This document shows positions 1 through 64,000 of a stretch of 64,000 nucleotides of DNA, piece after piece; the first letter of the stretch is position 1, and the number at the start of each line of letters is the position of its first letter. Origin of the DNA: Rhodococcus zopfii NBRC 100606 = JCM 9919 (GTDB taxonomy: Bacteria > Actinomycetota > Actinomycetes > Mycobacteriales > Mycobacteriaceae); NCBI RefSeq assembly GCF_001895025.1, contig NZ_BCXI01000001.1, forward strand, positions 372,001-436,000, written 5' to 3'. A model generated the notes under the pieces. The model did no database searches. It saw nothing but the letters and a program-made list of their open reading frames with translations, and was not told where the DNA came from. The translations under genes were made by a program, and so were the position numbers.

Positions 1-129
1 CAGGCGTGAGCGAAGGCTTTTCGCCTTGCCGACGTAGACGACGCGGCCGTGCGGATCACGGAATCGGTAGACGCCCGGCTCGGTCGGGATGGATCCGGGG
101 GCGGGACGGTAGGTCGAGGGGTCGGGCAC
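1..129 (-). CDS. uvrC: UvrABC excinuclease subunit C, N-terminal fragment
   Basis: The reverse strand encodes the first 43 residues of UvrC, the nuclease subunit that makes both incisions in nucleotide excision repair. The fragment starts at a GTG at 127-129 and contains the start of the GIY-YIG nuclease domain: the PGVYRF stretch and [11 protein letters not shown] are typical of UvrC residues about 18-41. The reading frame is open to the window edge, so the gene continues to the left. It lies downstream of the riboflavin genes and the PH-domain gene in the same orientation, as in mycobacteria. Confidence 0.9.
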
Positions 130-138
130 GGGTCCAGG

Positions 139-2344
<2,206 letters not shown>

Positions 2345-2426
2345 TTGCCTGGACTCCAAATCTCGATATTCCGACAACTGCTTGCACTAGCGCGGCACGT
2401 GGAACTGCCGCATTCAACAGTACGAC

Positions 2427-3035
2427 TCAGCGACCCGCGTTCTGCAGGCGCTCCACGTACTTGGCGATCACATCGACCTCGAGATTGACCACGGTGCCCG
2501 GTTCGGCAGTGCCGAGCGTCGTCAGCGACAGGGTGGTGGGGATCAGCGAGATCTCGAACCACTCTCCGCCCGGCTCGCCGCCGAGACCGGAGACGGTCAG
2601 CGACACGCCGTCGACGGTGATCGAACCCTTCTCCACGACGTAGCGGGACACGGTGTCGGGCAACGAGATCCGCACGACGGTCCAATTCTCGGACGGGGCT
2701 CGGGAGATCACCGTGCCGGTGCCGTCGACGTGGCCCTGCACGAGGTGTCCACCGAGCCGGCTGCCGAGGGCGGCGGCGCGTTCGAGGTTGACGCGGCTGC
2801 CGGCGGCGAGCCGGCCGAGACTCGAACGGTTCAGTGTCTCTTGCATCACATCCGCGGTGAAGCTGTCACCGTCGACGACGTCGACGACGGTGAGGCACAC
2901 GCCGTTCACGGCGATCGACTCGCCGTGCGCCGCATCCGAGGTGACCAGCGGCCCGCGCACGGTGAACCGCGCCGCATCCGCAAGGTCCTCGCGCGTGACG
3001 ATCTCACCCAGTTCCTCGACGATCCCGGTGAACAC
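2427..3035 (-). CDS. ribE: Riboflavin synthase, alpha subunit
   Basis: Riboflavin synthase dismutates two lumazine molecules to riboflavin and the pyrimidine substrate of RibH. The 202 residues comprise two tandem lumazine-binding domains. The first begins with MFTGIVEELGE and has NGVCLTV; the second repeats the pattern with GSITVDGVSLTV near residues 137-148. The GTG start at 3033-3035 directly abuts the ribD stop codon with no spacer. An 82-base gap separates it from ribBA; no FMN riboswitch was recognised there. Confidence 0.96.
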   Translation of the reverse strand: MFTGIVEELGEIVTREDLADAARFTVRGPLVTSDAAHGESIAVNGVCLTVVDVVDGDSFTADVMQETLNRSSLGRLAAGSRVNLERAAALGSRLGGHLVQGHVDGTGTVISRAPSENWTVVRISLPDTVSRYVVEKGSITVDGVSLTVSGLGGEPGGEWFEISLIPTTLSLTTLGTAEPGTVVNLEVDVIAKYVERLQNAGR

Positions 3036-4064
3036 CTACCCGCTCCTTTGCTCCCGGTCGGGGACCAGGGTGATCAACACATCGGCGCCGACCGTTTCGA
3101 CGCGTTCCCGACGAAACCGTATCGCTTCGGCGATCGTGTGTACGCCGGCGTCCCTCACAGCGGACAGTCCGTCCCCGAGCAGGACCGGTGCGATGTAGGC
3201 CTGGATGCGGTCGATGCGCCGGGCGGCGAGGAACGCCCCGGCCAGGCGCGGACCACCTTCGAGCAGAACGTCGGGATGCGCGGTGAGCGCGTCCAGCACC
3301 TCGTCGACGTCGTGGGTGCGCAGGACGAGGGTCGGCGCGGCGTCGTCGAGCACCCGGGCCCGGGTCGGCAGATCCCGGGTACCCACCACCACCCTCAGCG
3401 GCTGGTGCGGGGCGAGCGACCCGTCGGGCAGCCGGGCGGTGAGCCACGGATCGTCGGCGAGGACGGTGCCGGTGCCGACGACGATCGCGTCGAGGCGGGC
3501 GCGATCGGCGTGCACGATGGCGCGTGATTCGGGCCCGGAGATCCACCGGCTGGTGCCGTCGGTGGCGGCGATGCGCCCGTCCAGCGTGGCCGCGTACTTC
3601 CACGTCACGTGCGGGCGCCCGGTACGGGTGCGGTGCAGCCAGGCCCGCAGCGGACCGGCCGCGACCACATCCGCGCCGAGACCCTCGTGCACGACGATCC
3701 CGGCCGCGCGCAGCGTCGCGGCCCCACCGGCTGCGGACGCGTTCGGGTCGGGCACCGCGTAGTAGACGGTCGCGATACCCGCGTCGATCAGCGCGCGGGT
3801 GCACGGGCCGGTGCGGCCGGTGTGGTTGCACGGTTCCAGGGTCACGACGGCGGTGCCGCCGCGGGCCCGCTCCCCGGCCGCGCGTAGCGCCATCACCTCG
3901 GCGTGCGGTCCGCCCGGTGGCTGGGTGGCGCCGACACCGGCGATCCGGCCGGCGGCGTCGAGGACGACGGCGCCGACCGGCGGGTTCGGGCTGGTGCGTC
4001 CCCGCACGTCCTCCGACGCGTCGACGGCACGCTGCAGGGCCTCGGCGAGCGCCGGATCGGTCAC
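3036..4064 (-). CDS. ribD: Bifunctional pyrimidine deaminase / reductase RibD
   Basis: RibD deaminates and then reduces the GTP-derived pyrimidine in riboflavin synthesis. The N-terminal deaminase (about residues 1-140) has the zinc ligands HAEVMAL near residue 54 and [12 protein letters not shown] near residues 77-88. The C-terminal reductase (about 145-342) begins with [17 protein letters not shown]. The GTG at 4062-4064 overlaps the rpe stop (GTGA), which fixes the start; the same frame runs open for a further kilobase upstream, but that is rpe shadow. Length, 342 residues, is typical. Confidence 0.95.
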
Positions 4065-4744
4065 GGGGCCAGGGTCAGATGTGTGGAGGCGGCGCTCGCC
4101 TGGGCGCGCAGCTTGCGGACGGCCTCCCCCGGGTCCGCCGCGCCGTACACCGCGGAACCGGCGACGAAGCAGTCGACGCCGGCCTCGGCGGCGGCCTCGA
4201 TGGTGTCGGCGTTGATGCCGCCGTCGATCTCCACGAGGAGGGTCAGCTCCCCGGAATCGACGAGGCGACGCACGGCGCGGGCCTTGCCGAGCACATCCGG
4301 GATGAACGACTGGCCGCCGAAACCGGGTTCGACGCTCATCACCAGCAGCGTGTCGAATTCCTTCAGGATCTCGAGGTACGGCTCGATCGGGGTGCCCGGC
4401 TTGACGGACAGTCCGGCCTTCGCACCCGCCGCGCGGATGTCGCGGGCGACCGCGACGGGGTCGTCGGTGGCTTCCGCATGGAAGGTCACATTGTGGGCGC
4501 CGGCCTCCGCGTACGGGGGCGCCCACCGGCCCGGATTCTCGATCATCAGGTGACAGTCCAACGGGATCCCGGTCGCGCCGAGCAACGACTGAACGACCGG
4601 CAGCCCGAGCGTCAGATTCGGAACGAAGTGCGCGTCCATGACGTCGACGTGGAGCCAGTCGGCACCGGCGACGGCGGCGGCCTCGTCGGCGAGGCGTGCG
4701 AAATCCGCGGACAGGATGGAAGGGGCGATCATCGGGTGGGCCAC
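4061..4744 (-). CDS. rpe: Ribulose-phosphate 3-epimerase
   Basis: Rpe interconverts ribulose 5-phosphate and xylulose 5-phosphate in the pentose phosphate pathway; ribulose 5-phosphate is also the substrate of RibBA next door. The 227-residue TIM barrel shows the family features [13 protein letters not shown] at the N-terminus, [12 protein letters not shown] with a metal and catalytic region, [18 protein letters not shown], and DGGIN near the C-terminus. The GTG at 4742-4744 is preferred over an upstream GTG at 4798 that adds unconserved residues; an ATG at 4732 is also possible. The stop overlaps the ribD start. Confidence 0.93.
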
Positions 4745-4875
4745 GTCGGCCGAGTCTAGTCGGCCCTCGTCCGCGCGCGGTCCGGCCGGTGCGCCCACCG
4801 TCAGCGGGTGGAGTCGATCCGGCAGATTCCGGGTATTCCCGGCGTATACCGCCGTGAAGCCGAGGAGCGTGCCCC

Positions 4876-5838
4876 GTGCCGGAAGACACCCCGTCCGTCG
4901 TTCCGAATCCGTCGGTGTTCGTGTTCGCCCCGTCGCCGTTGCTGACCGTCACGATCGAGTGCGCGCCGGACGGTAGCGACGAGCTGCACGTGCACGCGGG
5001 AGGGCAGGGTGTCTGGATCGCGCGGATGGCGGCGACCCTCGGTGCGGAGGCCACTCTGTGCGGGGTGTTCGGCGGGGAGACCGGCCGGATCGTGCGCCAC
5101 GCACTGGAGTACGAGGGCATCTCGGTCCGCGGGGTCGACACGTCCGGCGCCAACGGCGGCTACGTGCACGATCGGCGGGGCGGAGAGCGGGTTCCGATCG
5201 CGCAGGTCGATCCCACGGTGCTCACGCGCCACGAGGCCGACGACCTGTTCGCGTTGTCCCTCGAGTCGGGGCTGTGCTCCGACGTGGCCGTTCTCGGCGG
5301 CCCGCACAGCGACACCACGGTCCCGCCGGAGATGTACGGCCGTCTGGCCCGCGATCTGCACGCGATGGGGATCCCGGTCGTCGCGGATCTGTCCGGGCCG
5401 ACGCTGACCAGTGTGCTCGCCGGGAGCCCGACCGTGCTCAAGGTCGCGCACGACGATCTGATCGAGGACGGCCGGGCCGCGTCCGACGATGCGGCGACCC
5501 TGGAGCAGTCCATGCGGAGGCTCGCCGAGGAGGGCGCGCGGAACGTCGTGGTCTCGCGCGCCGGGGAACCGGCGCTGGCGCTGGTGGACGACCGGTTCTG
5601 GGAGGTGACGGCGCCACCGCTGACCAGCGTCGACCATCGCGGCGCCGGCGATTCGATGACCGCGGGGATCGCGACCGCGCTCGCCCGCGGCGAGTCGCTG
5701 ATCGATGCGCTCCGGTGGGGCGCCGCCGTGGGGGCGATGAACATCACCCGGCGGGGGTTGGCGACGGGACGCCGCGACCTGGCCACCCGTCTCGTCGGGT
5801 CGGTCGGCATTCGGCGGGCCGACGGTGAGGAGTCCTGA
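4876..5838 (+). CDS. PfkB-family sugar kinase, divergent motif
   Basis: This 320-residue protein belongs to the PfkB (ribokinase-like) family. It has the C-terminal anion-hole and catalytic motif [11 protein letters not shown] near residue 253, where the aspartate is the general base. The N-terminal signature that normally reads GGKGxNVA is replaced by GGQGVWIAR near residue 43, so the substrate cannot be guessed. The GTG start at 4876 has AGGAG about nine bases upstream. The stop overlaps the surE start by one base (TGATG), indicating co-translation with surE. It is a paralogue of the pfkB gene lying convergently just downstream. Confidence 0.85.
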
Positions 5839-6686
5839 TGCGAGTGCTGGTGACCAACGACGACGGCATCGAGAGCCGGGGCCTGGGTGTTCTGGCTCGG
5901 CTCGCGGTCGAGGCCGGGCTGGACGTGGTGGTGGCGGCCCCGCACACCGAGCGCAGCGGCGCGAGCGCATCGCTGACCGCGCTCGCGGAGGACGGCCGTC
6001 TCGCGGTCGGCGAGCGGCGGTGGGCGGATCTGCCGGATGTGCCGGTCCGGGCGGTGGAGGCCTCGCCGGCCCTGATCGGTTTCGTCGCCGCGCACGGCGC
6101 GTTCGGCCCCGCGCCCGACCTGGTGCTGTCCGGAATCAACCACGGCCCCAACACCGGCCACGCGATTCTGCACTCGGGAACCGTCGGGGCGGCCCTGACC
6201 GGGGCGACACACGGGGCGCTCGCGCTCGCCGTATCGGTTGCCGCCGCCGACCCGCGACACTGGGACACCGCCGAACAGGTCACCCGCCGCGCGTTGCGGT
6301 GGGTGATCGAGTCGGGACAGCGCGGCTCGGTGCTCAACATCAACATTCCGGACGTTCCGCCGCACGAACTCCGCGGGATCCGACCGGCGCCGCTGGCCGC
6401 GTTCGGTGCGGTCCAGGCCGACATCGGGGAGGTCGGCGCGAGATTCGTGACCGTGACCTTCCGGGAGATCCGCGCCGGCGAACGTGACCAGACCGATGCG
6501 GGTCTCGTCGCGCAGGGCTGGGCGACGGCCACGGCGCTGCGGGCACCCGTCGAAGTGGCCGAGGTCGATCTGCAGGCACTCGCGTGGACGGGACCGGGGC
6601 ATCGGTCACCCGGTCCGCACGACCCGGATCAGCGGGACCGGGCGAGCTCGTCGAACCGGTCGATGTCCTCGCGCCGGCACACGTGA
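5838..6686 (+). CDS. surE: 5'-nucleotidase SurE
   Basis: SurE is a metal-dependent phosphatase that dephosphorylates nucleoside 5'- and 3'-monophosphates. The family's acidic metal site is seen as VTNDDGIES at residues 5-13, followed by a serine in the ERSGASASLT stretch and the asparagine in SGINHGPNTG near residues 98-107. The 282 residues are slightly longer than usual because the C-terminus runs 58 bases into the convergent pfkB gene; the last 25 residues or so are low-complexity and probably unstructured. It is translationally coupled to the upstream PfkB-family kinase. Confidence 0.92.
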   Translation: MRVLVTNDDGIESRGLGVLARLAVEAGLDVVVAAPHTERSGASASLTALAEDGRLAVGERRWADLPDVPVRAVEASPALIGFVAAHGAFGPAPDLVLSGINHGPNTGHAILHSGTVGAALTGATHGALALAVSVAAADPRHWDTAEQVTRRALRWVIESGQRGSVLNINIPDVPPHELRGIRPAPLAAFGAVQADIGEVGARFVTVTFREIRAGERDQTDAGLVAQGWATATALRAPVEVAEVDLQALAWTGPGHRSPGPHDPDQRDRASSSNRSMSSRRHT

Positions 6687-7558
6687 CTGCCGGCGGTCAG
6701 CAGTGCCGCCGACCCGCACGCGATGCCGAGCGCGAGTGCATCGCGCAGCGACCGTTCCTGCAGCAGCCCCACGACCAGCCCCGCAACCATGCTGTCGCCC
6801 GCGCCGACGGCGCTGTGCACCGGCACGTCCAGGGCCGGCACCTCCACGGCGTCGTCGGCGGACACCATGATCGCGCCCTGCGCGCCGAGGGAGACCACGA
6901 CGATCTCGGCGACCCCCGCGTCGACCAGTTCGCGGGCCGCGGCGGTCCGGGTCGCGGTGTCCGGCAGGTCCCGGCCGACCCATTCGTGCAGTTCGTCGAG
7001 GCTCGGTTTGACGAGGAACACCCCCGATTCGATGCTGGTCAGCGCGTCGCCGGAGGAGTCCAGCACGAATCGGGCACCCACCTTGTGCGCGACGTCTGCG
7101 ATACGCCGCACGAACGTGCCGGGCACGCCGGGCGGAAAGCTGCCGCTGGCGACGACGTAGCGGGCGCCGGACGCGGCGGCCACCAGCGCCTCGAGGCAGC
7201 GTTCCTGCTCGTCGGCGGTCAGCTCAGGACCGGGGGTGACGAAGCGGTATTCCTTGCCGGTGCTGCGGTCGATGGCGGTGAAGCATTCGCGGGTGTCGTC
7301 GGCGATTTCCACGATGTACTCCTGGACGTCGTCGTCGGCGAGCAGTCCGCTCATCTGCCTGCCGCGTGCCCCACCGGCCGGATACACCGCCGCGGCGGAC
7401 GCGCCGAGCACCCGGGCGACCTTCGCGACGTTCACCCCGCCCCCGCCCGCGTCGTAGATCGGTTCGTCGCACCGTAGTTTCCGGGTCGGCACGACCTCGT
7501 CGGCGAAGGTGGTGACGTCGAGCGCCGGGTTGAGGGTCAGGGTGACGATGTCGGGCAC
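6629..7558 (-). CDS. pfkB: 6-phosphofructokinase, PfkB type
   Basis: The 309-residue protein closely resembles the minor phosphofructokinase Pfk-2 of E. coli. It shares the TLTLNPALD N-terminus, KLRCDEP, the GGGGVNVAKV motif near residue 39, YRFVTPGPEL, SGSFPPGVP, LVKPSLDEL and the catalytic VGAGDSMVAG near residue 252. It phosphorylates fructose 6-phosphate, possibly also fructose 1-phosphate or tagatose 6-phosphate. The GTG at 7556-7558 is chosen because AAAGGAG lies six bases upstream. It is a single gene, convergent with surE, which it overlaps by 58 bases. M. tuberculosis pfkB (Rv2029c) is a dormancy-regulon gene; see the upstream repeat. Confidence 0.92.
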   Translation of the reverse strand: MPDIVTLTLNPALDVTTFADEVVPTRKLRCDEPIYDAGGGGVNVAKVARVLGASAAAVYPAGGARGRQMSGLLADDDVQEYIVEIADDTRECFTAIDRSTGKEYRFVTPGPELTADEQERCLEALVAAASGARYVVASGSFPPGVPGTFVRRIADVAHKVGARFVLDSSGDALTSIESGVFLVKPSLDELHEWVGRDLPDTATRTAAARELVDAGVAEIVVVSLGAQGAIMVSADDAVEVPALDVPVHSAVGAGDSMVAGLVVGLLQERSLRDALALGIACGSAALLTAGSHVCRREDIDRFDELARSR

Positions 7559-7605
7559 GAACTCTCCTTTCGTCCGGGGCACGGAACCCCACCCCGTCGG
7601 GTGAT

Positions 7606-7642
7606 GGGAACCGATATTCGGTCTGACCAGGTGAATGGTCCC
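7606..7642 (-). promoter_or_regulatory. Candidate operator upstream of pfkB
   Basis: The segment between rsmB and pfkB carries GGGAACC at its left end and GGTCCC at its right end, plus an inner near-palindrome CCGATATTCGG at 7611-7621. On the pfkB strand one arm reads GGGACCATTCACC, which resembles half of the DosR dormancy box (GGGACTnnnGTCCC). The second half does not match well, so a DosR site is only suggested. It lies about 50-85 bases upstream of the pfkB start, a suitable place for an operator. Confidence 0.3.
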
Positions 7643-7669
7643 ATCAGCCGGAGGTGCCGCACTCGGATA

Positions 7670-9106
7670 TCAGACCAGAGGTTTGCGCAGAGCGGCCATG
7701 AACATCGCGTCGGTGCCGTGCCGATGCGGCCAGAGCTGGACGCCGGGTCCGGATCCGAGCCGCGGCACCCCCGGCACGAGTTCGCGGGTGTCGAGCTGTT
7801 CGACACCGTGCCGGCGCACCGCGTCGGCGACGATCGCGACGGTCTCGGACATGTGCGGCGAGCACGTTGCGTACAACACGACGCCGCCGGGCCGCAGCAG
7901 CCCGATCGCCGACGCCAGCAGTTCCTTCTGCAACCGCACGAGTTCGGCGACATCGCCGGGCTGCCGCCGCCAGCGGGCCTCGGGACGACGGCGCAGCGCA
8001 CCGAGACCGGTGCACGGTGCGTCGACGAGGATGCGGTCGTAGCCGCCGTCGAGACCGGGGTCACGACCGTCGGCCACGTGCACCGTGACGGGCAGGCCTC
8101 GGGTGGTCTTGCGCACCAGGTCGGCCCGGTGCTCGACCGGTTCGACCGCGTCGACGGTGAACCCGTCGAGGTCGGCGAGGGCGCCGAGCAGCGCCGCCTT
8201 GCCGCCCGGACCGGCGCACAGGTCGAGCCAGCGGCCGTTGTCGTCCCCGTCCAGGGGCGCCAGCGTGAGGGCACGGGCGACGAGCTGGCTGCCCTCGTCC
8301 TGCACCGCAGCCATGCCTTCGCGCACCGCGTCGAGCCGGCCGGGGTCGCCGTGTTCGAGGTGCACCGCGTACGGCGACCACGGACCGACCTCTCCCCCGG
8401 TCGCGAGCGCGAGTTCCTCGGCGGTGATGACGCCGGGCCGTGCCACCAGGTGCACGATCGGCCGTGCGTCGTCGGCGGCGAGGACCTCCTGCAGTTCGCC
8501 TGCGTCGGCGCCGAGGGAGTTCGCGAATGCCTGGGCGATCCACACCGGGTGCGGGTACCGGAACGCGAGGTGGCCGACCGGGTCGCGTTCGGGGTCCGGA
8601 GCGAGCTCGGCGACCCATTCGTCCTCGGTCCGTTCCGAGACCCGACGCAGCACGGCATTGACGAAACCCGCCCTGCCGGAACCGAATTCGGATCGCACCA
8701 GGTCGACACTGGTGGCGACTGCCGCGTGCGGGGCGACGCGGGTGCGCAGCAACTGGTAGGTGCCGAGGCGCAACGCGTCGAGCAGCGGGCCGTCGATCTC
8801 GTCGACGGGACGGTCGGCGGCGGAGGCGATGACGGCGTCGAGCAGACCCTGCGCGCGGGCGGCGCCGTAGGTCAGTTCGGTGGCCAGCGCCGCGTCGCGG
8901 GTGTCGAGGTGACGCTCGCGCAGGAGCCCGGGCAGCACGAGGTTGGCGTAGGCGTCTCGTTCGCGTACCGCGCGCAGCACGTCGCGGGCCGCGACGCGCG
9001 CCGGGTCGACGGCGGACTGTGAGGGCCGGCGGGCCTGCCGCGGCTTGGAGTTGCGGTCGCCGGGACCGCGCTGCGATCGGCGGGCCGGTCTGCGGGATTC
9101 GGTCAC
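7670..9106 (-). CDS. rsmB: 16S rRNA (cytosine-967-C5)-methyltransferase
   Basis: RsmB (Fmu) methylates C967 of 16S rRNA. A basic, disordered tail of about 35 residues precedes a NusB-like RNA-binding domain (about 36-170), then the S-adenosylmethionine domain with [13 protein letters not shown]. The two catalytic cysteines are visible in VDAPCTGLG and in YATCSPH. The 478-residue length includes the N-terminal tail. The GTG start at 9104-9106 overlaps the fmt stop (GTGA), so it is coupled to fmt, as in other actinobacteria. Confidence 0.95.
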
Positions 9107-10026
9107 TGTGCACGCACCTTCGGGTCGAGTCGGGCGCCGCGGGCCCAGTCCGCGGCGATCATCGCCTTCTTGCCGGGGGGCTGTACCTGCCCGAGTTTCA
9201 CCGCGGTGGTGGCGGTGCCGACGAGCACACCGTTCTTGCGGATCTCGATCTCCCCCGGTTCGAGGGTCTCCTCGGTGATCGTCACCGGCCCGACTTTCAC
9301 TCGCAGATCACCGATCATCGTCCAGGCTCCCGGCGCAGGCGTGACCGCGCGGATGCGCCGATCGACGACGTGCGCCGGATGCGTCCACGTGACCCGGGCG
9401 GACTCGACGGTGACCTTCGGTGCGTAGGACACCCCGTCGGAGGTCTGCGGAACGGCAGTGAGCAGCCCGTCCTCGAGTCCGTCCAGCGTCGATTCCAGCA
9501 GTCCCGCTCCGGAATCGGCGAGCCGGCCGAGCAGGTCCCCGGCGGTGTCGGCAGGCCGGATCGTCTCGGTCACCACCCCGTACACAGGGCCGGTGTCGAG
9601 GCCGGCCTCGAGGCGAAACGTGCTGGCGCCGGTGATCTCGTCGCCAGCGGCGATCGAAGCCTGAACGGGGGCGGCGCCACGCCACGCCGGCAGCAGCGAG
9701 AAGTGCAGGTTCACCCAGCCGTGGGCGGGGATATCGAGCACGGGCTGCGGCAGCAGCGCACCGTAGGCGACCACCGGGCAGCAGTCCGGGGCGAGTTCGG
9801 TCAGCCGGGCCACGAACTCCGGGTCCCGCGGCGATTCGGGGGTGAGAACCTCGATGCCGTGTTCGTCGGCGAGCTGCCCCACCGCCGACCGCACGACCTT
9901 GCGGCCACGCCCGGCGACCGTGTCGGGGCGGGTGACGACGGCGACGACCTCGTGCCGGGACGATTCGATCAGTCGGCGCAGCGACGGAACGGCGGGTTCG
10001 GGTGTGCCCGCGAAGACGACCCTCAT
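9103..10026 (-). CDS. fmt: Methionyl-tRNA formyltransferase
   Basis: Fmt formylates initiator Met-tRNA using 10-formyltetrahydrofolate. The 307 residues include the start [14 protein letters not shown], the folate and catalytic stretch [17 protein letters not shown] near residues 108-124 with its conserved Asn/His, and the aspartate-containing LDTGPVYG. The C-terminal domain follows from about residue 205. It heads the fmt-rsmB pair. No convincing ribosome-binding site precedes the ATG at 10024-10026; a hairpin lies just upstream. No peptide deformylase gene was seen next to it. Confidence 0.95.
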
Positions 10027-10035
10027 GTCAGCGCA

Positions 10036-10061
10036 CCGCCCGGGTGCGCCGGACCGGGCGG
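10036..10061 (-). promoter_or_regulatory. Hairpin just upstream of fmt
   Basis: An eight-base inverted repeat (CCGCCCGG, ten-base loop, CCGGGCGG) begins ten bases before the fmt ATG, where a ribosome-binding site would be expected. It could limit translation initiation or simply reflect base composition. Nothing else was recognised in the 160-base gap between fmt and the lipase gene. Confidence 0.25.
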
Positions 10062-10186
10062 CAGCGCCGCGGTGAGGTGATGAACCGGACGACCGAACTT
10101 GTCACGAATACTGCTCCCGGGGATTCGACGATGATGCCCCACAGTCTAGGGACCGTCCCGGCCCGGATCGGACACCGACTGCGCCG

Positions 10187-11161
10187 TCAGAAGTTGCTCT
10201 CCAGGATGACTTCGGGAATGCCGGTCCCGAGCGCCACCGGCACACACGGGCCGAGACCGTAGGTGTCCGGGTCGAGGGTCTGCCGGATCAGCGCGAGCGA
10301 GAAGTTGTCGTACGGCATGTTGAAATGCCCGGTCAGGTTGTCCGGGCACAGATCCTGGATCACCAGATTCACCGCGCCGGGCCCGTGCAGGGCGACGTTG
10401 CTCGGCGGCTGGATCACTTCGTCGACCCGGGTGCCGATGGTGGTGTACTCGACGCCGGGCACCGTGTCGGTGGGGTTGTTGAGTTCGGTGAGCAGTTCCG
10501 ATCCCTGCGCCTGTTGCACGAGCGCCACCGAGAATTCGTCGGCGACGATGTCGGACGCGCCCGGGATCTGCCCGGCGATGGGTCCGAGCCCGTAGAAGGT
10601 GCCTCCGTAGCTCGGTGAGGCCACCCCGATCCACCGGTCGACGGCGGGGGCGCCTCCGAGCCGGTTGATGTAGTACCGGGAGACGGTCGCGCCCTGCGAG
10701 AACCCGACGACGTCGACCGTCCCCGCGCCGGTCTCGGCGCGCACGGTGTCCACGAAGTCTCCGAATTGCCGTGCACTGACACGGATGTCGCCGGTGCCGT
10801 AGTCGTCTGCTCCGGGTGCCTTCCCGAAGTTCAGCGCGTACACGCACCATCCGGAGTCTTCGAGCAGCGGCGCCAGCGCCGCGAAATCGGTGTAGCTGTT
10901 CGAGTCGGTGCCGTGCGCGAGCACCACGGGGCGCGGGTGCTGCGCGGACGGGATGCAGGAGAAGTCGTTGGAGCCCGGTGGGGCCGCGTCGGGGTGACTC
11001 TCCGCGTAGGCCGATGCCTCCGCGGAACTCGTGGCCGGGGGCGCCGGGGCGCGGGGCACGCTCGCGGTGGATCCGGCCGGCTCGGCGGTCGCTGGGACGG
11101 CGCCGAGGAGCGCGGCGCACGCGACCGCGAGTACTGCGCTGGTTCGTCCTCCACCGGCCAT
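10187..11161 (-). CDS. Secreted alpha/beta-fold lipase
   Basis: The 324-residue product starts with a signal peptide (hydrophobic AVLAVACAALLGAVPATA, about residues 9-26) and a Pro/Ala-rich linker to about residue 60. The catalytic domain has the oxyanion-hole stretch VLAHGTDSN and the nucleophile elbow GFSQG, which match secreted triacylglycerol lipases of the EstA/Lipase_2 type found in rhodococci and nocardiae. Cysteines near both ends of the domain could form disulfides outside the cell. The ATG at 11159-11161 has AAAGG upstream; a long in-frame extension is an artefact of reading the divergent pseudogene in reverse. Natural substrate unknown. Confidence 0.88.
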   Translation of the reverse strand: MAGGGRTSAVLAVACAALLGAVPATAEPAGSTASVPRAPAPPATSSAEASAYAESHPDAAPPGSNDFSCIPSAQHPRPVVLAHGTDSNSYTDFAALAPLLEDSGWCVYALNFGKAPGADDYGTGDIRVSARQFGDFVDTVRAETGAGTVDVVGFSQGATVSRYYINRLGGAPAVDRWIGVASPSYGGTFYGLGPIAGQIPGASDIVADEFSVALVQQAQGSELLTELNNPTDTVPGVEYTTIGTRVDEVIQPPSNVALHGPGAVNLVIQDLCPDNLTGHFNMPYDNFSLALIRQTLDPDTYGLGPCVPVALGTGIPEVILESNF

Positions 11162-11348
11162 GTTCGCGCCTTTCGACCTGACCGCAACCGCTGGGCCCCT
11201 TCGGGACTCGCCACCGCCGCGGCATCCTGCCGAAGAGTCTAGGGGGAACCGGCAGGCTGCGGAGGCCGTGCGCCGCAGCCGGCGCCGAACGGGAGTCTCG
11301 GCCGCGCGGCTGCGTTTGGATCCGGCGCATTCGGGTACCGCCGCAGGC

Positions 11349-13049
11349 ATGACCGCCGCCGACCGTATTCGCGATCCCTGGGCCTCCGCACCCCCTACGC
11401 GCCGGGTGAGCCGTGGCCGATCCGGGTGGACCGCTACCTGGCCGACGGGCTGAGCGAGGACGACGTCGACGACTGGGTGCAGTCGGCGACGATTCTCCGC
11501 TCGAACGGTGACGGACTGGACATCGCTGTCAAGGACGGTCGGATCGTCGGGGTCCGCGGTCGCGCGGCGGACCGGGTCAATCACGGCCGTCTGGGACCGA
11601 AGGACCTGTTCGGTTGGCAGGCGAACGGCTCCCCCGACCGGTTGACCACTCCGTTGATCCGGGGTGACGGCACGCTCGTGGAGACCGACTGGGACACGGC
11701 GACGGCAGCCGCGGCGTTGAAGGAGTCGTTCGCGTGCGACGGCCAATCCGGCTCCTACACCGACATCGATCACGCCGACGTCATTGCCCTCTACGGCCAC
11801 AACATGGCCGAGACGCAGACCGTGCTGTGGTCCCGGGTGCTCGACCGGCTCGCCGGCCCGAATCCGCCGGCCGTGGTGTGCGTCGACCTGCGGGAAACGC
11901 CGGTCGCACGGGCTGCCACGGTGCACCTCGCGCCCAGGCCGGGCACGAACGTGATGCTGATGACCGGGCTGCTGCACGAGATCGTGCGCAACGGCTGGAT
12001 CGACCGGGGCTACATCGAGGCGCACACCGTCGGCTTTCCCGAACTGGAGAAGCAACTCGGGGACTATCCGCCGGGACGGGCCGCCGAGGTGTGCGACGTC
12101 CCGCTCGACGACCTGCTGGAGGCGGCGCGCGTCCTGGGCCGCGCCGAGCGTCTGGTGTCCACCGTGCTGCAGGGCTTCTACCAGTCCCACCAGGCCACCG
12201 CGGCGGCGGTCCAGGTCGACAACGTCCACCTGATCCGGGGCATGCTCGGCAGGCCCGGATGCGGGTCCTGCAGATGAACGGCCAGCCCACGGCGCAGAAC
12301 ACCCGCGAGTGCGGCGCCGACGGCGATCTGCCGGGGTTCCGGAACCGGGCCAACGACGCGCACGTGCAGGATCTGGCCCGGGTGTGGAACATCGATCCGA
12401 TGCGGATTCCGCACTACACCGCGCCGACGCATCTGATGCAGATGATGCGCTACGTCGAGGACGGCTCGATCCGGTCCCTGTACGTCAGCGGGACCAACCC
12501 GGCGGTGTCGCTCCCGGAGCTGGGCCGCGTCCGGGACATCCTCACCCAGGAACGCCTGTTTCTCGTGGTGCAGGACATCGTCCTCTCCGAGACGGCCCAG
12601 CTCGCCGACGTCGTGCTCCCGGCCGCGACGTGGGGCGAAAAGACCGGCACGTTCACCAACGTGGACCGGACCGTGCACCTGTCGGAGAAGGCTGTCGACC
12701 CGCCCGGCCGCGCCCGTCCCGACCTGGACATCTTCGTCCGTTCCACTACGACTACTGGGACACCCCGGGCGGCCACGGGCCGGGTGACGGCGAGGGCCGT
12801 GCCGCGAACGAGCTGACCCTCACCGACTGGGATCCCGCTTCCAAACAGCCGTTGTTCAAGGGCGGGGCGGCCCGCGTCGAACGTCTCCGGGCCGGGAACG
12901 ACATTCCGTCCGCCGCGCCCACGACGACCGCATCGAAGCCGGTGGGCGCAGCCGTCCCGGAGACCGCCGGCGGCCCCGCGGCCACCGACACCGAGACGTT
13001 CGCCGAATCCCCCGGCGGCGCGCCGGTGAACACCGGAGGCGCGCAATGA
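11349..13049 (+). pseudogene. Decayed molybdopterin oxidoreductase
   Basis: Pieces of one molybdopterin oxidoreductase (the nitrate reductase/formate dehydrogenase-like family of about 750 residues) lie in order but in different frames. The start MTAADRIRDPW (frame of 11349) shifts near 11381 into GLRTPYAPGEPWPIRVDRYL. That frame runs to 12262, then shifts near 12263 into LQMNGQPTAQNTRE, and shifts again near 12738 into PFHYDYWDTP, ending at 13049. About 50 residues appear deleted in frame near 11700, and about 200 residues near 12738, including part of the cofactor-binding region. Several shifts plus two deletions make sequencing error unlikely. The remnant overlaps the next gene (ATGA). Confidence 0.88.
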
Positions 13050-13552
13050 ACAACCGCGCAATGAACAACAAGGTGGGGCTTGCGATCCGGGAGCTGCACC
13101 GTGCCGAGAACGCTCTGGCGAGGCGGTTGCTGCAGATCTCCGACCGGCACAAGACCGATCACGAGGTCTTCCATCTGGGGCGGGACCTCGCGCGGTGGTC
13201 GCAGCAGCACGTGCGCGAACTCGCTCGTGTCGGGCGGGACGACGACCTCGATCTCGACACCGAGCCGGCGGAGGACCACAACATCCTCGCGGCGCTCCGG
13301 GAGAAAGGCAGCGAGCTGATCGGCCGGCATCACGATCCCGCGCTGCTGTTGCTGCGCGACCTGCGCGAGATCCACCGCGCGGCGGCCGGGGTCTCCCTCG
13401 GCCGGGAGATCCTCGCCCAGACCGCGCAGGCCCTGCCGGACAGCGAGCTGCTCGACACCGCAGAGCGCTGCCATCCCCAGACCCTGCGCCAGATGCGCTG
13501 GGCGAATGCAAAGCTCGAGGAGAGTGCCGCCCAGATCATGGTGACGGGGTGA
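13046..13552 (+). CDS. Helical protein, probable partner of the decayed oxidoreductase
   Basis: This 168-residue protein has no motif I can name. It is almost entirely predicted alpha-helical and rich in His, Glu and Asp (for example REIHRAAAGV and ERCHPQTLRQMRW), which fits a ferritin- or hemerythrin-like helical bundle, but no complete metal site is certain. Its ATG overlaps the terminal TGA of the molybdopterin oxidoreductase remnant, so it was once translationally coupled to it and may now depend on readthrough initiation. No frameshift is visible in it. Confidence 0.7.
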   Translation: MNNRAMNNKVGLAIRELHRAENALARRLLQISDRHKTDHEVFHLGRDLARWSQQHVRELARVGRDDDLDLDTEPAEDHNILAALREKGSELIGRHHDPALLLLRDLREIHRAAAGVSLGREILAQTAQALPDSELLDTAERCHPQTLRQMRWANAKLEESAAQIMVTG

Positions 13553-13633
13553 GGACGTGCGGGGGCTTGTGCCGCGCGGTGCGTGACGATGCCGACATCT
13601 CCACGGGAACCTTTCCCCGGGTGTGGTTCGTCC

Positions 13634-13639
13634 TATTCT
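13634..13639 (+). promoter_or_regulatory. Candidate -10 hexamer for the CNNM pair
   Basis: TATTCT lies 119 bases before the start of the first CNNM gene and 36 bases before the leader reading frame. It fits the actinobacterial TAnnnT -10 pattern. No strong -35 was identified. It would give a transcript with a leader of about 110 bases. Confidence 0.4.
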
Positions 13640-13674
13640 GTGACGACCCGTTGTCACCGATCACAGAGAGAGCC

Positions 13675-13764
13675 ATGCGACGCGCCAAGCGCAAACCTCG
13701 AAGACCCCGCCCGCCCCATCGTGACGGGAACCCCGCCACCGCCGGATCGGCATCCGCATGCTGA
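13675..13764 (+). CDS. Candidate Arg/Pro-rich leader peptide
   Basis: A 29-codon frame begins at an ATG preceded by GAGAGAG and ends in a TGA that overlaps the first codons of the CNNM gene by seven bases. The first 16 residues contain seven Arg, two Lys and four Pro, starting MRRAKRKPRRPRPPHR. They use CGA, AGA, AAA and CCT, codons that are uncommon in the surrounding high-GC genes. Such a clustered, slowly translated stretch directly coupled to a transporter-like gene resembles ribosome-stalling leader peptides of magnesium transport genes (MgtL and CorL of enteric bacteria). This is inference; the frame could also be fortuitous. Confidence 0.45.
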   Translation: MRRAKRKPRRPRPPHRDGNPATAGSASAC

Positions 13765-15128
13765 CCGCCCTCGGAATTCTGCTCGGCATCCTCGTCGTCC
13801 TCGCCATCACCGCCCTCACCGGCTACTTCGTGGCCCAGGAATTCGCGTACATGGCGGTGGATCGCTCCCGCCTGAAGGCCCGCGCCGAAGCCGGCGACGC
13901 GACCGCCGCCCGCGCCCTGGCGGTCACCCGCCGCACGTCGTTCATGCTATCCGGCGCCCAGCTCGGCATCACCGTCACCGGTCTGCTCGTCGGCTACGTC
14001 GCCGAACCGCTCATCGGTAGGGGCCTCGGCGAACTGTTCGGCGGCGTCGGTGTTCCCACCGCCGTCGGGGTGGCGGTCGGCACCGTGCTCGCGGTGCTGT
14101 TCTCCACCGTGGTGCAGATGGTGTTCGGCGAACTGTTCCCGAAGAACCTCGCCATCGCGCGACCCGAACCGGTGGCCCGCTGGCTCGCCCTGTCGACCAC
14201 CCTCTATCTGAAGCTGTTCGGCTGGTTGATCGCCCTGTTCGACGCCGCGTCGAACCTGCTGCTGCGACTGCTGCGGATCGAACCCGTGCACGACGTGGAG
14301 CATTCGGCCACCGTCCGCGACCTCGAGCACATCGTCGCCGAGTCCCGCGATACCGGGGATCTGCCGCCGGAGCTGTCGACACTGCTCGACCGCATCCTCG
14401 ATTTCCCCACCCGCACCGCCGAACACTCCATGATTCCCCGCGCCCGGGTGGACGTCGTGCACGTGGACGAACCCGTCGACCGGGTGCTGGCGAAGATGAG
14501 CGGCGGCCACACCCGCTACCCGGTGGTGGGTACCTCCACCGACGACCTGCACGGCGTGGTGCACCTGCACGACCTGCTCGAACGCGACCGGACCGATGAC
14601 ACCGCCGGATCCGTGCACCGGCCCGCCGTGATCGTGCCGACCACGCTGCCGCTGCCGGACGTCCTCGCGCGCCTCACCGAGGCCCGCGAGGAGATGGCGC
14701 TGGTCATCGACGAGTACGGCGGATTCGCCGGGGTCGTCACCGTCGAGGACATCGCCGAGGAACTGGTCGGGGAGATCGCCGACGAGCACGACCCCGAGTC
14801 CGACACCGCGGTGATCGTCCGCGCCGGCGACGGTTGGACGGTGCTCGGCACCGCGCACCTCGACGAGGTCGGCCGCACCCTGGGCCATTCACTGCCCGAC
14901 GGGGACTACGAGACCCTCGCCGGTCTGGTCATCGCCGAGTTCGGCGGCCTTCCCGCCATCGGCGACCGCGTCGAGATCCCGCTGGCCGCAGATCCCGCCG
15001 AGCTGGTGAGCGCTGCGCGTATCCCGCACCGCACGCTCGTCGCCGAGGTTCACGCCGTCGACAAGCACGTGCCGTCCTCGCTGCGCGTCACCGTCCGCAC
15101 CGACCCCGAGGTGAACACCGATGAGTAA
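13758..15128 (+). CDS. CNNM/CorC-family membrane protein with CBS pair
   Basis: This 456-residue protein has the hemolysin-C (CNNM/CorB) architecture. A DUF21 membrane domain with about four helices spans residues 1-180 (including the GYFVAQEFAYMAVDRSRL start and the MVFGELFPKNLAI motif). Two CBS domains follow (about 205-335, with VIDEYGGFAGVVTVEDI), and a C-terminal CorC_HlyC transporter-associated domain (about 350-440). Relatives bind adenosine nucleotide with Mg2+ and take part in magnesium homeostasis. It overlaps the next CNNM gene by eight bases. A candidate leader peptide overlaps its start. Confidence 0.9.
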   Translation: MLTALGILLGILVVLAITALTGYFVAQEFAYMAVDRSRLKARAEAGDATAARALAVTRRTSFMLSGAQLGITVTGLLVGYVAEPLIGRGLGELFGGVGVPTAVGVAVGTVLAVLFSTVVQMVFGELFPKNLAIARPEPVARWLALSTTLYLKLFGWLIALFDAASNLLLRLLRIEPVHDVEHSATVRDLEHIVAESRDTGDLPPELSTLLDRILDFPTRTAEHSMIPRARVDVVHVDEPVDRVLAKMSGGHTRYPVVGTSTDDLHGVVHLHDLLERDRTDDTAGSVHRPAVIVPTTLPLPDVLARLTEAREEMALVIDEYGGFAGVVTVEDIAEELVGEIADEHDPESDTAVIVRAGDGWTVLGTAHLDEVGRTLGHSLPDGDYETLAGLVIAEFGGLPAIGDRVEIPLAADPAELVSAARIPHRTLVAEVHAVDKHVPSSLRVTVRTDPEVNTDE

Positions 15129-16128
15129 CCCCTGGATCGTGCTGGTGACGACGGTCGCGCTGATCGCGGCCAGCGCATTCTTCGTTGCCGTCGAGTTCGC
15201 CCTGATCGCCGCGCGGCGGCACCGCCTCGAGGATGCCGCCCAGCACAGCCGCGCCGCGCGGGCCGCGTTGCGCAGCGCGACGGAACTGTCGGTGCTGCTC
15301 GCCGGCTCCCAGCTCGGTATCACGGTGTGCACCCTGGCGCTGGGTGCGGTGACCAAACCGGCCGTGCATCATTGGTTGACCCCCCTCGTCGCGGGGTGGG
15401 GTGCGCCGATGTGGCTCGCCGACGTCGCCGGGTTCGTGTTGGCGCTGATCATCGTGACGTTCCTGCACCTGGTGGTCGGTGAGATGGCACCGAAGTCGTG
15501 GGCGATCGCGCATCCGGAGAGGTCCGCGACGATGCTCGCGATCCCGATGCGCGTGTTCATGTGGTTCACCCGCCCGGTCATCGTGCAGCTCAACCGGATG
15601 GCGAACTGGTGCCTGCGCAAGGCCGGCGTGGAGCCGGTCGATCAGGTGGCCACCGGCCAGGACCCGGACGCGCTGCGGCACCTGGTCGAGCATTCGGCCA
15701 CGGTCGGAACTCTCGACGAGCGCTATCACGGGCATCTGACCAGCGCCCTGGAATTGGAGGCGCTGACGGTCGGCGACATCGTCGTCCCGAACGACCGGCC
15801 GAGCAGCGTGCCGCCGGATGCGTCCGGTGCTCAGATCCGGGAGACCGCCCGCCTGACCGGGCACCTGCGGTTGCTGGTCCGCGGCAACGGTCACGTCGAC
15901 GGGGTGGTGCACGTGCGCGACAGCCTTCACGCCCCGGAGGTGCGCGCCGCCGAACTGATGCGCCCCGCGCTGACCGTCGAGGCTGCGGTCCCGGTGTACG
16001 AGGCGTTGCGCACCATGCGGGAAACCCGAAACCACCTCGCCACCGTCACCGACGGTGGGCGGGTCGTCGGGTTGATCACGATCTCGGACGTGCTCCAGCG
16101 TCTGCTGCCGACCGCCGGGGTGCGCTGA
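15121..16128 (+). CDS. CNNM/CorC-family membrane protein, second copy
   Basis: The second of a tandem pair, 335 residues. It has the same membrane domain (about 1-175; AFFVAVEFALIAARRHRLE and VVGEMAPKSWAIAHPE) and a CBS pair (about 210-330), but lacks the C-terminal CorC_HlyC domain of its partner. Tandem genes of this kind are common in actinobacteria and the products may work as a heteromeric pair. The start overlaps the upstream stop by eight bases. A strong hairpin follows four bases after its stop. Confidence 0.88.
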   Translation: MSNPWIVLVTTVALIAASAFFVAVEFALIAARRHRLEDAAQHSRAARAALRSATELSVLLAGSQLGITVCTLALGAVTKPAVHHWLTPLVAGWGAPMWLADVAGFVLALIIVTFLHLVVGEMAPKSWAIAHPERSATMLAIPMRVFMWFTRPVIVQLNRMANWCLRKAGVEPVDQVATGQDPDALRHLVEHSATVGTLDERYHGHLTSALELEALTVGDIVVPNDRPSSVPPDASGAQIRETARLTGHLRLLVRGNGHVDGVVHVRDSLHAPEVRAAELMRPALTVEAAVPVYEALRTMRETRNHLATVTDGGRVVGLITISDVLQRLLPTAGVR

Positions 16129-16855
16129 CGCGCCCGTGTGCCGTTGTGGCGTCCTGAACCGCCACAACGGCACACGGGGGGTCCGAGACCGGCCGGAACC
16201 AGTCGGTCACCCGGCCGAGCAGGTCGGGATCGCCGGCCGCCGTCACCGAACCGTCCCCGAAGGCGTCCGACCATCCGCACCGTCCCCTGGCGAGCGCCAG
16301 CAGCGCCGGCAGCGAAGACTCCAGGTACACGTAGCGGCTCGCGTCCAAGAGCGGGTCCGTGAGACACCCGTACGGTTCGACACCGCGCTGCAGCACGAGC
16401 CAGTACCTGCGGTCGTACCGATGGTGCAACCGAAGTTCCAGGACGACGGGCCGCTCGGGCGCGCGGCCGGGGTCCACCCGCTGCGCCAGCCAACCGAGCA
16501 CGATGTCCGGGTCCCGGTCCAGCATGCCGGGGTCGTCCGGGAGCCATGTGTCCGCCCAGACCCGCAGCGAGCCGAGGGTCGCCATCAAGCCGTCACCGAC
16601 CGCGGTGAGGCGGTACGCCGCGCGCGCCCCGGGACCCTCCCCGCGTGACACCAGCCCGAGCGTTTCCAGGCGGCGCAGTCGATCCGCCAGCACCGAGCGC
16701 GAGATGCGGCCGGGCAGCGCGGTGGCGAGGTCGTTGAATCCCTGCGGCCCGACCATCCCCAACTCTCGGACGATGAGCAGACTCCATCGGTCGCCGAGGT
16801 GCTCGATGGCCTTGGTGAACGAGCAATATCCGACGAACTCGCTCGAGCCCACCAC
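16076..16855 (-). CDS. HxlR-type winged-helix regulator
   Basis: The 259-residue product begins with an HxlR-family winged-helix DNA-binding domain (about residues 5-100, with FTKAIEHLGDRWSLLIV and the recognition stretch ISRSVLADRLRRLETLGLV) and continues into an SCP2-like C-terminal domain. Either of two adjacent GTG codons (16853-16855 or 16850-16852) may be the start. The last 25 or so residues are encoded through a 19-base terminator stem and into the convergent CNNM gene, so the ancestral stop codon has probably been lost. It is divergent from the hydrolase gene 109 bases away, its most likely target. Confidence 0.8.
   Translation of the reverse strand: MVGSSEFVGYCSFTKAIEHLGDRWSLLIVRELGMVGPQGFNDLATALPGRISRSVLADRLRRLETLGLVSRGEGPGARAAYRLTAVGDGLMATLGSLRVWADTWLPDDPGMLDRDPDIVLGWLAQRVDPGRAPERPVVLELRLHHRYDRRYWLVLQRGVEPYGCLTDPLLDASRYVYLESSLPALLALARGRCGWSDAFGDGSVTAAGDPDLLGRVTDWFRPVSDPPCAVVAVQDATTAHGRVSAPRRSAADAGARPRS
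16133..16178. terminator. Bidirectional hairpin terminator
   Basis: A perfect 19-base stem (CCCGTGTGCCGTTGTGGCG at 16133-16151 with its complement at 16160-16178) encloses an eight-base loop. It sits four bases after the second CNNM stop and inside the 3' end of the convergent HxlR gene. There is no long T tract, which is usual for actinobacterial terminators. Confidence 0.8.
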
Positions 16856-16964
16856 ACGAGTGTCCCACCGACGCGCAGCCTCGGGCGGTTCGAAGTTCGA
16901 ACTGGCCGTACACGGCGGGACGGCAGATTCTGGCAGCAGCACGAAGCTCACCCCAGGAGTCACG

Positions 16965-17903
16965 ATGACTGTCCAGCCGAACACACCGCACGTGCCGAGG
17001 CACCCGGACCGGCTACGAGAGGGGTACGACCGGATGGTTCGGGCGGCCGGCGTCGACGGCCGCTTCATCCGGCGACGGTCGGCCCAGGTACACGTGATCG
17101 AGGCCGGCGACGGGCCGCCGGTCGTTCACCTGCACGGCAACAACACCTCGTCGCTGTCCCATCTGATGCTGCTCGAGCACATGCCCAGAGCGCGCTCCTA
17201 CCTCGTCGACCGACCGGGATTCGGGCTCAGCGATCCCGACCCGTTCCCCCGCAACGGTTTGCGGCAGTGGGCGGTGGCGTTCCTCGACGAGGTCCTCGAC
17301 GAGCTTGGGCTCGGGGCGGCGGTCCTGGCCGGCGCATCGGGAGGTGGGAGCTGGTCGGTCTGGTACGCCCTGGACCGCCCCGAACGCGTCCGCGGCCTCG
17401 TCCTGGTCGGGTCCGTCCCACTGCTTCCCGGCGCCCGGATTCCCGCGGGCATCCGGCTCATGGCGACACCGCTGCTGGGTGGCTTCCTCGGCCGCACGGT
17501 GAAGCCGGGCCGGCGGACGCTGCTCCGCCTGATGTCGTCGATGGGTGAGGGTGACACCATCCTGCGGTACCCGGACCTGTTCGCCTCACTTCTCGACGCC
17601 GCACACGATCCGGTCGCCACCGCAGCCGACACTGCCGAGTTCCGGGCTCTGCTGTCGCCGTTCGGGGTGCGCTCCGGCGCCCGGATCCGCCCGGACGAGC
17701 TGCGGCGCCTGCCCGTGCCCACCCTGATGATCTGGGGTGACCGCGACCCCGTTGTCCCGGTGGCCGACGCGCGGTCGGCCGCCGACCTGATACCGAACGC
17801 TCGCCTCGAGGTTCTGCCGGCGGGGCACGTACCGCAGCTCGGCAACCCCGCACGGGTGGCCGAGCTGATGGAAGGATTCACCCGGTCCTGTGCGACCCCC
17901 TAG
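16965..17903 (+). CDS. Alpha/beta-fold hydrolase
   Basis: The 312-residue protein is an alpha/beta hydrolase. The oxyanion region is VVHLHGNNTSSL near residue 53, the nucleophile serine is in the elbow AGASGGGSW near residue 123, the acid is the aspartate of WGDRDPV, and the catalytic histidine is in AGHVPQL near the C-terminus. No signal peptide is seen, so it is cytoplasmic. AGGAG lies five bases before the ATG. It is divergent from the HxlR regulator and overlaps the end of priA by four bases. Substrate unknown; esterase or epoxide-hydrolase-like activity is possible. Confidence 0.87.
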   Translation: MTVQPNTPHVPRHPDRLREGYDRMVRAAGVDGRFIRRRSAQVHVIEAGDGPPVVHLHGNNTSSLSHLMLLEHMPRARSYLVDRPGFGLSDPDPFPRNGLRQWAVAFLDEVLDELGLGAAVLAGASGGGSWSVWYALDRPERVRGLVLVGSVPLLPGARIPAGIRLMATPLLGGFLGRTVKPGRRTLLRLMSSMGEGDTILRYPDLFASLLDAAHDPVATAADTAEFRALLSPFGVRSGARIRPDELRRLPVPTLMIWGDRDPVVPVADARSAADLIPNARLEVLPAGHVPQLGNPARVAELMEGFTRSCATP

Positions 17904-19918
17904 CCGATCCTCGGCGGATCCATCTGCACACGCAGAGGCCCGTCGGCACGCCGGGCGGTGCGCGCGGCCTGCGCGTCCCGCAGTGCCCGGCCGAGCGCCC
18001 GACCGCGTCCGCGGCTCACCCGGACGAGCATGCGGTGCACCTCGTCCGGTTCCGGATCGTCCGCGCCGAACGGCAGCCGCTGACCGGGTGGCAGCGGTAC
18101 CGGGCCGAGCACCTCGGCGTCGTCCGGCAGCACCGTGGCCTCGAGCAGCTCCGCGACCGCCGCGGCGGTGCCGTCGATCGCGGCCATGTGCACGGTGGGC
18201 GGGAATCCGACCTCGGCGCGCTCGTCGAGCTGCGATCGCGCGTGCCCGATCGGATCCCAGCGCACCAGCGCCTGCACGGTCGGGATCCCCGAGTCCGCGA
18301 CGACCACGACCTGGCCGCCGTCCCGGAACGGCCGGACCAGCGACGACGCGGTCAGCCAGCGCCGCAGGGTCTCCTCGGCGGCGCGGAGGTCGGCGCGGCC
18401 GAGCAACGCCCAGCCGTCGAGCAGCAGCGCCGCCCCGTACCCTCCGGGTGCGACGGGTTCGGCACCGACCGTCGAGACCACCAACGCCGGTCCCTCCGGG
18501 GCGGTGGCCTTGACGTCGGAGCCGCCCGAGGTCACCACCGGCACGCCCGGGAACGCCCGGCCCAGTTCCTCGGCGGTCCGCCCGGCCCCGACGACGACCG
18601 CGCGCAGCGACCGGGCACCGCACACGTGGCAGCGGTGGGTCGCGTCGGCGACTCCGCACCATCGGCAGGCGGGGATCGCGGCGCCGTCGGGCCCGCCCGC
18701 CGTGGGCAGCGCGAGCGGGCCGTTGCAGTGTCGGCACCGCGCCGGCGCGCGGCATTTGCCGCAGGCCAGCGCGGGAACGTACCCGCGGCGCGGGACCTGC
18801 ACGAGCACCCCGCGACCAGCCCCGAGCGCCGCGCGCGCCGCGGCGAACGCGATGGCGGGAATGCGGGCGGCCCGCGCCGCCGGGTCGCGGGCGAGGGCGT
18901 GATCGCTGTCGGCCAGCGCCGTCACCTTCGGCGCCCATTCGCGGATCACCGCACGCGGGGCGGTCAGGTCGTGCGCCCACCCGGAGTCGACGAGCGCCTG
19001 GGTTTCGGCGGTGCGGGCGTGCCCGCCGAGCACGACCGCGGCACCGGCTGCGTGGGCGCGCAGCACCGCGACCTCTCGTGAGTGCGGGTACGGGGAGCGT
19101 GGTTCGGCGTGCAGGTCGTCGCCGTCGTCCCAGACGACGAGCAGTCCGAGGTTCGGGGTGGGGGCGAACACCGAGGCGCGGGTACCGACCACGATGCGCG
19201 CGGTGCCGCGCAGCGCGGACAACCAGCGCCGGTAGCGGACGGCCGGTCCGAGTCCGGCGCTGAGCCCGACGACGTGGTCGGCGCCGGCGACGGTTTCGCA
19301 GGCGGCCAGGACCCGGTCCAGGTCACGTTGATCGGGCACGACGATCACCGCGGCGCGCCCACCGGCCGCGGTGAGCGCAGCGAGCTCCGCCAGGCGTCGT
19401 GGCCAGTCCTCGCCCGGGAGTGCCTGCCATGCCGCGCGCGGCGAGCGACCGGCGGCGAGCGCGTCGAGGAAGTGGTCCCCGAACCGGTAGCGCGTCCATG
19501 CCTGCCGGTCGATGTCCGGCGCGGCCGGCGGGGACACCGCGACGGGCGTCTCGGCTTCGACACGGGCGTGGCGCGGCGGCACCGCCAGGCGCAGTACGTC
19601 GGCGCGGGTACCGGCGTAGCGGGTGGCGACCTCGTCCGCGAGGGCTGCGATCTCGTCGGTCAGTACCCGTTCTGGTGACACGACCCGGTCGAGCCAGCCG
19701 AGACGTCCCGGATGGTCGCTGGTAGCGATGCGGGAGAGCAGGAAGCCGTCGACGAGCCGACCGGAGAACCGGACACGAACGCGGACACCCGGCCGGGCGT
19801 CCGCGTCGAGTTCACGGGGAATCAGGTAGTCGAACTCGCGGTCGAGGTGCGGAAGCGGCAGCAACGGGAGTATCCGTGCCACCGGATCCGTCTCGGCGGC
19901 GAGCCTGTCGGCACCCAC
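17900..19918 (-). CDS. priA: Primosomal protein PriA, helicase-inactive form
   Basis: PriA restarts stalled replication forks. This 672-residue actinobacterial form has the N-terminal DNA-binding domain (LDREFDYLIP near residue 25) and the zinc module with paired cysteines (CGKCRAPARCRHC and CRWCGVADATHRCHVC). The Walker A GxGKT is missing and the DEEH-type Walker B is replaced by VVWDDGDD, so ATP-driven unwinding is not expected. This agrees with what is known of actinobacterial PriA. The GTG start at 19916-19918 has GAGGG upstream. It lies immediately after metK, as in mycobacteria. Confidence 0.93.
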   Translation of the reverse strand: MGADRLAAETDPVARILPLLPLPHLDREFDYLIPRELDADARPGVRVRVRFSGRLVDGFLLSRIATSDHPGRLGWLDRVVSPERVLTDEIAALADEVATRYAGTRADVLRLAVPPRHARVEAETPVAVSPPAAPDIDRQAWTRYRFGDHFLDALAAGRSPRAAWQALPGEDWPRRLAELAALTAAGGRAAVIVVPDQRDLDRVLAACETVAGADHVVGLSAGLGPAVRYRRWLSALRGTARIVVGTRASVFAPTPNLGLLVVWDDGDDLHAEPRSPYPHSREVAVLRAHAAGAAVVLGGHARTAETQALVDSGWAHDLTAPRAVIREWAPKVTALADSDHALARDPAARAARIPAIAFAAARAALGAGRGVLVQVPRRGYVPALACGKCRAPARCRHCNGPLALPTAGGPDGAAIPACRWCGVADATHRCHVCGARSLRAVVVGAGRTAEELGRAFPGVPVVTSGGSDVKATAPEGPALVVSTVGAEPVAPGGYGAALLLDGWALLGRADLRAAEETLRRWLTASSLVRPFRDGGQVVVVADSGIPTVQALVRWDPIGHARSQLDERAEVGFPPTVHMAAIDGTAAAVAELLEATVLPDDAEVLGPVPLPPGQRLPFGADDPEPDEVHRMLVRVSRGRGRALGRALRDAQAARTARRADGPLRVQMDPPRIG

Positions 19919-19936
19919 CCCTCGGTGACCCGCCGG

Positions 19937-21151
19937 TCAGAGGCCGGCGGCCGCGCGCAGTTTCTCGGCGCGGTCGGTGTTCTCCCACGGCAGGTCGATG
20001 TCGGTGCGTCCGAAGTGGCCGTACGCGGCGGTCTGCGCGTAGATCGGCCGCAGCAGGTCGAGGTCGCGGATGATCGCGCCCGGCCGCAGGTCGAAGACCT
20101 CGATGATCGCGGCCTGGATGCGAACCGGGTCGGTCTTCTCGGTGCCGAAGGTCTCGACGAACAGGCCGACCGGGGCGGCCTTGCCGATCGCGTAGGCGAC
20201 CTGCACCTCGATGCGGTCCGCCAGGCCCGCGGCGACCGCGGTCTTGGCGACCCAGCGCATCGCGTATGCGGCGGAGCGGTCGACCTTCGACGGGTCCTTG
20301 CCGGAGAACGCGCCGCCGCCGTGGCGGGCCATGCCGCCGTAGGTGTCGACGATGATCTTGCGGCCGGTCAGGCCCGCGTCGCCCATCGGCCCGCCGAGGA
20401 CGAACGAACCGGACGGGTTGACGAGCAACCGGATGTCCGAGGTGTCGAGTCCGGCGAGGTTGGGGTCGGCGAGCACCGCGTCGACGACGTGGGTGTGCAG
20501 GTCCGGGGCCAGCAGGTTGTTGAGGTCGATGTCCGCGGCGTGCTGCGTGGAGATGACGATGGTGTCGAGACGCACCGGGGTTTCACCGTCGTACTCGATG
20601 GTGACCTGGGTCTTGCCGTCCGGGCGCAGGTACGGCAGCACCCCGGTCTTGCGGACCTCGGTGAGCCGATGTGAAAGCCGGTGGGCCAGCGAGATCGGCA
20701 GCGGCATCAGTTCCGGGGTGTCCGAGCACGCGTATCCGAACATCAGGCCCTGGTCGCCGGCGCCCTGCTTGGCGACCTCGTCGTCGGTCAGCGTTCCGGA
20801 CCGGTGCTCGTGGGAGACGTCGACGCCGCCGGCGATCTCCGGGGACTGCGCACCGATCGCGATGTTCACGCCGCACGAGTTGCCGTCGAAGCCCTTCGAC
20901 GACGAGTCGTAGCCGATCTCGAGGACGCGGTCGCGCACGATCTTCGGGATGTCGGCGTACGCGGAGGTGGTGACCTCGCCGACGACGTGAACCTGACCGG
21001 TGGTCACGAGCGTCTCCACCGCGACACGGGCGCGCGGATCCTCCGCGAGCAACGCGTCGAGGACGGAGTCGCTGATCGCGTCACAGATCTTGTCCGGGTG
21101 CCCCTCGGTCACGGACTCACTGGTGAAAAGCCGACCGCCGGTCTTGCTCAC
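19937..21151 (-). CDS. metK: S-adenosylmethionine synthase
   Basis: MetK makes S-adenosylmethionine from methionine and ATP. All landmark motifs are present in the 404 residues: [16 protein letters not shown] at the N-terminus, [12 protein letters not shown] for ATP binding, [18 protein letters not shown], and [11 protein letters not shown] near the C-terminus. The GTG at 21149-21151 is preferred because GGGAG lies five bases upstream and the family starts here; the frame extends 15 further residues. The 133-base upstream gap has no recognised SAM riboswitch. Confidence 0.97.
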
Positions 21152-21284
21152 AGAACTCCCTCTCGACTGAAAATGTCTAGCTCGAATGGACAGCATCTAA
21201 TCACTGAACGCCGTAACCGGGCCGGGGCCCTGCCACCACCTCGACGCTACTGTCCCACGCACGCGGACGCGATAGTTAAATTCA

Positions 21285-23574
<2,290 letters not shown>

Positions 23575-23579
23575 CGTCG

Positions 23580-23903
23580 TTACTCGGCGTCGAAATCGAA
23601 CCTGGCGAGCAGCGCCTTGCGCTGACGGTCGCCCAGGCCGCGCAGGCGGCGCGTCGGGGCGATCTCCAGCTCGGTCATGATCTCCTGTGCCTTGACCTTG
23701 CCGACCTTCGGCAGGGCCTCGAGCAGGGCGGAAACCTTCATCTTGCCGAGGATCTCGTCGTTCTCGGCATCCTTGAGCACCTGCTTGAGGTCGGTGCCGC
23801 CGCGCTTCAGACGCTCCTTGAGCTCTGCCCGGGCACGACGGGCAGCAGCCGCCTTCTCCAGAGCAGCGGCGCGCTGCTCGTCGGTCAGCTGGGGAAGGGC
23901 CAC
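23580..23903 (-). CDS. mihF: Actinobacterial integration host factor
   Basis: This 107-residue protein is the actinobacterial-type IHF, unrelated to enteric IHF. It binds DNA as a nucleoid-associated protein and was first found as the mycobacteriophage L5 integration cofactor. The helix-turn-helix-like core reads [19 protein letters not shown], followed by a basic C-terminus with [15 protein letters not shown]. The GTG start at 23901-23903 has GGAGGAACC upstream. A leader of about 400 bases without genes precedes it. Confidence 0.95.
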
Positions 23904-24312
23904 GGTTCCTCCGTCTCATCGTTGGAAAATAGTCTTCGACCGCTGATAACCAGCGGCGATAGCGACCGTACTCACGCTCGACGACGATTGCGAACCCACC
24001 CCCCGGCGTTCCAGTCGAAAATCCGTGCGGTAGTGCAGGACAATTCCGCGACGCGAAACAGCCCTTTCCGGCGGCCGACACACCACTTCCCACCTGCGGC
24101 GACGCCGAAAACCCGCAGGTGAACACGGTAATGTCCGGTTCGGCGCGGAAGCGCGCTCCGGCTCTGCACCGGATGGGCCGCGACGATGCCGAAGCGGGTC
24201 GGCCGGTCCGGAAAATTTTCTGACGATTGCGCGTGTCGCGTCTCCCACCAGCACGGGGAGACACGAAACGAACCGTCGCCGTGGCGCCCCGCCGCCGTGC
24301 CCCCACGCACAG
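23904..24312 (-). other. Gene-free leader/promoter region of mihF with inverted repeats
   Basis: No gene is supported in this 409-base stretch; open frames here lack start signals and family resemblance. It contains three inverted repeats: CCGCTG/CAGCGG at 23940-23956, a nine-base stem CACCTGCGG/CCGCAGGTG at 24091-24121, and GTCTCCC/GGGAGAC at 24240-24262. Part must be the mihF promoter and 5' leader, since a terminator closes the pyrF operon at 24313-24349. A small RNA is possible but unproven. Confidence 0.45.
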
Positions 24313-24349
24313 CGGCGGGGCCGGACCCACGAAGGATCCGGCCCCGCCG
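24313..24349 (-). terminator. Terminator of the pyrimidine operon
   Basis: A 13-base perfect stem (CGGCGGGGCCGGA at 24313-24325, complement at 24337-24349) with an 11-base loop lies 12 bases after the pyrF stop on the minus strand. It separates the pyrR-to-pyrF operon from mihF-gmk-rpoZ. Confidence 0.85.
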
Positions 24350-24361
24350 GGACGACTGTCG

Positions 24362-25185
24362 TCAGGCCCTCAGGAACGCGAACCCGTCGACGGCGCGGGC
24401 GACCGCGTCGCGCAGCGCCGGCACCGCCGGACCGGCGCGCAGCACCTCCCGGGACACGTTCGGCACAACCGCATCGAGATGGTCACCGGCGAGTCGGCGC
24501 ACGTCGTCCGCGGTTCCGCCCTGCGCCCCGACGCCGGGCATGAGGATCGGGCCGTGCAGCGCGCTCAGATCGGGCGCGGCGGCCAGCGTCGCGCCGACCA
24601 CCACCCCGACCGATCCGAGCACCGCGGCCCCGGCGTTGCGGACCGCGGCCTCGTCGACCATCACCTGGGCGAGAGTGCGCCCGTCCGCGACCGTCGCCTG
24701 CTGCACCTGCGCGCCCTCCGGGTTGGAGGTGGCCGCAAGCACGAACACCCCGCGCCCGGTCTCCTGAGCGAGCTGCAGCGCCGGTTCCAGGGCGCCGAAG
24801 CCCAGGTACGGCGAGACGGTCACCGAATCGGAGCACAGCGGCGAGTCGTCGGACAGCCAGGTTCGCGCGTACGCGGCCATGGTGGAGCCGATGTCGCCGC
24901 GCTTGGCGTCGGCGAGCACCAGCGTTCCGCTCTCGCGCAGCGCAGCGACGGCGCGTTCGAGCACGGCGATGCCGGCGGACCCGAACGCCTCGAAGAACGC
25001 CACCTGCGGCTTGACCAGCGCGACCTCACCGGCGAACGCCTCCACGCAGTACTCGGTGAACGTGGCCAGGCCCGCCGCGTCGACGGTCAGCCCCCACGCC
25101 CCGAGCAGTTCGGGGTGCGGGTCGATGCCGACACACAGCGGTCCGCGCTCGGCGAGCGCCGCGTGCAGCCGCTCCCCGAACCCGG

Positions 25186-25189
<4 letters not shown>
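24362..25189 (-). CDS. pyrF: Orotidine 5'-phosphate decarboxylase
   Basis: PyrF converts OMP to UMP, the last step of de novo pyrimidine synthesis. The 275-residue protein is of the long actinobacterial/type 2 class. It has [17 protein letters not shown] near the N-terminus, the lysine in [10 protein letters not shown], and the catalytic [13 protein letters not shown] motif near residue 93. The GTG at 25187-25189 overlaps the carB stop (GTGA). It is the last gene of the pyr operon and is followed by a strong hairpin. Confidence 0.96.
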
Positions 25190-28526
<3,337 letters not shown>

Positions 28527-28527
<1 letters not shown>

Positions 28528-29693
28528 CAGTTCTTGTCTCCCTCGAGCAGGCTGGTGAAGCGGTCGAACAGGTAGGCGGCGTCGTGCGGGCCCGCCGCTG
28601 CCTCCGGGTGGTACTGCACCGAGAAGGCGCTGCCGTCGAGCAGGCGGACACCTTCGACGGCACCGTCGTTGGCGCAGGTGTGGCTGATCACGGCGCGACC
28701 GAACGGGGTGGCGAACTCCTGGCCCGCCTCACCTTCGAGCGCGAAACCGTGGTTCTGCGCGGTGATGGCGATACGGCCGGTGTCGTGTTCGACGACCGGG
28801 ATGTTGATGCCGCGGTGCCCGAACTTCATCTTGTAGGTGTTCAGGCCCAGGGCGCGCCCGAGGATCTGGTTGCCGAAGCAGATGCCGAACAGCGGCAGGC
28901 CCTGCCCGAGCACCTCCTTGGTGAGGTGCACGGCACCGTCCGCGGTCGCCGGGTCGCCGGGTCCGTTGGACAGGAACACGCCGTCGGCCTCGAGGTCGAG
29001 GATGTCGTGCAGCGTCGCGGTGGACGGCAGCACGTGCACCCGCATTCCGCGTTCGGCGAACATGCGCGGGGTGTTGGTCTTGATGCCGAGATCGATGGCC
29101 GCGACCGTGAACCGGGCCTCGCCCCCGACCGGTTCGACAACGTATCCGCTGGTGGTGCTGACCTCGCCGGCGAGGTCGGCGCCGAGCATCGAGGGCTGGT
29201 CCTTGACGCGGGCGAGCAGTTCGGCGTCCGGCGCGAGCGCGTCGCCGGAGAAGACGCCGGCGCGCATGGATCCGCGGGTACGCAGGTGCCGCACGAGGGC
29301 GCGGGTGTCGATGCCGGCGATGCCGACCACACCCTGCCGGACCAGTTCGTCCTGCAGGGAGCCGGTCGCACGCCAGCTCGAGGTGCGGCGAGAGGGGTCG
29401 CGCACCACATATCCGGCGACCCAGATCTTCGCTTCCGTGGAGTCCCCGGTCGGGCCGACGGACTCGTTGTCCTCCTGGTTCCAGCCGGTGTTGCCGATCT
29501 GCGGTGCCGTCGACACCACGATCTGCCGGTGGTAGCTGGGGTCGGTGAGGGTCTCCTGGTAGCCGGTCATGCCGGTGCTGAAGACGGCCTCACCAAGCGT
29601 CTGGCCGACTGCTCCGAAGGTGGTGCCGCGGAAGATGCGCCCGTCCTCGAGTACCAGCAGCGCGGTGCCGCCGCCGAAATTACCGCCGCTCAT
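28527..29693 (-). CDS. carA: Carbamoyl-phosphate synthase small subunit
   Basis: CarA hydrolyses glutamine and passes ammonia to CarB. The N-terminal domain (about 1-180) includes [20 protein letters not shown]. The class I amidotransferase domain has the nucleophile cysteine in [12 protein letters not shown] near residue 272 and the His-Glu pair in [12 protein letters not shown] near the C-terminus. Length 388 is typical. The stop and carB start share a base. Confidence 0.97.
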
Positions 29694-29763
29694 GCGTTCT
29701 CTCCGTTCTGCTCGACCTCACCAGAGCTGTCCGCATCAGCTGAAATCTCACGTGCTGTGATCG

Positions 29764-30261
29764 TCACTGTCCTGAATTTTCGTTCGTCGCGTCCACCCAC
29801 GAGGGGTAAACAGTCTTGTCGTCGCCGCGGAACCCGGTGTCGACCTCGGTTCCGGAGGGCAGTTGCCAGCGGATGACCAGGACGCCGTCCTTGGTCATGA
29901 CCTTCCCGGCCAAGCCCCGTTCGGTGCGGATCGCGCGGATCGAGTCCTGCGGAATCCAGATCGGCGAAGCACCGTCGCGTTCGAGGAGCACTCCGCTGCG
30001 GTAGCGGCTGATCTCGCCGGCGGCCCGGTGGCCCAGGTCGCCGACCGCGACGCGGTCCTGCCAGCTCGGGGCCAGGGTGCTGCCCACGTACAAGCCGGTG
30101 CTCGGCGCCACCAGCTGATCGCCCAGCTCCGCCGGCACGGCGGGTAGCTCGCCGACGGCGTCGGCCTGACGGCGGGCGCGTCCACGCCAGCCCTTCCACA
30201 TGAGCAGCACCAGCACGACCCACAGCAGCAGAAAACCGAGGGTGATCAGTACCCGGTCCAT
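29764..30261 (-). CDS. Membrane protein embedded in the pyr operon (Rv1382-like)
   Basis: This 165-residue protein has one N-terminal membrane helix (about residues 4-22, LITLGFLLLWVVLVLLM) followed by a soluble beta-rich domain resembling a PH-like fold. It contains a GLYVGSTLAPSWQDRV stretch near residue 56. It lies three bases after pyrC and 70 bases before carA. The same position in M. tuberculosis holds the uncharacterised Rv1382, so its place in the pyrimidine operon is conserved. No function is known to me. Confidence 0.85.
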   Translation of the reverse strand: MDRVLITLGFLLLWVVLVLLMWKGWRGRARRQADAVGELPAVPAELGDQLVAPSTGLYVGSTLAPSWQDRVAVGDLGHRAAGEISRYRSGVLLERDGASPIWIPQDSIRAIRTERGLAGKVMTKDGVLVIRWQLPSGTEVDTGFRGDDKTVYPSWVDATNENSGQ

Positions 30262-30264
30262 CGC

Positions 30265-31578
30265 CTACCTCCCGCCGGTCGTCGGCCGTACCGCGCCGTC
30301 GCGGGCGGTGATCCGGCCGCGCAGCACGGTCGCGGTGACCTTGGCGGGCAGCGTCATCTCCTCGTACGGGGTGTTGTGCGAGATGCTCGCCAGTTCCGGT
30401 CCACGCACCGTCCATTCGGTGTCCGGGTCGACGAGCACGACGTTGGCGGGCTCCCCGACCGCGAGGGGACGTCCCTGGTCGTCGAGTCCGACGATCTCGG
30501 CGGGCCGCTCGCTCATCACCTTCGCGACGCCGCGCCAATCGAGCAGGCCGGGCCGGACCATCGTCTCGACGACGATCGACAGGGCCGTCTCGAGGCCGAG
30601 CATGCCGGGGCGGGCCTGCGAGAATTCGCAGCATTTGTCCTGTTCGGCGTGCGGGGCGTGGTCGGTGGCCACGCAGTCCAGGACGCCCTCGGCCAGGCCG
30701 CGGCGCAGCGCCTCGACGTCGGAGCGTTCCCGCAACGGCGGGTTGACGCGATTGACGCCGTCGTAGGTCTCGAGCCGCGAGTCGTCGAGCAGCAGGTGAT
30801 GCGGAGTCACCTCGGCGGTGATCGAAATCCCCTGTCCGCGTGCCCACTTGACGAGCTCGACGGTGCCGGCGGTCGACGCGTGGCAGATGTGGACGCGAGC
30901 GCCGGCGTCACGGGCCAGCAGGGCGTCGCGCGCCACGATCGATTCCTCGGCGGCGCGCGGCCAGCCGGCCAGACCCAGCCGCGCCGCGGTCGGGCCTTCG
31001 TGGGCGACGGCGCCGACGGTCAGCCGCGGCTCCTCGGCGTGCTGGGCGATGAGGACGCCGAGAGTGCCCGCGTATTCGAGCGCGCGCCGCATGATCAGCG
31101 GGTCGTAGACGCAGTGTCCGTCGTCGGAGAACATCCGGACCCGGCCGACGCCGGCCGCCATGGTGCCCATCTCGGCGAGCTGTTTGCCGGCGAGACCGAC
31201 GGTGACCGCCCCGACCGGGTGCACGTCGACGAGCCCGACCTCCTGGCCGCGCCGCCACACGTGGTCGGTGACCACGACCGAGTCGGCGACCGGGTTCGTG
31301 TTGGCCATCGCGAACACCGCGGTGTACCCACCGAGGGCGGCGGCGGCGGAGCCGCTGTCGATCGTCTCGGTGTCCTCGCGGCCGGGTTCACGGAGGTGGG
31401 TGTGCAGGTCCACGAAACCGGGCAGCAGAATGTGACCGGTCCCGTCGATCACCTCGGCGTCGGCGTCGGCGTCGAGGCCGGAACCGATCGCGAGGATCTG
31501 TTCGTCGCCGAGCAGGACGTCGACCGGGTCGCCCTCGCCGTAGACCAGCACGTTGCGGATGAGCACCTGCGGGGTCAC
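30265..31578 (-). CDS. pyrC: Dihydroorotase
   Basis: PyrC cyclises carbamoyl aspartate to dihydroorotate. The 437-residue, class I enzyme shows the zinc ligands [10 protein letters not shown] near residue 58, [15 protein letters not shown], and the catalytic aspartate in CVATDHAPH near residue 303. I chose the GTG at 31576-31578 because AGGAG stands eight bases upstream and family members start at this VLIRNV region. An ATG at 31609-31611 overlapping the pyrB stop would add 11 residues and cannot be excluded. Confidence 0.95.
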
Positions 31579-31607
31579 CGAATTATCTCCTGTCCCAATG
31601 ATTTTCG

Positions 31608-33205
<1,598 letters not shown>

Positions 33206-33229
33206 TTAAAGGATGCCTGACGGTCAAAC

Positions 33230-33235
33230 AGCCTA
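33230..33235 (-). promoter_or_regulatory. Candidate -10 of the pyr operon
   Basis: On the minus strand TAGGCT (within GATAGGCTG) lies about 60 bases upstream of the pyrR start. A GTGACG about 15 bases further upstream could act as a weak -35. It is the best promoter-like sequence between the nusB terminator and pyrR. The leader would be about 50-60 bases. Confidence 0.45.
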
Positions 33236-33301
33236 TCAGCGGCCGGGTGCCGTCACGGCACGGTTGACGGGTGAAGCGCGACACAGGAGCGCCGAACACG
33301 A

Positions 33302-33343
33302 GGGCGGGTCCGGTGAGATCGTCGACCTCGCCCGGACCCGCCC
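33302..33343 (-). terminator. Terminator after nusB
   Basis: A perfect 12-base stem (GGGCGGGTCCGG at 33302-33313, complement at 33332-33343) with an 18-base loop begins 16 bases past the nusB stop on the minus strand. It insulates the pyr operon from efp-nusB transcription. Confidence 0.85.
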
Positions 33344-33358
33344 GCGTTGCATCGTGCC

Positions 33359-33874
33359 CTACTGCTGCGACCCGGATCGGTCCGGGCCGTCGGACTTCTC
33401 CACGGCATGCACCGACGTCGCTGCGGCCGCAGCACGCACCTGGTCGGCGACGGCGACGAGCTGGCCGAGAACTCCGTTGACGAAGGCCGGCGAGTCGTCG
33501 GTCGACAACTGCTTGGCGAGTTCGACGGCCTCGTCGACGGCCACGACCGGCGGCACGTCGGTGGCGTGGAACAGCTCCCACGCGGCGATCCGCAGAATCG
33601 CGCGGTCCACGGCGGGCAGCCGCGCGAGCGTCCACTCGTGCAGGTGGTCGGCGATGAGCTGATCGAGTTCGTCGAGGTGCTCGGCGACACCCCGGACCAG
33701 GGTCCGGGTGTACGGCGGGACCGGGGCCACCTGGTCGTCGGTGAGCGCCAGCGCCACGCGGTCCGCGGCGAGGTCGATCGGGTCGGTGTCGCGGGCCTCG
33801 GCCTCGAACAGCAGGTCGACGGCGCGTTTACGCGCCTTGTGCCGGGCTCCGAGTCTCTTCTGCGTTCCGGACAC
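33359..33874 (-). CDS. nusB: Transcription antitermination factor NusB
   Basis: NusB binds boxA RNA with NusE (S10) and supports rRNA antitermination. The all-helical 171-residue protein has the family N-terminus [20 protein letters not shown] and the conserved core [20 protein letters not shown] followed by [12 protein letters not shown] and FVNGVLGQL. The C-terminal 25 residues are a disordered extension. Its start is immediately adjacent to the efp stop, so the two are co-transcribed. Confidence 0.96.
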
Positions 33875-34438
33875 TCAGGAGTTCACTCGCCCGAGGTAGT
33901 TGCCGTCACGCGAATCGACCTTGAGCTTGTCGCCGGTGTTGATGAACAGCGGGACCTGGATCTCGGCGCCGGTCTCGAGGGTCGCGGGCTTGGTGCCGCC
34001 GGTGGAACGGTCGCCCTGCAGTCCCGGATCGGTGTGCTGGACGACCAGCTCGATCGTGACGGGGAGCTCGACGAACAGCGGGGTGCCCTCGTGGGTCGCG
34101 ACCTGGACGGCCATATTCTCGAGCAGGAAGCGGGCACCGTCACCGAGCGTCTCCGGGGAGATCGAGATCTGGTCGTAGGTCTCGCCGTCCATGAAGACGT
34201 AGTCGGTGCCGTCGTTGTACAGGTAGGTCATGTCGCGGCGGTCGACGGTCGCGGTCTCGACCTTGACACCGGCGTTCCAGGTCTTGTCGACGGTCTTGCC
34301 GGAGAGCACGTTCTTCAGCTTCGAGCGCACGAACGCCGGACCCTTGCCGGGCTTGACGTGCTGGAATTCGATGATCTGCCAGAGCTGACCCTCGATCTTC
34401 AGCACAAGCCCGTTCTTGAAATCACTGGTATCGGCCAC
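33875..34438 (-). CDS. efp: Elongation factor P
   Basis: EF-P relieves ribosome stalling at proline runs. The 187 residues form three beta-barrel domains. The tip loop of domain I reads VKPGKGPAF near residue 29, with a lysine at the position modified in some bacteria; the PGKGP loop is the form used without modification in actinobacteria. The C-terminal signature near residue 150 precedes the ending [11 protein letters not shown]. The gene is contiguous with nusB and lies 34 bases downstream of pepQ. Confidence 0.97.
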
Positions 34439-34472
34439 TTACTTCGCGTCTCCTAGAGTCGAGGAACCGCCC

Positions 34473-35570
34473 TTAAACGACGGTCAATGTCTTGTCGGTC
34501 AGCGTGAGCAGTTCCGGTGCCTGCTCGCGCACCACGAGCGTGTCCTCGATCCGCACACCTCCGCGCCCGGAGAAGTACACGCCCGGCTCGACGGTCACCG
34601 TCGCACCGGCGACAAGTGTACCGGTCGCCGCGGCACCGATCCCCGGCGCTTCGTGGATCTCGAGTCCGACTCCGTGACCGAGTCCGTGCAGGAACAACTC
34701 CCCGTACCCGGCATCGGTGATCACCGAGCGGGACACGGCGTCCACCGCGGCACAGTCGACGCCCGGCGCGAGCGCCTCACACCCGGCCTGCTGGGCGCGC
34801 AACACCAGGTCGTACAGCTCACGCTGCCAGTCGGCGGCCCTGCCGAGCACGTAGGTGCGGGTCATGTCGGAGTGGTAGCCGCCGACCTGGGCCCCGAAGT
34901 CGAGTTTGACGAAGTCGCCGGAGGCCAGCACCGTGCTCGTGGGCCGGTGGTGCGGGATCGCCGAGTTGGCGCCCGCGGCGACGATCGTCTCGAAGGAGAT
35001 TCCGTCGGCACCGTGGTCGAGCATGCGGGACTCGAGGTCGCGGCCGACCTCCTTCTCGGTGCGGCCGGGGCGCAGGCCTCCGGCGGCGACGAGGTCCGCG
35101 AGCGCGCGGTCCGCAGCGGTACACGCCGCACGCAGCAACCCGATCTCGTGTTCGTCCTTGACCGTGCGCAGCTGCTCGACGAGGCCCGGCGCCGCGGTGA
35201 ACGTCACGCCGCTGCCGAGTCCGGACCAGCGGGCGTGTTCGTCGACGGTGACGACGTGGCTTTCGAAACCCCAGGCCGTTGTCTGCGGTCCCGCGGATTC
35301 GACAAGGTGTGCGGCGGCGGCGCGCGCGACGACCGCGCGCAGGTCCGGGACCTGTTCGGCGATCTGGGTGACGTACCGGCCGTCGGTGCACACGACGGTC
35401 CGCGATTCGTCCGCGTCGTCGTCGGTGGTGACCAGCAGCGCGGCATTGGACCCGGTGAATCCGGTGAGGTAGCGGATGTTGAGCAGGTCCGTCACCAGCA
35501 GCGCGTCGAGCCCACGGTCGGTGAGGGTGGCGCGCAGCGCGGCGCGGCGGGAGGCATGATCGGCGGCCAT
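34473..35570 (-). CDS. pepQ: Xaa-Pro peptidase (M24 family)
   Basis: This 365-residue metallopeptidase cleaves next to proline. A creatinase-like N-terminal domain (about 1-130) precedes the pita-bread catalytic domain. The five metal ligands are visible: Asp in VKLDFGAQ, Asp in HSDMTRTYV, His in GLGHGVGL, Glu in VTVEPGVYF and Glu in VRIEDTLVV. The ATG at 35568-35570 was chosen; the frame extends upstream across the divergent B-4DMT gene but without start signals. The pairing with efp and nusB is standard in mycobacteria (Rv2533c-Rv2535c). Confidence 0.94.
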   Translation of the reverse strand: MAADHASRRAALRATLTDRGLDALLVTDLLNIRYLTGFTGSNAALLVTTDDDADESRTVVCTDGRYVTQIAEQVPDLRAVVARAAAAHLVESAGPQTTAWGFESHVVTVDEHARWSGLGSGVTFTAAPGLVEQLRTVKDEHEIGLLRAACTAADRALADLVAAGGLRPGRTEKEVGRDLESRMLDHGADGISFETIVAAGANSAIPHHRPTSTVLASGDFVKLDFGAQVGGYHSDMTRTYVLGRAADWQRELYDLVLRAQQAGCEALAPGVDCAAVDAVSRSVITDAGYGELFLHGLGHGVGLEIHEAPGIGAAATGTLVAGATVTVEPGVYFSGRGGVRIEDTLVVREQAPELLTLTDKTLTVV

Positions 35571-35676
35571 CGATCCAACGTACCGCGACGGTTCGTGGCC
35601 GGTCACAGGACGACGGCACGGTTTCGGGTGTGGGCCGAGACACACTTTTGCCGATTCAGCCGTTACCCTCGGATAC

Positions 35677-36237
35677 ATGAAACCCTGGTTGACTCGCGGG
35701 CTCGGCCTGACTCTCACGCATGTGCTCGTCCGCGTCCTGCTGGGCGCAGCGCTCGTCCAGTGGCCCCTGCAGGGCACGGTCCTGCGGTGGGGCGGTCTGC
35801 TCGTCGTCGTGTTCGTGGCCCTGCTCTGGGGCGGCATCGACGGAATCCGCGATCGTCGGGCGAATCCGGATCCGGATCGCGGCGCGGACCTGACGATGCT
35901 GTGGCTGAAGGCCGGCGCGGTCGCAGGTCTGCTCGGCGGATTCCTCACGTGGCTCGTCGATGCGATCACCCCGATCCCGGTCGGCGTCAAGTCGCTGTTC
36001 TTCGAGATCACCTCCGGGGCGGCGTTCACCGTGCTTCTGGTGTTCCTGCCGGCCATGCTCGCCGTCACCGTAGGTCGTTTCCTGGTGCGCCGCGAGCAGG
36101 CGAAACCGGTCGAGCAACCCGCCCCGGCCCCGGTGCCGGTGGGCGCCGCGGCCGGGGCGAACACGGCGTGGAGCAGCGACGACTCCCCCACCGAGGTGTT
36201 CCCCGCTGTCGACCCGCAACGCGACGACAGGCGCTGA
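35677..36237 (+). CDS. B-4DMT family membrane protein (Rv2536-like)
   Basis: A 186-residue protein with four predicted membrane helices (roughly 5-28, 33-52, 76-97 and 112-132), a short charged loop after the second helix, and a Pro/Ala-rich cytoplasmic tail. This arrangement fits the B-4DMT family of small putative transporters. It is divergent from pepQ with 106 bases between, as is Rv2536 in M. tuberculosis. Substrate unknown. A strong hairpin terminator follows. Confidence 0.82.
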   Translation: MKPWLTRGLGLTLTHVLVRVLLGAALVQWPLQGTVLRWGGLLVVVFVALLWGGIDGIRDRRANPDPDRGADLTMLWLKAGAVAGLLGGFLTWLVDAITPIPVGVKSLFFEITSGAAFTVLLVFLPAMLAVTVGRFLVRREQAKPVEQPAPAPVPVGAAAGANTAWSSDDSPTEVFPAVDPQRDDRR

Positions 36238-36261
36238 CAACCGGCGGGCCTCCACTTCCGC

Positions 36262-36292
36262 GGCCGCCGCGACCATCGTGGTCGCGGCGGCC
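36262..36292 (+). terminator. Terminator after the B-4DMT gene
   Basis: A perfect 13-base stem (GGCCGCCGCGACC and its complement) with a five-base loop begins 24 bases after the stop. The remaining bases to 36458 hold no gene. Confidence 0.85.
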
Positions 36293-36458
36293 ACGTCGTC
36301 TGTCGACCGCCGTCCAGCGGCCACCCCGATGTCGGTCGTCATCCGCCCCTCCGCGTGACGGGCCGACCCTTCACCCGGCGGGTGAACGCTCAGTTTCGAG
36401 ATCGAAACGGGTCTGTCCTCGTGTCGACTCCACCGATCCGAGAACCGAGGTGCCCCCG

Positions 36459-37058
36459 ATGACCGAAATGCTCGATCTCGATCCCGCCGCCCGCACGATG
36501 GCCGACGTGATCGCCGGGATCCGCGACGATCAGCTCACCGCCCGGACGCCGTGCCGGGACGCCACGCTCGGCGACCTGCTCGACCACGTCGGCGGCCTGT
36601 GCGTCGCATTCACCGCCGCGGCAACCAAGGAACTCGGTGAGACCACCGCCCGGCCGCCGGCACCGTCCGCCGCCAACCTCGGTGACGACTGGCGCACGCG
36701 GATCCCCGCGCAGGTTGCTGCCCTGGCCCAGGCCTGGCACGATCCCGCCGCGTGGACCGGGACCACGCAGGCCGGCGGTGTGGAACTGCCGGGGCGGATC
36801 GCGGGACTGATCGCGCTCGACGAGCTGGTGATTCACGGATGGGACCTCGCGGCCGCCGCCGGCCTGCCCTACCCCTGCGACGACGCGTCGGTGGCCGCCT
36901 GCACAGCGTTCGCGGCCACCGTCACCCCGGAACAGCGCGCCGAGGGCGGTCTGTTCGGTCCCGTGGTCACCGTCCCGGCCGATGCGCCCGCGTTGGATCG
37001 TCTCGTCGGCATGACCGGGCGCAACCCGTCCTGGACGCCACCGCGCGACGCCGGATGA
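36459..37058 (+). CDS. TIGR03086-family DinB-like protein
   Basis: The 199-residue protein belongs to the actinobacterial TIGR03086 group, whose members resemble the DinB and mycothiol-dependent maleylpyruvate isomerase N-terminal four-helix fold. Family features are RDDQLTARTPCRDATLGDLL, with DHVGG following (putative metal histidine), and LDELVIHGWDLAAAAGLP near residue 122 with a second histidine. It is probably metal-binding and possibly mycothiol-linked. The ATG has GAGG eight bases upstream; a huge in-frame extension through the divergent genes is spurious. Confidence 0.82.
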   Translation: MTEMLDLDPAARTMADVIAGIRDDQLTARTPCRDATLGDLLDHVGGLCVAFTAAATKELGETTARPPAPSAANLGDDWRTRIPAQVAALAQAWHDPAAWTGTTQAGGVELPGRIAGLIALDELVIHGWDLAAAAGLPYPCDDASVAACTAFAATVTPEQRAEGGLFGPVVTVPADAPALDRLVGMTGRNPSWTPPRDAG

Positions 37059-37105
37059 GACGTCCGAGCCGCTTCGCGCCTTGTGTGATGTCACAATCGA
37101 TCGCC

Positions 37106-37468
37106 ATGAGCGCTATGACGAAGAACTCGGGCGCGCTCGCCGTGGGCGCGCGGGTGACGATGCGAACCGGCTCCGGCCACGCGGCACCGGAACGCGGTGC
37201 GATCGTGGCGGACTACGGCCAGGCCGTCGCCCTGGTCGCCGACGATCTCGGCCGCGACTGGGCTCCCGTGCGTCGGTGGGCGGTCGCGCTCGACGACGCC
37301 GGCTCGTCTTCGCCGACGACGGCGATCTCGAACCCGACGCAGCGTCGAAGGCCACCGCACCTCGTCGTAGGCCCGGCGCCACCCGAATGCCGTGTCGACG
37401 GCGCTACACCGTGTGTACGCGGCGTCGGGGTGGCACGATCGATTGTGGAGATCGTGACGTCGACGTGA
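37106..37468 (+). CDS. Small conserved protein, probably frameshifted
   Basis: The first 60 residues or so ([20 protein letters not shown], then [10 protein letters not shown] and [15 protein letters not shown]) look like a small actinobacterial beta-rich protein of unknown function. At about 37297-37300 the frame continues as low-complexity Ser/Pro/Arg sequence, whereas the next frame reads [14 protein letters not shown], the expected continuation of the same protein. One base seems to have been lost at GACGACGCCGG. Either the gene is broken or the base is a sequencing error. An alternative ATG lies at 37115. It precedes the cold-shock gene on the same strand. Confidence 0.5.
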
Positions 37469-37499
37469 CGTTCGGCTCCCGAACAGGAAGTTGGGCAAG

Positions 37500-37703
37500 A
37501 TGGCGCAGGGCACCGTGAAGTGGTTCAACAGCGAAAAGGGTTTCGGATTCATCGCTCCCGATGACGGGGGCGCCGACCTGTTCGTCCACTTCTCCGAGAT
37601 TCAGGGCAGCGGCTACCGCTCGCTGGAAGAGAACCAGCGAGTGGAATTCGAGGTCGGGCAGGGGCAGAAGGGGCCGCAGGCCCAGCAGGTCCGCGCCCTC
37701 TGA
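37500..37703 (+). CDS. cspA: Cold-shock protein
   Basis: This 67-residue single-stranded nucleic-acid chaperone has both RNA-binding motifs: [12 protein letters not shown] (RNP1, residues about 8-19) and DLFVHFSEI (RNP2, about 27-35). The ATG at 37500 has AGGAAG nine bases upstream; a TTG nine bases earlier is in frame but unlikely. Length and sequence match the major CspA-type proteins of actinobacteria. It is followed by a terminator shared with the convergent amidotransferase gene. Confidence 0.96.
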
Positions 37704-37725
37704 CCGGTTTACGAAAGCCGAAATC

Positions 37726-37753
37726 GGGGCGCATCCCGCGTGGGGTGCGCCCC
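37726..37753. terminator. Terminator between cspA and the amidotransferase gene
   Basis: GGGGCGCATCCC at 37726-37737 pairs with GGGGTGCGCCCC at 37742-37753 (one T-G pair) around a four-base loop. The two flanking genes converge on it, so it probably works in both directions. Confidence 0.8.
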
Positions 37754-37788
37754 GCCGGTCGTCGGGTCCGCGTCGTCGCGGCGCGGCT

Positions 37789-38619
37789 CTACGGGACGAC
37801 CGGCACGAACGGCAGGATCTCGGCCCCGTAAGGTCCGACCACTCCCGCACTGGATTCGGGCACCTCGTTCCAGGCCCCAGTCAGGTCGCGCAGCGGCTCC
37901 GACACCACCAAGCGGGCTTTCGGCCCGAGCTCGGCGAGAACTTCCACCTCCGGGTGCAAGGCGCGGAGCGCAGTCATGTCGGTGGAGTAGAACAGCGACC
38001 GCGACAGCGTTTCGCTGGAATATCGGAAGAACCACAGCGACGTTCCATCCGACGTCGCGACCGTCATCTGCACCGGATTCTCGATGCCGTGTGCGCGCGC
38101 GACGTCTTCGACGAATCCGACCGCGCGGGCGACGGCGGCGACCGGGTCGTCGGTCAGGCCGAATGTCAGGGCGAGGAAGAACAGCGCCTCCGAGTCCGTC
38201 GACCCCAGGATCTCCGGGTACAGCGCAGCGTCCACCGCGAGCAGCAGATCCCGCTTGATCGTCGGATAGCTGTCGACCGCGCCGTTGTGCATCCACAACC
38301 AGTTGCCGTGCCGGAACGGATGGCAGTTGCTGCGCTGAACCGGCGAGCCCGTCGACGCGCGCACGTGCGCAAACAGCATCCCGCTGCGGATCTGGGTAGC
38401 CAGCTCCCGTAGGTTGCGGTCGTTCCAGGCGGGTTCGATGCTCTTGAACAGCGCCGGTCGCGGTCCTTCCCCGTACCAGCCGATACCGAAACCGTCGCCG
38501 TTCGTGGTGGTGGCGCCGAGCTTCGAATGAAGGCTCTGGTCGATGAGCGAGTGCATCGGACGGAACAGCAGATCCTCGGCGAGGATCCGCGCGCCGGCGT
38601 ATGCCATCCATCTGCACAC
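37789..38619 (-). CDS. Class II glutamine amidotransferase
   Basis: The 276-residue protein has the N-terminal nucleophile glutamine amidotransferase fold. The start is fixed by chemistry: a GTG at 38617-38619 is followed directly by Cys, so removal of the initiator Met exposes the catalytic N-terminal cysteine (CRWMAYAG). An ATG three codons upstream would bury it. Further family features are NGDGFGIGWYG, HVRASTGSPVQRSNCHPF, WMHNGAV and STDSEALFFLAL. It resembles the YafJ/EgtC group; acceptor substrate unknown and no ergothioneine genes lie nearby. Confidence 0.87.
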   Translation of the reverse strand: MCRWMAYAGARILAEDLLFRPMHSLIDQSLHSKLGATTTNGDGFGIGWYGEGPRPALFKSIEPAWNDRNLRELATQIRSGMLFAHVRASTGSPVQRSNCHPFRHGNWLWMHNGAVDSYPTIKRDLLLAVDAALYPEILGSTDSEALFFLALTFGLTDDPVAAVARAVGFVEDVARAHGIENPVQMTVATSDGTSLWFFRYSSETLSRSLFYSTDMTALRALHPEVEVLAELGPKARLVVSEPLRDLTGAWNEVPESSAGVVGPYGAEILPFVPVVP

Positions 38620-38839
38620 GGTTCTCATTGAAACAGATCGGAGCGCGCGACCCCCCGTTTTCCGAGCGGACGGTACATTCCGTCGATCTGTGAGGAGCCG
38701 AGCGGTACATTCGCTCGGCAAGAACGGGAGCCCCCGAGGCCCCGAACCCACTCTTCCGCAACGTATTGCGAGACTCCCCCGCGAATTCCCGCCGACCGCG
38801 CGCCTAATGGACAGAGTCGACGATCGGGGGTTCGGCAAC

Positions 38840-40003
38840 ATGACGAATCGCACTGCCCTGGTTGTGTCCGGCGCCGGCGCACGAGGCGCCTACGAGGCGG
38901 GGGCTGTCCGGGCCCTGCTTCCCGCGCTCCTGGCCGGCGACGCGATCCCGCAGATTCTGGTCGGGACCAGCGCCGGGGCCCTGAACGTGGCGGGATTGGC
39001 GGCCTATGCCCACCTCGGCGCCGAGAAGGCGGCCGAGGAGGTGGTGGCGGCGTGGAGCGACGCGTCGTTGACAGGCGTGTTCTCACCGGTCGGTAGCCTG
39101 CTGCGGACGGGCGGAGCGACCCTCGCCAGGCTGATCGGGCTTCCGGTTCCTCCACCCGCCGGGCTTCTCGACACGTCTCCGATGCGGGCCACGCTCGACG
39201 CCCTGGTCCCCTGGGATCAGCTACACGAGAACGTCCGCACCGGCAAGGTCCGAGCGATAGCCGTCACCGCGACCTCGCTGGCCACGGGCGGCACCGTGGT
39301 GTTCGTCGAGCACAACGACGACGTGCGTCTTCCCGGCTACGACGCACACCGCAACATCAGCTACGTCTCGACCGCTCTCACGATCGACCATCTCCTCGCC
39401 TCGGCAGCGATCCCGATTCTGTTCCAACCGATTCGGATCACCGACGAGAAGAACGACGAGTATGCGGGGTGGTACATCGACGGCGGTCTGTTGCTCAACA
39501 CCCCCATCAAACCGGCGCTCGAGTTCGAAGCCACCAGGATCGGGGTGGTCGCGTCCCACCCGCAGGAACGTTTGCCGCCGCCGGCCGTATCGACGCTGCC
39601 TGCGACTCCGCCCGACGTTCTCGGCACCACGGCCTTGTCGCTGCGCGCAATTCTCACGGACCGCATGGTCGACGACCTGTGGACGCTCCGTACCCGCAAT
39701 GACATGGACGGCTACACACCGGTCGAGGCCGTGTTCGCCGGCCCGGCCCTGGCGGAGACTGTCGAGATCGACCGTCTCGCGGAGGAGGCGTTCGACGGCA
39801 TGCTCGGATTTCTGCACCGTGTGCGAAATCCGATGGAGACGACGCTGCTACGGCTGATGAGCGACGGAGTACCCGGTCACCGCGAACTGCTGAGCTACAC
39901 GATGTTCGACTCGAGATTCACCGCGCCCGCCGCGGAGTTCGGCAGCCGTTGCACCCCACAGTATTTGTCACCCAGTCCACGACCGGCGGGACGCGAACGA
40001 TGA
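38840..40003 (+). CDS. Patatin-like phospholipase
   Basis: The 387-residue protein has the patatin catalytic dyad: the glycine-rich oxyanion loop SGAGARGAYEAG near residue 11, the nucleophile serine in VGTSAGALN near residue 42, and the aspartate in YIDGGLLLNTP near residue 213. It is a cytoplasmic or membrane-associated acyl hydrolase. The ATG at 38840 has a G-rich ribosome-binding site; an in-frame ATG at 38807 would add 11 residues. About 220 bases without a gene separate it from the divergent amidotransferase gene. Confidence 0.87.
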   Translation: MTNRTALVVSGAGARGAYEAGAVRALLPALLAGDAIPQILVGTSAGALNVAGLAAYAHLGAEKAAEEVVAAWSDASLTGVFSPVGSLLRTGGATLARLIGLPVPPPAGLLDTSPMRATLDALVPWDQLHENVRTGKVRAIAVTATSLATGGTVVFVEHNDDVRLPGYDAHRNISYVSTALTIDHLLASAAIPILFQPIRITDEKNDEYAGWYIDGGLLLNTPIKPALEFEATRIGVVASHPQERLPPPAVSTLPATPPDVLGTTALSLRAILTDRMVDDLWTLRTRNDMDGYTPVEAVFAGPALAETVEIDRLAEEAFDGMLGFLHRVRNPMETTLLRLMSDGVPGHRELLSYTMFDSRFTAPAAEFGSRCTPQYLSPSPRPAGRER

Positions 40004-40065
40004 GTCCGCCGTCCCGATCAAGTCGATGTCGGCAGACCAGCGAATCCATCGATGGACCTCGACCA

Positions 40066-40313
40066 TGAAACCGGCCACCGTCACCGCCGTCTCCGTCGGC
40101 GGGGTGATGCAGGGACTCGGCGGGCCGGACGAGGATCGCCGCGGCGGCCATCGAAGAACTGACGGCAGCGGACGACGGTGAGTTACAGGTCCACGGATCG
40201 GGCGCGCGCTCGAACTCCTCGACTCTCGAACCACCCGAACGGCGTCACCATCCAGGTCTACCGACCGACCGCGATACGCCGACGCCGACGCCGACGCGGA
40301 CCATCCGCACTGA
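40066..40313 (+). pseudogene. Relic of a dihydrofolate reductase family protein
   Basis: Three short segments in different frames match, in order, the RibD-C/dihydrofolate reductase family. They are an N-terminus ATVTAVSVGGVMQGLGGPDE with DRRGG after it, a middle piece AIEELTAADDGELQVHGSG with ALELLDSRTT, and a C-terminus NGVTIQVYRPT followed in the next frame by RPRYADADA and a stop at 40311. About two thirds of the protein is missing. This explains most of the 367-base gap between the patatin gene and the glutamate dehydrogenase terminator. Confidence 0.65.
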
Positions 40314-40330
40314 CGACCGCCCGGGGGACC

Positions 40331-40366
40331 GTGGTGCCCTTTCGGATCTGCTCGAAAGGGCACCAC
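40331..40366 (-). terminator. Terminator of the glutamate dehydrogenase gene
   Basis: A perfect 14-base stem (GTGGTGCCCTTTCG at 40331-40344, complement at 40353-40366) with an eight-base loop begins five bases after the dehydrogenase stop on the minus strand. Confidence 0.85.
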
Positions 40367-40370
40367 GCGG

Positions 40371-43300
40371 TCACCGCTCCGTCGCGCGCACGAGCAGGCG
40401 CAATTCCGCGCCGAGCGTGCACGCCCGCGGCAGGTCGACGAGCGCGTCCTCACGCAGTTCGGCGGTCAGGCGCGTCACCCGGTCGATCGAATCCGGGACT
40501 CGCTGCTGCCACCGCGCCAGGACCTCGTCGACGGCCGCCGGTGCGTGAGGGCCGCGGTCCCGGCGCAGGATGGCGGCGACGAGGCCGTGGTGGCGTTCGG
40601 CGAGGTCGTCACGCGCGGTTGCGAGCGCCGCGTTGTCCCACCAACTGTGGTGCCCGGTGGCCAGGTCCGGCGACAATCCGTCGATTCCGAGCAGCGAACC
40701 CGTGGCCGCGTGCACCCGGGCGACGATGCGCGCCGGACAATCCAGCGTAATTGCGGTGTCGACCAGCGCCGGGCACTCGCCGAGGAACCGGAAGTCCGGT
40801 TCCGCCGCGATGTCCTCGACCAGGTCCTCGATCCCGGCACGCAGCCGCATGATCTCGTCGGTCACATCGAGCGACGGTCGCAGCCGCAGAATCCACGAGA
40901 CCGCATGCTCGACGAACCCTTGCACGGCACCGAGCCGATCCCACCGGGCGGCACCGGAGTCGGCACTGTCCCGCGCCTCGGCCCACAGCCGGTCGGTGTC
41001 GAACACCGCCCGGATCACCGCGTAGGCACGGGCGACCGCCGGTGTGCGTACCCCGAGCCGTTCCTCGAGCTGATAGATCATCCCGGGGCCGACGTGATCG
41101 ACGAGATCGGAGGCGATCCGGGTGGCGACGATCTCGCGGCGCAGGGGATGGTCCCGGATCTCGTCCCGCAGCAGGTCGCGCATGCCGGCGGGGAAGTATT
41201 CGCGGGCGACGGCGGCGAAGACGGGGTCGTCGGGCACGTCGGAGTCGAGTAGGTCCCGGCACACGACGTTCTTCGATCGCGCGAGCAGTGCCGCGATCTC
41301 CGGCCTGGTCAACCCGCGACCGGCGCCGGCCCGCGCCGCCAGTTCCTGCACGGTGGGCAGCACCTCGGTGCTGCGCCGGATCCCGCCGGTCTCGAGGTGG
41401 ACGATGAGCCGTTCGTGTCTGGCGAGCAACCGGGTTGCGCGCGAGCCGGCGAGCCCGAGCGCCACCGACTGATCCCGGCTCGTGCGGAGCACCGTCCGGG
41501 CCACCTCGTCCCTGGCGTCGGCCAGCAGCCGGTCGCGCTCGGCGAGGGTCAGACGTCCGCGGCGCCGTGCGGATTCGAGGGCGATCTTCAGATTCACCTC
41601 GGCGTCGGAGGTGGCCACGCCGGCCGCGTTGTCGATGAAGTCGGCATTGACGTGGCCGCCCGCGGCCGCGAACTCGACGCGCGCACGCTGCGTCAAACCG
41701 AGGTTGCCGCCCTCGCCGACGACACGACACCGCAGCTGCGCGGCGTCGACACGGACGGGGTCGTTTGCCGGATCGGCTGCGTCCGTGTGACTTTCGGAGG
41801 AGGCCTTGACGTAGGTGCCGACACCGCCGTTCCAGAGCAGATCCACCGGCGCCGTCAGCAGCGCCTTGATCAACTCGTCCGGGGTGGTGGTCGGGTGGGA
41901 CAGTCCGAGCAGCCGCCGTGCCGGTTCCGGGACGATCACCGACTTCGCGGAACGTGGCCACACGCCTCCTCCGACGGAGAGGACGTCGCGGTCGAAGTCG
42001 TCCCAGCTCGATCCGGAGAGCTCGAACAGCCGACGACGCTCCGCGTAGGCACGGGCCGTATCCGGGTCGGGGTCGAGGAAGATGTGCCGGTGGTCGAAGG
42101 CACCGACGAGGCGCAGGTGCGGGGAGAGCAGCATCCCGTTGCCGAAGACGTCACCGGACATGTCGCCGATTCCCACCGCCGTCACCTCGGTGGTGTCCAC
42201 GTCGAGACCGAGGTCGGCGAAGTGCTCACGGACCGCAACCCATGCGCCGCGCGCGGTGATGCCCATCGCCTTGTGGTCGTAGCCGCTCGATCCGCCCGAA
42301 GCGAAGGCGTCGCCGAGCCAGTAGTCGTACTCCGCCGCGATGGAGTTCGCCAGGTCGGAGAACCGGGCGGTGCCCTTGTCCGCGGCCACCACCAGGTAGG
42401 CGTCGTCCCCTGCGTGGACGACGGTGCGGTCCGGGTGCACGATCCGTCCCTCGACGATGTTGTCGACGAGGTCGAGCATTCCCCGGATGAACGTCGAATA
42501 GGCATGGGCGGGAGAGATATCCGGTCGTCTGCGGACGAACGCGCCCTTGGCGCCGACCGGGACGATGGGCGCATTCTTGACCACCTGGGTCTTCATGAGG
42601 CCGAGCACTTCGGTGCGGTAGTCCTCCGGGCGGTCCGAGAACCGCACCCCGCCACGGGCGACTGTGCCGCTTCGCACGTGGATCCCCTCCATCTCGTCCG
42701 AGTGGACGAAGATCTCGCGGTGGGGAACGACCGGTCCGGGATCGGCGAGGCGCCCGGACTCGAGCATGAACGCGCCGTGCGGTTTCGGTGCGCCGTGTTC
42801 GTCCCGCTGGTACCAGTTGGTGCGCACGGTCGCGGTGACGAACGACTCCAGGCTGCGCAGGATGCGGTCCTCATCCAGGCTGTCCGCCGCACCGCGCCGC
42901 GCGGCAAGCGCCGATTCGGCGTCGGCGGTATCCCGGTTGCGCCGGTCCGGATCGAAGCGCGCGGCGAAGCAGGCGACGAGTGCCTCGACGAATCGGGCGT
43001 TCCGGCAGAGGGTGTCGACGACGTACCGTTCCGACATGATCAGTCCCGCCTGGCGGGCGAAGCGGGCGGCGGCGCGGATCAGGTCGATGTCGCGCACGCC
43101 CACCTCGGCGACGACGGCGAGGCGGGAGTACCCGTCGACGACGGTGTGACCCAGCGCGTGGGCGTCGAAGACCGCCGCCACCCGGCGCGGCGAGCCCGGT
43201 TCCCAGTCCGGGGGCGTGACGAAAGCGAACCGGTGCACCCGGCGGTCTTCGTCGTCCACCTTCAGGAGTTCGTGCTCGTCGATCCGCAGCCCGAAATGCT

Positions 43301-43496
43301 CGAAGGTGTGGACGGAGTCGGCGAGCAGCGGCTCTCGTCCCGGCCATCGCATGACGGCACCCGCGGTACCGTCGGCGGGCTCCTCGACGAACAACAGGGC
43401 CGGTCGAGAATCCTGCGAGCGCGCGAGGAGCCGTGCGGCCTCGGCGACGTCGGGGGGCGCCGGTTCGCGCGGATGCGCGGTAGCGGTGTCGGTCAT
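40371..43496 (-). CDS. NAD-specific glutamate dehydrogenase, large (115-kDa-type) form
   Basis: The 1041-residue enzyme oxidatively deaminates glutamate to 2-oxoglutarate with NAD+. The catalytic domain shows KTQVVKNAPIVPVGAKGAF near residue 300 (substrate lysines) and the nucleotide-binding VGIGDMSGDVFGNGMLLS; a helical C-terminal domain of about 350 residues follows. It lacks the long N-terminal regulatory region of the 180-kDa class and so fits the shorter class. The ATG at 43494-43496 has AAAGGA seven bases upstream; an ATG at 43502 is too close to it. It is divergent from the aminotransferase operon, whose glutamate product it would recycle. Confidence 0.9.
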   Translation of the reverse strand: MTDTATAHPREPAPPDVAEAARLLARSQDSRPALLFVEEPADGTAGAVMRWPGREPLLADSVHTFEHFGLRIDEHELLKVDDEDRRVHRFAFVTPPDWEPGSPRRVAAVFDAHALGHTVVDGYSRLAVVAEVGVRDIDLIRAAARFARQAGLIMSERYVVDTLCRNARFVEALVACFAARFDPDRRNRDTADAESALAARRGAADSLDEDRILRSLESFVTATVRTNWYQRDEHGAPKPHGAFMLESGRLADPGPVVPHREIFVHSDEMEGIHVRSGTVARGGVRFSDRPEDYRTEVLGLMKTQVVKNAPIVPVGAKGAFVRRRPDISPAHAYSTFIRGMLDLVDNIVEGRIVHPDRTVVHAGDDAYLVVAADKGTARFSDLANSIAAEYDYWLGDAFASGGSSGYDHKAMGITARGAWVAVREHFADLGLDVDTTEVTAVGIGDMSGDVFGNGMLLSPHLRLVGAFDHRHIFLDPDPDTARAYAERRRLFELSGSSWDDFDRDVLSVGGGVWPRSAKSVIVPEPARRLLGLSHPTTTPDELIKALLTAPVDLLWNGGVGTYVKASSESHTDAADPANDPVRVDAAQLRCRVVGEGGNLGLTQRARVEFAAAGGHVNADFIDNAAGVATSDAEVNLKIALESARRRGRLTLAERDRLLADARDEVARTVLRTSRDQSVALGLAGSRATRLLARHERLIVHLETGGIRRSTEVLPTVQELAARAGAGRGLTRPEIAALLARSKNVVCRDLLDSDVPDDPVFAAVAREYFPAGMRDLLRDEIRDHPLRREIVATRIASDLVDHVGPGMIYQLEERLGVRTPAVARAYAVIRAVFDTDRLWAEARDSADSGAARWDRLGAVQGFVEHAVSWILRLRPSLDVTDEIMRLRAGIEDLVEDIAAEPDFRFLGECPALVDTAITLDCPARIVARVHAATGSLLGIDGLSPDLATGHHSWWDNAALATARDDLAERHHGLVAAILRRDRGPHAPAAVDEVLARWQQRVPDSIDRVTRLTAELREDALVDLPRACTLGAELRLLVRATER

Positions 43497-43579
43497 CTGC
43501 ATGTCCTTTCGATCACCCGGTGTGAGCCGTGATGTGCCGCCAGTCTGCGGATGGCCATCGATGACGGACATGTGTTCGG

Positions 43580-43615
43580 TGTACAGGAAGGTCCCATAAC
43601 TTGTACTTCAGGTCC
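43580..43615 (+). promoter_or_regulatory. Direct repeats over a -10 box before the aminotransferase operon
   Basis: TGTACAGGAAGGTCC at 43580-43594 and TGTACTTCAGGTCC at 43602-43615 share TGTAC and GGTCC and start 22 bases apart, about two helical turns. TAACTT at 43597-43602, a TAnnnT -10 candidate, lies between them, 72 bases before the aminotransferase start. The arrangement suits a regulator binding twice on one DNA face, perhaps one of the PucR proteins. It lies in the 177-base divergent region shared with glutamate dehydrogenase. Confidence 0.45.
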
Positions 43616-43673
43616 ATCACCGGCCGGCTTCTGCACTCCTACAGTTCGAGGAAACCTACGGACGGAGAAGAAC

Positions 43674-45032
43674 ATGACCGCAGTGGATCAGGTACTGGGC
43701 GGGCCCACGCTCGAGCAGGCACGCCGCATCGTGACGGAGATCCCGGGACCCCGGTCCCGGGAGCTGGCGCGGCGCCGCGCCGCCGCACTGCCGGCGGGCC
43801 TGGCCAGTGGCGCCGAGATCTACGCCGCCGCCGGGGGCGGGGGTGTGCTCGTCGACGTGGACGGGAATTCCTTCATCGACCTCGGCTCCGGCATCGCCGT
43901 CACCACCGTCGGCAACTCCGCCCCTCGGGTGGTCGAACGCGCCACCGCGCAGCTGCAGCAGTTCACCCACACCTGTTTCCTCGCCACCCCCTACGAGCCG
44001 TACATCGAGGTCGCCGAGGCCCTCAACCGGCTGACTCCCGGCACCCACGCCAAGCGCACAGCCCTGTTCAACACCGGCAGCGAGGCCGTCGAGAACGCCG
44101 TGAAGTACGCCCGCGCAGCGACCGGCCGGTCCGCCGTGGTCACGTTCGACCACGCCTTCCACGGCCGGACGCTGATGACGATGACCATGACGGCGAAGAA
44201 TCAGCCCTACAAGCACTCCTTCGGTCCGTTCGCCCCGGAGGTCTACCGCGCCCCGATGGCCTACCCCTACCGGTGGTCGGGTGGGCCCGACCGCGCCGCG
44301 GACGAGGCGTTCGAGCAGTTCCGGTTGCTCGTCGACGCTCAGATCGGTGCGGACCAGGTGGCGTGCGTCGTCGTCGAACCCATCCAGGGCGAAGGCGGGT
44401 TCATCGTTCCCGCCGACGGATTCCTGCGGCGCATCGCCGATTTCTGCCGGGACCGCGGCATCCTCGTCGTCGCCGACGAGGTCCAGACCGGAATCGCCCG
44501 CACCGGAGCCTGGTTCGCGTGCGAGCACGAGGGCCTCGTGCCGGATCTGATCGTCACGGCGAAGGGACTCGCCGGCGGATTCCCCCTCGCGGCCGTCACC
44601 GGCCGGGCCGAGATCATGGACCGCGCCCATCCGGGCGGCATCGGCGGCACCTACAGCGGCAACCCCGCCGCGTGTGCCGCGGCGCTCGGCGTATTCGAGA
44701 CGATCGAGGCCGAGCACCTGCTCGACCGCGCTCAGGAGATCGGCGCGCTGATGCTGCGGGAACTGCGCGAGATCGGCACCCGCCACCCGGTCGTCGGCGA
44801 CGTCCGCGGTCGCGGCGCCATGGTCGCCGTCGAGCTCGTCGAGCCCGGTACGACCACCCCCAACCGCGAGGCGGTCGCGGAGATCGTCCGGTACTGCCAG
44901 GCCCACGGAGTCCTCACCCTGACCGCCGGCACCTTCGGGAATGTGCTCCGGTTCCTGCCGCCGTTGTCGATCTCCGACACGCTGCTCACCGAGGCGTTCT
45001 CGGTGCTGCGCGACGCGTTCGCCGCCCTCTGA
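43674..45032 (+). CDS. gabT: 4-aminobutyrate/5-aminovalerate aminotransferase
   Basis: The 452-residue class III PLP aminotransferase moves the omega-amino group of GABA or 5-aminovalerate to 2-oxoglutarate. Family features are LFNTGSEAVENAVKYAR for cofactor phosphate binding, FDHAFHGRTLMTMT, the PLP-contacting aspartate in VVADEVQTGIARTG, and the Schiff-base lysine in IVTAKGLAGGFPL near residue 302. GGAG lies close before the ATG. GABA and 5-aminovalerate enzymes (GabT, DavT) cannot be told apart by eye; the following glutaryl-CoA dehydrogenase favours 5-aminovalerate. Confidence 0.92.
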   Translation: MTAVDQVLGGPTLEQARRIVTEIPGPRSRELARRRAAALPAGLASGAEIYAAAGGGGVLVDVDGNSFIDLGSGIAVTTVGNSAPRVVERATAQLQQFTHTCFLATPYEPYIEVAEALNRLTPGTHAKRTALFNTGSEAVENAVKYARAATGRSAVVTFDHAFHGRTLMTMTMTAKNQPYKHSFGPFAPEVYRAPMAYPYRWSGGPDRAADEAFEQFRLLVDAQIGADQVACVVVEPIQGEGGFIVPADGFLRRIADFCRDRGILVVADEVQTGIARTGAWFACEHEGLVPDLIVTAKGLAGGFPLAAVTGRAEIMDRAHPGGIGGTYSGNPAACAAALGVFETIEAEHLLDRAQEIGALMLRELREIGTRHPVVGDVRGRGAMVAVELVEPGTTTPNREAVAEIVRYCQAHGVLTLTAGTFGNVLRFLPPLSISDTLLTEAFSVLRDAFAAL

Positions 45033-45063
45033 CCACCGCTCCCCTACTCCCGAGGACCAGAGT

Positions 45064-46257
45064 ATGACCACCACCGCACCCGCACGCACGACCGGCCCCC
45101 TGCGGCCGCTCGAACTCCTCGGCGCCGACGCGTTGCTCGACGCCGACGAACGCGACATCGCCGCCACCGTCCGGAGATTCGTCGAAACCCGACTCGCCCC
45201 CGAGGTCGGCAACTGGTTCGAATCCGCCACGCTGCCCAAGGAGCTGGCGAAGGAGTTCGGCACTCTCGGCGTCCTCGGCATGCACCTGCACGGATACGGG
45301 TGCGCGGGCACCAACGCCGTCAGCTACGGTCTGGCCTGCCTGGAACTCGAGGCCGGCGACAGCGGATTCCGTAGCTTCGTCTCGGTGCAGGGCTCGCTGT
45401 CGATGTTCTCGATCCACCGCTACGGGTCCGACGAGCAGAAGGAGCACTGGCTGCCCCGGCTCGCCTCCGGCGACGCCATCGGGTGCTTCGGCCTGACGGA
45501 ACCCGACTTCGGTTCCAACCCCGGGGGAATGCGTACCCGCGCCCGCCGGGACGGGTCGGACTGGATCCTCACCGGCACCAAGATGTGGATCACCAACGGC
45601 AATCTCGCGGACGTCGCCACGGTGTGGGCGCAGACCGACGAGGGTGTGCGCGGGTTCGTCGTGCCCACCGACACCCCCGGCTTCACCGCCAACCCGATCC
45701 ACCGGAAGCTGTCGCTGCGGGCGTCGGTGACCTCCGAGCTGGTGCTCGACAACGTGCGCCTGCCGGCATCGGCCGAGCTGCCGCTCGCCCGCGGACTCGG
45801 CGCTCCCCTGTCCTGCCTCAACGAGGCCCGGTTCGGGATCGTGTTCGGCGCGCTCGGCGCGGCCCGCAACAGCCTCGAGACCGCATTGGACTACGCCGCC
45901 TCCCGCGAGGTCTTCGATCGTCCGCTCGCCGCCTACCAGCTCACCCAGGAGAAGCTGGCCGACATGACGCTCGAGCTCGGCAAGGGATTCCTGCTCGCGC
46001 TGCACCTCGGCCGCCTCAAGGACGAATCCGGGGTCACTCCCGAGCAGATCAGCCTCGGCAAGCTCAACAACGTCCGCGAGGCCCTGGCCATCGCCCGCGA
46101 ATGCCGGACCATCCTCGGCGCCAGCGGAATCACCCTCGAGTACTCGCCGCTGCGGCACGCCAACAACCTCGAGTCGGTGCTGACCTACGAGGGCACCAGC
46201 GAGATGCACCTGCTCTCGATCGGTCGCGCGCTGACCGGTCACGCCGCATTCCGCTGA
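45064..46257 (+). CDS. gcdH: Glutaryl-CoA dehydrogenase
   Basis: The 397-residue flavoprotein oxidises and decarboxylates glutaryl-CoA to crotonyl-CoA. It follows human and bacterial glutaryl-CoA dehydrogenases closely. Matching features are the arginine in GFRSFVSVQGSLSMF (substrate carboxylate), GCFGLTEPDFGSNPGGM, TKMWITNGNLAD, KLSLRASVT, CLNEARFGI and the catalytic glutamate in LTYEGTSEMH near residue 375. This pattern is distinct from short-chain acyl-CoA dehydrogenases. It begins 31 bases after the aminotransferase. Confidence 0.92.
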   Translation: MTTTAPARTTGPLRPLELLGADALLDADERDIAATVRRFVETRLAPEVGNWFESATLPKELAKEFGTLGVLGMHLHGYGCAGTNAVSYGLACLELEAGDSGFRSFVSVQGSLSMFSIHRYGSDEQKEHWLPRLASGDAIGCFGLTEPDFGSNPGGMRTRARRDGSDWILTGTKMWITNGNLADVATVWAQTDEGVRGFVVPTDTPGFTANPIHRKLSLRASVTSELVLDNVRLPASAELPLARGLGAPLSCLNEARFGIVFGALGAARNSLETALDYAASREVFDRPLAAYQLTQEKLADMTLELGKGFLLALHLGRLKDESGVTPEQISLGKLNNVREALAIARECRTILGASGITLEYSPLRHANNLESVLTYEGTSEMHLLSIGRALTGHAAFR

Positions 46258-46289
46258 TCCGCACCGTCGACGCGTCGAAGGGACACACC

Positions 46290-47756
46290 ATGACGACACC
46301 CGTTCTGCTGCAACACTACATCGACGGTGAGTGGTTCGACGGCGGGGCCGAGGCTCTGACCAGCATCAGCCCCGCCGAGCCGGACGTCACCGTCGCGCAC
46401 GGCCGGGCGGCCACCGGCGACGACGTCGACCGGGCCGTCGCCGCCGCGCGCGCCGCGGCCCGGCACTGGGCGAAGACCCCGGCGCACGAACGCGGTGCCG
46501 TCCTGGCCCGGGCGGCCGCCGTCGTCGAATCGTCCGCCCCCCAGTGGGGCGCGGAACTCGCCCGCGAGGAGGGCAAGACGCGCGGCGAGGGCGTCGCCGA
46601 GGTACTCCGCGCCGCCCAGATCCTGCGCTTCTACGGCGGCGAGGGAGACCGGGAGGCCGGTGAGGTGTTCGCCTCCCCGCGGCGCGGGGAACAGATCCTG
46701 GTCGCGCGCAAACCCGTCGGCGTGGTGGGGGTCGTCACCCCCTTCAACTTCCCCATCGCCATCCCCGCCTGGAAGATCGCCCCGGCACTGACCTACGGCA
46801 ACACCGTGGTGTGGAAGCCGGCGGGCACCGTGCCGCTGCTGGCGATGCGGCTCGCGCAGGCCCTCGCCGACGCGGGCCTGCCACCGGGCGTGCTCAACCT
46901 CGTCGTCGGCGGCCGGGCGGTCGGCGCCGGCATCGCCGATCATCCGGGGATCGACGCGCTGACCTTCACCGGTTCGACGGCGGTCGGTCGGAGCCTCGCG
47001 GCGGCCGGGGCCGCGCGGGGCGTGCCGGTGCAGGCGGAGATGGGGGGCAAGAACGCGGCCGTCGTGCTCGGCGACGCGGACCTCGATCTCGCCGCCGAGC
47101 AGGTGCTGCTCGGTGCGTTCCGGTCGTCGGGGCAGAAGTGCACGGCGACCTCGCGGCTGATCGTCACCGACGACGTCGCCGACGAGTTCGTCGGTGAACT
47201 GGTCGCCCGGATCGGCAAGTGGACCGTCGGCAATCCCCTCGATGAGCAGGTCCACATGGGCCCGGTGGTCGACGCCGCGGCGCGGACCTCGATCCAGGCC
47301 GGTGTCGACGAGGCGGTCCGGCAGGGTGCCCGCCTGCTGTGCGGCGGGCGACCGTACGAGGACGGTGAACTCGCGGCCGGGTTCTACGTGCCGCCCACCG
47401 TGCTCGAGTTGCCCGGCACCGGGCTCGACGTGTGGCGGGAGGAGTTGTTCGGACCCGTCCTGGCCGTGTGCCGCGCGGCGGACGCCGAGGCGGCGTTCGC
47501 GCTCGCCGACGACAGCGAGTACGGATTGTCGGCCGCGGTGTTCACCCAGGACCTCACCCGCGCGCTCGGGGCGCTCGAGGACCTGGACGTGGGCATCCTG
47601 CACATCAACTCCGAATCCGCCGGTGCCGATCCGCACGTCCCGTTCGGCGGCGCCAAGAAGAGCGGCTACGGCCCGAAGGAACAGGGCCGCGCGGCGCGGG
47701 AGTTCTTCACCCACACCACGACCGTCTACCTCCGCGGCGGGAGGCCGATCGCATGA
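46290..47756 (+). CDS. NAD(P)-dependent aldehyde dehydrogenase
   Basis: The 488-residue enzyme has PFNFPIAIPAWKIAPAL with VVWKPAG (NAD site), the FTGSTAVGRSL nucleotide loop, the general base glutamate in VQAEMGGKN and the catalytic cysteine in SGQKCTATSR near residue 285. It resembles semialdehyde dehydrogenases of the alpha-ketoglutarate/glutarate semialdehyde group. In this operon it most likely oxidises the semialdehyde formed by the aminotransferase. Its stop overlaps the CoA-transferase start (ATGA). Confidence 0.9.
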   Translation: MTTPVLLQHYIDGEWFDGGAEALTSISPAEPDVTVAHGRAATGDDVDRAVAAARAAARHWAKTPAHERGAVLARAAAVVESSAPQWGAELAREEGKTRGEGVAEVLRAAQILRFYGGEGDREAGEVFASPRRGEQILVARKPVGVVGVVTPFNFPIAIPAWKIAPALTYGNTVVWKPAGTVPLLAMRLAQALADAGLPPGVLNLVVGGRAVGAGIADHPGIDALTFTGSTAVGRSLAAAGAARGVPVQAEMGGKNAAVVLGDADLDLAAEQVLLGAFRSSGQKCTATSRLIVTDDVADEFVGELVARIGKWTVGNPLDEQVHMGPVVDAAARTSIQAGVDEAVRQGARLLCGGRPYEDGELAAGFYVPPTVLELPGTGLDVWREELFGPVLAVCRAADAEAAFALADDSEYGLSAAVFTQDLTRALGALEDLDVGILHINSESAGADPHVPFGGAKKSGYGPKEQGRAAREFFTHTTTVYLRGGRPIA

Positions 47757-48868
47757 GCCAGGGCGCACTCGACGGCATCGTCGTCGCCGATTTCACCCGG
47801 GTCCTCGCCGGCCCCTACGCCACGATGATGCTCGCGGACATGGGCGCCGAGGTCGTCAAGATCGAACGTCCGGGCACCGGCGACGACACCCGGGCGTGGG
47901 GACCGCCCTACGACGACGCCGGCACGGCCACCTACTTCAACTCGGTGAACCGCAACAAGACCTCCGTGGTCCTCGACCTCGCGTCGGAGCCGGGCCGGGC
48001 GGAGGCCCGTCGGCTCGTCGCGCGCGCGGACATCGTGGTCGAGAACTTCCGGGCGGGCACCATGGAGCGGCTCGGCCTCGGCTACGACGACCTGCTCGAC
48101 GTCAACCCGGGGCTGATCTACTGCTCCGTCACCGGGTTCGGGAGCGGCGACGGGGCAGCCCTGCCGGGCTACGACCTGCTCGTGCAGGCCGTCGGGGGAC
48201 TCATGAGCATCACCGGACCCGAGGCCGGCACGCCGACGAAGGTGGGCGTCGCGGTCGTCGACGTGCTCACGGGCCTGCACGCCCTCGCCGGGATCCTCGC
48301 TGCGCTGCACCACCGCGAGCGCACCGGCGAGGGGCAGCGCGTCGAAACCAATCTCCTTGCCGCGCTGCTGTCCTCACTCGTCAACCAGGGGTCGGCGTAC
48401 CTCGGTGCCGGGGTGGTGCCCGGCATCCTCGGAAATCGTCATCCCAGCATCGCCCCATACGAGGTGTTCCCGACCAAGGACCGGCCGCTGGCGCTGGCGG
48501 TGGGCAACGACAAGCAGTTCACCCGGCTCGCCGAGACGATCGGCGCGCCGGGACTGGCCACCGATCCGCGGTTCGGCAGCAACCCGCTGCGCGTCGCACA
48601 CCGAGACGAACTGCGGGAGGAGATCACCTCGATCCTCGCCACCGCCGGGGCCGACTACTGGTACGACGAACTCTCCCGCGTGGGTGTTCCGGCCGGACCC
48701 ATCAACGACGTCGCCGAGGCCTTCGAGTTCGCCCGGCGTCTCGGTCTCGACGCCGTGGTGTCGGTGCCCGGAAGCTCGACGCCACAGGTCGGAAACCCGT
48801 TGACCTTCTCCAGGACTCCGGTCCGGTACCGGTCGGCTCCGCCACCCCTGGGTGGAGCCGCGGACTGA
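47753..48868 (+). CDS. Class III CoA-transferase, SUGCT-like
   Basis: The 371-residue CaiB/BaiF transferase moves CoA between carboxylic acids. Family features are DFTRVLAGPYATMMLADMGA at the N-terminus, VKIERPGTGDDTRAWGPPY, SVNRNKTSV, IVVENFRAG, and the catalytic aspartate in PGYDLLVQAVGG near residue 140. The overall pattern follows succinyl-CoA:glutarate CoA-transferase (human SUGCT, Pseudomonas GcdG). Together with the glutaryl-CoA dehydrogenase upstream this supports glutarate activation. A terminator follows. Confidence 0.9.
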   Translation: MSQGALDGIVVADFTRVLAGPYATMMLADMGAEVVKIERPGTGDDTRAWGPPYDDAGTATYFNSVNRNKTSVVLDLASEPGRAEARRLVARADIVVENFRAGTMERLGLGYDDLLDVNPGLIYCSVTGFGSGDGAALPGYDLLVQAVGGLMSITGPEAGTPTKVGVAVVDVLTGLHALAGILAALHHRERTGEGQRVETNLLAALLSSLVNQGSAYLGAGVVPGILGNRHPSIAPYEVFPTKDRPLALAVGNDKQFTRLAETIGAPGLATDPRFGSNPLRVAHRDELREEITSILATAGADYWYDELSRVGVPAGPINDVAEAFEFARRLGLDAVVSVPGSSTPQVGNPLTFSRTPVRYRSAPPPLGGAAD

Positions 48869-48888
48869 CCGGAGAGGCCTGGAGGAGT

Positions 48889-48924
48889 GCCCGTCCCGTC
48901 GCGCCCGGCCGCGGCGGGACGGGC
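48889..48924 (+). terminator. Terminator of the aminotransferase operon
   Basis: GCCCGTCCCG at 48889-48898 pairs with CGGGACGGGC at 48915-48924; the 16-base loop is itself GC-rich and partly self-complementary. It begins 20 bases after the CoA-transferase stop. Confidence 0.75.
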
Positions 48925-49446
48925 GTCGCACGGGGGCGGGACCGTGTCGGATCAAGGATGCACGACGGCGCGAACCTCGTGTGCCGGAACGGTGGCTGCG
49001 GGGACTCGATGCCGACGACGTCCAGAAGCGTCACCGATGCCGACAGGTCCATGAACCCGACGGCCTTGCCGTGCAGGCCGTCGGCGGCAGCTGGTTCCTA
49101 CAGCACAATCTCGGCGACCGTGCAGCTGTACCGGACGAAGGTGGTCACGGTGAGAGCGACGGTGATCGCCGTTCGGGACAACAGACGCTCCGGACAACAG
49201 ATTCGCCACAACCCTGGCTGCCATCGGCTCGTTTCCGAAGATGTTGGCCTACAGGATCATTCACTCCACCAGCATGACCAGCCGAGCGGGGAACCGATCG
49301 AGCGGGAAGCCCTGGACCGTGCCGAAGCCGACGATCATCCGCGCTCGTTCGAGCGACGCAGTGTCCGGTCGCCGGCCGTTCGCGGTCACCGTCACGAACC
49401 GCGCGAATTTCGGCGTCGGTGATTACGGTCGAACCCGCCTGCGCCA
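48925..49446. other. Stretch without a supportable gene
   Basis: No complete gene is seen in these 522 bases. The base composition and several short frames suggest old coding DNA. One short minus-strand frame open from 49422 to its stop at 49261-49263 (containing TASLERARMIVGFGTVQG) has protein-like character but no plausible upstream start, so it may be the tail of a lost gene. The region separates the aminotransferase operon from the convergent PucR gene. Confidence 0.4.
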
Positions 49447-50997
49447 CTATTCCTCCTGGCGGTCCAGCATCTCCCGAGCCTTGACGGCCAGCCACCACTC
49501 CACCCGGGTGTGGATCGAGTCGAGATCGCGGCCGGTCAGCTCGGCAATACGGGCGAGCCGGTTCCGCAGGGTGTGCCGGTGGATGCCCAGCGCGACGGCG
49601 GCACTCTCGGCCTGAGCGTTGTGCTCGAGGTACGCGGCCAGCGTCTCGACCAGTCCTCCACTCCCCCCGCGCTTCTCGTCGTAGGCATCGAGCGCCTCGA
49701 GTCCGGAGCGGGCGATGGCCTGCAGCGCGTCCGGATCCTGCATGCCCAGCAACACGGAGAAGGTGCCCAACTCGGCGAACACCACCGGTACCGTGTCCCC
49801 GCCCCGCGCCGCACGAGCCGCCGAGAGTGCTTGGTGGACACTATTTTTCGCGTCCATCACGGCGCACGGCCCGCCCAGCCCGCACCGGACCGGGCGGCTG
49901 AGCTGCGCGCGGACGCGGTGCTGGACCCGGGTCGCGATCTCGCGCGCCCGGTCGGCCGGCAGCACCACTGCGACATCCGCACCGACCGAGGCCGCCAGGT
50001 ATGGGACCGCCTCCGTGGCGAGGGCCGAGCCGACCTGCCGTTCCGCCGGCAGCAGCGGACCGACCTCGGTCAGCACGGCGACCGCGACCGTGTCGGTCGG
50101 TTCCAATCCGAAGTATCGGAGCAGGCCGGCGTCCATGCGTTCGGGCGCGTCGAAGAGCGTCCGGGTGACGACGGCCCGCAGCCGCTGCTCCGCGCTCTGT
50201 ACCTTCGCGGGCTTCCCCAGCTCGATGGAGATCAGCGACACTGCGTGGGCGAGGAGCAGACGGTCGGCCGGCGGGAGCGGTTCCGCGGTGCCGACGGCCA
50301 GGTATCCGTAGACGTCCGGTGCGGCGGCGATGCTCTGAACGGTGTAGTGGCCGCCGTCGTCCACCAGCACCTTGCTCATCTGCCGACGTCGCGGCGATCG
50401 GGACGCCGACTCCGATACCGCGCGGGCATGCCCGATCGCCCGGGTCGTGTCCGACCCGTACTCGGCGAGGACACGATCGTCCGGGTCGACGACGGCGACG
50501 ACGCCGGCCAGTGCCTGGCCGAGCGTGGTCACCACCGCGGGCACGCCGCCGCGCAGGGTGGCGCGGGCCAGTCGCTCCTGCTGATCGACGACCCGCTGCA
50601 CCGCCCGAACCTGATCGGCTGTCAGTTCGTCGATGACCGCGCGGGTGATGGCGACGAAGGGGGTCGAGGCGGGCACGGCGAGTACCGGGAATCCGAGGGC
50701 GTCGCCGGCTGCCCGAAGACCGTCCGGCACGCGGTCGAACCGGGTGCCGGTGTCGAACGCCAAGGCCACGCAACCGGCACCGACCAGGCCTTGGAGATAG
50801 GTGAACTGGTCGTCGGCACCGGCACCGATCTCCAGCCCGGTGGTCATGACGAGTTCTCCTCCCGAAAGCCACGGAGTGGGATCGGGAAGCTCGATCGGAT
50901 GCGCCCATTCGATGACTCGGTCGGCACCGTCGCGACCGGCAACGAGGGTGAGCCCCAACTCCGGCAGCGTCGTGAGTCGACGCACGGTGATGGCCAT
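49447..50997 (-). CDS. PucR-family transcriptional regulator, distal copy
   Basis: The 516-residue regulator has the N-terminal PucR sensor domain (about 5-130; WAHPIELPDPTPWLSGGELV), a middle GGDEF-like region, and a C-terminal PucR helix-turn-helix (about 455-512; YLEHNAQAESAAVALGIHRH and LRNRLARIAELTG). PucR relatives control purine, hydantoin and amino acid catabolism. The ATG at 50995-50997 has AAAGGA about nine bases upstream. It is 28 bases downstream of a second PucR gene and probably co-transcribed with it. Confidence 0.88.
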   Translation of the reverse strand: MAITVRRLTTLPELGLTLVAGRDGADRVIEWAHPIELPDPTPWLSGGELVMTTGLEIGAGADDQFTYLQGLVGAGCVALAFDTGTRFDRVPDGLRAAGDALGFPVLAVPASTPFVAITRAVIDELTADQVRAVQRVVDQQERLARATLRGGVPAVVTTLGQALAGVVAVVDPDDRVLAEYGSDTTRAIGHARAVSESASRSPRRRQMSKVLVDDGGHYTVQSIAAAPDVYGYLAVGTAEPLPPADRLLLAHAVSLISIELGKPAKVQSAEQRLRAVVTRTLFDAPERMDAGLLRYFGLEPTDTVAVAVLTEVGPLLPAERQVGSALATEAVPYLAASVGADVAVVLPADRAREIATRVQHRVRAQLSRPVRCGLGGPCAVMDAKNSVHQALSAARAARGGDTVPVVFAELGTFSVLLGMQDPDALQAIARSGLEALDAYDEKRGGSGGLVETLAAYLEHNAQAESAAVALGIHRHTLRNRLARIAELTGRDLDSIHTRVEWWLAVKAREMLDRQEE

Positions 50998-51025
50998 GAT
51001 GACGTTCCTTTCCCGCACTGGGCGG

Positions 51026-52585
51026 CTAGGAGGTGGGCCGGTCGGCGAGAACTTCGAGTGCCAGCTGGATGTCCGTGACGTCCCGGGGTGAGCGTAGGGA
51101 CCGGCCCAGCAGGTCCTCGACCCGCTTCACCCGGTGCCGCACGGTATTCGGATGCAGATTCAACTCCCGCGCAGTGCGCCCCACGTCCAGTTCCCGGGCC
51201 AGGTGCAGCACGAGGAAGTCGACCAGGTCGTCGTGGCCGTCGAGCAGGGGGGCCAGGAGCGCGGCAGCGCGGGCGAGGGCTGTCTCCGGGTCGCGGCCCG
51301 CCAACAGCCAGTCGGCGAGACCGACGTCCTCGAATCGCTGGGTGATCATACCGAGCCGCCCGGCGGCCCGTCGCGCCCGGCGTGCCTCGCGTAGTTTGCC
51401 GGGTCCGCGCGCGGGATCGGTGAACGGCTCGCTCACGCCGCACGTCAGTCCCTCCGGGAGGTTCGCGGACCACGAATCGAAGGCCTCCGCCCGGGCCGGG
51501 ACCACTCCGACGAGGCCGCCGTCGTCCCGGGCGAGGAGCAGGGTCAGCCCGATGTCGCGGGCCAGCCCGGACACATCCGATTCGACGGCGTCGAGCAGTG
51601 AATTGGCCCGGAACACCCACCGACGGTTGTCGTAGTCGGGTGTGGCGGACAGGACCAGTATCCGCATGTCGGGCTCGGGCCCGAACCGGAGCATCTCGAG
51701 CTGATCCAGGACGGTGTCGGCATCGGCCGGGTTGCCCGACGCCAGTGCCCGCACGAGTGCGGCGTGCCGCGCGCGGTTCTCGACGGTGGCACGCTGGCGG
51801 GTGCGTTCGATCGTGTTGAGCAGCCGCAACGACACCTCGACCGCGGGTGCCGTGAGCGGATCGGCGAGCTCGTTGCTCCGCGAGGCGAGGACCAGCCAGT
51901 AGTGCTGGTCGCCCGGGGTGATCGAGTGCGCGCTCACCGACCATCGGCCGACTCGGAACATCAGCCGACCGTCCCGGCCGCGCAATTGGTTTCGGATCAG
52001 GTGCACGGGCGCCCCACCCGCCGAGGCGGCGACGTCGCCGACCTCGTTGTAGAGGATCACACTGCTGCGAAGCAGCCCGGCGAGACGGGCCACGAGGTCG
52101 ACCTCGGGCGCTTCGGCTGTCATCGCTTCGAGCAGATGGTTCTGCATCTGCAGCGTGCGGCGCAGCAGCATCGAGTCCTGCGTCCGCACCGCCGCGTTGA
52201 CGTGTCCGACCACATCCATGAACGGCAGTTCCGGCGGGATCGACACCACGGCGAACCGGTGGCGTTCGGCCTCGTCGAGCAGAGGGCGGGGGATGTCACC
52301 GGTGATGACTCCGAGGCCGTACCCGAGCGCGGTGATACCGGCCCCGACGAGTTCGCGGATCAGTTCACGGCAGGCCTGCTGCGGATCCGCGAGGGCAGGA
52401 AACCGCGAGCCGGTGGTGAGCATCATCGATCCCGGAGGCAGCCACCGGGTCGGGTTCTCGATCTCGATCGGGTGTGCCCCGGTGATCTCCACATTCGGGT
52501 CGGCATCGGTCACGAGCCGGAGCTCGAGGGCGGGTTCGAGCAGCAGGTCGACGAGCCGGAATCGGTCCGGAAGCAGGTTCGCCAT
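51026..52585 (-). CDS. PucR-family transcriptional regulator, proximal copy
   Basis: This 519-residue PucR-type regulator has the N-terminal PucR domain (ITGAHPIEIENPTRWLPPGS near residue 35), a middle region and a C-terminal helix-turn-helix (LDVGRTARELNLHPNTVRHR near residue 480 and following VEDLLGRSL). It is only moderately similar to the copy next to it. It is divergent from hyuA with 116 bases between, in which two palindromes lie, so it is the likely direct regulator of the hyuA-hyuB operon. The ATG at 52583-52585 follows GAGGGAG. Confidence 0.88.
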   Translation of the reverse strand: MANLLPDRFRLVDLLLEPALELRLVTDADPNVEITGAHPIEIENPTRWLPPGSMMLTTGSRFPALADPQQACRELIRELVGAGITALGYGLGVITGDIPRPLLDEAERHRFAVVSIPPELPFMDVVGHVNAAVRTQDSMLLRRTLQMQNHLLEAMTAEAPEVDLVARLAGLLRSSVILYNEVGDVAASAGGAPVHLIRNQLRGRDGRLMFRVGRWSVSAHSITPGDQHYWLVLASRSNELADPLTAPAVEVSLRLLNTIERTRQRATVENRARHAALVRALASGNPADADTVLDQLEMLRFGPEPDMRILVLSATPDYDNRRWVFRANSLLDAVESDVSGLARDIGLTLLLARDDGGLVGVVPARAEAFDSWSANLPEGLTCGVSEPFTDPARGPGKLREARRARRAAGRLGMITQRFEDVGLADWLLAGRDPETALARAAALLAPLLDGHDDLVDFLVLHLARELDVGRTARELNLHPNTVRHRVKRVEDLLGRSLRSPRDVTDIQLALEVLADRPTS

Positions 52586-52609
52586 CTTCTCCCTCGGATG
52601 TGCAAAACT

Positions 52610-52651
52610 CCAACGATTGGGGCAACTCAATTCACTATCTCCAATTGATGG
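52610..52651. promoter_or_regulatory. Paired palindromes between pucR and hyuA
   Basis: CCAACGATTGG at 52610-52620 and CCAATTGATGG at 52641-52651 are 11-base palindrome-like elements. They sit in similar surroundings (TCCAA at the left, GGGG at the right) with start points 31 bases apart, close to three helical turns. They lie in the divergent promoter region, 25 bases before the pucR start and 51 bases before the hyuA start. Binding by the PucR protein is inferred, not shown. Confidence 0.5.
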
Positions 52652-52701
52652 GGTGCCGACCAGGCCGAATACTGGGTCACACCCAAAACAGGAGTATGAC
52701 G

Positions 52702-54759
52702 ATGATCACATCTCGCAGTCCTCACCTTCGCGTCGCCGTGGACGTCGGCGGCACCTTCACAGACGTGTGCATCTTCGACGAGAGCGCTTCGACCACCCGC
52801 ATCGCGAAGGTTCCCTCGACCCCGGACGACCCGATGCGAGCCGTGATGGACGGCGTGCGCACCGCGGGCATCGATCTCACCGAGGTGAGTCTGTTCTCCC
52901 ACGGCACCACGGTCGCGACCAATGCGCTCATCACCCGCAACTTCCCACCCGCGGCGCTGGTGACTACCCGCGGGTTCCGCGACGTGCTCGAGATTCGCGA
53001 CGGCACCAAGGACGAGCTCTGGGACACGTACGTCGACGTCGGCACCCCCTACATCCGTCGCCGGGACCGGTACGAGGTCACCGAGCGCATCGACTACGCC
53101 GGCGAGATCGTCACCCCGCTCGACGAGACCGAAGTCCGCGAACTCGCCCGGGTCCTCCGCCGCAAGAACATCAAGACCGTCGCGGTCTGCCTGATCAACA
53201 GCTACGTCGACAACACCCACGAACAGCGCGTCCGGGCGCTGCTCGAGGCCGAAATTCCCGACGTCACTGTTTCGACCTCGAGCGAGATCCTCCCCGAGAT
53301 CTTCGAGTACGACCGCGCCTCCACCACCGTCGCGAACGCCGTGCTCGCGCCGCTGGTCAGCGGATACGTCAACCGGCTCGAAGCGCAGTTGCGCACCGAC
53401 GGGTACGAGGGCGACCTGCTCCTGCTCCATTCCGGCGGCGGTTCCATGACTCCCGCGATGGTGGAAAAGTTCCCCGTCCGCCTCGCCGCTTCCGGCATCG
53501 CCGCCGGCGCGATCGCCGTGGCCGACATCGCGACCCGCTGCGGATACCCCAATGCGATCGGCCTGGACATGGGAGGTACCAGCACCGACATCTCGCTCGT
53601 CTACGACGGCGAGGTCCGCACCACCAAGCAGTGGCAGGTCGAGTACGGCTTCCCCATCTCGTTCCCCAGCATCGAGGTGCTCACGATCGGTGCGGGCGGC
53701 GGATCGCTGGCCTGGCTGGACGAGGCGGGCTCGCTGCGCAACGGGCCGCAGTCCGCCGGCGCCTCCCCCGGCCCGGCCTGCTACCTGCGCGGCGGCTCCG
53801 AGCCGACCAACACCGACGCGAACGTGCTGCTCGGCCGGCTGGGCACCGCCCTCATCGGCGGCGGACTCACCCTGGACGTGGCGGCCGCCGAGAACGCGAT
53901 CAAACAGAGCGTGGCCGGACCTCTCGGCCTCGACGCCGACACCGCGGCGAGCAACATCATCCAGGTGGCCAACGCGAACATGGCGGATGCGGTGCGGCTG
54001 TTGTCGATTCGCCGCGGCTACGATCCGCGTGACTTCGTCCTCGTCGTGTGCGGTGGGGCGGGCGCCCTGCACGGCGCGGCCCTGGCGAAGGAACTGTCCA
54101 TTCCGACCGTTGTGGTGCCACCCCACCCGGGTATCACCTCGGCGCAGGGCTGCCTTCTCGTCGACATCCGGCACGACCTGTCGGCGATGTTCCAGGGCCG
54201 AGTCGACGAGGTCGACACCACCGCGCTCGAATGCGAGTTCCTTCGCCTCGAACAGGAGGGCACGCAGCGTCTTCGCCACGAGGGGGTCCCACCCGAGCGA
54301 ATGGTCCTCGACCGTCACATCAGCATGCGCTATGCGGGGCAGTGGCGTTCGCTCACCGTCACCGCCGGCAGCGGTCCCGGCTTCCTGACGGAGGCAGTCG
54401 AGCGGTTCCACGAGGAGCACGAACGGGACTACTCGTTCCGGCGTGACAACACGCCCGTGGAGATCTACCAGATCGGCCTGCGCGCGGTGGGCACCACACC
54501 GAAACCGAACTTCCCGCGAACCTCCGAACCCAGCACTGGTGAGCCGACGCCCGTGGAACGGCGCCACGTCTACTTCGACGAAGCACGCGGCCGGCTCGAT
54601 ACACCCGTCTTCGACCGCGGCACACTGGAATTCGGTGCGCGGATCCCCGGCCCTGCCGTGATCACCCAGCTCGACTCCACCACCGTCGTCCCCCCGGGGA
54701 CCACCGCCACGATCGACGAGTGGGCGAATATCCGTATCGACATCCAGGAGACCCGATGA
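52702..54759 (+). CDS. hyuA: Hydantoinase/oxoprolinase family, subunit A
   Basis: The 685-residue subunit A of an ATP-dependent cyclic-amide hydrolase has the actin-like phosphate-1 motif VDVGGTFTDVCIF near residue 13, SHGTTVATNALI near residue 72, GLDMGGTSTDISL near residue 290 and VVCGGAGALHG near residue 450. The family includes 5-oxoprolinase, N-methylhydantoinase, caprolactamase and valerolactam hydrolase (OplBA), which couple ring opening to ATP hydrolysis. The second ATG (52702) is preferred: AGGAG is seven bases upstream, against one base for the ATG at 52696. It overlaps hyuB (ATGA). Confidence 0.92.
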   Translation: MITSRSPHLRVAVDVGGTFTDVCIFDESASTTRIAKVPSTPDDPMRAVMDGVRTAGIDLTEVSLFSHGTTVATNALITRNFPPAALVTTRGFRDVLEIRDGTKDELWDTYVDVGTPYIRRRDRYEVTERIDYAGEIVTPLDETEVRELARVLRRKNIKTVAVCLINSYVDNTHEQRVRALLEAEIPDVTVSTSSEILPEIFEYDRASTTVANAVLAPLVSGYVNRLEAQLRTDGYEGDLLLLHSGGGSMTPAMVEKFPVRLAASGIAAGAIAVADIATRCGYPNAIGLDMGGTSTDISLVYDGEVRTTKQWQVEYGFPISFPSIEVLTIGAGGGSLAWLDEAGSLRNGPQSAGASPGPACYLRGGSEPTNTDANVLLGRLGTALIGGGLTLDVAAAENAIKQSVAGPLGLDADTAASNIIQVANANMADAVRLLSIRRGYDPRDFVLVVCGGAGALHGAALAKELSIPTVVVPPHPGITSAQGCLLVDIRHDLSAMFQGRVDEVDTTALECEFLRLEQEGTQRLRHEGVPPERMVLDRHISMRYAGQWRSLTVTAGSGPGFLTEAVERFHEEHERDYSFRRDNTPVEIYQIGLRAVGTTPKPNFPRTSEPSTGEPTPVERRHVYFDEARGRLDTPVFDRGTLEFGARIPGPAVITQLDSTTVVPPGTTATIDEWANIRIDIQETR

Positions 54760-56717
54760 CCACCACGTCCCCCACCCTCGATCCGGTCACGTTCGAGGTT
54801 CTCAAGAACGCGTTCGCCACCTCGGTCGACCTGATGTCCGAGCAGATCCTGCGCACCTGCTACTCGTTCGTCATCTACTCGCGGGACTTTTCCTCCGCAC
54901 TCTGCGACGCCGAAGGCAATACGGTGATGCAGGGCAGCCAGGACATCGCCGTCCACGTCGGCACCCTCCACTTCCAATGCAAGGCCGTGCTGGAGGAATT
55001 CGGCTCCGACATCAACCCCGGCGACATCTTCATGGTCAACGACCCCTACCGGGGCGGCACCCACCTCAACGACGTCAGCTTCGTCCGGCCGATCTTCGCG
55101 GACGGGGTCCTCATCGCCTTCGCGCAGAACAAGGGGCACTGGGCCGACATCGGCGGCAGCGTGCCGGGATCGTTCGACGTGACCGCCACCGAACATTTCG
55201 GTGAGGGCCTGCGAATCACGCCGGTCCGGGTGTGGCACGAGGGCCGATTCCTCGCCGACGTCGCGAAACTGCTCGTCGCGAACACCCGCTCGCCGGAGAT
55301 CAGCATGGGTGACCTACACGCCCAGGCCGAGGCGACGGGCGTGTGCGAACGCGAAATCCATCGGTTGGTAGGCAAATACGGTCGCGACACAGTCACCGGC
55401 GCGATGCGCGAGGTCCAGGACTACGTCGAGCGGATCGTGCGCAGCCGGGTCGCCGACCTGCCGGACGGCACCTGGACCACCGAGGACTACCTCGATTCCG
55501 ATCCCGCTCGTCCTGAGGGTCTCGTCCCGATCCGGGTGACCATGACGATCGAGGGTGACCAGCTCAGCTACGACCTGACGGGCAGCGCACCGGCCGTCGC
55601 CAGCTTCCTCAACAGCGGCTACGGCACCGCGTTCTCCGGGATCGTGGCCGGCACCAAGTCCTTCTTCCCCGACGTCCCGCTGAACTCGGGCCTCTACAAC
55701 GCGATCCGCACCGACCTCGGACCGGAGGGCACCGTCGTCAATGCAGGCTGGCCGCACGCGGTGACCGGGTTCTGTTCCGGCCCCTACGAGAAGATCATGA
55801 ACGCGATCTTCGAACTGTGGTCGAAGGTCGTGCCGTCCCGCGCCATCGCCTGCTCGTTCAACCTCGAGTACCTGCTCGTCGGCGGCCGCGACGCCCGCAC
55901 CGAGGATCGCTCGTTCTTCATGTGGTACGACTGGATGGCCGGCGGCTGGGGCGGCCGCAGCTCGAAGGACGGCTCGAGCGCCACCGCACCGGTGTTCGGC
56001 ATCGGCCTGGCCGTGCAACCGTGCGAGGGACAGGAACGGCTGACCCCCGTCCTCACGACCGAACATGCCATCATCACCGATTCCGGTGGACCGGGCGAAT
56101 ACCGCGGCGGGTGCGGACTGTCCAAGGGCGGTGTCCTCACCGACAGCGACAACAGCGTGATGTCCTACTGCTGCGACCGTTCCCGCTCGGTCACGTGGGG
56201 CATCGAGGGCGGCCTCCCCTCCATCCCGCACGGCGTCTGGCTCAACCGCGGCACCCCTGAAGAGCGCTTTCTCGGTTCCGTGTTCTCGAATGTGCCGGTC
56301 CAGTCCGGGGATTCCTTCGAGCGGCCGTCGGCCGGTGGCGGTGGCTACGGGGATCCGCTGCGGCGGGTCCCGGAGTCCGTGCTCGAGGACGTGATCGACG
56401 GGTATGTCTCCGTCGAACGCGCCGCCCTGGACTACGGCGTCGTCGTCGTACCGGTGGATCCCGAGATCGACCGTTACGAACTCGACGACGACGCCACCGA
56501 GCGCCTCCGCGCGAAGATCCGCGTGTCTCGCGAGGGTTGGCTCGCCGAGGATCCCGAATCCGTCGCCGTCCGCTACCGCAGTGGTGAGCTGTCCGTGCTC
56601 GACCTCGTGCGTCGCTACGGCGTGATCGTCGACTGGGGTACCGGCGAGTTGCTGCCCACCACCACCGCCCAGTTCCGCGATCTCCTGCTGACCCGGTCCG
56701 TCGCGCACTGGTCCTGA
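54756..56717 (+). CDS. hyuB: Hydantoinase/oxoprolinase family, subunit B
   Basis: The 653-residue subunit B carries the family features DPVTFEVLKNAF at the start, SRDFSSALCDAEGN, the NDPYRGGTHLNDVSFV metal and substrate region near residue 91, and the glycine-rich PSAGGGGYGDPLRRVPE near residue 530. A C-terminal extension of about 100 residues (YRSGELSVLDLVRRYGVIVD and the following WGTGEL) makes it longer than many HyuB proteins. It is translationally coupled to hyuA and closed by a terminator. Confidence 0.92.
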   Translation: MTTTSPTLDPVTFEVLKNAFATSVDLMSEQILRTCYSFVIYSRDFSSALCDAEGNTVMQGSQDIAVHVGTLHFQCKAVLEEFGSDINPGDIFMVNDPYRGGTHLNDVSFVRPIFADGVLIAFAQNKGHWADIGGSVPGSFDVTATEHFGEGLRITPVRVWHEGRFLADVAKLLVANTRSPEISMGDLHAQAEATGVCEREIHRLVGKYGRDTVTGAMREVQDYVERIVRSRVADLPDGTWTTEDYLDSDPARPEGLVPIRVTMTIEGDQLSYDLTGSAPAVASFLNSGYGTAFSGIVAGTKSFFPDVPLNSGLYNAIRTDLGPEGTVVNAGWPHAVTGFCSGPYEKIMNAIFELWSKVVPSRAIACSFNLEYLLVGGRDARTEDRSFFMWYDWMAGGWGGRSSKDGSSATAPVFGIGLAVQPCEGQERLTPVLTTEHAIITDSGGPGEYRGGCGLSKGGVLTDSDNSVMSYCCDRSRSVTWGIEGGLPSIPHGVWLNRGTPEERFLGSVFSNVPVQSGDSFERPSAGGGGYGDPLRRVPESVLEDVIDGYVSVERAALDYGVVVVPVDPEIDRYELDDDATERLRAKIRVSREGWLAEDPESVAVRYRSGELSVLDLVRRYGVIVDWGTGELLPTTTAQFRDLLLTRSVAHWS

Positions 56718-56725
56718 CCGTGAGG

Positions 56726-56751
56726 GCGGGGCAGCGAACTCGCTGCCCCGC
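56726..56751 (+). terminator. Terminator after hyuB
   Basis: GCGGGGCAGCG at 56726-56736 pairs with CGCTGCCCCGC at 56741-56751 across a four-base loop, nine bases after the hyuB stop, followed by a T-rich run. The permease downstream may therefore have its own promoter or depend on readthrough. Confidence 0.85.
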
Positions 56752-56868
56752 TTCGGTTTCCGCTTCACTCCTTCCCGAACACTCTCCGACCGAACCTCCC
56801 ACCCGGTATCGCGGGCGGTCGTGCACCCCTGCGCCGGTTCGGATTCCCTCCCCTCGAGAGGCGGCCCC

Positions 56869-58212
56869 ATGCCCGATCAGCTCACCGATTCCGTCCCCGA
56901 ACCCCGCGCGGAGCGCGACCACGTGCCCGACTCGGGCCGGATGTCCCGGTGGTCGCTGACGATGGCCTGGTGGGCCATGTTCAGCGCAATGTTCTGGCTC
57001 TACATCGCAATTGCCTCGGCCGGAGCGGTCGGTGTGCCGGCGACTCTGGTGGGGATGGCCGCCTCCGTCGTCACCTTCGGCGTCGTGAATCTGGCGCTGT
57101 CCCGGTATGCGATCCACACCGGCCTGTCCGTCGAGTTGCTGTCCCGGCGCATGTTCGGTGCCGTCGGCTCACTGCTCGCCCCGGCGCTGTTCGCCGCCAC
57201 CGCGCTCTACTACGGGGTCTTCGAAGGATCCATCGTCGCCGTGGCCCTGCAGGAGTACTTCGGCGGCGATATCAGGCTGTGGTATCTGCTGTGCACGGTG
57301 TACATGATTCCCGTGGTGATCGGCGGCGTGGCCGCGTGGCTCGACAAGCTCAACGGGATCCTCCTGCCGTTCTACCTCGCAGGCATGGTCGCCGTCGTGG
57401 TGGCCGCGACCGTGCAACAGGGGTACCCCACCGGTTGGCTGACCGCCACGGTGGCGTCGGGTCCGCTTCCGGGCTGGCTCACCGCCTACCTCGTCTACAT
57501 GGGTGTCTGGGTACTGATGATGTACACCATCGACTACGCGAGGCTCGGTCGAAGTGCCGACGCCGGTTTCCACGGCACCGTCACGTTCGGCTGGGTGTTC
57601 TACGCGGTGACCTTCGGGTTCAACGGACTCATCGGCCTCTACCTCCTCGGGGCCCGGGACATCGCCGGAACCGAGTCCGGTGTGGTCGAGGCGGTCGTCG
57701 GCTCCCTCGGCTTCGCCGGGGTCCTGCTGATCATCGTGTCCCAGACCCGCATCAATTCCGCAAACTTCCATCTGGCCTCAACCAACCTTCAGGTGTTCGC
57801 CCGCCGGGCGCTGGGCCTCGACATACCCCGGGCGGTGTGGGTGGTGGTCACCGCGGTGCTCGCATACCTGCTCATGCTCACCGATGTGCTGGGATACCTG
57901 TTGCAGGCCCTCGCCTGGCAGGGCGTGCTGATCACCGCCTGGGTGGCGATCGCGCTGGTCTATGTGCTGCGGGATCGCTGCCACCTCATGCCCGGTACCG
58001 CGTCCGGGGGTGTGCCGGCGTGGCTGATCTCCTCGGCCGCGGGTATCGCGCTCACTGTGCAGAAGGTCAGCGCGACGTGGGCCCAGCTCGCGCCGGTCGT
58101 GACGGTGGCACTGGCCGCGGGCAGCTACGCGCTGCTCACCCCGCGAGCAGGCGTGACGGACCGCCGGACGGCGGAACCCGAGTCCTCACCGGACGAGGCG
58201 CAGCCGGTGTGA
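56869..58212 (+). CDS. NCS1-family permease (nucleobase/hydantoin type)
   Basis: This 447-residue protein has about 12 predicted membrane helices and the general pattern of NCS1 transporters (cytosine permease CodB, hydantoin permease Mhp1): WSLTMAWWAMFSAMFWLYIA in helix 1, and the polar helices with YTIDYARLGRSAD and ISQTRINSANFHLAS-like (here IVSQTRINSANFHLAST). It likely imports a cyclic amide or nucleobase by cation symport. GAGAGG precedes the ATG. Its place after hyuAB suggests it carries the substrate of HyuAB. Confidence 0.87.
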   Translation: MPDQLTDSVPEPRAERDHVPDSGRMSRWSLTMAWWAMFSAMFWLYIAIASAGAVGVPATLVGMAASVVTFGVVNLALSRYAIHTGLSVELLSRRMFGAVGSLLAPALFAATALYYGVFEGSIVAVALQEYFGGDIRLWYLLCTVYMIPVVIGGVAAWLDKLNGILLPFYLAGMVAVVVAATVQQGYPTGWLTATVASGPLPGWLTAYLVYMGVWVLMMYTIDYARLGRSADAGFHGTVTFGWVFYAVTFGFNGLIGLYLLGARDIAGTESGVVEAVVGSLGFAGVLLIIVSQTRINSANFHLASTNLQVFARRALGLDIPRAVWVVVTAVLAYLLMLTDVLGYLLQALAWQGVLITAWVAIALVYVLRDRCHLMPGTASGGVPAWLISSAAGIALTVQKVSATWAQLAPVVTVALAAGSYALLTPRAGVTDRRTAEPESSPDEAQPV

Positions 58213-58256
58213 ATCCGGACGGGCAATTGCCTCGACGGCGAATGTGATCGCGGATC

Positions 58257-58302
58257 ATGTACATCGGCGACATGTCGTGGGTCACATTTGCGGGCCTACT
58301 GT
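58257..58302 (+). promoter_or_regulatory. Palindromes and -10 candidate before the amino acid permease
   Basis: ATGTACAT at 58257-58264 and CGACATGTCG at 58268-58277 are perfect palindromes sharing the ACATGT/ATGTAC character. TACTGT at 58297-58302 fits the TAnnnT -10 pattern, about 80 bases before the start. The palindromes would overlap the -35 region and could be an operator. Confidence 0.35.
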
Positions 58303-58384
58303 TCTCCCATCCGAACGACAGCGCAGTCGGAGCGCCGGAAATGGCACGCGAAGGCGCCGCACGACAGGTTTCGAAGGGAGTGCC

Positions 58385-59869
58385 GTGCACACCGATTCAC
58401 AGGCCGAGAGGCCAGACGCCCTGGGGCACGCGCTGAAGAAGCGCCATCTCACCATGCTGTCGATGGGCGGGGTGATCGGCGCCGGGTTCTTCGTGGGCAT
58501 CAGCGCGATCATCGGCCAGGCCGGCCCCGGCGCCATCCTCACCTGCCTGATCTGCGGCGTCATTGTCTTCCTGGTCATGCGAATGCTCGGGGAGATGGCC
58601 GTTGCCAAACCCTGCACCGGCTCGTTCACCGAATACGCCCGCGAGGCCATGGGCAACTGGGCGGGGTTCGCCACCGGATGGCTGTTCTGGTACTTCTGGG
58701 TGGTCGTCGTCGGGATCGAGGCCGTGGTCGGGGCCACACTGCTCGGCCGCTGGCTTCCCGACGTCCCGCTGTGGCTGATGGCAGCCGGTCTGCTGTTGAT
58801 CATGACCGTGGTGAACCTGCTGTCGGTCGGCAATTTCGGTGAGGCCGAATACTGGTTCGCCGGAATCAAGGTCGCGGTGATCATCGCGTTCCTGGTCCTG
58901 GCCGGTCTCTACGTGCTGGGCGTCTGGCCCGGCACGGACCTGTCATTCCGCAACCTGACCGCGCACGGCGGCTTCCTGCCGAACGGCTTCACTCCCGTCC
59001 TGGTCGGGGTGGTCGCCGTGATCTTCTCGATGACGGGAGCCGAGCTCGTCACCATCGCCGCGGCCGAGTCGAAGGAGCCGGCGGCCGCGATCCGCCGTGC
59101 CACCAGCACCGTCGTGTTCCGGATCCTGGCCTTCTTCGTCGGTGCGACGTTCCTGCTCGTCACGATGCTGCCGTGGGACACCTACGTGGTCGGCGAGTCC
59201 CCCTTCGTGTCCGCCCTCGACGTCCTGGGCGTTCCCGGGGCTGCCGAGATTCTCAACTTCGTGGTGCTGGTGGCCGTGCTCTCGTGTCTGAACTCGGGGC
59301 TCTACACCGCGTCGCGCATGCTGTTCGTGCTCGGTGCCCATCGCGACGCACCCGCATGGATGACGGCGGTCAACTCCCGCGGTGTCCCGCTCAAGGGCGT
59401 GCTGTCGTGCACGTTCGTGGGATACGTGTGCATCGTCGCCGCCTACGTCTGGCCCGACACGATCTTCTTGTACCTTGTCACGTCGTCCGGTGCGATCTGC
59501 CTGTTCGTGTACATCATGATCTGCCTTTCCGAGCTGGTGCTGCGCCGCCGCTGGGAGCGCACGTCCCCGGAGATCCTGCAGTTCCGGGTGTGGCTGTATC
59601 CAGCCCTCCCCGTCGTCGTCACGGCCGTCATCGTCGCAATCCTCGTCGGCATGTGGTTCACCGGCGCCCGTGCCGAACTGGTGCAGTCGCTGATCGCGCT
59701 CGGCGTCATCGTCGCCGCGTACCACCTCAACACCCGGTACCAGCGCCGACGCGGACGCGCCCGGACCACCCCACCCGGGGAGACCGCATTGGCACGGGCG
59801 ATGCACGTCGACAGGGCACCGCGACCCGCCGCGCCGGAGCCTGCCACCTCGGGCGATCCTGCGCACTGA
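58385..59869 (+). CDS. APC-family amino acid permease (GabP-like)
   Basis: The 494-residue permease has about 12 membrane helices. The helix 1 substrate loop MLSMGGVIGAGFFVG near residue 20, AVAKPCTGSFTEYAREAMGN in helix 3 and ESKEPAAAIRRATSTVVFRI place it in the amino acid transporter family of GabP, LysP and ProY. The likely substrate is a polar or omega-amino acid such as GABA or 5-aminovalerate; this is inferred from the neighbourhood. The GTG at 58385-58387 follows GAAGGGAG. It is the last gene of the catabolic island. Confidence 0.87.
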   Translation: MHTDSQAERPDALGHALKKRHLTMLSMGGVIGAGFFVGISAIIGQAGPGAILTCLICGVIVFLVMRMLGEMAVAKPCTGSFTEYAREAMGNWAGFATGWLFWYFWVVVVGIEAVVGATLLGRWLPDVPLWLMAAGLLLIMTVVNLLSVGNFGEAEYWFAGIKVAVIIAFLVLAGLYVLGVWPGTDLSFRNLTAHGGFLPNGFTPVLVGVVAVIFSMTGAELVTIAAAESKEPAAAIRRATSTVVFRILAFFVGATFLLVTMLPWDTYVVGESPFVSALDVLGVPGAAEILNFVVLVAVLSCLNSGLYTASRMLFVLGAHRDAPAWMTAVNSRGVPLKGVLSCTFVGYVCIVAAYVWPDTIFLYLVTSSGAICLFVYIMICLSELVLRRRWERTSPEILQFRVWLYPALPVVVTAVIVAILVGMWFTGARAELVQSLIALGVIVAAYHLNTRYQRRRGRARTTPPGETALARAMHVDRAPRPAAPEPATSGDPAH

Positions 59870-59879
59870 CGATCCGCTC

Positions 59880-59913
59880 CTCGCCGCCGGCCGCATCCGC
59901 AGCCGGCGGCGAG
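59880..59913 (+). terminator. Terminator after the amino acid permease
   Basis: CTCGCCGCCGGC at 59880-59891 pairs perfectly with GCCGGCGGCGAG at 59902-59913 around a ten-base loop, 11 bases after the stop. Confidence 0.85.
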
Positions 59914-59943
59914 TCGTAGTTGCCGGGTGGGCTGCACGCGCTC

Positions 59944-60729
59944 ATGCTTCCTGTCATGGACGGTCCTGTGTTCCCGCCCCCTCCACGCTCGGCGCGTCCG
60001 GTTCGGCGCGAATGGGACGCGCTGAGTTCCCTACCGCCATCGACGCGACGATTCGCTCCCGCGCAGGTCGCAGACCTTCCCCCGGCCGCACGACGATGGC
60101 TCACCCACGCAGTGGAACCGGGCGTGCCGCTCGCCCGGGTGGTGGCGCTGACCATGCACGGTCACATCAAGCTCGGGTCGTGGCGCCCGTTCCGGGCGAC
60201 GCAGATCCTCGCGCCAGGGGTCGGGTTCGTGTGGGCGGCCACCGCGCGGGTCGCGGGTCTGCCGGTTCTCGGCTACGACCGGTACGCCGACGGACGCGGC
60301 GAGATGAACTGGAAGCTCGGCGGGCTCATCCCCGTGATGTCGGCCGCGACCGCCGATGTCGGCACCAGCGCCGCCGGCCGGCTGGCCTCCGAATTCGTCT
60401 TCGTACCATCGACATTCGGGACGGCGACGTGGCACGAGGCGGGTCCCGATGCCGCACTCGCGACCTGGCGTATCGGCCCTCACACCGAGACGGTGTGCCT
60501 CGAACTCGCCGGAAACGGCCGGCTCGGGGCGGTCCACCTGGATCGTTGGGGAAATCCGAACGGGAAACCCTTCGGCCGCTACCCGTTCGGGGTGGATATC
60601 GAGGCCGAAACATCGTTCTGCGGCATCACGATCCCGAGCCGGTTCCGCGCCGGATGGTGGTGGGGGACGAACCGCTGGTCCGAGGGCGAGTTCTTCCGCG
60701 CGGAGGTCACCGCCGCCGCATTCCGGTGA
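59944..60729 (+). CDS. DUF6544-like conserved protein
   Basis: The 261-residue protein appears to belong to a family of unknown function (DUF6544-like). Visible features are DLPPAARRWLTHAVEPGVPL near residue 42, VVALTMHGHIKLGSWRPFRA, MNWKLGGLIPVMSA, and SEFVFVPST near residue 150. No signal peptide or membrane helix is evident. Start at the ATG at 59944 is tentative; an ATG at 59956 is in frame and neither has a clear ribosome-binding site. It is convergent with aroB, 27 bases away. Confidence 0.75.
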   Translation: MLPVMDGPVFPPPPRSARPVRREWDALSSLPPSTRRFAPAQVADLPPAARRWLTHAVEPGVPLARVVALTMHGHIKLGSWRPFRATQILAPGVGFVWAATARVAGLPVLGYDRYADGRGEMNWKLGGLIPVMSAATADVGTSAAGRLASEFVFVPSTFGTATWHEAGPDAALATWRIGPHTETVCLELAGNGRLGAVHLDRWGNPNGKPFGRYPFGVDIEAETSFCGITIPSRFRAGWWWGTNRWSEGEFFRAEVTAAAFR

Positions 60730-60756
60730 AATGCGCGGCGCCGACCCCACCGAGCA

Positions 60757-63625
<2,869 letters not shown>

Positions 63626-63673
63626 ACCGCATATCCTTCCATGCCCGATCGGGTTGTCGTGACGGTGGTCCGG

Positions 63674-64000
63674 TCACGCGACGGTGAGCAGTGCGAGCAC
63701 GGTGACCGCGCACATCGACGGACCGTGCGGAACGAGCCCCGGGCCGGCTCGCGGTCGCCACCTCTGTCCCACCCGCATCAGGAGTCCCGCGGTGGCGGTG
63801 AGCAGCGGTGGACCGACCGCGACGAGCAGCCACACGACCGGCCCCGCGACGCCGGCGGCAGCGCCCACACCGACTGCGAGTTTGACGTCGCCGGCGCCCA
63901 GCGACCGCGGGGACGCGAGGTGGGCGAGCAGCATCGGCCCGGCGAGCAGACCCGCGCCGGCGAGCGCCGCGCGACCGGATCCGGCGCCGGCCGCCAGTGC
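63674..64000 (-). CDS. Prepilin peptidase (A24 family), partial
   Basis: The frame is open to the right edge of the window and ends at 63674. It encodes a hydrophobic C-terminal part of at least 108 residues with the catalytic motif GAGDVKLAVGVGAA, the GxGD signature of type IV prepilin peptidases, and two to three membrane helices. It would process prepilin-like proteins at the membrane. The start lies outside the window. Its position upstream of aroC in the same orientation is common in mycobacteria and relatives. Confidence 0.82.
   Translation of the reverse strand, partial: ALAAGAGSGRAALAGAGLLAGPMLLAHLASPRSLGAGDVKLAVGVGAAAGVAGPVVWLLVAVGPPLLTATAGLLMRVGQRWRPRAGPGLVPHGPSMCAVTVLALLTVA

Follow-up and report, generated by a model that had tools for sequence, protein, structure and literature searches.

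A candidate C5-lactam catabolic island in Rhodococcus zopfii and its HyuA-HyuB pair

Genes, ends and promoter blocks of the island

The window analyzed in this study, a stretch of 64,000 nucleotides of Rhodococcus zopfii DNA, contains at about 40.36-59.91 kb a block with the order short NAD-dependent glutamate dehydrogenase (GDH), the operon gabT-gcdH-aldehyde dehydrogenase (ALDH)-CoA-transferase, two PucR genes, hyuAB, an NCS1 permease and a GabP-like permease. All the genes that the original prediction had named in a block of about 19.5 kb were recovered at their places by domain and model searches. The predicted limits (40371..59869) also agree with where the sequence in common with other species stops, at ~40.36 kb on the left (40355-40382) and ~59.91 kb on the right (59911); the native flank resumes to the right at 59919-59939. 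Each end of the shared block carries a hairpin, one beyond the GDH gene (40330..40367) and one beyond gabP (59880..59913). Comparison of the two ends for terminal repeats gave only matches of 11-13 bp. The gene starts used here were predicted from codons and Shine-Dalgarno-like sequences.

The GDH gene (40371..43571, minus strand; 1066 aa; PF05088 (Bac_GDH_CD), 716 bits) is divergent from gabT, and its true start is perhaps at 43502. gabT (43674..45032, plus strand; start by RBS) encodes a class III omega-amino acid:2-oxoglutarate aminotransferase. The protein has the class III fold and exceeds the cut-off of TIGR00700 (575 vs 507 bits), which would agree with a C4 or a C5 substrate. The next gene, gcdH (45064..46257, plus strand), encodes a glutaryl-CoA dehydrogenase (GCDH) of the decarboxylating type, since the protein is closest to known GCDHs and keeps the active-site arginine and glutamate. 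Its best PDB match was 3swo, annotated as 'glutaryl-CoA dehydrogenase' (757 bits), and 1siq scored 356 bits; we take these to be the M. smegmatis and the human proteins, respectively. The positions that align with human Arg94, Ser95, Tyr369 and Glu370 are kept.

The ALDH gene (46290..47756, plus strand; PF00171, 509 bits), whose product we propose to be a glutarate semialdehyde dehydrogenase, has a 67% homologue within a gcdH-CoA-transferase-ALDH array of a sister genome (L103). Its ORF overlaps by 4 bases that of a class III CoA-transferase (47753..48868, plus strand; PF02515, 414 bits), a putative succinyl-CoA:glutarate CoA-transferase. The best NCBIfam model of the latter was NF052585 (succinate-glutarate CoA-transferase) at 361 bits, under the cut-off of 750, and PDB 9br7 was matched with an E value of 6.5e-79. 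A G+C-rich hairpin (48892..48921; inverted repeat, 11/12 pairs) follows the operon. Another gcdH, adjoining a CoA-transferase gene (L099), and further gabT genes, of 59% and 50% identity to that of the cluster, are present in the R. zopfii genome; the C5 half of the island is therefore an extra copy.

Two permease genes lie toward the right end. The first (56869..58212, plus strand), a proposed lactam importer, gave zero matches in Pfam, even when E values up to 5 were admitted. A homologue from Halomonas, at 39-42% identity, matches PF02133 with 29 bits, and the AlphaFold model (mean pLDDT 70) has CodB (E 6e-10) and Mhp1 as its top PDB matches. On the basis of this model, the protein is a divergent permease with a predicted NCS1 fold. 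The second (58385..59869, plus strand; PF00324, 376 bits) is a proposed omega-amino acid importer; its best model was the GABA permease TIGR01773, with 501 bits under a cut-off of 678.

The PucR-family genes are both on the minus strand. pucR1 (49447..50997; PF07905, PF13556 and PF17853) may control the gabT operon and gabP, a target assigned by inference. pucR2 (51026..52585), identified by domain search, is divergent from hyuA. The block TCTCCAATTG in the pucR2-hyuA promoter (52638..52647, plus strand) is conserved in close relatives and is a possible PucR2 site; taken as a 10-mer, it is no less frequent in the window than chance predicts. A different motif, TGTACWKCNNNNMCATS, lies upstream of gabT (43602..43618, plus strand) and of gabP (58258..58274, plus strand), and a copy with 1 mismatch stands toward GDH in the GDH-gabT intergenic region (43569..43585, minus strand). 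The motif was put together by eye, and five of the sites later found (gabT and gabP of the window, gabT of L078, gabP of L104 and gabT of L106) served to define it. In the whole genome the exact motif occurs 3 times and the reversed control 4 times, so that only the placement is informative: two of the three sites are within the island. The 114 loci contained 10 exact matches, compared with 0-2 in 10 Markov shuffles; several of these represent one site shared by two or three loci, which leaves six separate sites at gabT or gabP and one elsewhere (L027). The examined loci of R. ruber, R. gordoniae, G041, G170, G179 and Millisia had no exact TGTACWKCNNNNMCATS upstream of gabT. No regulator site common to both halves was found, as this motif joins gabT and gabP only. 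The two halves seem to be separately regulated.

The HyuAB pair and its relatives

hyuA (52696..54759, plus strand; PF05378, PF01968 and PF19278) and hyuB (54756..56717, plus strand; PF02538, 521 bits) overlap at ATGA. They encode the ATP-binding and the metal-binding subunits, respectively, of a putative ATP-dependent lactamase-type enzyme. The Hydant_A_N, Hydantoinase_A and Hydantoinase_B domains in paired subunits place them in the HyuA-HyuB family. HyuA keeps both DxGGT phosphate motifs (aspartates D16 and D291) and GxxPGP. The Asp-His-Asp-His metal site of HyuB (D44, H103, D106 and H128) is kept in 17/17 aligned HyuB, namely that of the window and 16 of the 43 relatives' ORFs.

The domain build, the ATP motifs and the metal site are all found in the caprolactamase CapAB of Pseudomonas jessenii GO3 (PDB 6YRA). 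In contrast to CapAB, the HyuB of the window has phenylalanine in place of Tyr136, the tyrosine proposed as the acid/base in CapB, a replacement seen in 17/17 HyuB. It also has no vicinal disulfide, a C-terminus longer by ~70 residues with conserved positions, and a bulkier pocket (A365L, V386W and S389W) with zero charged residues at the compared positions. Such a pocket would fit a ring that is smaller than caprolactam and has no carboxylate. HyuA and HyuB scored 537 and 341 bits against the caprolactamase equivalogs NF050156 and NF050157, the cut-off of which is 1000 each. In a tree of 50 matches of at least 420 residues from 48 hand-chosen loci (shorter matches were left out), the HyuA of the window and all 33 members of at least 49% identity formed one clade with a support of 0.95. 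CapA was outside it, on a neighbouring branch under midpoint rooting. The NCBIfam scores and the tree rule out filing this HyuAB as a caprolactamase.

Genes beside clade hyuAB were then compared among loci. A class III aminotransferase was present in 16/45 clade loci, including haloarchaea, Bacilli and a Hyphomicrobiales MAG, versus 0/20 loci of more distant HyuA in the same scan. These 20 loci, for the most part Chloroflexi and other MAGs, are an imperfect control, and clade neighbourhoods also supplied part of the query library. That class III aminotransferases adjoin clade hyuAB again and again, in several phyla, suggests that the HyuAB product is an omega-amino acid. A PucR2 homologue was present in 23/45 clade loci. 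Clade hyuAB also occurs at loci with neither half of the proposed pathway.

Co-inheritance and mobility

The cluster versions of HyuA (at least 94% identity), GabT (at least 94%) and GDH (at least 75%) were found in the same 5/18 genus genomes, and the cluster GcdH (at least 97%) in 3/18, all within these five. A family survey covered 401 genomes, 24 of which have HyuA. The full gabT-gcdH-ALDH-CoA-transferase set was beside hyuAB in 7 of the 21 family loci examined, in four genera, and was also linked to hyuAB, reshuffled, in Streptomyces sp. CB01580 (L025). Thus hyuAB and the glutaryl-CoA genes do co-occur, whereas the original prediction would have been refuted had they never done so, and the co-inheritance across genomes and loci rules out a chance neighbourhood. 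The original prediction of one actinobacterial cluster uniting both halves holds in that they are joined and inherited together. It does not hold fully for a single unit: the promoter blocks differ, gcdH is absent from the island locus in R. gordoniae, R. sp. HM1 and R. wratislaviensis, and seven mycobacterial loci have hyuAB and its PucR but no gab/gcd genes.

The block sits at other sites in R. ruber and R. aetherivorans, with strain DSM 44752 of the latter carrying the island, and on a plasmid in R. gordoniae. The plasmid survey examined 8 loci, among 40 listed of 743 records with a match. Because the sites differ among relatives and the flanks are contiguous where the island is missing, comparison of the sequences indicates that the block is a mobile genomic island. 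An extra membrane-protein ORF of R. ruber gave zero matches in Pfam.

Proposed pathway and its alternatives

Protein families, catalytic residues, co-inheritance and mobility were read from the sequences, and from these we infer every substrate, transport direction and regulator target of the following route. The NCS1 permease would import delta-valerolactam (2-piperidone) or a close relative. HyuA would activate the lactam with ATP, and HyuB would open the ring at its metal site to give 5-aminovalerate, which GabP could also import directly. GabT would transfer the amino group to 2-oxoglutarate, yielding glutarate semialdehyde and glutamate, and the divergent GDH would regenerate 2-oxoglutarate and free ammonium. 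The semialdehyde would be oxidized to glutarate by the ALDH, glutarate converted with succinyl-CoA to glutaryl-CoA by the CoA-transferase, and glutaryl-CoA converted by GcdH to crotonyl-CoA, for beta-oxidation, and CO2. PucR2 would control hyuAB, and PucR1 the gabT operon and gabP. The presence of gcdH in the cluster suggests that the substrate is C5. We give somewhat better than even chances to the view that the island spreads horizontally and serves to break down a C5 lactam, by the route from delta-valerolactam through 5-aminovalerate and glutaryl-CoA to crotonyl-CoA.

The lactam could instead be 2-pyrrolidone (gamma-butyrolactam), converted through GABA to succinate by GabT and the ALDH, with gcdH and the CoA-transferase used for another compound, 5-aminovalerate or glutarate, for which GabT is shared. 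In favour of this reading, GabT scores above the cut-off of the GABA-transaminase equivalog, the R. gordoniae locus has no gcdH, and Sciscionella and Corynebacterium have gabT without gcdH beside hyuAB. Near the second gabT of R. zopfii (L097), no ALDH match, and hence no gabT-ALDH pair, was found in the 20 kb examined. The second gabT of three sister genomes, however, adjoins an ALDH of 37-39% identity (L100-L102), as expected of gabTD; given the result at L097, a separate gabTD operon is seen in the sister genomes only. Moreover, R. gordoniae and R. sp. HM1 retain the CoA-transferase despite the loss of gcdH, although succinate formation needs none. In the excerpted text of PMC11033972, OplAB of P. 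putida is strongly active on delta-valerolactam but acts on gamma-butyrolactam only in traces. We regard 2-pyrrolidone as an unlikely substrate.

A further possibility is that the island holds two separate modules, namely an operon for 5-aminovalerate/glutarate (gabT-gcdH-ALDH-CoA-transferase-gabP-GDH, together with PucR1) and a hyuAB-PucR2-NCS1 set, unrelated to it, for another cyclic amide; the two would then stay side by side for no other reason than their joint transfer on the island. This would agree with the unlike promoter blocks and with a perfect 12-bp inverted repeat 3' of hyuB (56726..56751), a probable terminator. It would also agree with the seven mycobacterial loci above and with nine family loci having hyuAB-NCS1, all without gab/gcd genes. 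The linkage is nevertheless seen again in Streptomyces, and Bacilli, Proteobacteria and haloarchaea show it with other aminotransferases. As the gene orders vary, shared travel alone does not explain it, and we consider two unrelated modules distinctly improbable.

The 5-oxoprolinase and hydantoinase readings of HyuAB are weak rivals. In the former, 5-oxoproline would yield glutamate, and the adjacent GDH would convert it to 2-oxoglutarate; pxp-type genes are indeed beside hyuAB in 12/45 clade loci. However, the compared pocket positions have no charge, and according to the available portion of PMC13274462, C. glutamicum handles 5-oxoproline by pxpTABC. In addition, GDH and gabT are linked at a second locus (L100, L101) with no hyuAB within the 17-20 kb examined, so that GDH goes with transamination. 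A 5-oxoprolinase is thus very improbable. Least probable of all is a hydantoinase or ATP-dependent dihydropyrimidinase with a hydantoin or pyrimidine permease: despite the resemblance of the NCS1 model to CodB and Mhp1, the M20 hydrolase and flavin oxidoreductase genes beside clade hyuAB in Natronorubrum, haloarchaeal loci that also hold a class III aminotransferase and a CoA-acylating semialdehyde dehydrogenase, and M20-like genes near hyuAB in two family loci (L089, L090), the cluster includes no N-carbamoyl amino acid hydrolase, and gcdH would be useless.

Several observations count against the delta-valerolactam route itself. We found no biochemical record of this HyuAB subfamily acting on any lactam. 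As reported in the available part of PMC9477822, a hyuAB that another actinobacterium overexpresses while degrading molinate gave no caprolactam breakdown in E. coli; that pair may or may not belong to the same subfamily. The Tyr-to-Phe change relative to CapB, the unlike promoter blocks, the losses of gcdH and the other neighbours of clade hyuAB were counted in the same way, these neighbours being the pxp-type genes, those of Natronorubrum, and the M20-like and glutamine synthetase-like genes (31-33% matches) of L089 and L090.

In pseudomonads, the DavT-DavD-GcdG-GcdH route leads from 5-aminovalerate to crotonyl-CoA. The proposed order of reactions is alike; the island differs in its actinobacterial enzymes, its own NAD-GDH and its PucR genes. 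The gabTDP-GabR system of C. glutamicum also has GabT, an aldehyde dehydrogenase, GabP and a PucR-type regulator, but its operon, as described in the excerpt of PMC7652997, has a C4 substrate and no gcdH, CoA-transferase, hyuAB or GDH. OplAB (PP_3514-3515) of P. putida KT2440, a delta-valerolactam/caprolactam hydrolase, is a two-subunit enzyme opening lactams with ATP, as proposed here for HyuAB. It is required for growth on lactams, and OplA is 80% identical to CapA, according to excerpts of PMC11033972 and PMC11879879 (for the identity, the former); the HyuA of the island is outside the CapA branch. Unlike OplAB, the island has the 5-aminovalerate and glutarate genes in the same cluster. The corresponding genes of P. 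putida are presumably unlinked.

The original prediction knew of no description of this combination, and we likewise found none in the open-licence PMC literature, among the matches listed; no paper there joined Rhodococcus, 5-aminovalerate and glutaryl-CoA dehydrogenase. We see even chances that Gram-positive bacteria here yield their first complete island for lactam catabolism, one that has moved between chromosomes and plasmids of Rhodococcus, and that its HyuAB represents a new ATP-dependent lactamase subfamily. That subfamily would extend from actinobacteria to haloarchaea, without the proposed catalytic tyrosine of caprolactamase, and release omega-amino acids, 5-aminovalerate here and perhaps others elsewhere. 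If so, the island would be a one-piece transferable route from the nylon-5 monomer to central metabolism in Rhodococcus, and would provide a second lineage of lactam-opening enzymes to set against OplAB and CapAB. As stated in the available part of PMC4591350, delta-aminovalerate serves Rhodococcus BCP1, but not R. opacus R7, as carbon and nitrogen source, a use that the authors could tie to no genetic trait. The island is a genetic candidate for it.

Gene layout and the predicted pathway

Gene calls rest on open reading frames, on domain scans with Pfam and NCBIfam and on start codons. The block of about 19.5 kb in the original prediction was found as described, and the cluster is real, recurrent and movable. 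The NAD-glutamate dehydrogenase gene (GDH; 40371-43571, minus strand) is followed on the plus strand by gabT (43674-45032), gcdH (45064-46257), an ALDH gene (46290-47756) and a CoA-transferase gene (47753-48868). Gaps of 31 and 32 bases separate the first three genes of the gabT operon, and its ALDH and CoA-transferase genes share 4 bases. The regulator genes pucR1 (49447-50997) and pucR2 (51026-52585) lie on the minus strand. On the plus strand are hyuA (52696-54759) and hyuB (54756-56717), overlapping at ATGA, an NCS1 permease gene (56869-58212; open reading frame and start codon, the family being taken from a structure model) and a gabP-like permease gene (58385-59869). Hairpins were found 3' of the CoA-transferase gene and of hyuB, and further ones outside GDH and gabP. 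The genes aroB and aroC lie downstream of the cluster on the opposite strand. Between the CoA-transferase gene and pucR1, R. ruber has a membrane-protein open reading frame of 508 codons (3751-5277 of its locus L005); window positions 48869-49342 retain only DNA matching the end of this frame.

GcdH is assigned as a glutaryl-CoA dehydrogenase, because its top PDB matches are so named and because it keeps the residues aligned with human Arg94, Ser95, Tyr369 and Glu370. GabT scored above the cut-off of the GABA transaminase model in the NCBIfam scan. The best NCBIfam model for the CoA-transferase was succinate-glutarate CoA-transferase, with a score below the cut-off; its match to 9br7, a succinate-hydroxymethylglutarate CoA-transferase (E 6.5e-79), ranked after formyl-CoA transferase, a CaiB/BaiF entry and YfdE. 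The models nearest to the ALDH were alpha-ketoglutaric semialdehyde and 2,5-dioxovalerate dehydrogenase, neither cut-off being passed. The NCS1 permease, too divergent in sequence, gave no Pfam match; the first matches of its predicted structure (mean pLDDT 70) were CodB and the hydantoin transporter Mhp1.

The motif TGTACWKCNNNNMCATS is common to the gabT and gabP promoters. With at most one mismatch allowed, it occurs 3 times in the window, where 0.22 occurrences would be expected, and every one of these sites is inside the cluster. Exact copies number 3 in the 6.3-Mb genome, 2 of them in the cluster, while the reversed control gave 4 matches. Since the hyuA promoter carries a different conserved block, each half may be controlled by its own PucR protein, perhaps with the lactam as one signal and the amino acid as the other.

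The HyuAB subfamily

In the HyuA tree, the window HyuA and all 33 members of at least 49% identity formed one clade (support 0.95). CapA, the fused N-methylhydantoinase and other Rhodococcus HyuA-like proteins fell outside it. The phosphate and adenosine motifs are intact in HyuA. HyuB was compared with CapB of the Pseudomonas jessenii GO3 caprolactamase at pocket residues taken from PMC8453981. All 17 of the 17 aligned HyuB proteins retain the four CapB metal ligands and also carry the changes L38Y, Y136F, A365L, I368L, S389W, C410F, C411G and F468Y; V386W is found in 16 of the 17. The pocket is near-uniform across the clade and, unlike that of CapB, bulkier. The window HyuB has no charged residue at the compared positions, and in one relative the M339 position is occupied by histidine. 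These features suggest, without proving, that the substrates of the whole clade would be rings of one kind, smaller and uncharged.

The original prediction was a route from a lactam to crotonyl-CoA. As annotation, the route from 5-aminovalerate onward is well supported; opening of a lactam by HyuAB is probable, and the proposed ring size is less so. Both the arrangement and the enzyme subfamily are new; the kind of system is not.

Co-inheritance and mobility

Searches of 18 genus genomes covered HyuA, GabT, GDH and GcdH. Cluster-type HyuA, GabT and GDH are held by the same five genomes, including the window's own; the cluster GcdH is present in three of these and absent from the rest of the 18. 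Fifteen of the 18 genomes have a second GcdH, 65-75% identical; R. aetherivorans is among them, while in R. ruber it was not found. At the three sites examined, one in the own genome and one in each of two sister genomes, it adjoins a CoA-transferase 62-63% identical to that of the cluster, and one of these sites also has an ALDH (67% identical).

The HyuA clade is present in 24 of 401 family genomes (E limit 1e-180), and 21 of these loci were examined (all except G105, G277 and G351). Co-occurrence of hyuAB with gcdH and gabT in actinobacteria, which the original prediction had proposed to look for, was found. The full set of gabT, gcdH, ALDH and CoA-transferase genes is linked to hyuAB in 7/21 loci (own genome, R. 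aetherivorans G001, R. ruber G007, G170, G179, G041 and, in a different gene order, Millisia brevis G044). It also lies beside hyuAB, reordered and with both PucR genes, in Streptomyces sp. CB01580, where a GDH match is absent within the stretch examined. Three loci have gabT and ALDH without gcdH: R. gordoniae, R. sp. HM1 (spread across two contigs) and R. wratislaviensis, where gabT is about 16 kb from hyuA and a CoA-transferase match is absent. One, of Corynebacterium, has gabT alone of the four genes, and 10/21 have none of them. Two Enteractinococcus loci have gcdH and a CoA-transferase gene, an aminotransferase gene being absent within reach.

GDH pairs with gabT, since loci of R. ruber (L100) and R. 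aetherivorans (L101) hold a second short NAD-GDH with PucR, gabT and ALDH genes, hyuAB being absent within reach. In R. wratislaviensis (L106:12319-19901 and L045), gabT-ALDH and hyuAB are separated by genes for a C26 class I amidotransferase, a GntR regulator, a permease, a P450-like frame, a ferredoxin reductase-type flavoprotein and a glutamine synthetase-like protein, resembling gamma-glutamylation or cyclic-amine oxidation modules. In the Corynebacterium locus (L017:4427-6891), two genes lie between gabT and hyuAB, the first encoding a flavin monooxygenase-like protein and the second an alpha/beta hydrolase.

According to PMC4591350, Rhodococcus BCP1 obtains carbon and nitrogen from delta-aminovalerate and nitrogen from epsilon-aminocaproate, whereas R. 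opacus R7 uses neither, and the authors could link no genetic trait to this difference. The title of PMC5906575 assigns BCP1 to R. aetherivorans. The R. aetherivorans strain that we found to carry the island is DSM 44752, the phenotype being that of BCP1.

The DNA shared with R. ruber, R. aetherivorans and R. sp. HM1 spans about 40.36-59.91 kb. Identity to the R. ruber NBRC 15591 protein is 96% for HyuA, while the window AroB is 99% identical to AroB of G004, a close relative that lacks the island, and 89% identical to the R. ruber protein. The right flank shared with G004 stops at 59939. The left flank matches at window positions 28-36 kb in R. ruber and 31.6-36.2 kb in R. aetherivorans. In both, this DNA lies on a different contig from the island, together with aroB and, 4.5 kb and 5.2 kb away from aroB, respectively, a patatin-like gene (51-53% identical). 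In R. gordoniae DND3 the island is on plasmid pDND3A. Against R. ruber, the island DNA is 90-94% identical and the compared flank DNA 83-90%; R. sp. HM1 shows the opposite tendency (island 86-91%; 93% over 3.2 kb at aroB and 87% over the adjoining 0.8 kb). This pattern fits transfer between species. To the left of aroB, the stretch at 59.9-60.8 kb is variable: in R. sp. HM1 about 3.6 kb of other DNA separates the pieces matching 60729 and 60757.

Wider neighbourhoods of the clade

In a genome scan, 45 clade loci had a class III aminotransferase in 16, gcdH with a CoA-transferase in 5, 5-oxoprolinase-type (pxp-type) genes in 12, an NCS1 permease in 11 and a PucR2 homologue in 23. None of these was found in any of 20 control loci of distant HyuA from the same scan, which were mostly from Chloroflexi and other MAGs, the query library being partly drawn from clade neighbourhoods. 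Eight annotated plasmid loci, examined out of 743 plasmid records with a match, are similarly varied. Aminotransferases occur in Ensifer and Sulfitobacter, in Halomonas with a semialdehyde dehydrogenase and in Natronorubrum with a CoA-acylating one; Methylobacterium has pxp and biotin carboxylase genes, Rhizobium molybdenum hydroxylase genes, and Paracoccus a permease and no aminotransferase. For the aminotransferase-bearing loci, a product ending in an amino group is the simplest common factor. The chain length does not follow from this; in the present cluster it is indicated by gcdH and the CoA-transferase gene. Nor does such a product account for the loci lacking an aminotransferase.

The clade stands beside pxp-like genes in Cryobacterium and Aeromicrobium (L016, L019, L029, L034), Bacilli (L032-L038 except L034), Chloroflexi (L046, L048) and Methylobacterium (L073); the actinobacterial and Methylobacterium loci carry a biotin carboxylase gene as well. 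The Natronorubrum plasmid (L076) has a tandem of two unlike hyuAB pairs with amidase, M20 hydrolase, flavin oxidoreductase and aminotransferase genes. On the Rhizobium TH2 plasmid (L077:12073-15748), genes of a three-subunit molybdenum hydroxylase, which possibly converts a cyclic imine to a lactam, lie immediately 3' of hyuAB.
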